A stretch of DNA of 36,824 nucleotides from a virus, in the IMG/VR virus record IMGVR_UViG_3300021373_002090, positions 1 through 36,824 of that record; one strand, 5' to 3'. The notes below the pieces were generated by a model. It had not been told where the DNA came from. It did no database searches and saw nothing but the letters and a program-made list of their open reading frames with translations. A program made the translations under genes and the position numbers. This document shows positions 1 through 36,824 of the stretch, in pieces (the stretch's first letter is position 1; each line of letters begins with the position of its first letter).

Positions 1-381
1 CGATTGGCCGAGCTTGTTACCCTTACAAGGGATGAAGACGGCAAATTGCAAATTGAAGATGTCTTAGGAGACATTCTGGGCAACGTTAAGGGCAACGTCG
101 GGCGCAGCGTCATAGGCAACGTCGGGTTCAGCGTCACGGGCAGCGTCGGGGGCTACGTCGGGCGCAGCGTCGGGGGCAGCGTCGGGGGCAACGTTAAGGG
201 CAGCGTCAAGGGCAACGTCTTGGGCAACATTAAGGGCAGCGTCATAGGCAACGTCGCGGGCGACGTCATGGGCAGCGTTGGGGGCAGCGTAAGAGGAACT
301 GTTCACGGGCGCGTTTTAAACATCAAACAACAAAAGGAAGCACCATGCAAAACCACATCAAAGAAATCACAAAATCTATAG
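1..381 (+). CDS. Tetrapeptide-repeat (Gly-x-Val-x) protein, 3' portion of a gene that crosses the contig junction
   Basis: The reading frame is open from base 1 and continues the gene that starts at 36619, because 36661-36824 duplicates bases 1-164. Joined, the protein has about 140 residues: a short charged N-terminus, a linker ending KLQIEDVLG, then 21 consecutive four-residue units of pattern G-[NSD]-V-x, then a basic Lys/Ser-rich tail. A Val every fourth residue flanked by Gly could form a compact beta-helix-like or fibrous array, but that is inference. The function is unknown. It is the first gene of the rightward early operon and overlaps the downstream Cro-like gene by 37 bases. The 12-base periodicity leaves the opposite strand open too, so ORF length alone is weak evidence; the ribosome binding site and conserved N-terminus at 36619 support this strand. 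Confidence 0.75.
   Translation, partial: RLAELVTLTRDEDGKLQIEDVLGDILGNVKGNVGRSVIGNVGFSVTGSVGGYVGRSVGGSVGGNVKGSVKGNVLGNIKGSVIGNVAGDVMGSVGGSVRGTVHGRVLNIKQQKEAPCKTTSKKSQNL
67..318 (+). repeat. 12-bp tandem repeat array encoding Gly-x-Val-x units
   Basis: There are 21 consecutive 12-base units, typically GGC-ARC-GTC-nnn, starting at the codon for the first Gly of GDIL and ending at GRVL. Units vary mainly at the fourth codon and between AAC and AGC at the second. The array is imperfect enough to be old but regular enough for slippage or recombination. The copy at the contig end (36727-36824) differs from this one at bases 127-128 (TTC here, GGC there), so the repeat is polymorphic or misassembled. 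Confidence 0.9.
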
Positions 382-542
382 GCCGGGAAGAACTGGCCGA
401 AGCGCTGGGCCTCAGTGTTCACAGCGTCAAGCGGGCCGAGGAAGCGCGGCAGTTTCCGGCAAGCTGGTTTGTTGTGGTAAAGCACATGGCACCGCAAGCA
501 ACTATGAACGACTTTGCGTTTAAGAAGGTGCCAGGTGCATGA
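345..542 (+). CDS. Small Cro-like helix-turn-helix protein
   Basis: This 65-residue protein contains a compact HTH: REELAEALGLSVHSVKRAEE followed by a recognition-like stretch with FPASWFVVV. The combination of 'AEALGLS', 'V-x-S-V-K-R' and 'FPASW' is typical of small Cro-type regulators in alphaproteobacterial phages. It starts at ATG 345 behind an AAAGGAAG ribosome binding site, and the 20 bases up to and including the start are identical to those before the first gene (36602-36621). As the second gene of the rightward early operon it is well placed to act on the divergent early promoters at 36524-36593. That target is inference. No full-length CI-type repressor is adjacent; the only other XRE protein is at 17246-17620. 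Confidence 0.7.
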   Translation: MQNHIKEITKSIGREELAEALGLSVHSVKRAEEARQFPASWFVVVKHMAPQATMNDFAFKKVPGA

Positions 543-759
543 ATGTACTATTTGCGGTGCGGGCGCTGTTATCGGCATTGGCTTGCCGGGATTGCGTTCA
601 CAGAAAACCCGTCAAGGCTATAAGTGGGCCTGCCCCGAGCATATTGAGCAAGTCAGAGCGCAGCGTGACGCCGTTTTACGCGCTTCGTTTGCGGCGCGCC
701 AGACTTATCAGCAAGATAGCAAAGGCAAAGAAAGCGCACAGCAAAGTCTCCCACTATGA
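535..759 (+). CDS. Small zinc-finger protein, unknown function
   Basis: The frame from GTG 535 encodes about 74 residues beginning M-H-E-C-T-I-C-G and carrying CPEH about 30 residues later, giving a CxxC...CxxH metal-binding arrangement. An AAGAAGG ribosome binding site lies six bases upstream of the GTG, and the gene overlaps the preceding stop. A competing frame starting at ATG 539 lacks this conserved metal pattern and looks like a shadow. Such short zinc proteins are common in early operons of alphaproteobacterial phages; the role is unknown, with nucleic-acid binding a possibility only. Confidence 0.6.
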   Translation: MHECTICGAGAVIGIGLPGLRSQKTRQGYKWACPEHIEQVRAQRDAVLRASFAARQTYQQDSKGKESAQQSLPL

Positions 760-798
760 GGCGGAACTGCGAACCGTGACAGCGAGGATTTTGGCCGG

Positions 799-1566
799 AT
801 GATTAAACGCAAGGAAATCATAGGCGACCAAACGCTTATTTTAGGCGATTGCTTGGAGGTAATGCCGACACTTGGCGAGTTTGATGCGCTCTTTACGTCT
901 CCACCCTACAATTGCGGGAAAGACTACGGGTCTCACAGAGACAACCTGTCATTAAAAGAATATAAGGGTTTTTTAAAAGCGTCTTTAGCCCATCCGTCGC
1001 GCGTTAAAATTATCAATGTCGGCCAATATCAAGGCAGCAGGGGGTCGAGAGTAAGCCTACCTGCTCTTGTGCAAAACGCTGTTAAGTCTTTCCCCGCAGA
1101 CGAGGTGCTTTGGGATAAAGGGCCAGCGAATGGGGCCGCTTGGGGAAATTATCCAAACAGCCCAAGAATACGAGCGCAACACGAAAGCATTTTAGTTTTT
1201 GGCAACCTCACGATGACAAACGGGAATGGCCTAACGTGGGGCGAGTGGTCACAATTCACAACAAGCATTTGGCGCATACCCGCAAATGTAGACTTGAAAA
1301 CGCATCCCGCAATGATGCCGTTAGAGGTCGCAAGGCGCTGTATTGCGCTTTGGTCAGATATTGCCGGAAATGTTTTGGACCCTTTTATGGGCAGCGGAAC
1401 AACCCTAGTCGCCTGCCAAAAGCTAGGCCGCAAGGGGACAGGGATTGAATTGGATCCCGAATACTTCGACATAGCCTGCAAGCGCGTTGAGGAAGCCGCG
1501 CGTCAGCCCGATCTGCTTGTTAAAGGCCCCGAGCCACAACCGCAGCAAGAGAGGTTTGACTTGTGA
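799..1566 (+). CDS. Orphan DNA methyltransferase, beta class (N4-cytosine or N6-adenine)
   Basis: This 255-residue protein carries a catalytic motif IV TSPPYN at residues 33-38 and the AdoMet-binding motif I DPFMGSGTT near residues 194-202, followed by GIELDPEYFDIA. The order IV, target-recognition region, I defines the beta class, and an SPPY core is more often seen in N4-cytosine enzymes, though N6-adenine members exist. No restriction endonuclease lies next to it, so it is probably an orphan enzyme that modifies phage DNA against host restriction. It begins at ATG 799 and overlaps rusA by four bases, so it belongs to the rightward early operon. The sequence does not reveal its recognition site. 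A second methyltransferase is encoded at 9281. Confidence 0.9.
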   Translation: MIKRKEIIGDQTLILGDCLEVMPTLGEFDALFTSPPYNCGKDYGSHRDNLSLKEYKGFLKASLAHPSRVKIINVGQYQGSRGSRVSLPALVQNAVKSFPADEVLWDKGPANGAAWGNYPNSPRIRAQHESILVFGNLTMTNGNGLTWGEWSQFTTSIWRIPANVDLKTHPAMMPLEVARRCIALWSDIAGNVLDPFMGSGTTLVACQKLGRKGTGIELDPEYFDIACKRVEEAARQPDLLVKGPEPQPQQERFDL

Positions 1567-1916
1567 AAATCACCATACCATGGCCCCCGTCCAAGACAAC
1601 CAAGAACGGATCTCAAGGCAACTATTTCGGAAAAGCGCGTGCCGCAAGAGCCTACAAGACCAATTGCGCGTCGGAGTGCAGGGAACAGCGCGTTAAGCCT
1701 ATGAACCTTGCAAGCGGCGATACGCCTGTAAAAATTACTTACTATCCGCCAAACAATCGCCGAGTTGATTGGGACAATTTGGCGGGCCGCGCGAAACAAG
1801 GCTGGGACGCCATAGCAGAAGCAACCGGCGTTGATGACGGGAGGTGGTGGCCCGTTACGTGCGCCAAGGGTGCAGCTGTTAAAAATGGCAAAATTGTCGT
1901 AGAGTTTTTAAAATAA
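1563..1916 (+). CDS. rusA: RusA-like Holliday junction resolvase
   Basis: This 117-residue protein has the RusA fold signature: an N-terminal strand ITIPWPPSKTT with Asn, a basic segment, then RVDWDNLAGRAKQGWDAIAEATGVDDGRW, which supplies the conserved Asp residues (D-x-DN, then DD) that bind metal. RusA dimers cleave four-way junctions formed during recombination, consistent with the Rad52-like and NinB proteins of the opposite operon. The start is GTG 1563 in a GTGA overlap with the methyltransferase stop, behind AGAGAGG. The length is close to the usual 115-130 residues. It is the last gene before a structured intergenic region. Confidence 0.85.
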   Translation: MKITIPWPPSKTTKNGSQGNYFGKARAARAYKTNCASECREQRVKPMNLASGDTPVKITYYPPNNRRVDWDNLAGRAKQGWDAIAEATGVDDGRWWPVTCAKGAAVKNGKIVVEFLK

Positions 1917-1918
1917 GT

Positions 1919-1975
1919 GGGGCGGCGAGATAAATGCGGGGAAATTCTAAAAACCCGCAAATCTCAAACCGCCCC
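1919..1975. other. Long interrupted stem-loop between rusA and the replication operon
   Basis: Three nested complementary blocks face each other: GGGGCGG 1919-1925 with CCGCCCC 1969-1975, GAGAT 1927-1931 with ATCTC 1961-1965, and TGCGGG 1935-1940 with CCCGCA 1954-1959, around a 13-base A/T-rich loop. That is 18 paired positions with small internal bulges. There is no U-tract after it, so it is not a classical terminator. It could slow transcription, stabilise the early mRNA 3' end, or be a protein-binding site. The rest of 1976-2067 contains nothing else I can support. Confidence 0.65.
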
Positions 1976-2067
1976 GGTCGAGGTAGAAAGGAAAGGCAAA
2001 GCCCCCGACGAAAATTAACATAGCGGAACGATCTAAGGACGCAAGCCCCCAACGGCATTTGCCTATG

Positions 2068-2096
2068 TTGAAATGAGAAAGCCTTGCCCGTATAAA
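2068..2096 (+). promoter_or_regulatory. Strong sigma70-like promoter of the replication operon
   Basis: TTGAAA at 2068-2073, a spacer of exactly 17 bases, then TATAAA at 2091-2096: ten of twelve consensus positions. A short stem GCCCG/CGGGC flanks the -10 box. It lies about 70 bases before the leader ORF at 2165. It resembles neither the early nor the late promoter family found elsewhere in the window, so replication genes may have separate control. Confidence 0.6.
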
Positions 2097-2164
2097 AAGC
2101 GGGCAGGGGAGTGTAGCACCACTCGACCCCGCCCAAACATAACCGGCTGAAGAGGAGTGCGGCC

Positions 2165-2215
2165 ATGAATAACACCATTTTAGCGCGCACCAATACGATG
2201 GGCAACCCGCCATGA
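2165..2215 (+). CDS. 16-residue leader ORF coupled to the replication initiator
   Basis: ATG 2165 follows an AGAGGAG ribosome binding site with seven-base spacing, the best such site in this stretch. The peptide is MNNTILARTNTMGNPP and its stop overlaps the start of the next gene as ATGA at 2212. The initiator gene itself has only a weak site of its own, so translation of this leader may deliver ribosomes to it. The peptide probably has no function beyond coupling. Confidence 0.45.
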   Translation: MNNTILARTNTMGNPP

Positions 2216-3105
2216 GCGGCTTTGTCACGATTGACCGCAGCGTGTTTGGTCACGGCTTTTTTCCCAAGGAAAAAATGTCAGAACGAGAGGCTTGGATATG
2301 GATTATTCAAAACGCCGCTTGGAAGGATACACAGCACCGCGTTGGGGGGAAAATCTTACCCGTGCCGCGCGGTTCCTTTATGACGACGCTGCGAGAGTTG
2401 CAGGCTGTTTTTTGTTGGAAATCAGATACTAAGGTTCGCAACTTTTTGAAGCGATTGGAAGCCGAACGCATGATCGAACGCACCGCGTGCGGTCCCAAAA
2501 ACGCACCAAAAACGCACGTAACTATCTGTAACTATGAAGAATATCAGACTTCGGGCCGCACGAAAAACGCACCAGAAACGCACCGAACGCGCCACGAAAA
2601 ACGCAGTAAAGGAACAAGTATAAACAATAAACAAGATACACCTTACGGTGTATTGGCAAAGCCCGTTTCAAAAGGGACGCGATTGCCTGACGATTGGGCG
2701 CTTCCAAGTCAGTGGGGCCAGTGGGCGGTTGGCGAGGGATGGGAGCCAGATCAGATCCGAACCGAGGCCGACAAGTTCAGAGATTATTGGGTCAGCGTTT
2801 CCGGGCAAAAGGGCGTCAAACGCGATTGGCTTGCGACTTGGCGAAACTGGATGAGAAACAGCAACACACCAAAGGGAAAATTAAATGCGACAGCTAACGA
2901 CAGAAACCGACTCTCACCAGCAAGCGCTAGCCATGAAAACCTTTTTGCGGGGTTCGCTATCGCAGGTCAGCGAGGAACACCGCCCAATGGTGGAGAAGCT
3001 GATGAAGCCAGCGGACAGGGAATGGACTTCGGGCAGAGTGGCGACACTTCTGGCGAGCTACTTCGTTTCCCAGCTTCCGGCGAACATCCAAGCGGCGATT
3101 GCTGA
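2212..3105 (+). CDS. Phage replication initiator (lambda O / DnaT-like replisome organiser)
   Basis: This is a 297-residue protein. Residues about 1-105 form a winged-helix-type domain typical of phage replisome organisers (FVTIDRSVFGH, EREAWIWIIQNAAW, then LRELQAVF and FLKRLEAERMIERT). A polar linker of about 50 residues follows, then a DnaT-like helical segment, LPDDWALPSQWGQWAVG...FRDYWVSVSGQKGVKRDWLATWRNWMR at about 160-222. Such proteins bind iterons and recruit the host helicase loader or helicase. The DNA encoding the linker carries a set of direct repeats, as in lambda O, described as a separate feature. The last 221 bases overlap the next gene in another frame. Naming rests on architecture rather than a database match. 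Confidence 0.75.
   Translation: MSGFVTIDRSVFGHGFFPKEKMSEREAWIWIIQNAAWKDTQHRVGGKILPVPRGSFMTTLRELQAVFCWKSDTKVRNFLKRLEAERMIERTACGPKNAPKTHVTICNYEEYQTSGRTKNAPETHRTRHEKRSKGTSINNKQDTPYGVLAKPVSKGTRLPDDWALPSQWGQWAVGEGWEPDQIRTEADKFRDYWVSVSGQKGVKRDWLATWRNWMRNSNTPKGKLNATANDRNRLSPASASHENLFAGFAIAGQRGTPPNGGEADEASGQGMDFGQSGDTSGELLRFPASGEHPSGDC
2475..2653. other. Putative replication origin: iterons, AT-rich stretch and hairpin inside the initiator gene
   Basis: Direct repeats of core RAACGCACC occur at 2475-2484, 2497-2507, 2508-2518, 2563-2573 and 2574-2584, with degenerate copies at 2585-2593 and 2597-2606. The best copies read AAAAACGCACC. Neighbouring copies are 11 bases apart and the two clusters are 66 bases apart, so they sit on one DNA face. 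An A/T-rich run follows at about 2611-2639, then a perfect hairpin ATACACC-TTAC-GGTGTAT at 2636-2653. Iterons followed by an AT-rich melting region inside an initiator gene is the lambda-type origin layout. Function is inferred from this layout. Confidence 0.65.
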
Positions 3106-3394
3106 GGATTGGCTTGCCGAATTACAATCTTTCCCGGCATGGGCGCTGCAAGAGGCGTGCCGCTGGTGGCTGTCAGCCGACAACCCAGAACGCAAGCGAA
3201 AGCCGCATCCTGGCGACATTGCGGCAAAGGCGCGGCAAGAAACCTTGATTGTGAAATTGGCTAACGAAAGGCTAAACGACCGACTGAAAAGCAAACAGGC
3301 AAAGCCAGACGCGAAAGAAGGCCGAGTGTCTGGGTCGACTGCAAACGAGATTATCCGGCAAGCGGGACTTGCAAAGCGGATTAACAAAAATTGA
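2885..3394 (+). CDS. Probable replication-accessory protein, overlapping the initiator gene
   Basis: This 169-residue protein has central segments REWTSGRVATLLASYF, EDWLAELQSFPAWALQEACRWWL and RKRKPHPGDIAAKA, typical of proteins that follow the initiator in alphaproteobacterial prophages. A helicase-loader (lambda P-like) role would fit the position, but there is no Walker motif to prove it. ATG 2885 follows AAAGGGAAAA; ATG 2933 is an alternative start that would shorten the overlap. With ATG 2885 the first 73 codons overlap the initiator in a different frame. Both proteins look real by composition, so this is a genuine same-strand overlap rather than a start error alone. Confidence 0.75.
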   Translation: MRQLTTETDSHQQALAMKTFLRGSLSQVSEEHRPMVEKLMKPADREWTSGRVATLLASYFVSQLPANIQAAIAEDWLAELQSFPAWALQEACRWWLSADNPERKRKPHPGDIAAKARQETLIVKLANERLNDRLKSKQAKPDAKEGRVSGSTANEIIRQAGLAKRINKN

Positions 3395-3413
3395 CCTATT
3401 TTCAACAAAACGC

Positions 3414-3441
3414 TTGCGACCAATTTTTTTGCGTGTAGGTT
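3414..3441 (+). promoter_or_regulatory. Early-class promoter (TTGCGA-N16-TAGGTT)
   Basis: TTGCGA 3414-3419 and TAGGTT 3436-3441 are separated by 16 bases containing a T-run. The 38 bases from 3414 match the promoter of the opposed regulator cassette (complement of 17671-17708) at 34 positions without gaps, including an identical GTGTAGGTTGTGGATAGG. This shared block lies immediately before two different genes, so it is likely promoter plus operator. It drives the gene at 3468 and probably the run of small genes to 9136. Confidence 0.65.
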
Positions 3442-3467
3442 GTGGATAGGAAAAGAAAGGTAACGAC

Positions 3468-3992
3468 ATGGCATTCACGCACAACATCAAGACGAGTTAC
3501 GACAAACCGCCAATACCGACGCGAGACCACGATTGGTCAGCGTGGTTTGATTGGGCCAGCCCAGACGATGACCATTTCATCAGCGGGAACGGAGAAACAG
3601 AACAGGCAGCGGTTGCGAATCTCATTGCAAAGGCAGCAAAGGCAAACGAACCGCGCTATCACGGCGAAATTGTTGATATGGCCTTTGAATTTTGGAGCGC
3701 GCCAAAGTGGCAACCGATTGAGACTGCGCCGAAGGATGGGACGGAACTTTTGTTGTGGAATGATACAGGGCTGTCAATTGGGGAATGGCAAGGCTTAGAA
3801 GAGGATCAACTTGATCAACCCGGACATAACCCCGGATGGTACGGAGTAGGCTTGTCAGCTGATCCTATGATGTGGGGCAGGACGGATGAGTTTGGTTTTA
3901 AAGGGACTTGTTTTCTTTACGAAGCTCAAGGCCAACCCACCCGCTGGATGCCCCTGCCTAACGCACCAAAGAAGGGCGGAGCCGATGCGTAA
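3468..3992 (+). CDS. DUF551-containing phage protein
   Basis: In this 174-residue protein the C-terminal half (about 84-170) has the DUF551 signature: WQPIETAPKDGTELLLW near the start of the domain, GEWQ, and a terminal PTRWMPLPNAP. DUF551 is widespread in phages and prophages, with unknown biochemical function. The N-terminal 80 residues are acidic and aromatic, with HDWSAWFDWASPDDDH. It starts at ATG 3468 behind AAAGAAAGG and is the first gene after the early-class promoter at 3414-3441. Its last bases overlap the next start at 3985. Confidence 0.8.
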   Translation: MAFTHNIKTSYDKPPIPTRDHDWSAWFDWASPDDDHFISGNGETEQAAVANLIAKAAKANEPRYHGEIVDMAFEFWSAPKWQPIETAPKDGTELLLWNDTGLSIGEWQGLEEDQLDQPGHNPGWYGVGLSADPMMWGRTDEFGFKGTCFLYEAQGQPTRWMPLPNAPKKGGADA

Positions 3993-4164
3993 CTGGACAA
4001 ACGAACAATTCAGAGAGGCTGGCTGGAAATGGGTGCTGCGCTTTAAAGGCAAGCCATTGCCTTTAGGGAGGCGTCCAATGGGGCGAGGTTCACGCTGGAG
4101 GCCAACTTTGGATATGGCAAAGAAGATGACGGCGCTGGTGGCGAGGGTGAAGGATTTGCCATGA
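3985..4164 (+). CDS. Small basic hypothetical protein (59 residues)
   Basis: ATG 3985 lies behind AAGGGCGGAG and overlaps the DUF551 stop; the stop overlaps the next start as ATGA. The product begins MRNWTNEQFREAGWKWV, is rich in Lys and Arg, and contains RRPMGRGSRWRP. The basic character would suit nucleic-acid binding, but no family is recognised. Its tight packing with neighbours supports it being a real gene. Confidence 0.55.
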   Translation: MRNWTNEQFREAGWKWVLRFKGKPLPLGRRPMGRGSRWRPTLDMAKKMTALVARVKDLP

Positions 4165-4238
4165 ACGTGATTGCCCCAGCGGTAGAGGAAACGCAGCAAC
4201 AGGCTATCCCGAAGTGGGAGCCGGATGATGAAGAGTGA
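4161..4238 (+). CDS. Mini-ORF, 25 residues, acidic
   Basis: ATG 4161 overlaps the preceding TGA (ATGA). The peptide begins MNVIAPAVEETQQQA and ends WEPDDEE. No family is recognised. It is supported only by coupling and by the tight gene order. Confidence 0.35.
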   Translation: MNVIAPAVEETQQQAIPKWEPDDEE

Positions 4239-4308
4239 TATGACGGACGGAATGCCAAAAGAAATTTGTGCTTGGCCTGACTATGATGGTGATGTTGATG
4301 GGTATTGA
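4225..4308 (+). CDS. Mini-ORF, 27 residues
   Basis: ATG 4225 (or ATG 4228) follows GGGAG and overlaps the end of the previous mini-ORF. The peptide contains MPKEICAWPDYDGD. Short phage proteins with a similar 'K-x-I-x-A-W-P' element are familiar, but the function is unknown. Another overlapping frame, from ATG 4298 to a stop at 4399, could encode 33 residues and is not called. Confidence 0.35.
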   Translation: MMKSDMTDGMPKEICAWPDYDGDVDGY

Positions 4309-4350
4309 GCCGCTTGGTCAAATTAAAGCGATAAAGTCCCTGCATCGGGT

Positions 4351-4599
4351 GTGGTTAGGTATCGCCGAGGTGACACGGCGGGCCGGATCAAGTCTTTAGT
4401 TTGGGAAGAGGATAAGCATTGGAGGCACAGAGGAATGCCGCCCGTTGCCATTGGTCGGTTTTGCTTCAACGTCATGCAGGACGGACGCGGCTTATGGTAT
4501 GTTGCAGGGCGTCTAGAGTCCCACCAAGCTCTTGATTTGGCAAAAGCTCAGGCGCAGTCAATATTTGATCGCATGGTAAGTGGGTGTTTAGAGCAATGA
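4351..4599 (+). CDS. Hypothetical protein (about 82 residues)
   Basis: A GTG start at 4351 is the most upstream usable start after an in-frame stop at 4324; its ribosome binding site is weak. The product is mixed alpha/beta with the segment GRFCFNVMQDGRGLWYVAGRLESHQALDLAKAQ, which looks like a small globular domain. No family is recognised. It overlaps the following gene by four bases. Confidence 0.6.
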   Translation: MVRYRRGDTAGRIKSLVWEEDKHWRHRGMPPVAIGRFCFNVMQDGRGLWYVAGRLESHQALDLAKAQAQSIFDRMVSGCLEQ

Positions 4600-4871
4600 C
4601 ACGGAATAAAGCACAACAAAGGGGCGGTGATATGGGGGCGTTGGTCTTTGAGGGTTTTCTTGAGGTTCGGGGCAACAGGGAGCCTTTGTTTTCAACATCA
4701 GATCGTCAATACGCCTTTGACATGGCCAGCGTTGCAAAGCGCGCAAGTGGCGGCAGGGGTGAGGTGGTAATGTTTATTGTGGAGGGTGGTTGCATCCTGA
4801 ATGAGGTGTTGGATTGGGAGCATCCTGACTTTCCAAGGGACAGGCTCCGGCTGCCTCTGATGAGTGAGTGA
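4596..4871 (+). CDS. Hypothetical protein (about 91 residues)
   Basis: ATG 4596 overlaps the previous stop as ATGA. ATG 4632, behind AAAGGGGCGG, is a plausible alternative that gives 79 residues starting MGALVFEGFLEVRG. The product has a central VVMFIVEGGCILNEVLDWEHP. No family is recognised. It overlaps the next gene's ATG 4871 by one base. Confidence 0.6.
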   Translation: MTRNKAQQRGGDMGALVFEGFLEVRGNREPLFSTSDRQYAFDMASVAKRASGGRGEVVMFIVEGGCILNEVLDWEHPDFPRDRLRLPLMSE

Positions 4872-5629
4872 TGCAAAGCACATGGGACTACACCACCAGC
4901 CCCGTTGCTTGGTCCTACAAGCAGGATCGCAGCTTTGCATCCTTCATCATCGGCCCGGTTGGATCGGGCGCGGAGATCATTGATCAGAATTTTCCCCAAT
5001 ACCAAGGCGTCCGCCTTACCTCGGCCGAAGTTCTCATTCACTACCGTGGGGCCACGCAAAACGTGGACTGCCCCATTGAGGTGATCCCGGCCGCTGGCCG
5101 TTTCTGGATCATCAACCCGTGGATGGAGAACCTAGTGGCGCTGTCCAAGGTGGACGCGGGAACCATAGACATGCAATCCTTAACCTATACCGCGAAGCGA
5201 TGGGGGTTTAATATGGCTAAATCTGTCGAGCCGATTGTTCCGAAAAATATGACCCTAAACGAGGTTATTGCCTACGATGGGCTGCGCAAAGCTCAGTTCT
5301 TAGCGCATCAAACGGCAAGTAAGGCCGGATGGTATAAAAACCCAGAGACGGGCGAAAATATTCAGCGCAATTTTGGCGAAGTTGTGGCGCTTATGCATTC
5401 TGAACTTTCAGAGGCGCTAGAGGCCGACCGCAAAGGGCTTTTTGATGACAAGCTGCCCCATAGGGACGGTCGGGAGGTTGAGTTTGCAGATTGTATCATT
5501 CGCATTCTTGATACCGCCGATGCGCTAGGCCTTGATTTAGCTGGAGCGTTCATTGAAAAAAACAGATTTAACAAAACGCGTTCTGATCACAAAATTGAAA
5601 ATCGCGCAAAAGGAGGTAAAAAATATTGA
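4871..5629 (+). CDS. MazG-like nucleotide pyrophosphohydrolase domain with an unrelated N-terminal extension
   Basis: This 252-residue protein has a MazG-like C-terminal region (about 115-245): ELSEALEA supplies Exx[12 protein letters not shown] supplies ExxD, and a basic tail follows with K[11 protein letters not shown]. MazG-type enzymes hydrolyse nucleoside triphosphates to monophosphates; phage copies may adjust nucleotide or alarmone pools. The first 114 residues are unlike this domain. They include [13 protein letters not shown], which resembles the P-loop start of phage terminases but lacks the Lys. They are also encoded by visibly more GC-rich, C/G-ending codons (about 4871-5200). An internal ATG at 5213, preceded by GGGGG, could start a separate MazG protein. 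This suggests a fusion or mosaic insertion. Confidence 0.75.
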
Positions 5630-6054
5630 TGGCTGGATCTATTAACAAGGTGATCCTCATTGGCAACCTGGGCCGCGACCCAGAGATGCGAATTTTCAAC
5701 AACGGGGGCAAGGTATGCAAATTGCGTATCGCTACGTCCGAGACTTGGAAAGACAGCCAAACTGGCGAGCGCCGCGAAAAAACAGAATGGCACTCAATCG
5801 CCATCTTCCAAGAAGGGCTTGTTCGCATTGCCGAGCAATACCTACGCAAAGGCTCAAAAGTATACATTGAGGGCAAACTGCAAACGCGCAAGTGGTTAGA
5901 TCAATCCGGTCAAGACAGGTATTCAACTGAGGTTGTTCTGCAAGGATATGACGGCGTTTTGACCATGCTCGACGGTCGCAGCGAAAACGGGGGCGCGCCA
6001 TCCTATCAGGATCCGCCCGCCCGCTCAAACGACCTTGATGAAATCCCGTTCTAA
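5629..6054 (+). CDS. ssb: Single-stranded DNA-binding protein
   Basis: This 141-residue protein has the canonical OB-fold sequence: [17 protein letters not shown] at the start, [41 protein letters not shown], and an acidic C-terminal tip ending DEIPF that recruits replication and repair partners. SSB coats single strands during replication and recombination. The start is ATG 5629, overlapping the MazG stop; AGGAGG at 5611-5616 is 12 bases upstream, and TTG 5626 is an alternative. It is followed by a perfect inverted repeat. Confidence 0.95.
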
Positions 6055-6078
6055 TGGTATATATTTACATATACCATT
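6053..6078. terminator. Perfect 10-bp inverted repeat after ssb (possible weak terminator or operator)
   Basis: AATGGTATAT (6053-6062) and ATATACCATT (6069-6078) are perfect complements around a six-base loop, followed by only a short T-run. The stem begins at the ssb stop codon. The stem is A/T-rich, so termination would be weak; a dimeric repressor site is equally possible. Confidence 0.5.
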
Positions 6079-6093
6079 TTGGTGGGGGCGAGC

Positions 6094-6537
6094 GTGCCAA
6101 ATGTATGTAAAATTTGCGGGGTGACTGACACAGACGCCCCGTTTTATTCTGGGGTTTCAAGTAGGTGCAAAAAATGCCACAAAGCTAAAACACGCGAAAA
6201 TCGCGCGGCAAATGTAGAATACTATCGAGCTTATGACGCGAAAAGGTATCAGCAAGACCCGAGGGTAAAAGAAAGGCACAATCGCTATGCGTTAACCGAT
6301 GCAGGAAAATCATCATTGGCAAAAGCCAGGAAGAAATGGCAAGAAGCAAACCAAGAAAAGCGCGCGGCGCATGTTATCTTGGGGAACGCCGTTAGGGACG
6401 GAAGGGTTTTAAAGCCAAAAAAATGTCAAGAATGTGGTGCGCGCGGAACGATACACGGGCATCACCACGATTACGCAAGGCCGCTAGACGTAGAATGGCT
6501 TTGTCCAAAGTGCCACAAGAAACGGCACAACCATTAA
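6094..6537 (+). CDS. HNH-type endonuclease / zinc-ribbon protein
   Basis: The protein has about 147 residues. The N-terminus has CKICG and a CKKCHKAKTREN pair resembling a zinc ribbon. The middle is Lys/Arg-rich with REN- and RY-type helices. The C-terminus has CQECG...IHGHHHDYARPLDVEWLCPKCHKKRH, a beta-beta-alpha metal HNH-like core with paired CxxC motifs. Free-standing phage HNH proteins can be homing nucleases or packaging-associated nickases; which applies here is open. GTG 6094 is preferred because GGGGGCGA precedes it and it begins directly before the first CxxC; upstream TTG/GTG starts run into the inverted repeat. Confidence 0.75.
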   Translation: MPNVCKICGVTDTDAPFYSGVSSRCKKCHKAKTRENRAANVEYYRAYDAKRYQQDPRVKERHNRYALTDAGKSSLAKARKKWQEANQEKRAAHVILGNAVRDGRVLKPKKCQECGARGTIHGHHHDYARPLDVEWLCPKCHKKRHNH

Positions 6538-6596
6538 TCCCATTTTAACTCAACGCCTGCCGCTCACTGATGCGGGCAAAACAAAGAAAGGCAGAC

Positions 6597-6701
6597 ATGA
6601 CTGCGCCTATGCATGCACAGGGCGCGCTACCAACAATCGCCTCGGCGCATAGCCCGCGTTGGGGCAACCACAGAAAGGAAAAACCATGGGTTATACATTA
6701 A
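6597..6701 (+). CDS. Small ORF (34 residues) before the 6686 gene
   Basis: ATG 6597 follows AAAGAAAGGC, and the frame overlaps the next gene by 16 bases. The peptide begins MTAPMHAQGALPTIASAHSP. No family is recognised. The good ribosome binding site and the otherwise unusual 148-base gap before the next ATG favour it being translated, perhaps as a leader. Confidence 0.4.
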   Translation: MTAPMHAQGALPTIASAHSPRWGNHRKEKPWVIH

Positions 6702-7198
6702 AAATAGGCGAACTCGAAATGCAGTATTGGCAGGACGAAGACAGGCCTGAAATTCATCTGTCGGCCAAGAGTTTTAATCATGACGACGCCCCCGCATTTG
6801 GCGAACCAACAGACGGACAAAGCCAGCGCTGGCCGTCTTACAGATCGTGGCGCGAGTTCACTATAAAGGCTGGACTGCACGCCCTGTTTTACGGAACGGA
6901 AGAAGGCTCAAAAGAGTTGGTGCGTGATGACGCTTTAATCGCCGCGCATCCCGGTTGCGTTCCGCTAACAGAGCGACACCGTGCCGAAGTGAACACAGCA
7001 CTTGAGCGCTGGAAGAAAAAATACCCCGACGCTACTCCAACATATGGAAGGCCCGCACCGGAAGGCGTTTGCAGTTTTACGTGGCACGACAAAGAAAACC
7101 CCGAAGAAAACTCTTATATGTGCCGCCTAGTATGGTTGCATTATTGGGTTAATTGGGCGCTGGATAACTGCCACAGGCCAGTTTTTGAAAACAGTTGA
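6686..7198 (+). CDS. Hypothetical phage protein (170 residues)
   Basis: ATG 6686 lies behind AAAGGAAAA and is preferred over an upstream TTG. The product is a soluble acidic protein rich in Trp and His, with the segments WPSYRSWREFTIKAGLHALFYG, HPGCVPLTERHRAEVNTALERWKKKYP and VWLHYWVNWALDNCHRPVF. The even spread of aromatic residues suggests a folded domain. No family is recognised and no catalytic motif is apparent. Confidence 0.75.
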   Translation: MGYTLKIGELEMQYWQDEDRPEIHLSAKSFNHDDAPAFGEPTDGQSQRWPSYRSWREFTIKAGLHALFYGTEEGSKELVRDDALIAAHPGCVPLTERHRAEVNTALERWKKKYPDATPTYGRPAPEGVCSFTWHDKENPEENSYMCRLVWLHYWVNWALDNCHRPVFENS

Positions 7199-7216
7199 GG
7201 AAAGGAAAGCAAACCA

Positions 7217-7540
7217 ATGACTGAACTAGACAAAACAATTGAGGATTGGCGCGAGCATGGAACGCCGAGGCCGTGGATCACATACCAACGTAACGGCTCA
7301 AGCCATATTCATTTTATATCCAAACCCAATAGGGCGATGCCTTTGGCAAGGACCGAACCGATGCCGATCAAGTATCAATGCGAAGAATGGCGGGCGTCAA
7401 ACGCGGGCTTCATAGCCGCCGCCCCCGCAATGGCTGACGAGATCGGTCGATTGAAATCCCGCATTGCTGAGTTGGAGGCAAAGCTATCTAATGCGATGGA
7501 GGCGCTTCGTCTTATTGATGAAACCATCTCTTGGGAATAA
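7217..7540 (+). CDS. Hypothetical protein with C-terminal coiled coil (107 residues)
   Basis: ATG 7217 follows GGAAAGGAAAGC. Residues about 1-65 are polar with 'F-I-A-A-A-P-A-M-A-D-E-I', a phrase common in small early proteins of many phages. A Leu/Ala heptad region (GRLKSRIAELEAKLSNAMEA) then predicts a short coiled coil for self-association. The function is unknown. Confidence 0.7.
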   Translation: MTELDKTIEDWREHGTPRPWITYQRNGSSHIHFISKPNRAMPLARTEPMPIKYQCEEWRASNAGFIAAAPAMADEIGRLKSRIAELEAKLSNAMEALRLIDETISWE

Positions 7541-7575
7541 ATCCAAGCGACTACGATCACCAAGAAGTGTGCGAT

Positions 7576-7689
7576 ATGAACACAAATTGGTGTGAGGTGA
7601 AGAACATAGTTTATGATGTTCTGGCGGGATGCAAGGGAAAACAGAACAAACAAAGTCTTGATAAACCGCGCATTTTTGGCGTAAATTGA
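7576..7689 (+). CDS. Small ORF (37 residues)
   Basis: ATG 7576 opens a frame to TGA 7687-7689 encoding MNTNWCEVKNIVYDVLAGCK and a basic tail. The frame is open upstream to just after the TGA at 7519, so TTG 7531 could add 15 residues (beginning M-G-I-N-P-S-D-Y-D-H), which look protein-like; no clear ribosome binding site decides between them. It fills the 171-base gap between neighbours. The function is unknown. Confidence 0.35.
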   Translation: MNTNWCEVKNIVYDVLAGCKGKQNKQSLDKPRIFGVN

Positions 7690-7711
7690 GAAGGCAAAGG
7701 AAGGGAAAGCC

Positions 7712-8035
7712 ATGCAAATCAGAACAGTTAAAGTCGCAGACTTTGGCGGCGTAAGTCACGCAGAGCCGATTGCGCAACAGATTTCATTGCCATGTGAGCC
7801 TTGGGAAAACCCATCGCCGCGCACGTCGTATCAGCGCCGCCCAGAGTTTTGGGCGTTGGTTGAAAAGGTCAAGCGCAGGCTGACGGAAACACCGACAGAA
7901 GCCGCAGTCATTGCCAGATTGATGCGCGCTAGATCGTCTGACGTTTCGCGCGCGTTGTATTGCCTAGCGGAACAGCGCGAGGCCGTTAGGGAAATGTCAA
8001 AGACAGGTTGCGCAATCTTGTATCGGAGGGCGTAA
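7712..8035 (+). CDS. Hypothetical protein, possible DNA-binding (107 residues)
   Basis: ATG 7712 follows AAGGAAGGG. The second half (about 45-100) is helical and contains RRLTETPTEAAVIARLMRARSSDVSRALYCL, which has the spacing of a winged-helix/HTH segment. The family is not recognised. It lies one base before the next gene's start. Confidence 0.65.
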   Translation: MQIRTVKVADFGGVSHAEPIAQQISLPCEPWENPSPRTSYQRRPEFWALVEKVKRRLTETPTEAAVIARLMRARSSDVSRALYCLAEQREAVREMSKTGCAILYRRA

Positions 8036-8036
8036 G

Positions 8037-8294
8037 ATGTCGCGATGGAAAAGAACGACAAGCGAAACTGTTTCGATGGTGGGAATGGACGCTTTGACAG
8101 CCGTTAAGGCAATTATGAGCCAAAACCCAAAAGAGAGAACGCGCAAAGATATCAGAACGGCGGCTCTGGACCGCAAGCTAAAGTTGAGGCTGAACCAAAT
8201 CCAAGTTGCGCTTGATTGGTACAAGCAAGAAGGCTTTATCGCTTCGGAGCAGGTTTGCGATCTTATTGTTTATAAGTGGGTGGCTAAGACATGA
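8037..8294 (+). CDS. Hypothetical small protein with HTH-like helices (85 residues)
   Basis: ATG 8037 is two bases after the preceding stop, behind GGAGGG. The product has RKDIRTAALDRKLKLRLNQIQVALDWYKQEGFI, in which 'I-Q-V-A-L-D-W-Y-K-Q-E-G-F' resembles the recognition helix and wing of a winged-helix fold. The regulatory function is inferred. It overlaps the next gene by four bases. Confidence 0.6.
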   Translation: MSRWKRTTSETVSMVGMDALTAVKAIMSQNPKERTRKDIRTAALDRKLKLRLNQIQVALDWYKQEGFIASEQVCDLIVYKWVAKT

Positions 8295-8506
8295 CACTTT
8301 CGGAAGAAATCAACAAGATGATGGGCCAGCATAACCGCATGTACGCGCAAACGCTTGCCGAAAACTTAGGCCGCGACATCAACGAAATCTGCGCGGTTGT
8401 CCGGCAGATGCCCGACCTAAAACTGCATGAGGTCACGCTGACAATCACCAAGCGTGGTCCAGAGCATGACGATCCGCACGACGAAATAACGGGGGTTCCG
8501 GTATGA
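8291..8506 (+). CDS. Hypothetical small protein (71 residues)
   Basis: The start overlaps the previous stop (ATGA). The product has a helical N-terminal half, including YAQTLAENLGRDINEICAVVRQMP, that could be an HTH, and an acidic His-rich C-terminus. It forms a tightly overlapping trio with the two genes upstream. The function is unknown. Confidence 0.6.
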   Translation: MTLSEEINKMMGQHNRMYAQTLAENLGRDINEICAVVRQMPDLKLHEVTLTITKRGPEHDDPHDEITGVPV

Positions 8507-8961
8507 CTGACCTGACAAAAATCACAACGCCACTTGCTTTGCTGGATGGTAAAACAAGGAAAGCTCTAAAGGCACACGGCGGGCCTTATGAGGCTTGGTC
8601 CCAAAATTGGTGCAAAAAATGGTATTTTATAAACGGTACTCCATCTAATTGGAATTCGAATACTGTTTATCGCGTTGCGCCGAACACCAAAGACAGCATC
8701 AACTGGGACCATGTGGCTAACGAGTTTATTTGCATGGCGAGGGATGATAACGGCAAAGTTTATGCTTACACCAATAAACCAAATTGCGGTGACAAAGTTT
8801 GGAGCGAGCCTGGCGATATAGATAGTTGTGCAGGAGTTGATATTTTAGCCAGCTACAGAGTTGATATTTTAGCCAGCTACAAGCGCGGAACATGCGATTG
8901 GAAAGACAGCCTAGTGTTTCGTCCAGGGCATGAGCCAAAAGAAGAACAGAACGATGATTAA
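8503..8961 (+). CDS. Conserved-type phage protein with internal 8-residue duplication (152 residues)
   Basis: ATG 8503 overlaps the previous stop. The pattern 'INWDHV...ICMARDDNGKVYAYTNKP...VWSEPGD...DWKDSLVFRP' matches a domain I recall in many phage hypothetical proteins, in which a Trp-rich sequence ends with D-W-x-D-S-L-x-x-R-P. The function is unknown. A perfect 24-bp tandem duplication at 8834-8881 inserts a second VDILASY copy near residue 118. It overlaps the membrane protein at 8954 by eight bases. Confidence 0.7.
   Translation: MTDLTKITTPLALLDGKTRKALKAHGGPYEAWSQNWCKKWYFINGTPSNWNSNTVYRVAPNTKDSINWDHVANEFICMARDDNGKVYAYTNKPNCGDKVWSEPGDIDSCAGVDILASYRVDILASYKRGTCDWKDSLVFRPGHEPKEEQNDD
8834..8881 (+). 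repeat. Perfect 24-bp tandem duplication
   Basis: Bases 8834-8857 and 8858-8881 are identical, keeping the frame and repeating eight residues (E/R)VDILASY. The identity is complete including third positions, so the duplication is recent. Confidence 0.95.
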
Positions 8962-9136
8962 GATTGCACTTTTTGCAGCGGTGCAAATCGTGCTGTATTT
9001 TCTAACTGCCTATATCGCTTGGGATTTGGCGTGGGTTGTTAGCTTAGGTGAAGAAGTGGCTGAGTTGCGGTTTGTAACGGTTTCTCTTTGGGCGTTAGCT
9101 TCTACCTGCGCTTGCCTATTTATCTGGCATCTGTAA
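8954..9136 (+). CDS. Small two-TM membrane protein (60 residues)
   Basis: ATG 8954 begins MIKIALFAAVQIVLYFLTAYIAW, one clear membrane span, followed by a short acidic loop (GEEVAELRF) and a second span, VTVSLWALASTCACLFIWHL, to the C-terminus. An upstream TTG at 8930 would add eight polar residues. No family is recognised. It is the last gene before the terminator at 9227-9253. Confidence 0.6.
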   Translation: MIKIALFAAVQIVLYFLTAYIAWDLAWVVSLGEEVAELRFVTVSLWALASTCACLFIWHL

Positions 9137-9226
9137 GGCCAATCAATAAAACGCTTGACCCATCCAGAAGCACACGATAGCGTAAGCATACGAACTGAAA
9201 CTTCGTTAGATTCTCTCTCCTACTAG

Positions 9227-9253
9227 CCCCGCTTTATGTGGGGTCTTTTTTTT
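9227..9253 (+). terminator. Rho-independent terminator closing the early region
   Basis: CCCCGC (9227-9232), loop TTTAT, GTGGGG (9238-9243; one G-U pair), then a run of eight T after TC. It separates early genes from the packaging module. The bases 9137-9226 before it contain no gene. Confidence 0.8.
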
Positions 9254-9280
9254 GGGTGGCGCGAGGTGTAAAGTAAGGGC

Positions 9281-10471
9281 ATGAAAAATAAAGTTCCCGA
9301 CTATAAACAAGCATTAGTGGCCGATCTCATTCCATACGCGCGCAACAGCCGCACGCATTCGGATGCACAGATTTCAAAGATTGCAGCGTCGATTAAAGAG
9401 TTCGGCTTTCTTAATCCAGTTATTACAGATGGGCAAAACGGCATCATAGCGGGTCATGGGCGCGTGCAGGCCGCGCAACGGATCGGAATGGACGAAGTGC
9501 CAACGCTCGAAGCCGCGCACTTGTCAGAAGCCCAGAAGCGCGCTTACATCATCGCAGACAACCGCCTGGCGCTTGATGCGGGTTGGGACGATGAAATGCT
9601 GCGCGTTGAGTTCATGGATCTGGAAGCCGCTGATTTTGACTTATCGCTCACGGGCTTTGAATTGGACGAAATTTCGGCACTTACAGCGAACGAACCTGCC
9701 GAAGGGCTTACCGATGAAGACGCAGTGCCGGAAGCGCCAGAAGACCCCGTGACGGTTGAAGGCGATGTGTGGTTGCTTGGGCGTCATCGTTTGATGTGCG
9801 GGGATAGCACCAGCATCGATGCGGTTGAAAAGCTGATGGATGGAATGAAGCCAAACGCGGTATTTACTGATCCGCCTTATGGAATTGGCCTTGACAAAGA
9901 AGGGCAGAAACTTGGCAAAAGTCAAGCATATGGCGCAGTATTAAACGACCATAGCGGGGAGGTGGCAAAAGACGCTTTTGCTTTGGCAGTTTCTATGCGT
10001 GTTCCAGAATTGTATTTTTGGGGGGCAAATCATTATTCGTCATGCTTGCCGGATTCTTCGTGTTGGATAGTTTGGGACAAGCAAGGCGGAAAGTCGGTCA
10101 CCTATGCAGATTGTGAACTTTGCTACACCAACATTGAAAAGCCTGTCCGAATGTTTACCCATATTTGGGATGGTTTTCGTCGTGATACTGAAAAAGGCGA
10201 AAAAAGAGTTCACGCTAACCAGAAGCCGGTCGGTCTGTTTGTTGATATTTTTTCAAAGTTCAATATGGGCCAGGTCGTCTTTGACATGTTTGGCGGTTCG
10301 GGTTCAACGCTGATGGCCGCTGAGAAAACAGATCGCGTGTGTTATATGGCTGAATTAGATGCGCGTTATTGCGACGTGATAATCAAACGCTGGCAAGCCT
10401 TCACAGGCCAAGAGGCAACGCACGAAGCCAGCGGCAAAACCTATGCGGAGTTAGGCAATGGCAGGACGTAA
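9281..10471 (+). CDS. ParB-like domain fused to DNA adenine methyltransferase
   Basis: This is a 396-residue fusion. Residues about 10-100 form a ParB/Srx-type domain (RNSRTHSDAQISKIAASI, GIIAGHGRVQAA, ADNRLAL). Residues about 155-390 form a beta-class methyltransferase with TDPPYG at 196-201 and FGGSGSTLMAAEK near 335. DPPY favours N6-adenine methylation. This fusion is common beside terminase genes in alphaproteobacterial phages and prophages, where it may mark DNA for packaging or protect it. ATG 9281 follows TAAGGG. It overlaps the terminase small subunit by 14 bases. It is the second methyltransferase of this genome. Confidence 0.9.
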   Translation: MKNKVPDYKQALVADLIPYARNSRTHSDAQISKIAASIKEFGFLNPVITDGQNGIIAGHGRVQAAQRIGMDEVPTLEAAHLSEAQKRAYIIADNRLALDAGWDDEMLRVEFMDLEAADFDLSLTGFELDEISALTANEPAEGLTDEDAVPEAPEDPVTVEGDVWLLGRHRLMCGDSTSIDAVEKLMDGMKPNAVFTDPPYGIGLDKEGQKLGKSQAYGAVLNDHSGEVAKDAFALAVSMRVPELYFWGANHYSSCLPDSSCWIVWDKQGGKSVTYADCELCYTNIEKPVRMFTHIWDGFRRDTEKGEKRVHANQKPVGLFVDIFSKFNMGQVVFDMFGGSGSTLMAAEKTDRVCYMAELDARYCDVIIKRWQAFTGQEATHEASGKTYAELGNGRT

Positions 10472-10850
10472 ACCGCACAAGCCGACCGACACAAATAGGC
10501 AACTAATCAGCCTTCACGCAACCGTGGGAACGCCGCGCGCAATCATTGCCGACATTATTGGCATCGATGAAAAAACAATGCGCAAATATTACCGCGAAGA
10601 ACTTGACCAAGCGACGGCCAAGGCAAACGCAACAATCGGCGGCGCGCTGTTCAACAAGGCAAAGAACGGCGACACAGCCGCGCAAATCTTTTGGATGAAG
10701 ACCCGCGCACGTTGGCGCGAAACCAACGACCTAAACCTGACATCGGAAGACGGCAGCATGTCGCCCAAGCCCGCGCTGGACATGTCAAAGCTAAGTGACG
10801 AAGCGCTCAAGGAAATAGTAGAGACATTTGGCACTGAACCTGACGCCTGA
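10458..10850 (+). CDS. Terminase small subunit
   Basis: This 130-residue protein has an N-terminal HTH: LHATVGTPRAIIADIIGIDEKTMRKYYREELD. A helical segment follows with GGALFNKAKNGDTAAQIFWMKTRARWRE, a phrase characteristic of small terminase proteins in this phage type, then a disordered acidic linker. It recognises the packaging site and assembles with the large subunit. The gene overlaps both neighbours, and its stop lies 23 bases inside the large-subunit ORF. Confidence 0.8.
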   Translation: MAGRKPHKPTDTNRQLISLHATVGTPRAIIADIIGIDEKTMRKYYREELDQATAKANATIGGALFNKAKNGDTAAQIFWMKTRARWRETNDLNLTSEDGSMSPKPALDMSKLSDEALKEIVETFGTEPDA

Positions 10851-12264
10851 TAGCGCGCTTGATGCGGAGCGGGAACTATGCAGGCGGTCCTTTCCGTATT
10901 TCATCCGCAGGGCGTGGTCTTCAATCATACCAGACCGCTTGCAATGGAACTGGCACATTGACGCCATAGGCGAACACTTGCAGGCGGTGCAGCGTGGCGA
11001 GATAAACCGCCTATTGGTGAACGTCCCGCCAGGTACGTCAAAAAGCACAATCATCGGCGTTAAGTTTCCGGCTTGGCTATGGGGGCCAGCGGGCGACCCG
11101 TCGCATAGGTACATAGGCGCGGCGCACGAACAGGGCCTTGCGGTCCGAGATAACCGCCTTATGCGCGAACTGGTGCTTTCTCCTTGGTATCAACGCCTAT
11201 GGCCTACGTCGCTCAAGGGCGACCAAAACGAAAAGCTTTACTTCGAGAACGATAGCCGAGGCTTCCGGCAAGCTTGCGCGGTCAAAAGCATGACAGGCCG
11301 CAGGGGGCATACTGTGGCTTGGGATGACCCGCTTTCCCCGGAAAAGGCGAGCAGCCCAACCGAGCGCGAAACCGCGTTGCGCGTCTTGTCTGAAACCGTG
11401 CCGACCCGCTTAAACGATCCGGCCACGTCTGCAATCCTTGTAATTATGCAAAGGCTGCACGAAAACGACCCATCCGGCCACATCCTAGCATCAGAACTTG
11501 GCTATGAGCATGTTTGCATCCCAATGGAGTTTGAGCCTAGCCGCAGGATATACACATCAATTGGCTGGACGGATCCGCGAACAGAAGAGGGCGAATTACT
11601 CGACCCTGTGCGCTTTCCGCAGCACGTCATTGACCGGGACAAGAAGGCGATGGGGTCTTACGCATGGGCGGGCCAGATGCAACAAAGGCCATCGCCAATG
11701 GGCGGCGGCATCTTCAAAGACGAATGGTGGCAGTATTACAAAATCGCCCCGGCGATTGAATGGCGCGCAATCTATGTGGACACAGCGCAAAAGACCAAGC
11801 AGGAAAACGACTTCACAGTTTTTCAGTGTTGGGGCCGATCAAAAGAGGGTCGCGCTATCATGCTAGATCAGGTTCGAGGCAAATGGGAAGCGCCCGAATT
11901 GCTGGTGCAGGCCCGCGCATTCTGGGCAAAGCACAAAGACAGCCATCCCGCGCCATTGCGCGCCGTCAAGATTGAAGACAAGGTAAGCGGAACGGGTCTA
12001 ATCCAGACGCTCAAGCGCGAAGGTGGCGTGCCTGTGGTGGCAATCCAACGTGACAAAGACAAGCTGACACGGGCGCTAGATACGGTCGCTTTTATAGAAA
12101 GCGGCAACGTGCTACTACCAGAGCAAGCGTCTTGGCTATCTGATTTTTTGGCCGAGGCTTCCGTATTTCCAAACGGGGCGCACGACGACCAGATTGACCC
12201 CGCTATGGATGCGATAACGGATATATGTCAACAGCGAGCCGAGGTTCGCGTTAGAGGGCTTTAA
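10828..12264 (+). CDS. terL: Terminase large subunit (ATPase/nuclease)
   Basis: This 478-residue protein has a Walker A-like motif VNVPPGTSKST at 64-74, Walker B TVAWDDP at 162-168, coupling segment LVIMQRLHENDPSGH, and a C-terminal RNase H-like nuclease with VDTA at about 317 and HDDQID near 450. It powers DNA translocation into the prohead and cuts the concatemer. No in-frame ATG exists near the N-terminus, so the start is the TTG at 10828, 23 bases inside the small subunit gene, with AAGGA further upstream; this is an unusual start. The portal follows after one base. Confidence 0.95.
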   Translation: MALNLTPDSALDAERELCRRSFPYFIRRAWSSIIPDRLQWNWHIDAIGEHLQAVQRGEINRLLVNVPPGTSKSTIIGVKFPAWLWGPAGDPSHRYIGAAHEQGLAVRDNRLMRELVLSPWYQRLWPTSLKGDQNEKLYFENDSRGFRQACAVKSMTGRRGHTVAWDDPLSPEKASSPTERETALRVLSETVPTRLNDPATSAILVIMQRLHENDPSGHILASELGYEHVCIPMEFEPSRRIYTSIGWTDPRTEEGELLDPVRFPQHVIDRDKKAMGSYAWAGQMQQRPSPMGGGIFKDEWWQYYKIAPAIEWRAIYVDTAQKTKQENDFTVFQCWGRSKEGRAIMLDQVRGKWEAPELLVQARAFWAKHKDSHPAPLRAVKIEDKVSGTGLIQTLKREGGVPVVAIQRDKDKLTRALDTVAFIESGNVLLPEQASWLSDFLAEASVFPNGAHDDQIDPAMDAITDICQQRAEVRVRGL

Positions 12265-12265
12265 T

Positions 12266-13552
12266 ATGGGTTTTTTTGACTTCATGCGGGCGCAGCCAGC
12301 GGAGACAAAGGAAAGCCAAGCGCAGTGGGTTCACGTTGTCAGCCCCGGTCAACCTGTTTGGACGCCGCGCGATTACGAACACTTTGCCAAAGAAGGCTAC
12401 ATTGAGAACGTGGTTGCTTATCAGGCAATCAACAAAATTGCCGAGGCGGTTGCATCTGTGACTTGGGAAGCGTTTAGGGGCGAAACAAAACTAACAAAAG
12501 CGCCAATACTTGATTTGATGACTAAGCCAAACCCAACTCAATCAGGGCCTGAGCTTATTGAACAGTTTACGGCGTACTTGATGATTGCTGGCAACGGATA
12601 CCTTGAGGGGCTAACCGTTGGCGGCGAAACGCGTGAGATTTACGCGCTGCGGCCCGACAAGATGAAGATTGTTCCTGGCTTGCGCGGTATGCCTATTCGC
12701 TACGAATACGGCGACGGGGCAAAAAAACAATGCTGGGACGTTGACCCAGACACGGGCAAGTCAGACATTCATCATCTAAAGCTATTTCACCCAACAAATT
12801 CTTGGTATGGCCTAGCGCCGACCGAGCCAAGCGCGTTTTCCATTGATCAACACAACGAAGGCATGAAGTGGCAACAAGCCCTATTGCAGAACAGCGCCCG
12901 CCCTTCCGGCGCGCTTGTGGTTGACGCGCAAAAGGGCGATTTGAGCGATGATCAATTTGAGCGGGTCAAAGCGCAGGTTGAGGCGCAATATTCCGGCGCT
13001 TCCAACGCGGGCCGTCCTATGTTGCTTGAAGGCGGCATGAAGTGGCAGGCCATGGGCCTCTCGCCGTCTGATATGGGCGTGATTGAAAATAACAACGCGG
13101 CGGCTCGAAACATCTGCCTTGCGTGGGGCGTTCCTCCTCAGCTTTTGGGCATTCCTGGCGACAACACATATTCAAACTATAGACAAGCCCGCCTTGCGTT
13201 TTGGGAAGACACGGTCATGCCGCTTCTTGGCAAGCTTGGCTCGTTCATGTCGCGCCACTTCACTGATGGCGAAATTGCATTGCGGCCAAACCTCGAAAAA
13301 ATCCCGGCGATTGTAGACCAGCGGGAAACCTTGTGGAAAATGGTTAAAGAAAACGAAAACCTAACCGTGAACGAAAAGCGCGAGACTATGGGATATGAGC
13401 CGGTGCAAGGCGGCGACGTGTTGCTAGTGCCAATGTCGCAAATTCCATTGGATGAGGCTGGCATGAGCGCGGCGCGCGGCGAAGAGCCAACAGACATTGA
13501 GGAAGCAAAGGCGCTGGCGCTTTCCGCAGGCTACGGCGATCTGTATAAATGA
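12266..13552 (+). CDS. Portal protein, HK97 type
   Basis: This 428-residue protein has VVAYQAINKIAEAVASVTW, LYLMIAGNGYLE-like and YALRPDKMKI strands, IHHLKLFHPTNSWYGLAP, and the C-terminal crown helix region WGVPPQLLGIPGDNTYSNYRQARLAFWEDTVMPLL, all standard for HK97-family portals. The dodecamer forms the DNA gate and docks terminase. ATG 12266 follows shortly after the terL stop. The order terminase, portal, minor head, protease, capsid is canonical. Confidence 0.95.
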   Translation: MGFFDFMRAQPAETKESQAQWVHVVSPGQPVWTPRDYEHFAKEGYIENVVAYQAINKIAEAVASVTWEAFRGETKLTKAPILDLMTKPNPTQSGPELIEQFTAYLMIAGNGYLEGLTVGGETREIYALRPDKMKIVPGLRGMPIRYEYGDGAKKQCWDVDPDTGKSDIHHLKLFHPTNSWYGLAPTEPSAFSIDQHNEGMKWQQALLQNSARPSGALVVDAQKGDLSDDQFERVKAQVEAQYSGASNAGRPMLLEGGMKWQAMGLSPSDMGVIENNNAAARNICLAWGVPPQLLGIPGDNTYSNYRQARLAFWEDTVMPLLGKLGSFMSRHFTDGEIALRPNLEKIPAIVDQRETLWKMVKENENLTVNEKRETMGYEPVQGGDVLLVPMSQIPLDEAGMSAARGEEPTDIEEAKALALSAGYGDLYK

Positions 13553-14379
13553 AAAGAACGCTTTCCGGCGTCCCCATGCACCGCGAGCGGCAAGCGCAAT
13601 TGCGCATTCTGGACCGATTAGAAGCGCGTCATGGGCGCAAGTTTCGGGCAGAGATACGCAGGGCCAGTGCAGCGATGATTGCGGCCTATCGGGCAACCGG
13701 ATCAATGCCCGCCCTGCCAGAAGACCATGAAGGCAAAATGCGCACAATCTATCTTGCGCTTGCGATTGATGCCGTGTCAGCATTTGGCGGGCGTATTATT
13801 GACCAAGCCAAACATGCGGGGCTTGGTTTGGAGCGCAAGTCATTCGTGGATTTGTTTCAGCGGATTGCGCTTGATTTTATTCAAAGCGAAATGATTAGAC
13901 GCCGCATTGCAATGGTATCGCAGACCACACGACAGCAAATCGTTGACCAAATTATAAAAGGGCAAGAGAACGGCCTAAGCGTTGATGAGATTGCCCGCTT
14001 AATCACCGACCGCTTGCCTAGCTTTACCAAGTTTCGCGGCGCGCTGATTGCCAGAACGGAAACGCACGCAGCGGCAAACACCGGAGCGTTCGAGGTGGCA
14101 AAGCGCACGGGGTCGGAATACAAAAAAGAATGGATCAGCGTTGAGGACGAACGCACTCGCGACTTTGGCGAGGGCGACCGCGAGCAGGACGAATTTAACC
14201 ATCGCGAAATGGATGGGCAGATTAGACAGCGGGAACAGCCTTTTGATATGCGGCACAAATCAGGCGATATTTTTAAGATACAGTTTCCCGGCGCTCCTGC
14301 TTTGGCTAATGGCGCGCCATCACCTGGCGGGGCTGTTATCAATTGCCGTTGCGCGGTTGGTTATTTTCTGGACATCTAA
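13549..14379 (+). CDS. Minor head protein, Mu gpF / SPP1 gp7-like
   Basis: This is a 276-residue protein. The C-terminal domain has IARTETHAAANTGAFEVAKR, EWISVEDERTRD, H-R-E-M-D-G-Q, FPGAPA and the terminal NCRCAVGYF, the signature of the Mu gpF-like (Phage_Mu_F) family. Such proteins sit inside the head near the portal and may be ejected or help assembly. ATG 13549 overlaps the portal stop. After it comes a 73-base gap carrying a late-class promoter. Confidence 0.9.
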   Translation: MKRTLSGVPMHRERQAQLRILDRLEARHGRKFRAEIRRASAAMIAAYRATGSMPALPEDHEGKMRTIYLALAIDAVSAFGGRIIDQAKHAGLGLERKSFVDLFQRIALDFIQSEMIRRRIAMVSQTTRQQIVDQIIKGQENGLSVDEIARLITDRLPSFTKFRGALIARTETHAAANTGAFEVAKRTGSEYKKEWISVEDERTRDFGEGDREQDEFNHREMDGQIRQREQPFDMRHKSGDIFKIQFPGAPALANGAPSPGGAVINCRCAVGYFLDI

Positions 14380-14396
14380 AGCGTTATAAGGGGGTT

Positions 14397-14427
14397 TATA
14401 GACCTTAATCGCCTCGCGTGATAAAAA
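14397..14427 (+). promoter_or_regulatory. Late-class promoter, site A (TATAG-N20-TAAAAA)
   Basis: GGGTT precedes TATAG at 14397-14401; 20 bases later is TAAAAA at 14422-14427, with TG at 14419-14420 giving an extended -10. It lies 26 bases before the protease start. If TAGACC is taken as the -35, the spacer is 17. It is one of six sites with the same geometry. Confidence 0.6.
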
Positions 14428-14452
14428 ACCTTTAAATTTTGCGGGGCGTTCT

Positions 14453-15100
14453 ATGGAAAAATTAAACACAGCCTTTGAATTTAAGAAATTGCCGGATGAT
14501 GACGGCGTATTTGAAGGTTATGCGTCCGTTTTTAACGTTGTTGATAATGGCATGGACGTTGTCGCGCGCGGGGCATTCACCAAATCGCTTGCAAATCGCA
14601 AGCCCAAGATGCTTTGGCAGCACGAAATGGACCAGCCGATTGGCGTTTGGGACGAAATGCAAGAAGATGAGCGCGGGCTATACGTTAAGGGCCGCATTTT
14701 GAAGGACGTGCAGCAAGGCCGTGAAGCCATGGCGCTAATAAAAGCGGGTGCGATTGACAGTATGTCGATTGGCTACATTACAAAGTCATCAAGCGAGCAA
14801 GGCGGCGGGAATATTCGCCAACTTGACGAGGTGGATTTATTTGAGATCAGCCTTGTTACCTTTCCCATGTTGGATGACGCCAAAATCACGGCGGTCAAGT
14901 CCATTCAAACAATTCGAGATTTTGAAAAAACCTTACGGGACGTTGGGTTTTCTCAGAAAGAGGCCAAAGCCATTGCGGCTGACGGCTACAACGGTCTGGC
15001 AGATCATCGGGACGATGTGGCGCGTGTGACTGACACCGAAGGGCAAAAGGCCCTTATGGATCAACTCAGACAGCTACAGGAGACGCTACAAAATGTCTGA
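14453..15100 (+). CDS. Prohead protease, HK97 type (serine protease, U35)
   Basis: This 215-residue protein has FEGYASVFNVVDNGMDVVARGAF at the start, catalytic His in LWQHEMDQPIG (about residue 57), the Ser segment DSMSIGY (about 102-108) and LFEISLVTFPM (about 129-139). It cleaves scaffold and capsid delta domains during maturation and itself. The C-terminal 60 residues contain a helical region, possibly autocleaved. ATG 14453 lies just downstream of late promoter A. The stop overlaps the capsid gene start. Confidence 0.9.
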   Translation: MEKLNTAFEFKKLPDDDGVFEGYASVFNVVDNGMDVVARGAFTKSLANRKPKMLWQHEMDQPIGVWDEMQEDERGLYVKGRILKDVQQGREAMALIKAGAIDSMSIGYITKSSSEQGGGNIRQLDEVDLFEISLVTFPMLDDAKITAVKSIQTIRDFEKTLRDVGFSQKEAKAIAADGYNGLADHRDDVARVTDTEGQKALMDQLRQLQETLQNV

Positions 15101-16403
15101 TGAACTTGATATGAAGATGATTGCAAAGGCCGTCGAAGATGTGAACAAAGCATGGGAAGCTGAAAAGTCCGCCCGTGATGAAATCGCAGCCGAAGTTAAA
15201 AAGCTTGGCGCAGCAATGCCTGAAACCGAAGCCAAACTTGCGAAGATTGCCGAAGACCTCGACAAAGCGCAGCGAGTTGCTGACGAAGCGGTCCTTGCCG
15301 CTAAGCGCGCGTCAAATGTTGTTTGCAATGAGCGCGGCGACATTGTGGACATGGAAAAGCTGATGGCTGAAAAGACCGCAGCCTTTGACCGCCAAATTAA
15401 GTCTTTCGGCATCACTGCACCAAACGCAGACGGCGAAGCGCTGGACGGCTACAAGACCGCAGAGCAAGCATACTGGCGCAAAGGTCTTGACGTTATGTCA
15501 GACGCAGAGCGCAAGGCGCTTTCTGTTGGTGGTGACGCGAACGGCGGCTTTGTTGTAAACCCTGATATGTCTGGCCGCGTGGTGCAGAAGGTGTTTGAGA
15601 CTTCGCCAATGCGCGCCTATGCGTCGGTGCAGGTTATTTCGACCGATGCTCTGGAAGGTTTGTTTGACCTTAACGAAGCTGGTTTCGGTTGGGTTGAAGA
15701 AACTGGCGCACGCGCTGAAACTTCAACGCCAGATCTCGGCAAGTATCGCATCCCCGTTCACGAAATGTTTGCAAAGCCAACGGCTACCCAAAAGCTGCTT
15801 GACGACGCAGAGCTTGACATGGAGGCATGGCTTGCTGGCAAGGTTGCCGACCGTTTTGCCCGCGCTGAAAATGCTGCATTTGTTAATGGCGACGGCGTAT
15901 CAAAGCCTCGCGGGTTTTTGACTTACGATGCAGGCACTACACTTCCAGGCCAAATCCAACAGCGCAACTCTGGCGCAAGCGGCGCATTTCCCTCCGCGGC
16001 AGGCGGGGGTGACGTGCTGATTGATGCGCTTTACGACCTTAAAGCGCCTTATAAAGCAAACGCCACCTGGGCTATGAGCCGCGCAACTAGCAAGCTAGTT
16101 CGCAAGTTAAAAGATACCACCGGCGATTACTTGTGGACGCCGGGCATTGCTGCGGGTCAGCCTGCAACGCTTCTTGGCTATCCGGTTGCATCGTTTGAAG
16201 ACATGCCAGATCCGGCAGCTGGTTCTCTATCCGTTGCGGTTGCTGATTGGGCGCAAGCTTATCAGATCGTTGATCGCATCGGCATTCGGACGCTTCGCGA
16301 TCCATATTCCTCCAAGCCTTACATCGAATTCTATTCGACGAAGCGCGTTGGTGGCGACGTGGTCAACTTTGAAGCAATCAAGCTAATTAAACTGGCCGCA
16401 TAA
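15093..16403 (+). CDS. Major capsid protein, HK97 fold with delta domain
   Basis: This is a 436-residue protein. Residues about 1-110 are a charged coiled coil acting as built-in scaffold (delta domain), expected to be removed by the protease. The HK97 fold follows: ALSVGGDANGGFVVNPDMSGRVV, FETSPMRAYASV, GWVEETGARAETSTPDLGKYRIPVHEMFAKPTATQKLLDDA, AFVNGDGVSKPRGFL, and LLGYPVASFEDMPDPA near the end. ATG 15093 overlaps the protease stop, which fits stoichiometric co-translation. A strong terminator follows directly. Confidence 0.95.
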   Translation: MSDELDMKMIAKAVEDVNKAWEAEKSARDEIAAEVKKLGAAMPETEAKLAKIAEDLDKAQRVADEAVLAAKRASNVVCNERGDIVDMEKLMAEKTAAFDRQIKSFGITAPNADGEALDGYKTAEQAYWRKGLDVMSDAERKALSVGGDANGGFVVNPDMSGRVVQKVFETSPMRAYASVQVISTDALEGLFDLNEAGFGWVEETGARAETSTPDLGKYRIPVHEMFAKPTATQKLLDDAELDMEAWLAGKVADRFARAENAAFVNGDGVSKPRGFLTYDAGTTLPGQIQQRNSGASGAFPSAAGGGDVLIDALYDLKAPYKANATWAMSRATSKLVRKLKDTTGDYLWTPGIAAGQPATLLGYPVASFEDMPDPAAGSLSVAVADWAQAYQIVDRIGIRTLRDPYSSKPYIEFYSTKRVGGDVVNFEAIKLIKLAA

Positions 16404-16423
16404 GCCGACAATCACCGAAAACG

Positions 16424-16451
16424 AAAAGGCCCCCAAAGCGGGGGCCTTTTT
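16424..16451. terminator. Strong bidirectional rho-independent terminator
   Basis: AAAAGGCCCCC (16424-16434) and GGGGGCCTTTT (16440-16450) form a perfect 11-bp stem around AAAGC. T-runs on both strands allow it to end both the capsid operon from the left and the opposed cassette from the right. Confidence 0.95.
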
Positions 16452-16456
16452 CTTTG

Positions 16457-16564
16457 CTAAAACGGCGGTTCTTCGCCTTTAAAAGATGGTTTCCAGATAA
16501 CCTCAACGCCGTGCATCTGGCGGATATACTCAACAAGACGGTCTGACCATATGCTGTTAGCCAT
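16457..16564 (-). CDS. 35-residue protein at the end of the opposed cassette
   Basis: On the minus strand ATG 16564-16562 lies one base after the stop of the preceding gene, consistent with coupling. The peptide begins MANSIWSDRLVEYIRQMHGV and ends KGEEPPF; it looks like a compact helix plus tail. The stop is at 16457-16459, right beside the terminator. No family is recognised, but the clean coupling and full use of the gap support a real gene. Confidence 0.5.
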   Translation of the reverse strand: MANSIWSDRLVEYIRQMHGVEVIWKPSFKGEEPPF

Positions 16565-16565
16565 C

Positions 16566-17177
16566 CTAAACTTCAATCATGCGCTCAAGCACGCCAATCG
16601 GATCAACCTTTTGCCAGAAATCGCGGTGGGCAGCGCAGACAGCGGCGTAAGCAGCGTCGTAGGCGGCGCAAGCAGTGTCGTAGTCGGCGCGGGCGGCAAA
16701 GGAGGCAGCGCGGGCAGCAGCGGCGGCTAAGCTCGCGCCGTAGCAGCGGGCGGCAAAGGATGCGTCTGAGGCGGATTCATATGTGCGCTGCTCGCACATT
16801 ATTCGCCACTCATCGCCAAAACCCTTTTTATCAGCATCCGTCTGCAATTGCGGCAACACTGTTCCCCACATCCAATCCATCAATACCGCCAAACGCTTTT
16901 CTTCTTTCTCACGTCCCGTTCCCGGCGCTGTCATTAGCATTGCTCGGTAGCGGTCGCTGTTGCGCATGTCGTCCGGCATCTGATCTTGAAGGTTGATAAT
17001 CGCTTTGCCGAGCACCTCAGACATGCAGTCTGGTGTGTTGTCAGTTAGCCTGCCGTCGATTGCCAAATTGATCGCGGCAATGCTGCACGCGCTTTCCTTC
17101 GTGCCAAGCCCTCTAGGCAAAGTGTGGCTCTCAAGATATTGTTTGAGGTTTGCGGCGTGTTCGTTTGTCCAAAGCAT
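16566..17177 (-). CDS. Phage protein with conserved N-terminal domain and Ala-rich repeat tail (203 residues)
   Basis: ATG 17177 on the minus strand lies behind AAAGAAAGGAAA and is preferred to an upstream start at 17201. Residues about 1-130 form a folded domain with SACSIAAINLAIDGRLTD, PDCMSEVLGKAIINLQDQMP and LMDWMWGTVLPQLQ. I recall this domain in many phage hypothetical proteins, where it is often followed by an alanine-rich helical tail, as here (residues about 135-190, repeats of A-x-x-A with Tyr/Asp/Arg). The function is unknown. The tail likely forms one long helix. The gene is transcribed against the structural genes around it. Confidence 0.75.
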   Translation of the reverse strand: MLWTNEHAANLKQYLESHTLPRGLGTKESACSIAAINLAIDGRLTDNTPDCMSEVLGKAIINLQDQMPDDMRNSDRYRAMLMTAPGTGREKEEKRLAVLMDWMWGTVLPQLQTDADKKGFGDEWRIMCEQRTYESASDASFAARCYGASLAAAAARAASFAARADYDTACAAYDAAYAAVCAAHRDFWQKVDPIGVLERMIEV

Positions 17178-17245
17178 ATCGTTTCCTTTCTTTTCCGTCA
17201 ACTTGTGCCCAGCTCATGGGAGGGCGCGGAAGTCATATGCGTTAC

Positions 17246-17620
17246 TCACTGTTCCTCGTCCCCCTTACGCAAGATGGACAGAATTCGTTCAAGTTCGTCT
17301 GCGGACAGTGAGTTAATTCGAGAATTCATGCGCCGCGCCATAAGCCCGGCGGTATCGCGTTCGAGGTCGGTGCTGGCTTCTAGGGTGAACGCCTTGCGCG
17401 AACGATCGGCTGCATTGCGAAGCGCATCAGCCGTTTCACCCACAAGACGGTAGGTTTTGATCACGAGTTCTTCAAACCCGGATGGGGGCGATTTCTTTCC
17501 AGTTTCGACCGCCGATACAAAGGCGGACGATTTTTCAAGACGTTTGGCCATATCCAGCAGACGTTCGTCTTCGTCTATTCGGATTTTTCGCAGTTCCTTC
17601 CCAATTGCTGTTGTTGTCAT
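17246..17620 (-). CDS. XRE-family transcriptional regulator
   Basis: ATG 17620 (minus) follows AGGAGGGCGACT; a longer ORF to 17680 has no such site. The 124-residue product begins MTTTAIGKELRKIRI and has an XRE helix-turn-helix (DERLLDMAKRLEKSSAFVSAVETGKKSPP), then a helical C-terminus. The single domain and absence of a LexA-type protease argue against a classical CI repressor, though it could still repress early promoters. Its promoter shares a 38-base block with the early promoter at 3414, so it may be controlled by the same factor, possibly itself. It heads a cassette lying between capsid and head-tail genes. Confidence 0.8.
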   Translation of the reverse strand: MTTTAIGKELRKIRIDEDERLLDMAKRLEKSSAFVSAVETGKKSPPSGFEELVIKTYRLVGETADALRNAADRSRKAFTLEASTDLERDTAGLMARRMNSRINSLSADELERILSILRKGDEEQ

Positions 17621-17680
17621 AGTCGCCCTCCTTTTGTGGTTAACGAAAGGTATCATGCGTGGATCACAGCTCCTATCCAC

Positions 17681-17708
17681 AACCTACACATAAAAAACTT
17701 GGCCGCAA
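17681..17708 (-). promoter_or_regulatory. Early-class promoter of the opposed regulator cassette (TTGCGG-N16-TAGGTT)
   Basis: On the minus strand TTGCGG is the complement of 17703-17708 and TAGGTT of 17681-17686, 16 bases apart. The block down to 17671 matches 3414-3451 at 34 of 38 positions. The leader to ATG 17620 is about 50 bases. It lies back to back with late promoter B. Confidence 0.65.
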
Positions 17709-17723
17709 CCATTGTTTGTGGTG

Positions 17724-17754
17724 TATAGGCAAAAAACTTAGCGCGTGGTAAAGG
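17724..17754 (+). promoter_or_regulatory. Late-class promoter, site B (TATAG-N20-TAAAGG)
   Basis: TATAG 17724-17728, 20 bases, TAAAGG 17749-17754, with TG at 17746-17747. The upstream box is degenerate (GGTG). A small inverted repeat ACGGGT/ACCCGT (17760-17765, 17775-17780) follows before the gene at 17811. It restarts late transcription after the opposed cassette. Confidence 0.5.
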
Positions 17755-17810
17755 GATGCACGGGTTGATACCTGACCCGTCTAGTTACTCGCGACTTAAG
17801 GGGTTTACAA

Positions 17811-18248
17811 ATGCGCGATTTAGTTTCTACCGCCCAAATGGTCCATCTGGGCAATGTTACCGTCTCCAACGGCACCGCAACTTCTGCATATGCTGATCTG
17901 CAAGGTTTTGACGGCGCGACTATCGTTGTCGTTGCCAACGGTATTGTCGCCGCAGGCAACGACGGTTTTACCGTTACTCTGCAAGAAAGCGCCGACACCG
18001 CCGCCAACTCCGCGGCAATCGTTGATGCAGCAAACACTGTTGGAGGGGCCAACACTGTAACAGTCACCTCGGACGACGCTGACAACACCATTGCAGGCGA
18101 GTTCGGCTATCTTGGCAGCAAGCAATACGTCGGCATTACCGTCACCGGAACAACTGGTTCAAACGCTGACATTTCCGTATATGCTTGCCTTGGCAAGCCA
18201 GCCCAAGCGCCAACGACCTTTATTGGAACGGCAGTCACCCGCACCTAA
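17811..18248 (+). CDS. Probable virion structural protein (capsid-associated, 145 residues)
   Basis: ATG 17811 lies behind AAGGGG. The protein is beta-rich, Ala/Thr/Val-rich with few charges: MRDLVSTAQMVHLGNVTVSN, GFDGATIVVVANGIV, FTVTLQESADTAANSAAI and GITVTGTTGSNADISVYACLG. The pattern 'G-F-x-G-A-x-I-V-V' followed by 'L-Q-E-S-x-D-x' recurs in small proteins located after major capsid genes and fits a head decoration or completion protein. Exact identity is not proven. Confidence 0.7.
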   Translation: MRDLVSTAQMVHLGNVTVSNGTATSAYADLQGFDGATIVVVANGIVAAGNDGFTVTLQESADTAANSAAIVDAANTVGGANTVTVTSDDADNTIAGEFGYLGSKQYVGITVTGTTGSNADISVYACLGKPAQAPTTFIGTAVTRT

Positions 18249-18271
18249 TAGGCGGCACATTGCGAATTTTT

Positions 18272-18295
18272 GGGGCGGGGGTTATCCTTCGCCCC
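18272..18295 (+). other. GC-rich hairpin after the 17811 gene
   Basis: GGGGCG (18272-18277) and CGCCCC (18290-18295) enclose 12 bases and are followed by ATATTTATTT. The T-run is interrupted, so this may be a weak terminator or attenuator that tunes expression between the abundant protein upstream and the genes downstream. Confidence 0.45.
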
Positions 18296-18319
18296 ATATT
18301 TATTTGGAGGCACGGCTTG

Positions 18320-18544
18320 GTGGACATGACATTTTCAGTGACAAATATGCCTGATGGCGTAATTTTGGCCCTGCCCAATCAAGATCCGCTTTTTATCCCT
18401 AGCGAGTTGGTTTCAATTGTATCGGACACGATGCTTGCAACGCAAGGCTATGCTAACGCGTCTGGGCTGGACTTTGACAACCTAGAAGAGCTAATGCGCC
18501 CCAAACTAACGCTAATTGACGGCGGCAAAAAAGATAAAGATTAA
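18320..18544 (+). CDS. Hypothetical structural-module protein (about 74 residues)
   Basis: GGAGG at 18306-18310 best fits the GTG at 18320 (or TTG 18317); ATG 18326 is 15 bases away. The product begins M-D-M-T-F-S-V-T-N-M and contains LFIPSELVSIVSDTMLATQGYANASG and a basic, Lys-rich end. No family is recognised. It lies between a probable decoration protein and the head-tail connector cluster, so a head role is inferred. Confidence 0.55.
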   Translation: MDMTFSVTNMPDGVILALPNQDPLFIPSELVSIVSDTMLATQGYANASGLDFDNLEELMRPKLTLIDGGKKDKD

Positions 18545-18549
18545 GGGTC

Positions 18550-18580
18550 AATAGCGCCACAATCGGCAACGTGCTACATT
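18550..18580 (+). promoter_or_regulatory. Late-class promoter, site C (AATAG-N20-TACATT)
   Basis: GGGTC runs directly into AATAG 18550-18554, with 20 bases to TACATT 18575-18580 and TG at 18572-18573. It begins directly after the preceding stop codon and lies 20 bases before the gene at 18600. Confidence 0.5.
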
Positions 18581-18599
18581 TTCAAAATGAGGTTTAACA

Positions 18600-18866
18600 A
18601 TGGCAGAAACGCAGGCAAAAATTATCAATCGGTTTGGCTACCGATGCGCACCGGACGGACACACGGTTGAGGAATTTAATTTAGGTGAAATCGTTGAAGG
18701 ACAAATTGCTATTTGGGCCGTTGATGAAAACGCAGCGATTTGGATCAAGCCAAAAGACAAACCAATTGAAACCGCATCACCGCCCGCGCTCGAAGCTAAA
18801 ATTGAAACCGCAACGGAAACAAAGCCGCGCCGCGCGCGAGGCAGACCAAGAAAGGCAGACAAATGA
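18600..18866 (+). CDS. Small structural-module protein with AT-hook-like tail (88 residues)
   Basis: ATG 18600 follows TGAGG. The N-terminal 55 residues form a small beta domain (INRFGYRCAPDGHTVEEFNLGEIV, IAIWAVDENAAI). A linker and a basic tail ARGRPRKADK carrying the GRP core of AT-hooks follow. Proteins with this tail frequently precede the head-tail connector in phages; DNA contact in the head neck is possible but unproven. It overlaps the next gene by four bases. Confidence 0.65.
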   Translation: MAETQAKIINRFGYRCAPDGHTVEEFNLGEIVEGQIAIWAVDENAAIWIKPKDKPIETASPPALEAKIETATETKPRRARGRPRKADK

Positions 18867-19543
18867 GCCTGCGCGTTCCTGTTCGAATAACGGCCTTTCG
18901 GGGCCACAAGCAGACGGTTGCGCCGAATGGTGAGCCTGTAACCGCAGATGAACTACGCACGCACTTGCGCGAAACCGCTACGGGCTTGCCGGACAGTGAA
19001 GCGATCGCATTCATTGCCGAGGCCCGCACGTGGATTGAACAGCAAACAAATATTGCCATGATGACGCAAACTTGGCTTGTGGCAATGGACCGATGGCCTA
19101 GCGCGCGTGAACAGTGGTGGGACGGCGTGCGCCAAGGCTCAAGAAGTGAGCTTTACGGGCCGCAAAGTTACAGCGACATTACTTTGCCCCGTTATCCGCT
19201 TCAAAGCATTTCTGGCGTCAACGTATACGACGAAGACGGCAACGCAACGGCTGTTTCAGTCGCAACAGTGTTTGACGTTGACACCTACAGCACACCGGGA
19301 CGCATGAACCTAAAGCGCGGGCAAACTTGGCCAATTGCGCTGCGCGCAAATAACGCCATAGAGGTCACTTACGTTTCCGGCTATGGTGCCGCTTCGGACG
19401 TACCTGCCCCGCTGGCGGGCGCTGTGAAGCGGCTTGCGGCTCATCTTTACGCGCACAGGGGCGACGGGTGCGAAATGGATGACGCCTGGAACAAGAGCGG
19501 CGCAAAATCAATGGTTGATAGCTACAAGCTAATTCAAATATGA
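18863..19543 (+). CDS. Head-tail connector protein (HK97 gp6 / phiE125 gp8-like)
   Basis: This 226-residue protein has an N-terminal helical part with LRETATGLPDSEAIAFIAEARTWIEQQTNIA, typical of gp6-like connectors that form a ring under the portal. A beta-rich part follows (ITLPRYPLQSISGVNVYDEDG, IEVTYVSGYGAASDVPAPLAGAVKRLAAHLYAHR), as in the phiE125 gp8 family. ATG 18863 overlaps the preceding stop. It would normally be followed by the head-tail adaptor; here the adaptor is 4 kb away at 23656. Confidence 0.85.
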   Translation: MSLRVPVRITAFRGHKQTVAPNGEPVTADELRTHLRETATGLPDSEAIAFIAEARTWIEQQTNIAMMTQTWLVAMDRWPSAREQWWDGVRQGSRSELYGPQSYSDITLPRYPLQSISGVNVYDEDGNATAVSVATVFDVDTYSTPGRMNLKRGQTWPIALRANNAIEVTYVSGYGAASDVPAPLAGAVKRLAAHLYAHRGDGCEMDDAWNKSGAKSMVDSYKLIQI

Positions 19544-19797
19544 CAAATTTTGAGCAAACTTTGAGCGCTGAAAGCTGGACCGAAATTTTGAGCGGCGGTT
19601 CTGTCATCGCGTTTGATTTGGTCGCAAGCCCTTCAATTTTTGTTTACATGACCGAGAGCGACACGCCGCCAGACGTAAACGCCAAAGGAAACGAGGTGCT
19701 TTCCTATCCTTCGGGCTGGGATTACGTTGCCGAGGGGTTGCCGTCTAATCAACGCATTTGGGCGAAGGGCGAAAACATCATTCGCGGCATAAGATGA
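19540..19797 (+). CDS. Hypothetical protein of the structural cassette (85 residues)
   Basis: ATG 19540 overlaps the connector stop. The product contains ESWTEILSGGSVIAFDLVASPSIFVYMTESDTPP and ends IWAKGENIIRGIR. The phrase 'S-G-S/G...V-Y-x-T-E-S-D-T-P-P' with a terminal 'W-A-K-G' resembles small virion proteins that decorate neck or fibre complexes in marine phages, from memory only. It overlaps the next start. Confidence 0.65.
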   Translation: MTNFEQTLSAESWTEILSGGSVIAFDLVASPSIFVYMTESDTPPDVNAKGNEVLSYPSGWDYVAEGLPSNQRIWAKGENIIRGIR

Positions 19798-20042
19798 ACA
19801 ACGGGAAGCAAATAAACGCGGCAAGCGGGGTTGGATCGGCAGCGCTTAAAAACCCTGTTTTCACATATTCAACTTCGACAAAGGTTTTGTCTTCTATTGC
19901 GTATGACAACGGGTCAAAGACCTTGGCATATAACACCGATGGCACATTAAACACGCTTACGACAACGATTAGCGGCGTTACGACGACAAAAACACTTTCC
20001 TACAACGCAGACGGCACTTTAGCGTCAATTACTGAGACTTAG
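19794..20042 (+). CDS. Small beta-repeat protein with YD-like repeats (82 residues)
   Basis: ATG 19794 overlaps the previous stop. After about 20 residues the protein consists of short Thr/Ser-rich strands and two YNxDGTL units (TLAYNTDGTLNTLTTT and LSYNADGTLASIT), resembling RHS/YD repeats on a miniature scale. Such repeats form beta hairpins. A structural or assembly role is inferred from position. No signal peptide is seen. Confidence 0.65.
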   Translation: MNNGKQINAASGVGSAALKNPVFTYSTSTKVLSSIAYDNGSKTLAYNTDGTLNTLTTTISGVTTTKTLSYNADGTLASITET

Positions 20043-20049
20043 GTGAAAC

Positions 20050-21366
20050 ATGGCACTGATAACCGACCCCGACGACCTTAACCAAGGCACCGAAATCACA
20101 ATTGACACGTCAGGCCAAACGATTGCGCTTGCCGTGGCTGGCAACTTGTCAAACGACGGGGTGACGGGGCAGGCGCTTTATTCGTTTCTCAAGGAGGAAT
20201 GGAAAAACGACGCTTCATTGATCCCATACCCTTTCCCGATGGTTTCAATTACGCCGGAACAGTTCGAATTTATTGAGGATTGGGTGCCTGCGAATGATAC
20301 GACGCGGAACCTAATTCGCACGGCGGGTTGGCGTGAAATCACGGCGGCGGATGCTGTTGAGCGCGAATATATGGGCATTATATCGCTCGGCAACATTGAT
20401 GGGGCCGATACGCCGTATTTTGCCTTTAGCAGCGACAGCGCAAAGACTGATTTTGACTTTGCAGGCACGATCAACCAGGCCATTCAAACTTTTGGCGATG
20501 CGTCAAACGGCAACTTTGACAAGCGGTCTGACACGCTGACGGTTTATATCCGAGCGCAGGGCAAAACCTACGGGTCGGCAACCTCGACCAGCATCGGCCT
20601 GACGGGTCTAAATTACATTGCAAACCGTTTTCCGCTTGCTGAGGCCGCAGACAGTAAGATTTCCGCTTCTGACAGCGACATTGCGACGACTGCGCCTTAC
20701 ACGGGCATGTCTATCACTTACGGCGCAACGACGCGGTCAATCGGTGGCGTTAGCTACAACTTCAACGTGATTGTAGACGGTAACAACGGCACCACACAGC
20801 AAATCTATGAGTTTGTGCAATACAGCTTGCGGCAATCGTCAGACATTGACGACGGTGCCGGGACGCAAGTGGGCCAGCTTGCAGACAGTCTAATGAACTT
20901 TCAGGGCGACACGCTCAAGACGACAACGGGCGTTGCAATTGACAACTTCCAAGCAAGCGACAGAAACAACCTGGTGTTCACGGACACGGGCGGCACAGAA
21001 CGCACATTCCCATTCTTGGCAACCGGAACAATCAGCTTCAACGCAAACCTTGTGAACGACAGTGACGCGATTTACCGCATGTTCTTCACAAGCGGGTTCG
21101 GCACTGGTTCGGCAATCCTAGTTGACGACAACAGCGGCACAGACATCAGCGGATCCGTAGGCGGTGCTTCAAGCGTTGCGTTCGATTTTGACTATGATGG
21201 CAACACGCAGGGCGGGCGCACGGCTGGCACTGACGCTGCCGTCACTGTGGTTGCAATCGGTCTTGACGGTGCGCAATATGTTTCCGCGACAGCCACTATT
21301 GCCCGCGTTACGGGACAGAACATCTCACTTGTTGCTCCGCTTGAGCGTAACTACGACAACTCTTAA
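20050..21366 (+). CDS. Large virion protein, probable tail fibre/spike-associated (438 residues)
   Basis: The protein is acidic, Thr/Ser/Asn-rich and beta-dominated throughout: ITDPDDLNQGTEITIDTSGQ at the start, a middle with REYMGIISLGNIDGADTPYF, and a C-terminal part with DYDGNTQGGRTAGTDAAVTVVAIG, then a last segment ending LERNYDNS. I recall related proteins in marine phages as virion proteins of unknown role. Its C-terminal R-N-Y-x-N element recurs at the end of the next protein. The gene sits within the head-tail joining cluster, an atypical place for a fibre gene. Receptor interaction is inferred. Confidence 0.65.
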   Translation: MALITDPDDLNQGTEITIDTSGQTIALAVAGNLSNDGVTGQALYSFLKEEWKNDASLIPYPFPMVSITPEQFEFIEDWVPANDTTRNLIRTAGWREITAADAVEREYMGIISLGNIDGADTPYFAFSSDSAKTDFDFAGTINQAIQTFGDASNGNFDKRSDTLTVYIRAQGKTYGSATSTSIGLTGLNYIANRFPLAEAADSKISASDSDIATTAPYTGMSITYGATTRSIGGVSYNFNVIVDGNNGTTQQIYEFVQYSLRQSSDIDDGAGTQVGQLADSLMNFQGDTLKTTTGVAIDNFQASDRNNLVFTDTGGTERTFPFLATGTISFNANLVNDSDAIYRMFFTSGFGTGSAILVDDNSGTDISGSVGGASSVAFDFDYDGNTQGGRTAGTDAAVTVVAIGLDGAQYVSATATIARVTGQNISLVAPLERNYDNS

Positions 21367-21375
21367 GGACAGTAC

Positions 21376-23163
21376 ATGAGCTTTAGTTATTCAGGTGGAG
21401 TTATTACGCAAACCGGAACTGATACTGACTTGTCCGGGCTGTCTGGTTTAACTGGTGTCACAGTTACTAGCTACTCTTCGCGATACGAAATCTATGACAT
21501 TGGAACCAATCGGCTGGACATTGAGGGTGATTTAACGATTAACCCTGAAAATAATATGTTAATCAGCAATGCACCAACCGCAGTAATACCAAACATGGCT
21601 GTCAATGTGAGGGCAAATGCAACGCTGACTTTAGGCGTGAAAACAACAGTAGGCAGCGCCGTTAAATACACCACAGGCACTGCCATGATTTTGACAGAGC
21701 CGGGATCGTTAAATAATAACGGAAGTTTACATGTGGAATCTGACGGAACTTTAGAAGCGTTTGGCGCAACAATTCAGTTGGCAGGCCCGACTCGTGTTCG
21801 CAGTGGCGCATTTTTTACTTGTGAAGATTTGACGCTTGTTAATTGTAGAAACAACGCCACCCAATTTCGTATCGAAGCCATGACCTCTACAAACACAGCA
21901 AGAGTTTCTGTCACAGAAAATGGAATGACACTTAACGGTGATGGCTCCAACGACTCATGTCGTCTAACTACAACTGGCCAAGTGGCATTTCCTAGCGATG
22001 CTTTTGTGTTTAATTTTGTCCGAGCGCAATACCAACCTGCCGCAAGTGGCTACCCTCCACAGGTGTTTTTAAATTTTGACAACGGCAATAATGTAGATTC
22101 TGCTGACTTCGCGTATGCAGGAAGTGGCGGTGGCAATGGTACTACATTTAATGGAAACCTCGCAGATTTTAGAAACGTTGCTAAGCGTTTGCGATACACC
22201 AACGCCAACAAGAAAGGTGGATTTTGCAAAACCACTAAAAACGTCAACTTTGCTTTACAAGATTCCGAAGGTGCTGGACTTTCAACAGTTTCATATTATG
22301 CCGTAGACGTTGATAACGGTAGCAGGATAAATTTTAACAGCTTTGATTCTACTGCTGACATTGTGTATTCTGGCCAAAATGCAGGACCAACCTTGGCCAT
22401 CACTGCAACTGTTGAATTTATGGCAGGTCGAAACACAACTAGATTTATCGACTCTAGGACCAACGCTGACGATACAATCCTCTTTCGTTTTATCAGCTAC
22501 ACAACTAACATCACATCAACGAGTCCAGTATTAATTGGGTTGAAAGATTTGGATGCTGTGGTGGTTAATGCAACAGATGCACTGATCTCAGAATCCAACC
22601 GTTCCACCGTTGATGCTTATACTGAGCTTGAGACATCAGCAAAGTTCTATGATCGCGCCAAGTCTTACTTGACGGCTAACTACGCTGGCGAGGCTGCAAC
22701 CTTAGTTACACGATCAGGAAACGCGATTGACGCTGGTGCGTTTGACATTGTGATTGATGCCACTGCCGCCAGCGCTTTTGCATTGACTGGCAATACCATT
22801 ACTATCAAAGCATCTGAATTTGTTGGTGACATTACAACTACTGGTGCTATCACGCTTTCTAACGGCGCAACTTTCATCGGTAGCTTTACCGATAGCATCG
22901 GCACCACATCTATCGCAACACTCACTCTAACAGGTCTACAGGCAAACAGCGAAGTTCGTGTATTTGATGCAGGAACTACAACAGAACTTGCGGGCGTTGA
23001 AAACAGTGGCACAACCTTTACTGCTAACATCTCAGCTTCAAGTGTGGACATTGTTGTTCATTCCCTTGGGTACGAATACCAAAAGATTGAAGGCGCTGAC
23101 ACGTCGGCCAATCTAACGCTGCCAATACAACAGCGAGTGGATCGAAATTACAGGAACCCGTGA
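21376..23163 (+). CDS. Large beta-helix-like virion protein, candidate tailspike/receptor-binding protein (595 residues)
   Basis: ATG 21376 follows AAGGACAG. The sequence has many short Asn/Thr/Gly-rich strands (LDIEGDLTINPENNMLISN, ANATLTLGVKTTVG, GSLHVESDGTLEAFGATIQLAG), as in parallel beta-helix spikes. A middle section follows with FRNVAKRLRYTNANKKGGFC and a C-terminal Ig-like part, VRVFDAGTTTELAGV, ending RVDRNYRNP. Codon use is visibly more A/T-rich than its neighbours, as expected for a recently exchanged host-range gene. The active site, if any, is not evident. The terminal R-N-Y motif shared with the upstream protein may be an attachment or assembly element. Confidence 0.65.
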   Translation: MSFSYSGGVITQTGTDTDLSGLSGLTGVTVTSYSSRYEIYDIGTNRLDIEGDLTINPENNMLISNAPTAVIPNMAVNVRANATLTLGVKTTVGSAVKYTTGTAMILTEPGSLNNNGSLHVESDGTLEAFGATIQLAGPTRVRSGAFFTCEDLTLVNCRNNATQFRIEAMTSTNTARVSVTENGMTLNGDGSNDSCRLTTTGQVAFPSDAFVFNFVRAQYQPAASGYPPQVFLNFDNGNNVDSADFAYAGSGGGNGTTFNGNLADFRNVAKRLRYTNANKKGGFCKTTKNVNFALQDSEGAGLSTVSYYAVDVDNGSRINFNSFDSTADIVYSGQNAGPTLAITATVEFMAGRNTTRFIDSRTNADDTILFRFISYTTNITSTSPVLIGLKDLDAVVVNATDALISESNRSTVDAYTELETSAKFYDRAKSYLTANYAGEAATLVTRSGNAIDAGAFDIVIDATAASAFALTGNTITIKASEFVGDITTTGAITLSNGATFIGSFTDSIGTTSIATLTLTGLQANSEVRVFDAGTTTELAGVENSGTTFTANISASSVDIVVHSLGYEYQKIEGADTSANLTLPIQQRVDRNYRNP

Positions 23164-23164
23164 C

Positions 23165-23596
23165 ATGGCTGATGCGACTTTTGACGGTGCAAACCTGCAT
23201 ATAACACTTCCAAGCATTGGCTCCTTTGACGCTCAGAAGGAGATTTATAGCGCGTGGAAAGAATGGATCCGGCAGAGCGACAACGCCAAATATCCACCCG
23301 CGTTTGATACAACGGGCGGCGACGTGGTCGGATCCGGCGAAACCGTCGCGCCATATTTCTTTTGCCGCAACGATTTGGGTTGGCGAATTAAGATGCCGCA
23401 AGCGGACGGCGAAATCGTGGTGGCGGGCAATTTGTTTCCGCGAGACCCAAGCGCGTCATTATTTGAACAAACGTCAGGCTATGACGCCTTCTTGCGGCTT
23501 GAGGTGTCGACCAGGGCGGTTGTGATTGAGCGAGGCACAAGCGGCTTGACCGACGCAGAGGCGGCGCAACTGGCGTTAATCCCGGCGCTACTATAG
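23165..23596 (+). CDS. Virion-associated protein of the same cassette (143 residues)
   Basis: ATG 23165 lies one base after the preceding stop. The product has IYSAWKEWIRQSDNAKYPPAF, GGDVVGSGETVAPYFFCRNDLGWRIKMP and GEIVVAGNLFPRD, followed by a helical end GTSGLTDAEAAQLALIPAL. I recall this 'W-K-E-W...PAF..GGD...YFF..N..GWRI' pattern in many phage genomes next to fibre or spike genes, without assigned biochemistry. It may connect the spike proteins to the particle. The stop codon forms part of late promoter F. Confidence 0.65.
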   Translation: MADATFDGANLHITLPSIGSFDAQKEIYSAWKEWIRQSDNAKYPPAFDTTGGDVVGSGETVAPYFFCRNDLGWRIKMPQADGEIVVAGNLFPRDPSASLFEQTSGYDAFLRLEVSTRAVVIERGTSGLTDAEAAQLALIPALL

Positions 23597-23622
23597 GCAA
23601 AGCGCCGTTTGTCGCGTATTAT
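23592..23622 (+). promoter_or_regulatory. Late-class promoter, site F (TATAG-N20-TATTAT)
   Basis: TATAG 23592-23596 includes the stop codon of the preceding gene. TATTAT at 23617-23622 follows after 20 bases. There is no TG extension, but the -10 is the best of the family and TAGGCA at spacing 17 is a fair -35. It precedes the head-tail adaptor at 23656. Confidence 0.5.
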
Positions 23623-23655
23623 ATGGCAACTTCGGTTAATTTTAAGTGATACGCC

Positions 23656-24000
23656 ATGAGATGTTGCGACATGAAAGCGGGTTTGCTGCGCGAGCCTGTG
23701 ACGTTTGAGAGATCCACCAAGGCAAGCGACGGCGCGGGCGGCTTTACCGAGGCATGGGTGGCTATTAGCGGCGCGCCTGACCGCGCACACTTCAAGGCAT
23801 TGTCTGGCGCTGAAAGGTTTGCGTCTGACCGCATAGAGGCCACGACGCGAAACAGAATTGTGGTGCGATACTTCGCGGGCCTAAAGGAAAGTGACCGCGT
23901 TTTGATCCGCTCGCGTGCTTACAATATCCAGTTTATCGACAATATCGAAATGCGCGATATGTGGCTGCAAATTGACCTAGACGGCGGGCGGGCGGTCTAA
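23656..24000 (+). CDS. Head-tail adaptor (SPP1 gp16-like)
   Basis: This 114-residue protein has MKAGLLREPVTFERSTKASDGAGGFTEAWVAI, LSGAERFASDRIEATTRNRIVVRYFAGL and ending 'M-W-L-Q-I-D', the standard phage head-tail joining fold. It plugs the connector and stops DNA leaking. ATG 23656 and the in-frame ATG 23671 are both possible; the family usually starts close to the MKAG segment, so 23671 may be the real start. It overlaps the next gene by one base. Confidence 0.85.
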   Translation: MRCCDMKAGLLREPVTFERSTKASDGAGGFTEAWVAISGAPDRAHFKALSGAERFASDRIEATTRNRIVVRYFAGLKESDRVLIRSRAYNIQFIDNIEMRDMWLQIDLDGGRAV

Positions 24001-24431
24001 TGGGTGCGCGGCTTGACGGCATAAAGGGGCTAACTGCGGCGCTTGAGAATATGACGCCGGAAGTAGAACGTCAGGTCTCCATGGGCGTCAAGCAGGCGGG
24101 CGAGGAACTGCGCGCTGACATCATCAAGCGTTACAACCGAGGGCCAGCAAGCGGTCGCACATATCAGAAATACAGCCCGCGCCGCACACACAAGGCATCC
24201 GCGCCGGGGCAAGCGCCAATGACGGACACTGGTAGGCTTGCAAACGGCACGCGCACAAAGAACGCGGGGCGCTTGGCGGTCGAAGTGTATAACTTGGTGC
24301 GATATGCGTCTGTTTTGGAATATGGATCGCGGTTAATTAGGCCGCGCCCTGCATGGGTTCCGGCGACCGAAAAGATGCGCACGCGGTTCTATAAAATCAT
24401 TGAGCATTACCTGAAAAGGGCCATGAAGTGA
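24000..24431 (+). CDS. HK97 gp10-like tail completion / neck protein
   Basis: This 143-residue protein has an N-terminal helix EVERQVSMGVKQAGEELRADIIKRYNRGP, SGRTYQKYSPRRTHKASAPGQAPMTDTGRL, and VRYASVLEYGSRLIRPRPAWVPATEKMR, all hallmarks of the HK97 gp10 family that joins tail to neck. ATG 24000 overlaps the adaptor stop. It fits in order between adaptor and the DUF3168 protein. Confidence 0.9.
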   Translation: MGARLDGIKGLTAALENMTPEVERQVSMGVKQAGEELRADIIKRYNRGPASGRTYQKYSPRRTHKASAPGQAPMTDTGRLANGTRTKNAGRLAVEVYNLVRYASVLEYGSRLIRPRPAWVPATEKMRTRFYKIIEHYLKRAMK

Positions 24432-24841
24432 ACGGCGACAATCTGCAAAAGGCTATTTATAACAAACTAACCGGCGACGAAACTTTAACGGCGCTAATTA
24501 CGGGCGTATATGCCGACGTGCAGCAACCCGACGAGCCGGAAAGCGAATCCTTGTTTCCCTATGTGACCATTGGGCAAGATAACCTTGAGCGATGGGATAC
24601 AAAAACTGATTTTGGCGTCAATGCGTTGTGTCAGATTGATGTTTGGAGCCGTCAAAACAATTATTTAGAAGTCAAAAAGATTGCATCAAACATTTACAGC
24701 GCTTTGCACGCAAAAAGCCTGACCATACCCGAAGCAGAGCACGTTTTAACGCGGGTTGAGAGCGAAGAATACACAATTGATGAAGACGGCCACACAAAGC
24801 GCGGCTTGATGCTTGTCCGCGTAATTTACGACGAAATTTAG
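24428..24841 (+). CDS. Tail terminator-like protein (DUF3168)
   Basis: This 137-residue protein begins MNGDNLQKAIYNKLTGDETLTALITGVYAD, then has SLFPYVTIGQDNLERWDTKTDFG and IDVWSRQNNYLEVKKIASNIYSAL, matching DUF3168, a family that caps tail tubes. The GTG start at 24428 overlaps the previous stop as GTGA. The next gene follows after a 72-base gap with a late-class promoter. Confidence 0.85.
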   Translation: MNGDNLQKAIYNKLTGDETLTALITGVYADVQQPDEPESESLFPYVTIGQDNLERWDTKTDFGVNALCQIDVWSRQNNYLEVKKIASNIYSALHAKSLTIPEAEHVLTRVESEEYTIDEDGHTKRGLMLVRVIYDEI

Positions 24842-24845
24842 GGTC

Positions 24846-24876
24846 TATCGCACTGTAAAGCGCCATGTGATAAAAG
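24846..24876 (+). promoter_or_regulatory. Late-class promoter, site D (TATCG-N20-TAAAAG)
   Basis: GGGTC runs directly into TATCG 24846-24850; 20 bases later TAAAAG 24871-24876 is preceded by TG. A second GGGTCAATATAGG lies at 24878-24890. The site provides separate expression of the abundant major tail protein. Confidence 0.6.
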
Positions 24877-24913
24877 CGGGTCAATATAGGCTTGCTTTTA
24901 GGAGACTTACACA

Positions 24914-25333
24914 ATGGCAGCGACGGCAGGGCGCAATTTGCGCATTAAGTATGACGCAGACGGCGCGGGCGGCAGTGCAGCCGTGGTGATAGCCGGGGCG
25001 CGGACTGAAAGCCTCACGTTCAACAACGAGGCGATTGACATCACCGACAAAGACGACGTTGGGGTGCGCACGCTTCTGGACGACATCGGCACGAAGTCAA
25101 TGGATCTTTCTTGCGAAGGCGTTCTTGTTGACAACACGCTGATTGAACTGGCGCACGCTGCAACCACATCCGCAGCGCTTCACACTTTCGAGATTGAGAT
25201 TGCGGGCATTCGCAAATACACAGGCTCGTTTTTCATCTCAAGCTTTGAGGCATCGGGCGCGGAAGGCACCGACCCCGTGACGTTTACGATGTCGCTGCAA
25301 TCGTCTGGTGCAGTTGCGAGCGCTTCTGTATGA
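24914..25333 (+). CDS. Major tail (tube) protein
   Basis: This 139-residue protein contains GRNLRIKYDADGAGGSAAVVIAGARTESLTFNNEAIDITDKDDVGVRTLLDDIG and FEIEIAGIRKYTGSFFISSFEASGAEGTDPVTFTMSLQSSG. The 'N-E-x-I-D-I-T-D-K' and 'G-x-F-x-I-S-S-F-E' elements define the phage major tail protein family shared with GTAs. It polymerises into the tail tube. GGAG lies before ATG 24914, which follows its own late promoter. It overlaps the chaperone gene by four bases. Confidence 0.9.
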   Translation: MAATAGRNLRIKYDADGAGGSAAVVIAGARTESLTFNNEAIDITDKDDVGVRTLLDDIGTKSMDLSCEGVLVDNTLIELAHAATTSAALHTFEIEIAGIRKYTGSFFISSFEASGAEGTDPVTFTMSLQSSGAVASASV

Positions 25334-25671
25334 GCGTTTTTCGCGAAGCTGAAATTGAGTTGGGCGGGAAAACTTACACGGTTGTTCCGTCCAATCGCTT
25401 GCTGCGCCGCATTGAGAATGAAGTCTCGCTTGCGCGCATGGCCTTCAACTATGAACGCGGCGAGCCTCAAAACTCGCATCTGGCCTTTGTGATTGCAAAG
25501 CTTATCAACACTGACCCGACAGGCTTTGACATGACGGAAGATAAGGTCATGGGTGAGTTGATGCAAATGGAAGCGGCGACCCAGCTTCAAGGCATTTGGG
25601 GTGCTGTGTTCACAATATTAATGCCTCCGCCCAAAAAAAAAGACGCGGCGGAAAGCGACCCGAGCGAATAG
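25330..25671 (+). CDS. Tail assembly protein, GTA gp10-like (G-type chaperone)
   Basis: This 113-residue protein has MSVFREAEIELGGKTYTVVPSNRLLRRIENEV and MEAATQLQGIWGAVFTILMPP. It resembles the gene-transfer-agent gp10/tail-assembly chaperone family, which loads the tape measure for tube assembly. Near its end, codons CCC AAA AAA AAA GAC give nine consecutive A (25633-25641), a typical -1 slippery site. Slippage fuses the first 104 residues to the downstream frame. Without slippage it ends KKKDAAESDPSE. Confidence 0.85.
   Translation: MSVFREAEIELGGKTYTVVPSNRLLRRIENEVSLARMAFNYERGEPQNSHLAFVIAKLINTDPTGFDMTEDKVMGELMQMEAATQLQGIWGAVFTILMPPPKKKDAAESDPSE
25633..25641 (+). promoter_or_regulatory. Putative -1 ribosomal frameshift site (nine A)
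   Basis: Zero-frame codons AAA AAA AAA contain the heptamer A-AAA-AAA. The -1 frame is open from here to 25889. The zero frame stops at 25671. This mirrors the lambda G/G-T arrangement. Assembly error in the A-run is the main alternative. Confidence 0.6.
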
Positions 25672-25889
25672 ATGATATCCCAGAAACATTTCATTGGGAA
25701 AATATGTTTCTGGAGGCCATCAACTGGGGGATTGCTCCGGGCGAGTTTTGGGACATGACGCTTGGCGAGTGGTGGGCCATTTACGACATGCACGAAAGCC
25801 GCGCGCCGTATGGGGCAACCAAAATGACCCGAGACGAAATTGACGATCTGTTAGAGTGGACGCTAAACGATGGCACTTCCCCCGCTTAA
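25641..25889 (+). CDS. Tail assembly chaperone C-terminal part (T-type), probably made by frameshift
   Basis: The -1 frame encodes RRGGKRPERIDDIPETFHW and then MFLEAINWGIAPGEFWDMTLGEWWAIYDMHESRAPYG. The second part matches the small GTA-type tail chaperone (G-x-x-P-x-x-F-W-x-x-T-x-x-E). Ribosomes could also start at ATG 25704, giving 61 residues with only a weak upstream site. The frameshift fusion would have about 186 residues. It overlaps the tape measure start by 20 bases, as T-type genes often do. Confidence 0.75.
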   Translation, partial: RRGGKRPERIDDIPETFHWENMFLEAINWGIAPGEFWDMTLGEWWAIYDMHESRAPYGATKMTRDEIDDLLEWTLNDGTSPA

Positions 25890-27717
25890 AATAAAAATCA
25901 GCGCCGACACAAAGGGCGTGCAGGCCAGCCTAGACCAAGTCGAAGCGGCGGTTGATGGCGTTGACGAAGCAACCCGAAAATATAACAGCACGCTTGCGAA
26001 CCTTGCGCGGGCGTCAAAGTCGGGCGCGATTAGCGCAGACCAGCTTGCCGCGGCAACCGATGAAGCCGAGCGCAACTATAGGTCGGCGGCGAGTTCTGCG
26101 GCGGCGCTGACAGGCGCGCAGGTCACGGCATCACGGCAGGCGAAGGTTCTGGGCGGCGCAATGCAAGGGTCTTCGGCCCATACTGCCAACCTTGGCGCGC
26201 AGTTTAACGATATTGGCGTGATGCTTGCGGCGGGTCAAAGCCCGCTGATGCTTGCCGTTCAACAAGGTACGCAGATCAATCAGGTCATGGCGCAAATGGG
26301 CGGCGGCAAAACAGCGCTGCGCGGCCTTGCGGCTGGTTTCATGTCCATGGTCAACCCGATGAGCCTTGCGACTATCGGGATTATTGCGGGCGGCGCTGCG
26401 CTTATTCAATGGGGCATGTCGGCATCCGAAGCCAGCGAAGAATCTAAAAAGCTTGCAGAGCGAATGGAGGAAATTGAGGAAAGCGCCGATAATGCGGCAA
26501 GGGCGCTTGAGCGCGCTAGGCTTGGCATAACCAGCGAAGAACAGCGAATAAATGAAGCTTTAGTCCAGCAGCAGCGCGACCTTGACAATATGGCCCTGCG
26601 GCGAATGGGAAGCATCTCTTTAATTTCTGAAATAGAAGCGGAGATTGCCAACCTTCAAAGTCAATCGATACAAGAAAGCTCAATGCTCATGCAAGGCAAG
26701 CGCGCGCAGCTTGCCGCTGCAAAAGCGGCGCTTGAAAATGACGAAATGGCTTTGGCCGCTATTGGCGACCAAATGAAGGTTCTGCGGGACAATTTGGCGC
26801 TTGAGCGCGAAAGAGTTTCAAAAGTCAGGCTTTACAATGAGGGCTTGACGGACGCCACGATCAAATCAATGGAATTGGCCGGAATTGACATTTCGGGCGA
26901 AATATCACGGGCTGCGATTGAGGCCGCAAAGCTTGCGCAAAATTTAGGATTGTCCGTCGAGCAAGCACAAGCGGTCATGCGCATTCAAGCGGCGCTAAGA
27001 AGCGGAAGCGGCATTCCAGAGGGCGAGTTCGGCGGCACAATTACAACGCCAGAAGATGTAAGATTCCAAGGCACTATTATTGACGGATCGGACGTTGAGG
27101 ACGATGGCGGTGGCGGCGGTGGCAGGCGCACAAATTCTGGCCTAACGTCGCTTGTAGACATGCTGCAAACCGAGCGCGAACAGCTTGCCGAGTGGTACGC
27201 CGAAAGCCAAGAACTGTTGCAAAACGCATCAGACGCAGAGCTTGCCATTCTTGGCGGCAAACATGAGGCCATGCAGCGGCTTGAAGCAGAACACCAAGAG
27301 CGAATGCGCGCTATAACAGACAGCGGCATGTCAAGCGCGGTGCAAACATATGAAAAATACGGCTCGCAAATCCTTTCTGGGCTTGGCGCAACTAGCCAGC
27401 AAATTGCGCTCATCAACGCTGCCGTGGGCGCGTCTCAGGCGCTTGCTGACCCATCAATCCCGTTCTTTGGTAAGTTTGCCGCTGTGGCGCAGGTATTGGC
27501 CGCAGGGCGCAGCTTGGCGAAACAGGCAGAAGCAGGGGGCCGGGGCGCGGCTTCGCCTTCTGGCGGCGTATCAGCGGCCCCAGCGGTTGTTTCGCGTGAG
27601 GTCAATGTTAATCTAACTGGAGGCGATGCTAGGTCGCAGGGCAATATCCGCGACCTAATTGAGCAGATTAACGAGGCCGTGGGTGACGGCGCGTCTCTCA
27701 ATGTGAGGATGGCTTAA
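25870..27717 (+). CDS. Tail tape measure protein
   Basis: This is a 615-residue protein. The N-terminal domain has KIKISADTKGVQASLDQVEAAVDG. It is followed by the tape-measure core GAQFNDIGVMLAAGQSPLMLAVQQGTQINQVM (about 109-140), a hydrophobic stretch NPMSLATIGIIAGGAALIQWGM (about 163-184) and long coiled-coil helices. A Gly-rich hinge (DDGGGGGGRR) and a C-terminal part with SQQIALINAAVGASQALADP complete it. Its length predicts a tail near 90 nm by the usual 1.5 angstrom per residue rule, consistent with a siphovirus. ATG 25870 lies inside the upstream chaperone frame. Confidence 0.95.
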   Translation: MALPPLKIKISADTKGVQASLDQVEAAVDGVDEATRKYNSTLANLARASKSGAISADQLAAATDEAERNYRSAASSAAALTGAQVTASRQAKVLGGAMQGSSAHTANLGAQFNDIGVMLAAGQSPLMLAVQQGTQINQVMAQMGGGKTALRGLAAGFMSMVNPMSLATIGIIAGGAALIQWGMSASEASEESKKLAERMEEIEESADNAARALERARLGITSEEQRINEALVQQQRDLDNMALRRMGSISLISEIEAEIANLQSQSIQESSMLMQGKRAQLAAAKAALENDEMALAAIGDQMKVLRDNLALERERVSKVRLYNEGLTDATIKSMELAGIDISGEISRAAIEAAKLAQNLGLSVEQAQAVMRIQAALRSGSGIPEGEFGGTITTPEDVRFQGTIIDGSDVEDDGGGGGGRRTNSGLTSLVDMLQTEREQLAEWYAESQELLQNASDAELAILGGKHEAMQRLEAEHQERMRAITDSGMSSAVQTYEKYGSQILSGLGATSQQIALINAAVGASQALADPSIPFFGKFAAVAQVLAAGRSLAKQAEAGGRGAASPSGGVSAAPAVVSREVNVNLTGGDARSQGNIRDLIEQINEAVGDGASLNVRMA

Positions 27718-28521
27718 ATGGGCGTTATATTTGAGAGCAATTATACGCTGCCGGGTTCGGATCAGCCACTTGCAAACGCCCGAATTGCGCACGCAAATAC
27801 ATGGTATGCGGGCGGCACAATCGCGGCGTCCAGCACCGCGACAGATTTTTTTGCATCGGGTCCAAACAATTCGCTGACCTATGAAAAATGGAAGCCAACA
27901 AGCGCAACTGCAACTTGGGAAACTGATTTGGGATCTCCGAAAGCAATTGATTATTGCGCAATCGCCGCTCACACAATGGGAACGAATGGCAACACGCTTG
28001 AGGTCGAATATTGGAACGGGTCGGCGTGGGCGGGTGTTATCCCGTCAACTGCTATCGGTGACAACATGCCCGTGTTTTGCATCTTTGAGCCTGTGACCGC
28101 GCAACGCTGGCGCATATCAATCAGCAACGGCACCGCGCCCGAAATTGGCGTTATTCGGTTTGGCGCAGCCATGCAAATGCCGCAGGCTATATACGGCGGG
28201 CATTCCCCGCTTGATTATGGCCGCATGACGCGCAGCCAATCCGCTTACAGCATGTCAGGCGAGTTTTTGGGCCGCTCAAAGCAGAGAGGATGGCTAGAAG
28301 CGTCGTTTGATTGGACGCATTTGACGCGCGCTTGGATTGATACCTATTGGAAATCATTTCAAAAGGCAGCGGAAAGCGAGCCGTTTTTCATTGCCTGGCG
28401 TCCAGAGGATTTTAGCGAGGTTGGATATTGTCAGGCAGAGCGAGTTCCGGCACCCACATCAATGAGCATTGGCTCATATCATTCCGTAAATGTTGCAGTA
28501 ACGGCGCGCGCTTATGACTAA
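27718..28521 (+). CDS. Probable distal tail protein (267 residues)
   Basis: It directly follows the tape measure gene, the usual position of the distal tail protein. The first half (about 1-150) looks like a galactose-binding-type beta sandwich: YEKWKPTSATATWETDLGSPKAIDYCAIAAHTMG, VFCIFEPVTAQRWRISISNG and GVIRFG. The second half contains RGWLEASFDWTHLTRAWIDTYWKSF and PFFIAWRPEDFSEVGYCQAE, fitting a tail-tip adaptor. Assignment rests on position and architecture. Confidence 0.75.
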   Translation: MGVIFESNYTLPGSDQPLANARIAHANTWYAGGTIAASSTATDFFASGPNNSLTYEKWKPTSATATWETDLGSPKAIDYCAIAAHTMGTNGNTLEVEYWNGSAWAGVIPSTAIGDNMPVFCIFEPVTAQRWRISISNGTAPEIGVIRFGAAMQMPQAIYGGHSPLDYGRMTRSQSAYSMSGEFLGRSKQRGWLEASFDWTHLTRAWIDTYWKSFQKAAESEPFFIAWRPEDFSEVGYCQAERVPAPTSMSIGSYHSVNVAVTARAYD

Positions 28522-30265
28522 GGATCTGGCGGGAAGAGAAGTTGTGCAGGTTGTTGAAATTGAGCAGCCCTTTTGCTCGCTTGTTTATGGCAACAACCCA
28601 TGCACTGCGCAGGGTACGGACGACAAAAAGTGCTATAACACATACGCGACATGCCAAGATCAAGACAATTTTGCAGCGTCCACGCTGTCGCTTTATTTCA
28701 CGCGTGGCAATGTTGCGGATCAAAACATTTCGGGCGTAACGTATGCTATTCCGTCGCTTGTATCGGTCAGCACATCGCCAACCCGGATAAACCTTTCAAG
28801 CGCTAATAAATCCGCAAGCGGCCTTGGCAACAGGGCAAGCGTTAAGATCAAATTCAAGGACCATCCGCACACTGATAAGCGCGTTGATCCCTACGTTGAC
28901 GGCAGGTCGTGGGACCCATATTTGCGGGCGTCGTTTTGGTCGAAATGGTTTGCACGTAATCGCTATCGACAGAATATTACTGTCAAAGTTTACGAGGGCT
29001 ACGAGGGCGAAGCGCTAGGCGCAATGACCGTGCGGGAATATGTTTGGGACAGTTTCACAGGCCCAGACGCTGACGGCAATGTTGTCGTAACGGCCAAGGA
29101 CATTTTGGCGAAGGTTGAAGAACGCAAAGCGCTTGCGCCGGTTGCTAGTCCCGGAAAGCTTCACACAAACATAGCAAGCGGCACAAGTCATGTGGAGTGT
29201 AACAGCGCCACGGAGAGCGATTATCCGGCCACAGGCACGCTCAGAATAGGTTCTGAGTGCATGACCTACACAAGCCGCGCAAACAGCGCCAACGGGGTCA
29301 CGTTTAGCGGCCTAACGCGGGGGACAGACGGCACGACGGCGTCAAGCCACAGCGCGGGCGATACAGCGCAACAATGCCTTCGATACACGACGCAACGCAC
29401 CGATGACGTGTTGGCGGACTTGCTGGAAAATTACGCGGGCATTCCATCGACCAAGCTAGACACGGCAAACTGGGCTACAGAATATGACAGCTTTTCGCCA
29501 TCCGTCACGCTCACCGCGTTGATTACAAAGCCAACGGGCGTAAATCAGCTTGTGTCGGAAATCAGCGAGCAGTCTTCATCCTATATTTGGTGGGATGAGC
29601 GGGACGCCTTAGTCAAATTCAAGGTCATTTCAGGGCTTAACGTAGCGCCTGATATATTGACCGAGGAAAGCCACATTTTGGACGGTTCGCTTTCATTCCG
29701 CGACCTTCCCGATCAGCGTGTGTCGCAGGCTTGGGTTTATTACCTGCTTGACGACGTAACGCGGTCAATCACCGATGCGGAAAATTGGAAAGCTATTCAA
29801 ATATCTGCGGATCTAAACGCAGAGGGCGACAACGAATATGGCGAAAAGTCGGTGCGCGAAATCTTTGCACGCTGGTTGCCGTCCGATGCTTTAGCGGTGC
29901 CGCTGGCGAACAGGACGCTGACAAGATATGTCGATGTGCCGCGTGAGGCGCGGTTTAGGCTTGACGCAAAAGATCGGACTTATTGGACAGGCGACACGGT
30001 TAGGCTATCAACTGACATGGAGGTTGACGCGTTTGGCGAAAGGCGTCAGGCGACGTACACAATCATCCAAGCCGAGGAAGTTGTGCCGGGGGAGGTTGTC
30101 GAATACATGGCAATCTCTGCAACGGCATTTGGCAAGATTTACCGCATTATGGCAGCGGGGTCGGGTGACTATCCTGGCGCTGCGACTGCGGGCTATACTG
30201 ACGCATATATTGGAAACAGCGCTGGCGTTCTTAGCGACGGCGAAATTTGCGCGAGGATTACATGA
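28514..30265 (+). CDS. Tail hub / tip protein with N-terminal Cys cluster (583 residues)
   Basis: The N-terminus shows a Cys pattern CSLVYGNNPCTAQG...KCYNTYATCQDQDNF that I recall in tail-tip proteins of alphaproteobacterial phages; it could bind metal or form a knot. The rest is beta-rich with KIKFKDHPHTDKRVDPYVDGRSWDPY, LRIGSECMTYTSRANSANGVTFSGLTRGTDGT and a C-terminal domain ending GEICARIT. It likely forms the central hub below the distal tail ring. It overlaps both neighbours by a few bases. No peptidase motif is seen. Confidence 0.75.
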   Translation: MTKDLAGREVVQVVEIEQPFCSLVYGNNPCTAQGTDDKKCYNTYATCQDQDNFAASTLSLYFTRGNVADQNISGVTYAIPSLVSVSTSPTRINLSSANKSASGLGNRASVKIKFKDHPHTDKRVDPYVDGRSWDPYLRASFWSKWFARNRYRQNITVKVYEGYEGEALGAMTVREYVWDSFTGPDADGNVVVTAKDILAKVEERKALAPVASPGKLHTNIASGTSHVECNSATESDYPATGTLRIGSECMTYTSRANSANGVTFSGLTRGTDGTTASSHSAGDTAQQCLRYTTQRTDDVLADLLENYAGIPSTKLDTANWATEYDSFSPSVTLTALITKPTGVNQLVSEISEQSSSYIWWDERDALVKFKVISGLNVAPDILTEESHILDGSLSFRDLPDQRVSQAWVYYLLDDVTRSITDAENWKAIQISADLNAEGDNEYGEKSVREIFARWLPSDALAVPLANRTLTRYVDVPREARFRLDAKDRTYWTGDTVRLSTDMEVDAFGERRQATYTIIQAEEVVPGEVVEYMAISATAFGKIYRIMAAGSGDYPGAATAGYTDAYIGNSAGVLSDGEICARIT

Positions 30266-30651
30266 CGACTTACACCGCCATTGCGGACACTGAAATTGAT
30301 CAGGACAGCCCCGTCACCGAAACCCTATGGACAAAAATGCGGGACAATCCGATTGCGATTACGGAGGGCGCGAGCGGTGCGCCAAAAATTCAAACCCCTG
30401 CAATAAATGACGCTGCGGTGACTCAGGTTAAGCTAAATACCACTCTTGCATCTTATGCGGGTTCGATACCTTCTGAGGCGTCAGTAAACATTGCAACCCC
30501 GAATGCTTATTCTTTTTTCCCTAATTGGAGCAATAATGGCAACATTGAAGTCAGTTTTAGATCTGGCGGGTTGGATGCTCTAAGGCTGTTTAACGGCAAC
30601 GAAAGCGGGGCAAGGAGTTATTCCGTTAGCTGGAGGTATATCAACGCATGA
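30262..30651 (+). CDS. Short tail fibre-like protein (129 residues)
   Basis: ATG 30262 overlaps the previous stop (ATGA). The start YTAIADTEIDQDSPVTETLWTKMRDNPIAITEGASGAPKIQ is the standard attachment segment of many phage tail fibres. Here it is followed by only about 85 residues of beta-rich sequence. It may be a short fibre or a fibre stem truncated relative to relatives. The large spike candidates at 20050-23163 may supply receptor binding instead. Confidence 0.75.
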   Translation: MTTYTAIADTEIDQDSPVTETLWTKMRDNPIAITEGASGAPKIQTPAINDAAVTQVKLNTTLASYAGSIPSEASVNIATPNAYSFFPNWSNNGNIEVSFRSGGLDALRLFNGNESGARSYSVSWRYINA

Positions 30652-30881
30652 CACCTTTTTATTATTGTGCATTTGTCACTGACGGGCAGGTTGTTATGGT
30701 TGGAACAGATACTTCAAACCCGCCAGCTATTCCTATACAAGACCCAGCGCCGGATTTGATTATTTCGGGAACGGCAGAGGGAGAAAAAACAAACGCGAGC
30801 GATTTGTTTCCGTTGGCTTCATGGGATGGCGAAAACATTGCCATTGAGGGCGTAACAATTTTAACGCAGGAAACTGTTTAA
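30648..30881 (+). CDS. Hypothetical protein after the fibre (77 residues)
   Basis: ATG 30648 overlaps the previous stop. It is acidic and beta-rich with YYCAFVTDGQVVMVGTDTSNPPAIPIQDPAPD and WDGENIAIEGVTI. The position resembles that of small fibre-assembly proteins, but there is no clear family match. A late-class promoter follows. Confidence 0.6.
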   Translation: MTPFYYCAFVTDGQVVMVGTDTSNPPAIPIQDPAPDLIISGTAEGEKTNASDLFPLASWDGENIAIEGVTILTQETV

Positions 30882-30889
30882 GGGGGTCT

Positions 30890-30920
30890 TATAGAATAAA
30901 ACGGTTCTTTGTGGTAAAAG
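30890..30920 (+). promoter_or_regulatory. Late-class promoter, site E (TATAG-N20-TAAAAG), lysis region
   Basis: GGGGGTCT leads to TATAG 30890-30894, 20 bases, TAAAAG 30915-30920 preceded by TG. It begins just after the stop of the preceding gene and lies immediately upstream of the membrane/lysis cluster. Confidence 0.6.
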
Positions 30921-30953
30921 ATATAGAATATGAAAAGATTTAAAGGCTGCAAA

Positions 30954-31307
30954 ATGCTTACTAACATCTGCAAAGCAGACGACCAGAGCGGCGATTGGTA
31001 CGCATGGACGACTAACCAAGCAAGCCACGCGCTCTATTTTGGCGTTATTCCCGGCGCGCTGTTGTCGCTTGTCGGCGTTCCGTATGTTGCTGCCTTTCTA
31101 ATTGTCGCTTTGGTTTATGGTGTAGGGTGGGAACTGTTAACGCAACGTCAATCCAATTGGGGCGATGCGGTGACAGATGCTTTTTTTGTCGCTGCGGGCG
31201 CAGGATTGGGTGCGGGTTTATACGCAGGCCAGGCAGGCGACGTGCTAACGTCTGTTGCAATTATATTTGCGGTTAATACTATTGGCATATGGAGGCGGGC
31301 AAAATGA
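30954..31307 (+). CDS. Membrane protein, three predicted TM segments (117 residues)
   Basis: AAAGGC sits at 30942-30947, with ATG 30954 giving MLTNICKADDQSGDWYAWTTN; ATG 30930 would add eight residues but lies only ten bases after the promoter -10. Hydrophobic stretches at about ALYFGVIPGALLSLVGVPYVAAFLIVALVYGV, ADAFFVAAGAGLGAGLYA-like and VLTSVAIIFAVNTIGIW predict three to four spans. The location beside endolysin suggests involvement in lysis or membrane disruption, but no holin family is recognised. Confidence 0.65.
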   Translation: MLTNICKADDQSGDWYAWTTNQASHALYFGVIPGALLSLVGVPYVAAFLIVALVYGVGWELLTQRQSNWGDAVTDAFFVAAGAGLGAGLYAGQAGDVLTSVAIIFAVNTIGIWRRAK

Positions 31308-31723
31308 GCATTCCAAGCCTATATCAACAAGCGTGGTGGCCTCTTTTCTTCAACACCCTTGCGTTGTTTGTAGCGGTTGCTTTTTTCTTGGACGCTTACA
31401 CGCTAAGTTTTGCGATGTCGCCAAATGTCCACGGCAAAGCCGTTTACATGATACCGGCTGAGTTATGGGCCGCGTCGTTAATGTTGGCGCACGGTGGGTT
31501 TATGCTTGGTCTGTTATTTGAGCGAAAAGCGGGCGCTGTGATATGTTTTCTTTCGTCTCTGCTTGGTCTGTTAATTTACTGCATATTTTTTGTCATGGCT
31601 TCGGGTGCTGAGTTCGGTGGAATAGTGGTTTACTTTAGCGGCCTATTGTTTGCGCCGCTTTCACTGTTTTTTCTTTTGCAATCCTGCGAAGAACTTTGGA
31701 GTCAACACCATGTCCGAAGTTGA
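31304..31723 (+). CDS. Membrane protein, four predicted TM segments (139 residues)
   Basis: ATG 31304 overlaps the previous stop (ATGA) and follows GGAGGCGGG; an upstream ATG 31289 is less well placed. The product MSIPSLYQQAWWPLFFNTLALFVAVAFFLDAY shows TM1, followed by three more spans (LWAASLMLAHGGFMLGLLF, AVICFLSSLLGLLIYCIFFVMA, GIVVYFSGLLFAPLSLFFLL). The function is unknown. It overlaps the next gene by 14 bases. Confidence 0.65.
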   Translation: MSIPSLYQQAWWPLFFNTLALFVAVAFFLDAYTLSFAMSPNVHGKAVYMIPAELWAASLMLAHGGFMLGLLFERKAGAVICFLSSLLGLLIYCIFFVMASGAEFGGIVVYFSGLLFAPLSLFFLLQSCEELWSQHHVRS

Positions 31724-31985
31724 AAAACTTAGCGCCTTGATGGCACGATTAGAGGATGCGCTAGGCGAAGATTTCCAACATTTGGAAAATCGCGAGATTG
31801 AGGACGTTCGAGAGATTATTAAGTGGAAAGATACATTGATACGCATTGCTGAATATGAGCAAGCGCGCGGGCTAGTCTGGAAAAAAAACAAGTCCGCACT
31901 TTTGGGCGCTGTTGCGATTGTCGCTGGGCTGACTGCTCTTGGCACAAACGCAAAAGCCATTTTTCAATGGCTTGCCGCGCCTTAA
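31710..31985 (+). CDS. Single-TM protein, possible lysis accessory (91 residues)
   Basis: ATG 31710 begins MSEVEKLSALMARLEDALGED, an amphipathic cytosolic helix region, followed by IRIAEYEQARGLVWKKNK and one C-terminal membrane span SALLGAVAIVAGLTALGTNAKAIFQWL. The architecture fits a small holin or antiholin-like protein ahead of the endolysin. Identity is not proven. Confidence 0.65.
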   Translation: MSEVEKLSALMARLEDALGEDFQHLENREIEDVREIIKWKDTLIRIAEYEQARGLVWKKNKSALLGAVAIVAGLTALGTNAKAIFQWLAAP

Positions 31986-32007
31986 CGTAAACGGAAAGAA
32001 TTGATTG

Positions 32008-32781
32008 ATGCAATCAACATTTGAAGACGCTCTATCCTTAGTGCTTGTTCACGAAGGCGGCTATGTAAACCACCCACGCGACCCAGGCGGCGCAACTAAT
32101 AAAGGTATTACTTGGCGCACCTACGCAGCTTGGCGTCGATCTCGCAATCTTGAGCCGCAAAGCGTAAAACTTATCACCGACGAAGAAGTTGCCGCTATTT
32201 ACAAGCAACAGTATTGGGACGCCGTGCGGGCTGACGATTTGCCTGCGGGTCTTGATTATGCCGTATTTGACTTTGCGGTAAACAGCGGACCTGCCCGTGC
32301 GACAAAATTCTTGCAACGCATTTTAGGCGTACAAGCTGATGGGAATATTGGCGTGCTAACGCTTCGGGCGGCTAACTCACACCGCAACGTTGAGATCGTC
32401 ATCAAGCAATTGTGCGACAACAGACTTGCGTGGCTTCGCAAGCTTTCGCACTTTAACACGTTTGGTAAAGGCTGGACCCGCCGCGTTACCGAAGTCAAAG
32501 CAAAAGCCGTTGCAATGGCTCACAGCACGCTTTCAGCGCCCGTGTCAGCGCCGCAAGCCACTACGGCTGCACAAGGCAAGGCGGAGGGATTACAGACGGC
32601 CACAGCGACCGCTAAGGATGTTCTAAGCGACCCGAGGTGCCTTGCGGGTCTTATTGGTGCTAGTGCGCCGTTTGCGGGAGTCTTGAGTAACAGCTTGATT
32701 CTGCAATATGCGGCTGCGTTTATCGCTGTAGCTGTTGTCGGTTTTGTGCTTTATTTGATTTTTAAAGAACGAATCGACTAA
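32008..32781 (+). CDS. Endolysin, glycoside hydrolase family 108, with C-terminal TM anchor
   Basis: This is a 257-residue protein. The GH108 lysozyme-like domain (about 1-165) shows HEGGYVNHPRDPGGATNKGIT with catalytic Glu at about residue 16, then YWDAVRADDLPAGLDYAVFDFAVNSGPARATKFLQRILG and a C-terminal peptidoglycan-binding part. After a Ser/Ala/Thr linker, a membrane span LQYAAAFIAVAVVGFVLYLIF occurs at about 231-251, followed by KERID. Most GH108 endolysins lack such a C-terminal anchor. ATG 32008 is preferred to the adjacent TTG. The stop overlaps the holin start (TAATG). Confidence 0.9.
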   Translation: MQSTFEDALSLVLVHEGGYVNHPRDPGGATNKGITWRTYAAWRRSRNLEPQSVKLITDEEVAAIYKQQYWDAVRADDLPAGLDYAVFDFAVNSGPARATKFLQRILGVQADGNIGVLTLRAANSHRNVEIVIKQLCDNRLAWLRKLSHFNTFGKGWTRRVTEVKAKAVAMAHSTLSAPVSAPQATTAAQGKAEGLQTATATAKDVLSDPRCLAGLIGASAPFAGVLSNSLILQYAAAFIAVAVVGFVLYLIFKERID

Positions 32782-33143
32782 TGCTGGGTTTTCTTGCTAA
32801 TTTTTTCACGGGAAGCGTTCTTGATCGGGTTTTGGACACCGTTGACAAGAAATTTGAAAACGAGGCCAACCGTGACGCAATCAAAGGCGACGTTATCAAG
32901 GCGCATATGGCGTCCCGTGGGGATTGGATGCGCGCAGGCGGATTTTGGCTTCTAGTGTTGTGGTCTTTGCCTTGGCTGTTCTGGGCAGCGGCTGTCATTG
33001 TTTATTCTGTTTTCTGGTGTCAGGGTTGCGCGTATCCGCAAGAATGGACAATTGCCGCGCTGCCTGCGCCGCTTGACGAATGGGGGCAATGGATAATGCT
33101 TGCGTCAATCGGCGGATTGGGTTTATCTCAACTAAGAAAGTGA
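32781..33143 (+). CDS. Holin, 3-TM GTA type
   Basis: This 120-residue protein resembles the GTA-type 3-TM holin family: MLGFLANFFTGSVLDRVLDTVDKKFE, IKGDVIKAHMASRGDWMRAGGFWLLVLWSLPWLFWAAAVIVYSVFW, WTIAALPAPLDEWGQWIMLASIGGLGL. It makes holes or triggers membrane depolarisation to release or activate the endolysin. ATG 32781 overlaps the endolysin stop. It is the last gene of the rightward late region. Confidence 0.85.
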   Translation: MLGFLANFFTGSVLDRVLDTVDKKFENEANRDAIKGDVIKAHMASRGDWMRAGGFWLLVLWSLPWLFWAAAVIVYSVFWCQGCAYPQEWTIAALPAPLDEWGQWIMLASIGGLGLSQLRK

Positions 33144-33285
33144 GCGCAAGGGAGCCGGAACTCAGTGGGTCGCTATCGGGATTACAACCGAGCATTTTGA
33201 ATTGATCTGTCGCGGCTACGTGCGTGCGCTGTGCCAGCTTACTGAAAATCTTGGGGTCCGGCAGCTGGTATCAAGGTGCTGGGAA

Positions 33286-33310
33286 GCGCCGGATGCATTT
33301 TTTCCGGCGC
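33286..33310. other. Perfect 8-bp hairpin in the convergent intergenic region
   Basis: GCGCCGGA (33286-33293) pairs with TCCGGCGC (33303-33310) around a nine-base loop with a T-run inside it. No T-tract follows on either strand, so it is not a standard terminator, but its place between converging operons suggests it limits read-through. Bases 33144-33285 carry one open frame without an ordinary start and nothing else I can support. Confidence 0.5.
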
Positions 33311-33348
33311 ACCGCTCTTGGTCTAGTTAAGTATATAGTTTCCCTTAA

Positions 33349-33543
33349 TCATAAGGTAGACCACGACACCGACCGCGTACCCGACCGCGCACCCGACACC
33401 GACCGCGACCGCGTACCCGACCGCGACAGCGGTCGCGACCGCGACCGCGTACCCGACCGCGACCGCGACAGCGACCGCGACCGCGACCGCGACAGCGACC
33501 ACGACCACGACCACCGTGCGCCAACTGCAATTGCCGCAATCAT
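33349..33543 (-). CDS. Low-complexity repeat ORF ending the leftward operon
   Basis: On the minus strand ATG 33543 overlaps the preceding stop (ATGA). This frame reads MIAAIAVGARWSWS and then Ser-Arg repeats to a stop at 33349. Two bases out of phase, a second frame (33514 to 33323) reads Val/Ala repeats with GYAVAV units and ends VYLMIKGNYILN. The hydrophobic MIAAIAVGA start fits the Val/Ala frame far better than the Ser-Arg one, so an indel or slippage in the repeat is likely. The true product may be a small membrane protein. The function is unknown. Confidence 0.4.
   Translation of the reverse strand: MIAAIAVGARWSWSWSLSRSRSRSLSRSRSGTRSRSRPLSRSGTRSRSVSGARSGTRSVSWSTL
33361..33513. repeat. 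Hexanucleotide-based low-complexity repeat (GACCGC units)
   Basis: About 150 bases are composed mainly of GACCGC with variants GACAGC, GTACCC and GACCAC. All frames on the minus strand and one on the plus strand remain open, giving Asp-Arg, Ser-Arg, Arg-Gly or Ala-Val dipeptide arrays. Such tracts change length readily by slippage. Confidence 0.9.
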
Positions 33544-33884
33544 TTTTGCACCCGAGGCAAGGTTTTAATAGGGCAAGCGTCTACAAGCGCACCGCGACCA
33601 ACCGGAATTTTAACTTTTTCTGGATATGGTTCAACCTCAGAAAATTCGCAAGAAATCAGCGCATCAGCATAGCGCCCAGTGTCAGCAATCCATGCGGCGT
33701 CTTCCAGCCAAAGCTCGCGATCTGTGACCGCGTACAGGCGGCCAGTCACAGTATGCGTAACAGTGCGGATAAGGTAATTTTGGCCGATTTCCCAAAGGTC
33801 AATTTGAGTGTCTTGAACCGACACGCCGCCGAACTGCTTCGCAAGTTCTTTGGCTTGCCCGATTGTTAGATCGTCAATATTCAT
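33540..33884 (-). CDS. Conserved phage protein of unknown function (114 residues)
   Basis: ATG 33884 (minus) follows GAAAGGAAAGC. The sequence MNIDDLTIGQAKELAKQFGG, then EIGQNYLIRTVTHTVTGRLYAV, ELWLEDAAWIADTGRYADAL and VGRGALVDACP, matches a family I recognise from many phages, always unannotated. In my memory it is often followed by a Gly/Tyr/Ser low-complexity repeat ORF; here a GACCGC repeat ORF occupies that place. The function is unknown. Confidence 0.8.
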   Translation of the reverse strand: MNIDDLTIGQAKELAKQFGGVSVQDTQIDLWEIGQNYLIRTVTHTVTGRLYAVTDRELWLEDAAWIADTGRYADALISCEFSEVEPYPEKVKIPVGRGALVDACPIKTLPRVQK

Positions 33885-33895
33885 TTGCTTTCCTT

Positions 33896-34333
33896 TCAGT
33901 TTGTTTTGCTTTTAAACGGAACAATGAGGAGACCGTCCACGTCAGCGCATTTGTCAAAATTAATGACTAAAGGCTTGTCAATAAGCCCAATAAATTGATG
34001 CGGCGCTTTCATTTTTACAACGCAAGTTGAATGAGTGCCAATATTTTCTTCACGTTTTTTCTTTGTATCAGCGCATGCCGAAAGACAATATCCGTGATCG
34101 TTATTTCGCTTTATTGCGATTAATTGTTGATTAAAATCAAACCCAATGGAAACGCGGTCGCCGCATACCCAGCGCATAGCGCGCATTATATCTTCGTAAA
34201 AACGGATTGAAAGTTGCGCTCTATATTTGCCTTTTTTGCTGTTTGTAATGATGATCCGAATACCGTTTGCGTCATTCCGCGAACCACCATGAGACGGGTT
34301 GTGCCATTCAAAAGAAAAATTATCTTGTGTCAT
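33896..34333 (-). CDS. Hypothetical protein (145 residues)
   Basis: ATG 34333 overlaps the NinB stop and follows AAAGGCAAG; a longer ORF to 34420 extends into ninB and is rejected. The product has FSFEWHNPSHGGSRNDANGIRIII, YRAQLSIRFYEDIMRAMRW and VKMKAPHQFIGLI. It looks like a soluble alpha/beta protein. No family is recognised. Confidence 0.65.
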   Translation of the reverse strand: MTQDNFSFEWHNPSHGGSRNDANGIRIIITNSKKGKYRAQLSIRFYEDIMRAMRWVCGDRVSIGFDFNQQLIAIKRNNDHGYCLSACADTKKKREENIGTHSTCVVKMKAPHQFIGLIDKPLVINFDKCADVDGLLIVPFKSKTN

Positions 34334-34794
34334 TTTCTTGCCTTTCGTTTTGTTATGGCCTGCATCCATTCTGCAAGGCCTGGGTCTGGATCTGTTATAA
34401 TCCAATTTCGTTGCGCGCATTCAGCCTGCACGCGGTTCATAAATGCAACCATCTGGGCTTTGCTCATGTCGCGCGTAATTGGAAAGCCCCGTTGCATAAT
34501 TTCCAGCTTGGTTGGGTAGTCAATCCCCATCATTGCGCTGTCATAGAACGCGCGGAAGCTGTCATCTTCTGCGCGCAGGATCGGCACGCCATGGTGAAGC
34601 TTCCACTCCGCTTGCACTTCTTCGGCGCAAACGTCGCCGCGTTGCTTCGCGACTTCGCTTGCCCATCGCCACATCAGCGCGTTTTGTTGGTTGGTGCGGT
34701 CCACGCCTTGCACCCACGACACGGTGACAGGGTAGGCCAATTTTGCCACCCACGCTTTCGCGCCTTCTGCGCTTTGAAAAACAGCCGTTGGCAT
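34330..34794 (-). CDS. ninB: NinB-like recombination protein
   Basis: This 154-residue protein shows the NinB (lambda Orf) pattern: VTVSWVQGVDRTNQQNALMWRWASEVAKQRGD, AEEVQAEWKLHHGVPILR, and the C-terminal DMSKAQMVAFMNRVQAECAQRNWII. NinB binds single-stranded DNA and SSB and assists strand-annealing recombination. It lies directly after the Rad52-like gene with a TGATG overlap, so the two probably act together and with RusA. Confidence 0.9.
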   Translation of the reverse strand: MPTAVFQSAEGAKAWVAKLAYPVTVSWVQGVDRTNQQNALMWRWASEVAKQRGDVCAEEVQAEWKLHHGVPILRAEDDSFRAFYDSAMMGIDYPTKLEIMQRGFPITRDMSKAQMVAFMNRVQAECAQRNWIITDPDPGLAEWMQAITKRKARK

Positions 34795-35459
34795 CAGTAG
34801 TTTGTGCCGTTGCCGTCTGGTGCGCCTTCAAGCTGCGCTTTGCGATTGTTTGTGGCATCCTTCAAGTCCACAAACTGGCCATCTTTTAGCTTGCCTTTGG
34901 CGTCTTTAACTTCGTCCCAATAACCTTTAAGCGCATCCATGTCGCGCGCGGTCTTAATGCTTTTGATCAACCGACCATAAAAAGCTGCAGGGTCAAACTT
35001 TGGCTCATTATTCCCGACGTTTTCTCGGGACTTGTCATACAGGGCAAGGCCAAAAGTATTGCCATATGTGCGCAAGGCGCGCTTTAACGCATCCGTCTCT
35101 GCCTCTTTCACCGCGCTTTCGTGGTGATCTGCAATCGCGTTTGGCGACCCAATGCCGCTACCAACTGCTGCGCCTTCTTTGAAAGACTCTCCATTAACAT
35201 AAACTTTTACCGTGCATAGGTATCCGACACGGAATTGCTCGTACTCACCATCTCTGCTTTCTAGCGTTACGGTTTGCTCAGATACCTTTTCAAGGCGCGT
35301 TATTTCATATGACCATCCATCTTCCCCAAAAATTCGATTAGCCTCCGAAACTACGTGATAGCCCTCAACGTAATCGCCAAACTTGCCGCGCGGTGCTTTT
35401 TTTATGTGCTGTGGCTCAAGTTTCTGCTGTAATAGCGGTTTTGCTTCTTCCCAATGCAT
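34794..35459 (-). CDS. Rad52/Rad22-type single-strand annealing protein
   Basis: This is a 221-residue protein. Residues about 1-155 contain HIKKAPRGKFGDYVEGYHVVSEANRIFGEDGWSYEI, a beta core, and AIADHHESAVKEAETDALKRALRTYGNTFGLALYD, the signature of the Rad52 superfamily in phages. The C-terminal 60 residues are a charged helical region. It anneals complementary strands, a role useful for concatemer formation and for exchange with prophages. ATG 35459 (minus) follows GGAAAGGAAAGC. Confidence 0.9.
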   Translation of the reverse strand: MHWEEAKPLLQQKLEPQHIKKAPRGKFGDYVEGYHVVSEANRIFGEDGWSYEITRLEKVSEQTVTLESRDGEYEQFRVGYLCTVKVYVNGESFKEGAAVGSGIGSPNAIADHHESAVKEAETDALKRALRTYGNTFGLALYDKSRENVGNNEPKFDPAAFYGRLIKSIKTARDMDALKGYWDEVKDAKGKLKDGQFVDLKDATNNRKAQLEGAPDGNGTNY

Positions 35460-35487
35460 TGGCTTTCCTTTCCTTTACCCCGCCAGA

Positions 35488-35937
35488 TTACGCGGCGCGG
35501 GCCTCGTTTTCAATTACAATCTGCGCGTGATGATACAACAGCCGAGCGCGCCAGAACCGCGTAAGCGCAAAGCCTCGCACGTCGCGGTTGCAATGATCTG
35601 GAGTAAATGCGGCCCCAAAAACTTTACGCATTTGATCAAGCGCTATTTCCGCCATGTGCCGCGCTTTGACCGCCTGGCCTAAATTGTGCGGATCGTCAAA
35701 CGGCTCAAAATCGGTGCGCGTGGCAATTTCGTGCTGATAATCGGCAATTTCCAAAGCAAGATGGCTTGCGATTGGCTTTTCAGTAATGATGCGACGCACG
35801 CAATGGCAAATGTCAGTGACCCACGGTTGCCCATGTTCGACTTTGGTTTTTGTCTCGCCCTTGCCCTTGCAGTAAATGCAATCAGGTGACGCGCCAAGAT
35901 ACGGTTGTCCGGGGATCGGTTTAGCTACAATCGGCAT
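35488..35937 (-). CDS. Zinc-binding hypothetical protein (149 residues)
   Basis: ATG 35937 (minus) overlaps the stop of the preceding gene. The N-terminus has GQPYLGASPDCIYCKGKGETKTK and ICHCVRR, giving CxxC...CxC, a likely zinc-binding knuckle of DnaJ-like spacing. The remainder is helical and His-rich, with RHMAEIALDQMRK. Its neighbour is the Rad52-like gene, so a nucleic-acid role is possible. Confidence 0.65.
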   Translation of the reverse strand: MPIVAKPIPGQPYLGASPDCIYCKGKGETKTKVEHGQPWVTDICHCVRRIITEKPIASHLALEIADYQHEIATRTDFEPFDDPHNLGQAVKARHMAEIALDQMRKVFGAAFTPDHCNRDVRGFALTRFWRARLLYHHAQIVIENEARAA

Positions 35938-36181
35938 TTGGGTTCACTATCCTTGCGTTAATGTATTCGCTCAACGCCACGGCGTCGGCGTGCTGGTTGG
36001 CTTTAATGAGGATCTGGCGCGCGGCCTCGACCAAGATAAGCGCCTGTTGACGCGGTGCGCCCGTGTGCGCCTCCACGTGGCCTATAACGGCCTCGCGGGT
36101 GAGTTCCCTATCTGTAGCGTGCATTAGGGCCTTGCGGGCGCGGGCAGCGGCTTGTGCGGCGGCGGCAATTGCTGGTGTCAT
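35921..36181 (-). CDS. Hypothetical helical protein (86 residues)
   Basis: ATG 36181 (minus) lies behind GAAAGGAAACGAC. It is rich in Ala and Arg: AIAAAAQAAARARKALMHATDRELTREAVIGHVEAHTGAPRQQALILVEAARQILIKANQHADA. It is probably all-helical. No family is recognised. It is the second gene of the leftward operon. Confidence 0.65.
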   Translation of the reverse strand: MTPAIAAAAQAAARARKALMHATDRELTREAVIGHVEAHTGAPRQQALILVEAARQILIKANQHADAVALSEYINARIVNPNADCS

Positions 36182-36229
36182 GTCGTTTCCTTTCTTGTGT
36201 TGCCCCGACCGAAGCCGGGGCGGTTGGTG

Positions 36230-36460
36230 TTAGGCAAGGATAAAATCGTCTTGCGTAAATGCCGATCCGTAAAACCTGCGGCCACCAGCGTTGAGCGCAT
36301 CAAGGCAAGCCCATTCAGCATAATACTTGCCCCCAAACCCCTTAACGAAACGCCAAGCGCGAGTGGTGCCAAGCGGTGTAGGATCTTGCTCGATCCAAAC
36401 GCCACCAGCGATTGAAGAAAATTTGGCGACAATGCCAGCGGAAGAAGAAAGAAAAGACAT
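36230..36460 (-). CDS. Hypothetical protein, first gene of leftward operon (76 residues)
   Basis: The GGAGGT site fits ATG 36460 (minus) better than ATG 36475, which lies on top of it. The product has MSFLSSSAGIVAKFSS, AWRFVKGFGGKYYAEWACLDALNAGGRRFYG and DDFILA. The aromatic centre looks like a small folded domain. It is the first gene transcribed from the promoter at 36524-36551. The function is unknown. Confidence 0.65.
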   Translation of the reverse strand: MSFLSSSAGIVAKFSSIAGGVWIEQDPTPLGTTRAWRFVKGFGGKYYAEWACLDALNAGGRRFYGSAFTQDDFILA

Positions 36461-36523
36461 ATAAAGCACCTCCATGCTAGGCTGCGAAATTGCAGCGATG
36501 TCTGTTTTTTTGTTTCTGCAATC

Positions 36524-36551
36524 AATATACAGCCAACAATTTTGGTCGCAA
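36524..36551 (-). promoter_or_regulatory. Leftward early promoter (TTGCGA-N16-TATATT)
   Basis: TTGCGA is the complement of 36546-36551 and TATATT of 36524-36529, spacer 16. From TTGCGACCAA onward it aligns without gaps to the promoter at 3414. Its -35 is 14 bases from that of the rightward promoter, and CGCAAG (36547-36552) with CTTGCG (36565-36570) forms a perfect inverted pair between them. Confidence 0.7.
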
Positions 36552-36565
36552 GTGTTTTTTTGGGC

Positions 36566-36593
36566 TTGCGGTTACTTTTTTTGGTATTATGCT
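36566..36593 (+). promoter_or_regulatory. Rightward early promoter (TTGCGG-N16-TATGCT)
   Basis: TTGCGG 36566-36571, 16 bases with a T-run, TATGCT 36588-36593 (TATTAT at 36585-36590 is an alternative -10). It drives the tetrapeptide-repeat gene at 36619 and through the junction to rusA. Confidence 0.65.
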
Positions 36594-36618
36594 AACGGCA
36601 GCAACAAAAGGAAGCACC

Positions 36619-36824
36619 ATGTCAGAACTTAAAACCGATTTCACGCAAGAGGAACTTAACCGATTGGCCGAGCTTGTTACCCTTACAAGGGATGAAGACG
36701 GCAAATTGCAAATTGAAGATGTCTTAGGAGACATTCTGGGCAACGTTAAGGGCAACGTCGGGCGCAGCGTCATAGGCAACGTCGGGGGCAGCGTCACGGG
36801 CAGCGTCGGGGGCTACGTCGGGCG
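36619..36824 (+). CDS. Tetrapeptide-repeat protein, 5' portion (continues at base 1)
   Basis: ATG 36619 follows AAAAGGAAG. The frame MSELKTDFTQEELNRLAELV reaches base 36660 and is then identical to bases 1-164 except for one codon (Gly here, Phe there). The 42 bases 36619-36660 supply the 14 N-terminal residues missing from the copy at base 1. The 20 bases ending in this ATG are the same as those ending at the ATG of the next gene (328-347). The product is described under the entry at base 1. Confidence 0.8.
   Translation, partial: MSELKTDFTQEELNRLAELVTLTRDEDGKLQIEDVLGDILGNVKGNVGRSVIGNVGGSVTGSVGGYVG
36661..36824 (+). repeat. Terminal direct repeat of bases 1-164 (circular junction)
   Basis: The final 164 bases match the first 164 except bases 36787-36788 (GG versus TT). 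The match includes 66 bases of unique coding sequence before the 12-bp array, so it is not just repeat similarity. The simplest reading is a circular assembly overlap of a complete genome with unit length 36660; a true short terminal redundancy is the alternative. Confidence 0.85.

Follow-up and report, generated by a model that had tools for sequence, protein, structure and literature searches.

The window analysed here, a viral contig of 36,824 nt, very probably carries a replication origin inside the gene for its replication initiator (probability about 0.87). The candidate origin spans positions 2464–2653, where the winged helix of the initiator would bind an array of iterons, an adjoining A-rich stretch would open, and the C-terminal domain of the protein would bring in the helicase machinery. 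On sequence comparison, the arrangement is supported as an iteron origin embedded in a gene in the manner of SPP1 oriL, with origin activity at this place as the probable function. The first-pass annotation had proposed an iteron origin within the initiator gene, and that proposal is now supported by homology of the initiator to SPP1 gp38, by an 11-bp repeat period at the same place across the family, by the loss of the repeats in a relative with an unrelated N-terminal domain (L003), and by the A-rich stretch. The features are as follows.

2212–3105, plus strand: replication initiator gene, 297 aa, with an N-terminal winged helix, a low-complexity linker and a C-terminal domain (PHROGs, tblastn, AlphaFold2)
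2464–2472, plus strand: weak, outlying iteron GAACGCATG from a PWM pair scan, of low confidence and uncounted in the first-pass annotation
2476–2484, plus strand: iteron GAACGCACC, an exact RAACGCACC, coding E-R-T
2499–2518, plus strand: tandem pair AAACGCACC (2499) and AAACGCACG (2510, one mismatch), 11 bp apart, coding N-A-P and K-T-H in the beta-wing-coding part
2565–2584, plus strand: second tandem pair, AAACGCACC twice (2565 and 2576), 11 bp apart, coding N-A-P and E-T-H
2585–2607, plus strand: degenerate iterons GAACGCGCC (2585–2593) and AAACGCAGT (2599–2607) from a site-matrix scan
2604–2636, plus strand: A-rich stretch, 73% A+T and 61% A, a probable DNA unwinding element
2636–2653, no strand assigned: perfect hairpin with a 7-bp stem, ATACACC-TTAC-GGTGTAT, bordering the A-rich stretch on its 3' side
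2885–3394, plus strand: downstream ORF, 169 aa, overlapping the 3' end of the initiator gene at the place of SPP1 gene 39, with no family match

By its sequence matches, the initiator is of the gp38 (DnaD-like) type, its N-terminal domain being homologous to SPP1 gp38. Residues 1–142 matched phrog_2514 ('DnaD-like helicase loader', E = 3.8e-20), the protein also matched phrog_186 (E = 2.9e-9), and tblastn retrieved SPP1 gene 38 (36% over residues 3–135, 2e-14) among other phage initiators. Residues 153–225 matched phrog_3992 ('primosomal protein', E = 4.8e-17). The AlphaFold2 model of residues 1–129 (pLDDT 85) is a winged helix with helices at residues 60–67 and 72–84, strands at 88–93 and 100–105 and a further helix at 108–112. 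When the first iteron cluster (codons 89–102) was set against these modelled strands, it fell on them, and it therefore codes the predicted wing. Pfam held no family for the initiator or its C-terminal domain, and a PDB sequence search with the initiator returned nothing convincing, with winged-helix regulators at marginal E-values only. Similarly, a fold search returned many winged-helix regulators (MarR, HxlR and PadR type), none below 1e-3, and the top fold match of the C-terminal domain, the DnaT CTD (2ru8), was non-significant (E = 3, probability 0.08). Of the neighbouring ORFs, 2885–3394 and 3468–3992 were compared with PHROGs; neither had a match, and among them no gene for a helicase or a loader could be identified. 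From its position, ORF 2885–3394 would belong to the replication module.

The five good and two degenerate copies of RAACGCACC that had been reported in the initiator gene were all recovered, at 2476–2607. The motif is exact at 2476, 2499, 2565 and 2576 on the plus strand, and the copy at 2510 has one mismatch. The reported spacings, 11 bp in tandem and 66 bp between the main pairs (2499/2510 versus 2565/2576), agreed with the coordinates; the other gaps in the array are 12, 23, 9 and 14 bp. Two finer statements about the array stood only in part. The sites had been placed on one side of the helix, which holds for neighbouring copies, but between the clusters only loosely, 66 bp being 6.3 turns at 10.5 bp/turn; with this figure, and with a cluster separation of 78 bp in the relative L028, a constant helical face was dropped as a description. 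The repeats had also been assigned to the linker-coding part, which is true of the second cluster (codons 118–132) but not of the wing-coding first.

The array is alone of its kind in this genome. The two ends of the contig (1–164 and 36661–36824) overlap by 164 nt, 162 of them identical, and the contig is thus probably a complete, circularly mapping genome with a unit of 36,660 bp; no nearest phage was found at the DNA level. A site-matrix scan of the complete genome found no second, oriR-like iteron cluster, and the single exact RAACGCACC elsewhere lies at 22735 on the minus strand. More than three good sites per 110 bp occurred in 0 of 200 Markov genomes. GC skew, suggested earlier as an origin marker, did not serve: it is one-directional, and the cumulative skew rises almost throughout and marks no origin. 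Other repeats and genes were seen along the genome. Tandem repeats of 12 and 36 bp run across the contig junction (78–290 and 36738–36822) and read as a GSVGGNVKGSV-like peptide, and a 12/18/36-bp tandem array of GACCGCGACCGC units at 33359–33512 is open in several frames. DNA methyltransferase-like genes lie at 799–1566 (matching N6_N4_Mtase in Pfam) and at 9281–10471 (by eye a fusion of a ParB domain and a methyltransferase).

An A/T-rich run followed by a perfect hairpin had been described 3' of the repeats, and both are there, at 2604–2636 and 2636–2653. Only 0.8% of the 33-bp segments of the genome are as A+T-rich as 2604–2636, and 0.02% are as A-rich. Most of the relatives shown likewise have an A-rich stretch after the array. 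In the mechanism that we propose, the N-terminal winged helix would bind AACGCACC-type repeats about one helical turn apart to form a nucleoprotein complex, and this complex would strain and open the A-rich stretch, which presumably melts as an unwinding element. The C-terminal domain would then recruit the replicative helicase machinery (compare gp38 with gp39/gp40 at SPP1 oriL). We infer binding, melting, helicase recruitment and the start of replication alike to take place within 2464–2653.

The repeat layout is a property of the family. A set of 44 gp38-type initiators of at least 300 nt, including the focal gene, was assembled from viral contigs, bacterial genomes, plasmids and named phages, and 44 ORFs from the same loci served as controls; the score was the number of identities in a 22-bp stretch at lag 11. 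A score of at least 17/22 was reached by 29 of 44 initiators and by 0 of 44 control ORFs (best control, 14). When scores at lags 11, 22, 23 and 34 were compared with synonymous shuffles (W = 22), 30/44 initiators gave p ≤ 0.01, mostly at codons 110–130. The 14/44 that missed this level included some with 12-bp spacing and some with short arrays; in several relatives the spacing is 12 bp, or 11 and 12 bp in alternation. The unit itself is RGACGCASC in L004, CGACGCGCGAA in L028, CAGCCAACAGA in L041, CGGGACAGCAG in L005, L101 and Sulfitobacter phage pCB2047-A, and AAAAGACACGA-like in SPP1. The first-pass annotation had expected relatives to keep the DNA repeats while the encoded residues change. 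What is kept is the spacing of ~11 bp and the place around codons ~110–130, but the repeat sequence varies between phages. In L003, whose C-terminal half is 85–87% identical to that of the focal protein but whose N-terminal domain is unrelated, the linker is free of iterons, and the 5.3 kb of the locus hold just one site, with one mismatch. The repeats are found where the gp38-type DNA-binding domain is, which is what one would expect of its binding sites. At another locus, in a prophage-like region of Sinorhizobium meliloti pSymB (L099), an annotated NusG-family gene (5181–5330), possibly a phage antiterminator, lies near the gp38-type initiator.

A hairpin at the place of 2636–2653 also occurs in relatives. 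Some of these have just the C-terminal half in common with the focal protein (L009–L020), others just the N-terminal domain (L029, L062, L085, L100, L102, L109). Other stems stand at the same place in relatives (GATAC/GTATC, GAAGC/GCTTC, GAACC/GGTTC, GGTAC/GTACC and ATACTCC/GGAGTAT), these examples being chosen for Watson-Crick pairing, so that their pair counts are illustrative and the triplet test that follows is the unbiased one. In this unselected test with GAAGNNNCTAACGNNNCTTC, complementary triplets were found in 16 of 80 viral-contig matches listed, where 1.25 were expected, and its TAAA version gave 6/81 among matches listed; since some contigs are related, not every locus in these hairpin counts is an independent case. 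Among the matches listed, replication/primosomal PHROGs accounted for 10 of 16 proteins with a paired hairpin versus 1 of 10 with an unpaired one, and this lone unpaired replication match (L122) has a single mismatch. Sense TNNC loops made up 14/24 of the tetraloop hairpins (stem at least 6) in 79 initiator genes versus 9/118 in flanking DNA, in a count whose filter excluded most TAAA loops. A fixed reading phase was dropped as evidence for the hairpin, since unpaired pattern hits share the phase (86/97). A covarying hairpin with a restricted tetraloop was seen in the linker-coding part of unrelated initiators at 2636–2653 of the focal genome and in L003, L004, L009–L020, L029, L036, L062, L085, L086, L100, L102, L109, L117, L125, L151, L161, L166, L181, L182, L253, L280 and L311. 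Just before the hairpin, many linkers of non-gp38 initiators (L009–L013, L018, L019, L117, L161, L166, L194, L253) have 6-bp tandem repeats that read EPEPEP, ETETET, SPSPSP, SLSLSL or RPDPTRPDPT; possibly they belong, as DNA elements, to origins of other types.

We tentatively regard it as just short of an even chance that the hairpin is a general element of phage initiator genes. Such an element would have a free but compensating stem and a restricted tetraloop (sense TNNC/TAAA, antisense GNNA/TTTA), would sit at the junction of the DNA-binding and C-terminal domains, and would be spread over unrelated families in phages of Alphaproteobacteria, Vibrio, Bacteroides and other hosts. Its working form may be RNA, or else single-stranded DNA where the melted region ends; the minus-strand loops, GNNA or TTTA, count as stable DNA tetraloops. 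In the open-access literature searched, no description of a linker hairpin in phage initiator genes was found. The hairpin recurs alongside initiator genes of this sort; that it has a part in origin function is no more than a guess.

The hairpin, as distinct from the iterons, might instead have its function outside the origin, either as an antisense intrinsic terminator or as an mRNA hairpin for antitermination or translation pausing, which we hold to be an appreciable possibility at less than even odds. Read on the minus strand, the stem runs into a T-rich tail, and a terminator scan flags the hairpin; however, the number of terminator-like hits in the region, 5, was close to the mean of 4.0 after shuffling, the stems in relatives are often A/T-rich and their T tails are not uniform. 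As for mRNA, the RNA folding of the hairpin is strong, with energies of the two strands that are not decisive, and the plus-strand loops, TNAC/TAAA, presumably resemble U-turn tetraloops, but Rfam gave no match on the whole window or on 2400–2800. A small UNCG hairpin is used by LoaP, a NusG-type antiterminator (PMC12691694), a precedent for the mRNA function.

For the iterons, it is improbable that they are initiator sites for autoregulation (a roadblock or operator in the gene) or for copy-number control while replication starts elsewhere. Plasmid initiator-binding repeats can serve both replication and regulation, and protein bound at these sites, which come after the start codon, could obstruct transcription. 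Against this, the complete genome has one cluster only, the experimentally supported homolog has its origin at this place, and the A-rich stretch adjoining the array recurs in relatives. The autoregulatory and origin roles are not mutually exclusive.

Selection acts on the DNA, because one and the same 9-mer occurs in all three reading frames (coding ERT, NAP and KTH), a pattern that a peptide repeat cannot yield. When the protein was held fixed and codons were redrawn from genome usage, some 7-mer occurred at least 5 times in 5e-5 of the redraws, and some 8-mer at least 4 times in 0.00175. With a wider stretch (W = 33), 0 of 100 synonymous shuffles reached the score of the focal gene, and lag 11 was the top lag that is not a multiple of 3 in the focal gene and in many relatives. 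At W = 22 and lags 11, 22, 23 and 34 the focal gene gave only p = 0.015, because few of its copies are adjacent. A by-product of protein-level selection on the linker (K-N-A-P-x-T-H), whose repetitive and basic character is plain to see and common among linkers of DNA-binding proteins, is highly unlikely and strongly disfavoured by the shuffles and the control-ORF comparison: the unit read in three frames is identical DNA, its periods of 11, 22 and 23 bp are not multiples of 3 and are destroyed by synonymous shuffling, and the first cluster codes what is modelled as a structured wing and not a linker.

For most sequenced phages, no replication origin has been mapped. Since some 30 of 44 initiators have the same repeat layout with another repeat sequence, the start site becomes readable from the gene: a DNA period of ~11 bp in all three frames just after the wing, then an A-rich stretch. 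For dozens of phages from several bacterial phyla, this rule predicts where the origin lies, what its repeat unit is and which DNA-binding domain goes with it. Natural pairs such as the focal phage and L004, with a concerted A-to-G difference in the repeats, are suited to studying how an initiator and its sites co-evolve within one DNA, and the covarying hairpin, should it prove functional, would add another element to the origin. As far as the open-access literature searched shows, what is new is the 11-bp rule across the family and the hairpin with its covarying stem; gene-embedded phage origins as such were already known from SPP1 and lambda.

Three known systems bear comparison. The 'primosomal protein' initiators (phrog_3992, phrog_1408) share the C-terminal domain, up to the level of identity given above for L003, and the hairpin in the linker, but their N-terminal domain is unrelated and the 11-bp RAACGCACC iterons are missing. 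The first-pass annotation had likened the origin to that in lambda gene O. Lambdoid O genes have iterons and an AT-rich tract in mid-gene, the iterons being imperfect inverted repeats of ~19 bp (PMC7466680). The likeness holds for this layout; however, the focal repeats are directional cores of ~9 bp at 11 bp, no homology to O was detected, and no O-protein family was among the Pfam or PHROGs matches of the initiator. The closest homologous model is instead SPP1 oriL, where gp38, the origin-binding protein, binds direct repeats inside its own gene 38. SPP1 differs in its repeat sequence, in an unrelated C-terminal half, in having oriR and recognised gp39/gp40 genes next door, and in lacking the focal hairpin at the corresponding place. 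In both phages, by contrast, the N-terminal domain is homologous, DNA repeats of ~11 bp occupy the same codons immediately past the wing, an A-rich stretch lies directly downstream of them, and the next gene overlaps the 3' end of the initiator gene.

Follow-up and report, generated by a model that had tools for sequence, protein, structure and literature searches.

At the middle promoters of phage T4, which depend on MotA and AsiA (sigma appropriation), a host −10 element, often extended (TGn), is combined with an activator box in the place of the −35 element; this MotA box, (a/t)(a/t)(a/t)TGCTTtA, is centred at −30 and lies 12 ± 1 bp from the −10 (PMC2988021). At Mu Pm and the C-dependent late promoters of Mu, an activator site likewise replaces the −35 of a sigma70 promoter, the Mor site of Pm being a 16-bp inverted-repeat element centred at −43.5 (PMC4390567). 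Phages phiEco32 and 7-11 encode a sigma factor and carry several late promoters at similar positions in related phages but with a different consensus; that of 7-11 is bipartite, with its sigma factor gp47 reading GTAAtg-(16)-aCTA (PMC8948821). In the Caulobacter GTA, virus-derived GafY/GafZ aid RpoD where the −35 is degenerate, at a single promoter that precedes head and tail genes and also involves IHF and a site far upstream, at −123 to −113 (PMC11150451).

The sequence analysed here is the whole of IMG/VR siphophage record IMGVR_UViG_3300021373_002090 (36,824 bases, hereafter the window), for which the original prediction had proposed a six-member family of late promoters built as TATAG-N20-TAWWAN. 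All six sequences are present where they were reported, and five of them (14397, 17724, 18550, 24846 and 30890) are genuine members of a real family. In its strict form, the proposed pattern did not survive, as it fits only three of the six sites, one of which is the rejected site at 23592. The five share GGGTYTATAG-N16-GTGRTAAAAG (more fully, TAAGGG(GG)TYTATAG-N16-GTGRTAAAAG), with a conserved core best given as GTGRTAWAA, and are placed 5′ of protease, decoration-type, connector, tail-tube and lysis genes:

14387–14427, plus strand: putative late promoter 1, TAAGGGGGTTTATAG-N16-GTGATAAAAA, 5′ of the head maturation protease gene (14453) and the major head protein gene
17714–17754, plus strand: putative late promoter 2, GTTTGTGGTGTATAG-N16-GTGGTAAAGG, 5′ of the 17811 gene (phrog_5707), past an inserted minus-strand cassette
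18540–18580, plus strand: putative late promoter 3, the weakest, TTAAGGGTCAATAG-N16-GTGCTACATT, 5′ of the 18600 gene and connector genes
24836–24876, plus strand: putative late promoter 4, TTTAGGGTCTATCG-N16-GTGATAAAAG, 5′ of the major tail protein gene (24914)
30879–30920, plus strand: putative late promoter 5, TAAGGGGGTCTTATAG-N16-GTGGTAAAAG, 5′ of the lysis region

None of the five has the TTGnnn −35 hexamer, 16–18 bp from the −10, of a standard sigma70 promoter. The window box does not correspond to a MotA box; it is shifted upstream by about 10 bp, with 20 bp separating its end from the TA-rich hexamer, and it precedes late genes whereas MotA/AsiA serve middle genes. Nor is it of the Mor/C type, being no clear dyad and having no dyad common to the five boxes. 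Because the sequence and position of the box differ, we do not claim membership of the T4 middle or Mu Pm class. The five compact promoters also differ from the single promoter of the Caulobacter GTA, and the positions of GafA/GafY sites, which were considered because GTAs share head genes, do not match.

Several comparisons within the window support the family. The pattern [AT]AT[AC]G-N17-TGNTA has exactly five matches over both strands (73.6 kb), all on the plus strand and all in intergenic gaps. In dinucleotide shuffles, the same pattern occurred on average 0.54 times (maximum 3), with none of 300 reaching five, although these motif probabilities are only guides because the motif words were picked by eye after the sites had been viewed. 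For comparison, an unrelated 9.5-Mb genome holds 261 matches, about one per 36 kb of double strand, and the reversed pattern is no rarer there. When the spacing between [AT]AT[AC]G and GTGNTA was scanned from 5 to 34 on the plus strand, five matches were found at 16 and at most one at every other spacing. The choice of motif words does not enter the comparison with relatives (below) or a register test, in which the best ungapped 38-base match between gaps fell in the claimed register for eight of the ten pairs of the five sites, and for none of the five pairs that include 23592. In a leave-one-out weight matrix analysis (73,560 positions), 14397, 24846 and 30890 each ranked first among non-training positions, 17724 ranked 7 (with two other positions better), 18550 ranked 99 and 23592 ranked 1733. 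Promoter 3 matches promoter 4 at 24 of 38 bases, a figure reached in none of 60 shuffles. The stop codon of the previous gene forms part of the box at 18550, 24846 and 30890, and the box of promoter 3 starts at it.

The sixth reported site (23592–23622, plus strand) was rejected as a chance match. It lacks GGGT and has CG where the others have TG; the upstream gene ends in frame at its TATAG (CTA TAG), the site sits within a GGCGCT...AGCGCC hairpin, and relatives have no promoter at the equivalent place. The gap that contains it (23582–23655) holds two inverted repeats (GGCGCT...AGCGCC and GCGTAT...ATACGC) and no T run.

In PHROGs comparisons, the plus strand from 10.8 to 33 kb encodes TerL, portal, head morphogenesis, protease, major head, adaptor, head closure, tail completion, tail terminator, major tail, tape measure, fibre and endolysin proteins, and replication and recombination genes flank this late region on either side. 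The statement that the sites lie in gaps between late genes holds in that all five are intergenic, but the gap of promoter 2 contains two minus-strand genes. These form a cassette (16566–17620, minus strand) inserted between the major head protein gene and the 17811 gene; in the closest relative (L017) these two late genes are adjacent. The elements around promoters 2 and 3, each of which stands past a terminator-like hairpin, and the further copies of one of them are:

16424–16450, no strand assigned: strong hairpin terminator following the major head protein gene, with a T tail in either direction
17246–17620, minus strand: gene within the cassette for a small HTH_31-like protein (score below the Pfam cut-off), one candidate regulator
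17671–17713, minus strand: early-type promoter-like repeat, TTGCGGCCAA...TAGGTT, heading the cassette
18271–18296, plus strand: terminator-like hairpin separating the 17811 gene from promoter 3
3409–3451, plus strand: further early-type promoter-like repeat
36523–36562, minus strand: further early-type promoter-like repeat

From this arrangement, promoter 2 may restart late transcription past the minus-strand cassette, and the hairpin at 18271–18296 may close that unit. The early-type repeats consist of TTGCGRCCAA followed about 16 bases on by a TAGGTT/TATATT hexamer, with two copies 86% alike over 43 bases; their TTGCGR, at the −35 position, is missing from the late sites. At promoter 5, ATG 30930 falls approximately at the expected transcription start. 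The lysis-region gene annotated as 30930–31307 therefore probably starts at ATG 30954, which is preceded by AAAGG (Shine-Dalgarno-like).

No similar genome was found at the DNA level in the phage collection searched, and relatives were instead collected as syntenic IMG/VR contigs by searching with the portal, major tail, fibre and head proteins (approximately 30–73% protein identity). In many of these, CTTTGCAA-CTTTGCAA-N-GTGRTATAA-TTTGCAAA is present 5′ of the protease and major tail protein genes. The extended −10 (GTGRTATAA) is that of the window, but the upstream box is different, with TTTGCAA repeats mostly replacing GGGTYTATAG. Within 125 bp upstream, GTGNTA was found for the protease in 11 of 20 and for the major tail protein in 12 of 24 distinct relatives, giving 23 of 44 upstream regions; for 14 other late genes the figure is 14 of 189 (Fisher p = 8e-11; distinct upstream regions counted, locus L118 left out). 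The shuffle expectations are 5.5 of 44 and 20 of 189, respectively, and portal alone among the other genes was slightly above expectation (4/13). Over the gaps of the window and relatives together, the core GTGNTAWAW occurs 23 times on the plus strand versus once on the minus strand, with 18 occurrences in an approximately six-fold larger coding total. The arrangement TTTGCA-N1-3-TTNGCA-N5-GTGNTA has 20 matches in 12 of 20 records, compared with none for the reversed control. In one 36.4-kb record (G013), TTTGCAAA is confined to two copies, which are the promoters of the protease and major tail protein genes. The orthologous conservation thus concerns promoters 1 and 4; no counterparts of promoters 2, 3 and 5 were seen in the relatives, which are mostly fragments with automatically placed gene starts, such that absence of a promoter may reflect missing sequence.

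Palindromic TTTGCAAA repeats surround the extended −10 in L009, L012, L016, L018 and L021–L044, usually with two copies per genome, and appear to constitute a separate late-promoter class of the related phages; a literature search for TTTGCAAA in phage promoters returned nothing relevant. Other upstream sequences also occur, namely GGCATCAAGTTGATGC before GTGATATATT in L047 and GTGTTATAAGGTAACAA in L017. The window weight matrix, scanned over the relatives, gave nothing above shuffle level. Strict searches of IMG/VR and GTDB yielded no related phage with the GGGTYTATAG class, which is known from one genome. The exact consensus search of GTDB returned ten scattered single matches and a contig of a cyanobacterial MAG (L054) with two near-identical copies (411–445 and 1227–1261, minus strand; GAGGGTCTATAGGAGCGCACATTTTCCCATGRTAAAAAA), which was rejected because the genes around them are cellular and the copies form a dispersed intergenic repeat, not part of a phage. 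Matches in viral contigs L141 and L142 were also set aside, as these lack both a protein in common with the window and a convincing second site.

The shared motif, its fixed geometry, its restriction to gaps on the late coding strand 5′ of late genes and the conserved position of two sites are observed directly and, together with the two sites placed past hairpins, give good support to the proposal that these are late promoters of a phage-specific class; what we infer is that the sites act as promoters, that they do so late and with a host sigma factor, and that an activator exists. The explanation that we favour, and consider probable though well short of certain, is that the five sites are late promoters at which host RNA polymerase with its housekeeping sigma factor would recognize the extended −10, GTGRTAWAA, while GGGTYTATAG would take the place of the −35 (approximately −42 to −33 when the TA-rich hexamer is taken as the −10) as the binding site of a putative phage-encoded activator made earlier in infection. 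Such an activator would switch on the head, tail and lysis genes together and let transcription restart past internal terminators. In the relatives, the protease and major tail protein promoters would have kept the −10 and changed the upstream box, with box and activator changing together. The two mechanisms originally offered fare differently: the retention of the extended −10 in relatives whose upstream box has been swapped favours an activator reading GGGT-TATAG over host sigma70 alone. The sites of one phage have the upstream half in common whereas it differs from phage to phage, as a phage-encoded regulator would lead one to expect. The −10 half, constant across the phages, is like the RpoD −10 of Caulobacter, GCTANAWC (PMC8144410), which may point to an alphaproteobacterial host.

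Candidates for this activator, by position only, are three consecutive small genes shortly before the late region (spanning 7712–8506):

7712–8035, plus strand: first small gene
8037–8294, plus strand: second small gene
8291–8506, plus strand: third small gene

For two small proteins encoded upstream of the late region, the predicted structures were of too low a quality to search with. Among the proteins scanned, which comprised part of the ORFs, there was no match to MotA or AsiA, or to Mor/C. A search of the early genes for a regulator in common with relatives yielded mainly replication, recombination and methyltransferase proteins, with one weak HTH match (345–542 to L098).

A simpler account, which we judge unlikely, dispenses with the activator: the sites would be ordinary promoters of the host housekeeping sigma factor that need no more than the extended −10, with TAGnnn as a weak −35, timing that follows from gene dosage or derepression, and boxes that are weak contacts or repressor sites. 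Extended −10 promoters can indeed function without a −35 (PMC2988021), and GRTAWAA is like the Caulobacter RpoD −10, GCTANAWC (PMC8144410). The TTTGCAAA copies of the relatives lie also just downstream of the −10, a place for a repressor. Upstream of the portal gene in three relatives, moreover, TATAG-N16-RTGNTA is found without GGGT, its TATAG including the stop codon of TerL. This could be coincidence, or the geometry of the window sites with the GGGT half missing, and TATAG might accordingly be contacted by sigma and not by an activator. Against this account, GGGT and TATAG are shared by the sites of the window phage and are replaced as a unit in relatives. In addition, the hexamers at the TAG position, 17 bp from the −10 (TAGACC, TAGGCA, TAGCGC, TCGCAC and TAGAAT), match TTGACA at only two to four of six bases, and a consensus promoter scanner run on the window listed none of the five sites.

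A phage-encoded alternative sigma factor reading both boxes, as gp47 does in phage 7-11, would account for a bipartite consensus with a constant 16-base spacing, and phiEco32 and 7-11 also hold their late promoter positions while the consensus changes (PMC8948821). Among phage-encoded regulators it is the chief rival to an activator. We nevertheless find it improbable, as in the relatives only the upstream half changes while the −10 half stays. Among the proteins scanned against Pfam and PHROGs (part of the ORFs), none resembled a sigma factor or RNA polymerase beyond a 65-aa HTH protein with a Sigma70_r3 score of E 0.044, judged meaningless; a very diverged sigma factor could escape such profile libraries.

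Antiterminator loading sites of the Q or GafZ type at late promoters are very unlikely. In their favour, TTTGCAA copies flank the −10 on both sides in the relatives, late transcription would cross terminator-like hairpins, and antitermination by GafZ of the Caulobacter GTA involves its loading between the −35 and −10 (PMC11150451). Among the window sites, however, the bases that separate box and −10 are not conserved, and promoters are placed past the terminators, in contrast to one promoter reading through them. Chance or stop-codon and coding constraints without promoter function can be dismissed as scarcely credible, for although three of the five boxes start at a stop codon and the words were originally picked by eye, the shuffles, spacing scan and register test all speak against it, the five sites have no common RNA fold or Rfam match (and no tRNA was found), and relatives carry the promoter core at two of the same places.

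Returning to the activator-dependent promoters, we suggest tentatively, as a possibility that we rate below even, that a widespread siphophage group holds a fixed pair of late promoters, those of the protease and major tail protein genes, in which the extended −10 stays constant while each lineage has a different box, read by its own non-homologous activator, box and regulator being exchanged as a unit; in the window phage, the box would have spread to three more operons. Fixed promoter positions with an altered consensus are already known from phiEco32 and 7-11; new are the GGGTYTATAG class, the TTTGCAA class and the constant −10 versus exchanged box across one syntenic phage group. Late control is known in only a minority of uncultured siphophages. 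The comparison yields a map of late promoters that can be tested across a broad phage group, in which a constant sigma-contact module is set apart from a changing activator module, and it names two boxes, GGGTYTATAG and the TTTGCAA repeats, with which the regulators might be fished out.

The ends of the record carry a 164-base direct repeat (99% identical), and the record is therefore probably a complete circular assembly. A 12-base tandem repeat array at 54–317 encodes a repetitive protein (GNVxGSVxG...) spanning these ends. A second 12-base array lies at 33352–33520, between the lysis region and minus-strand genes, and the gene at 8503–8961 contains a perfect 24-base tandem duplication (8834–8881).
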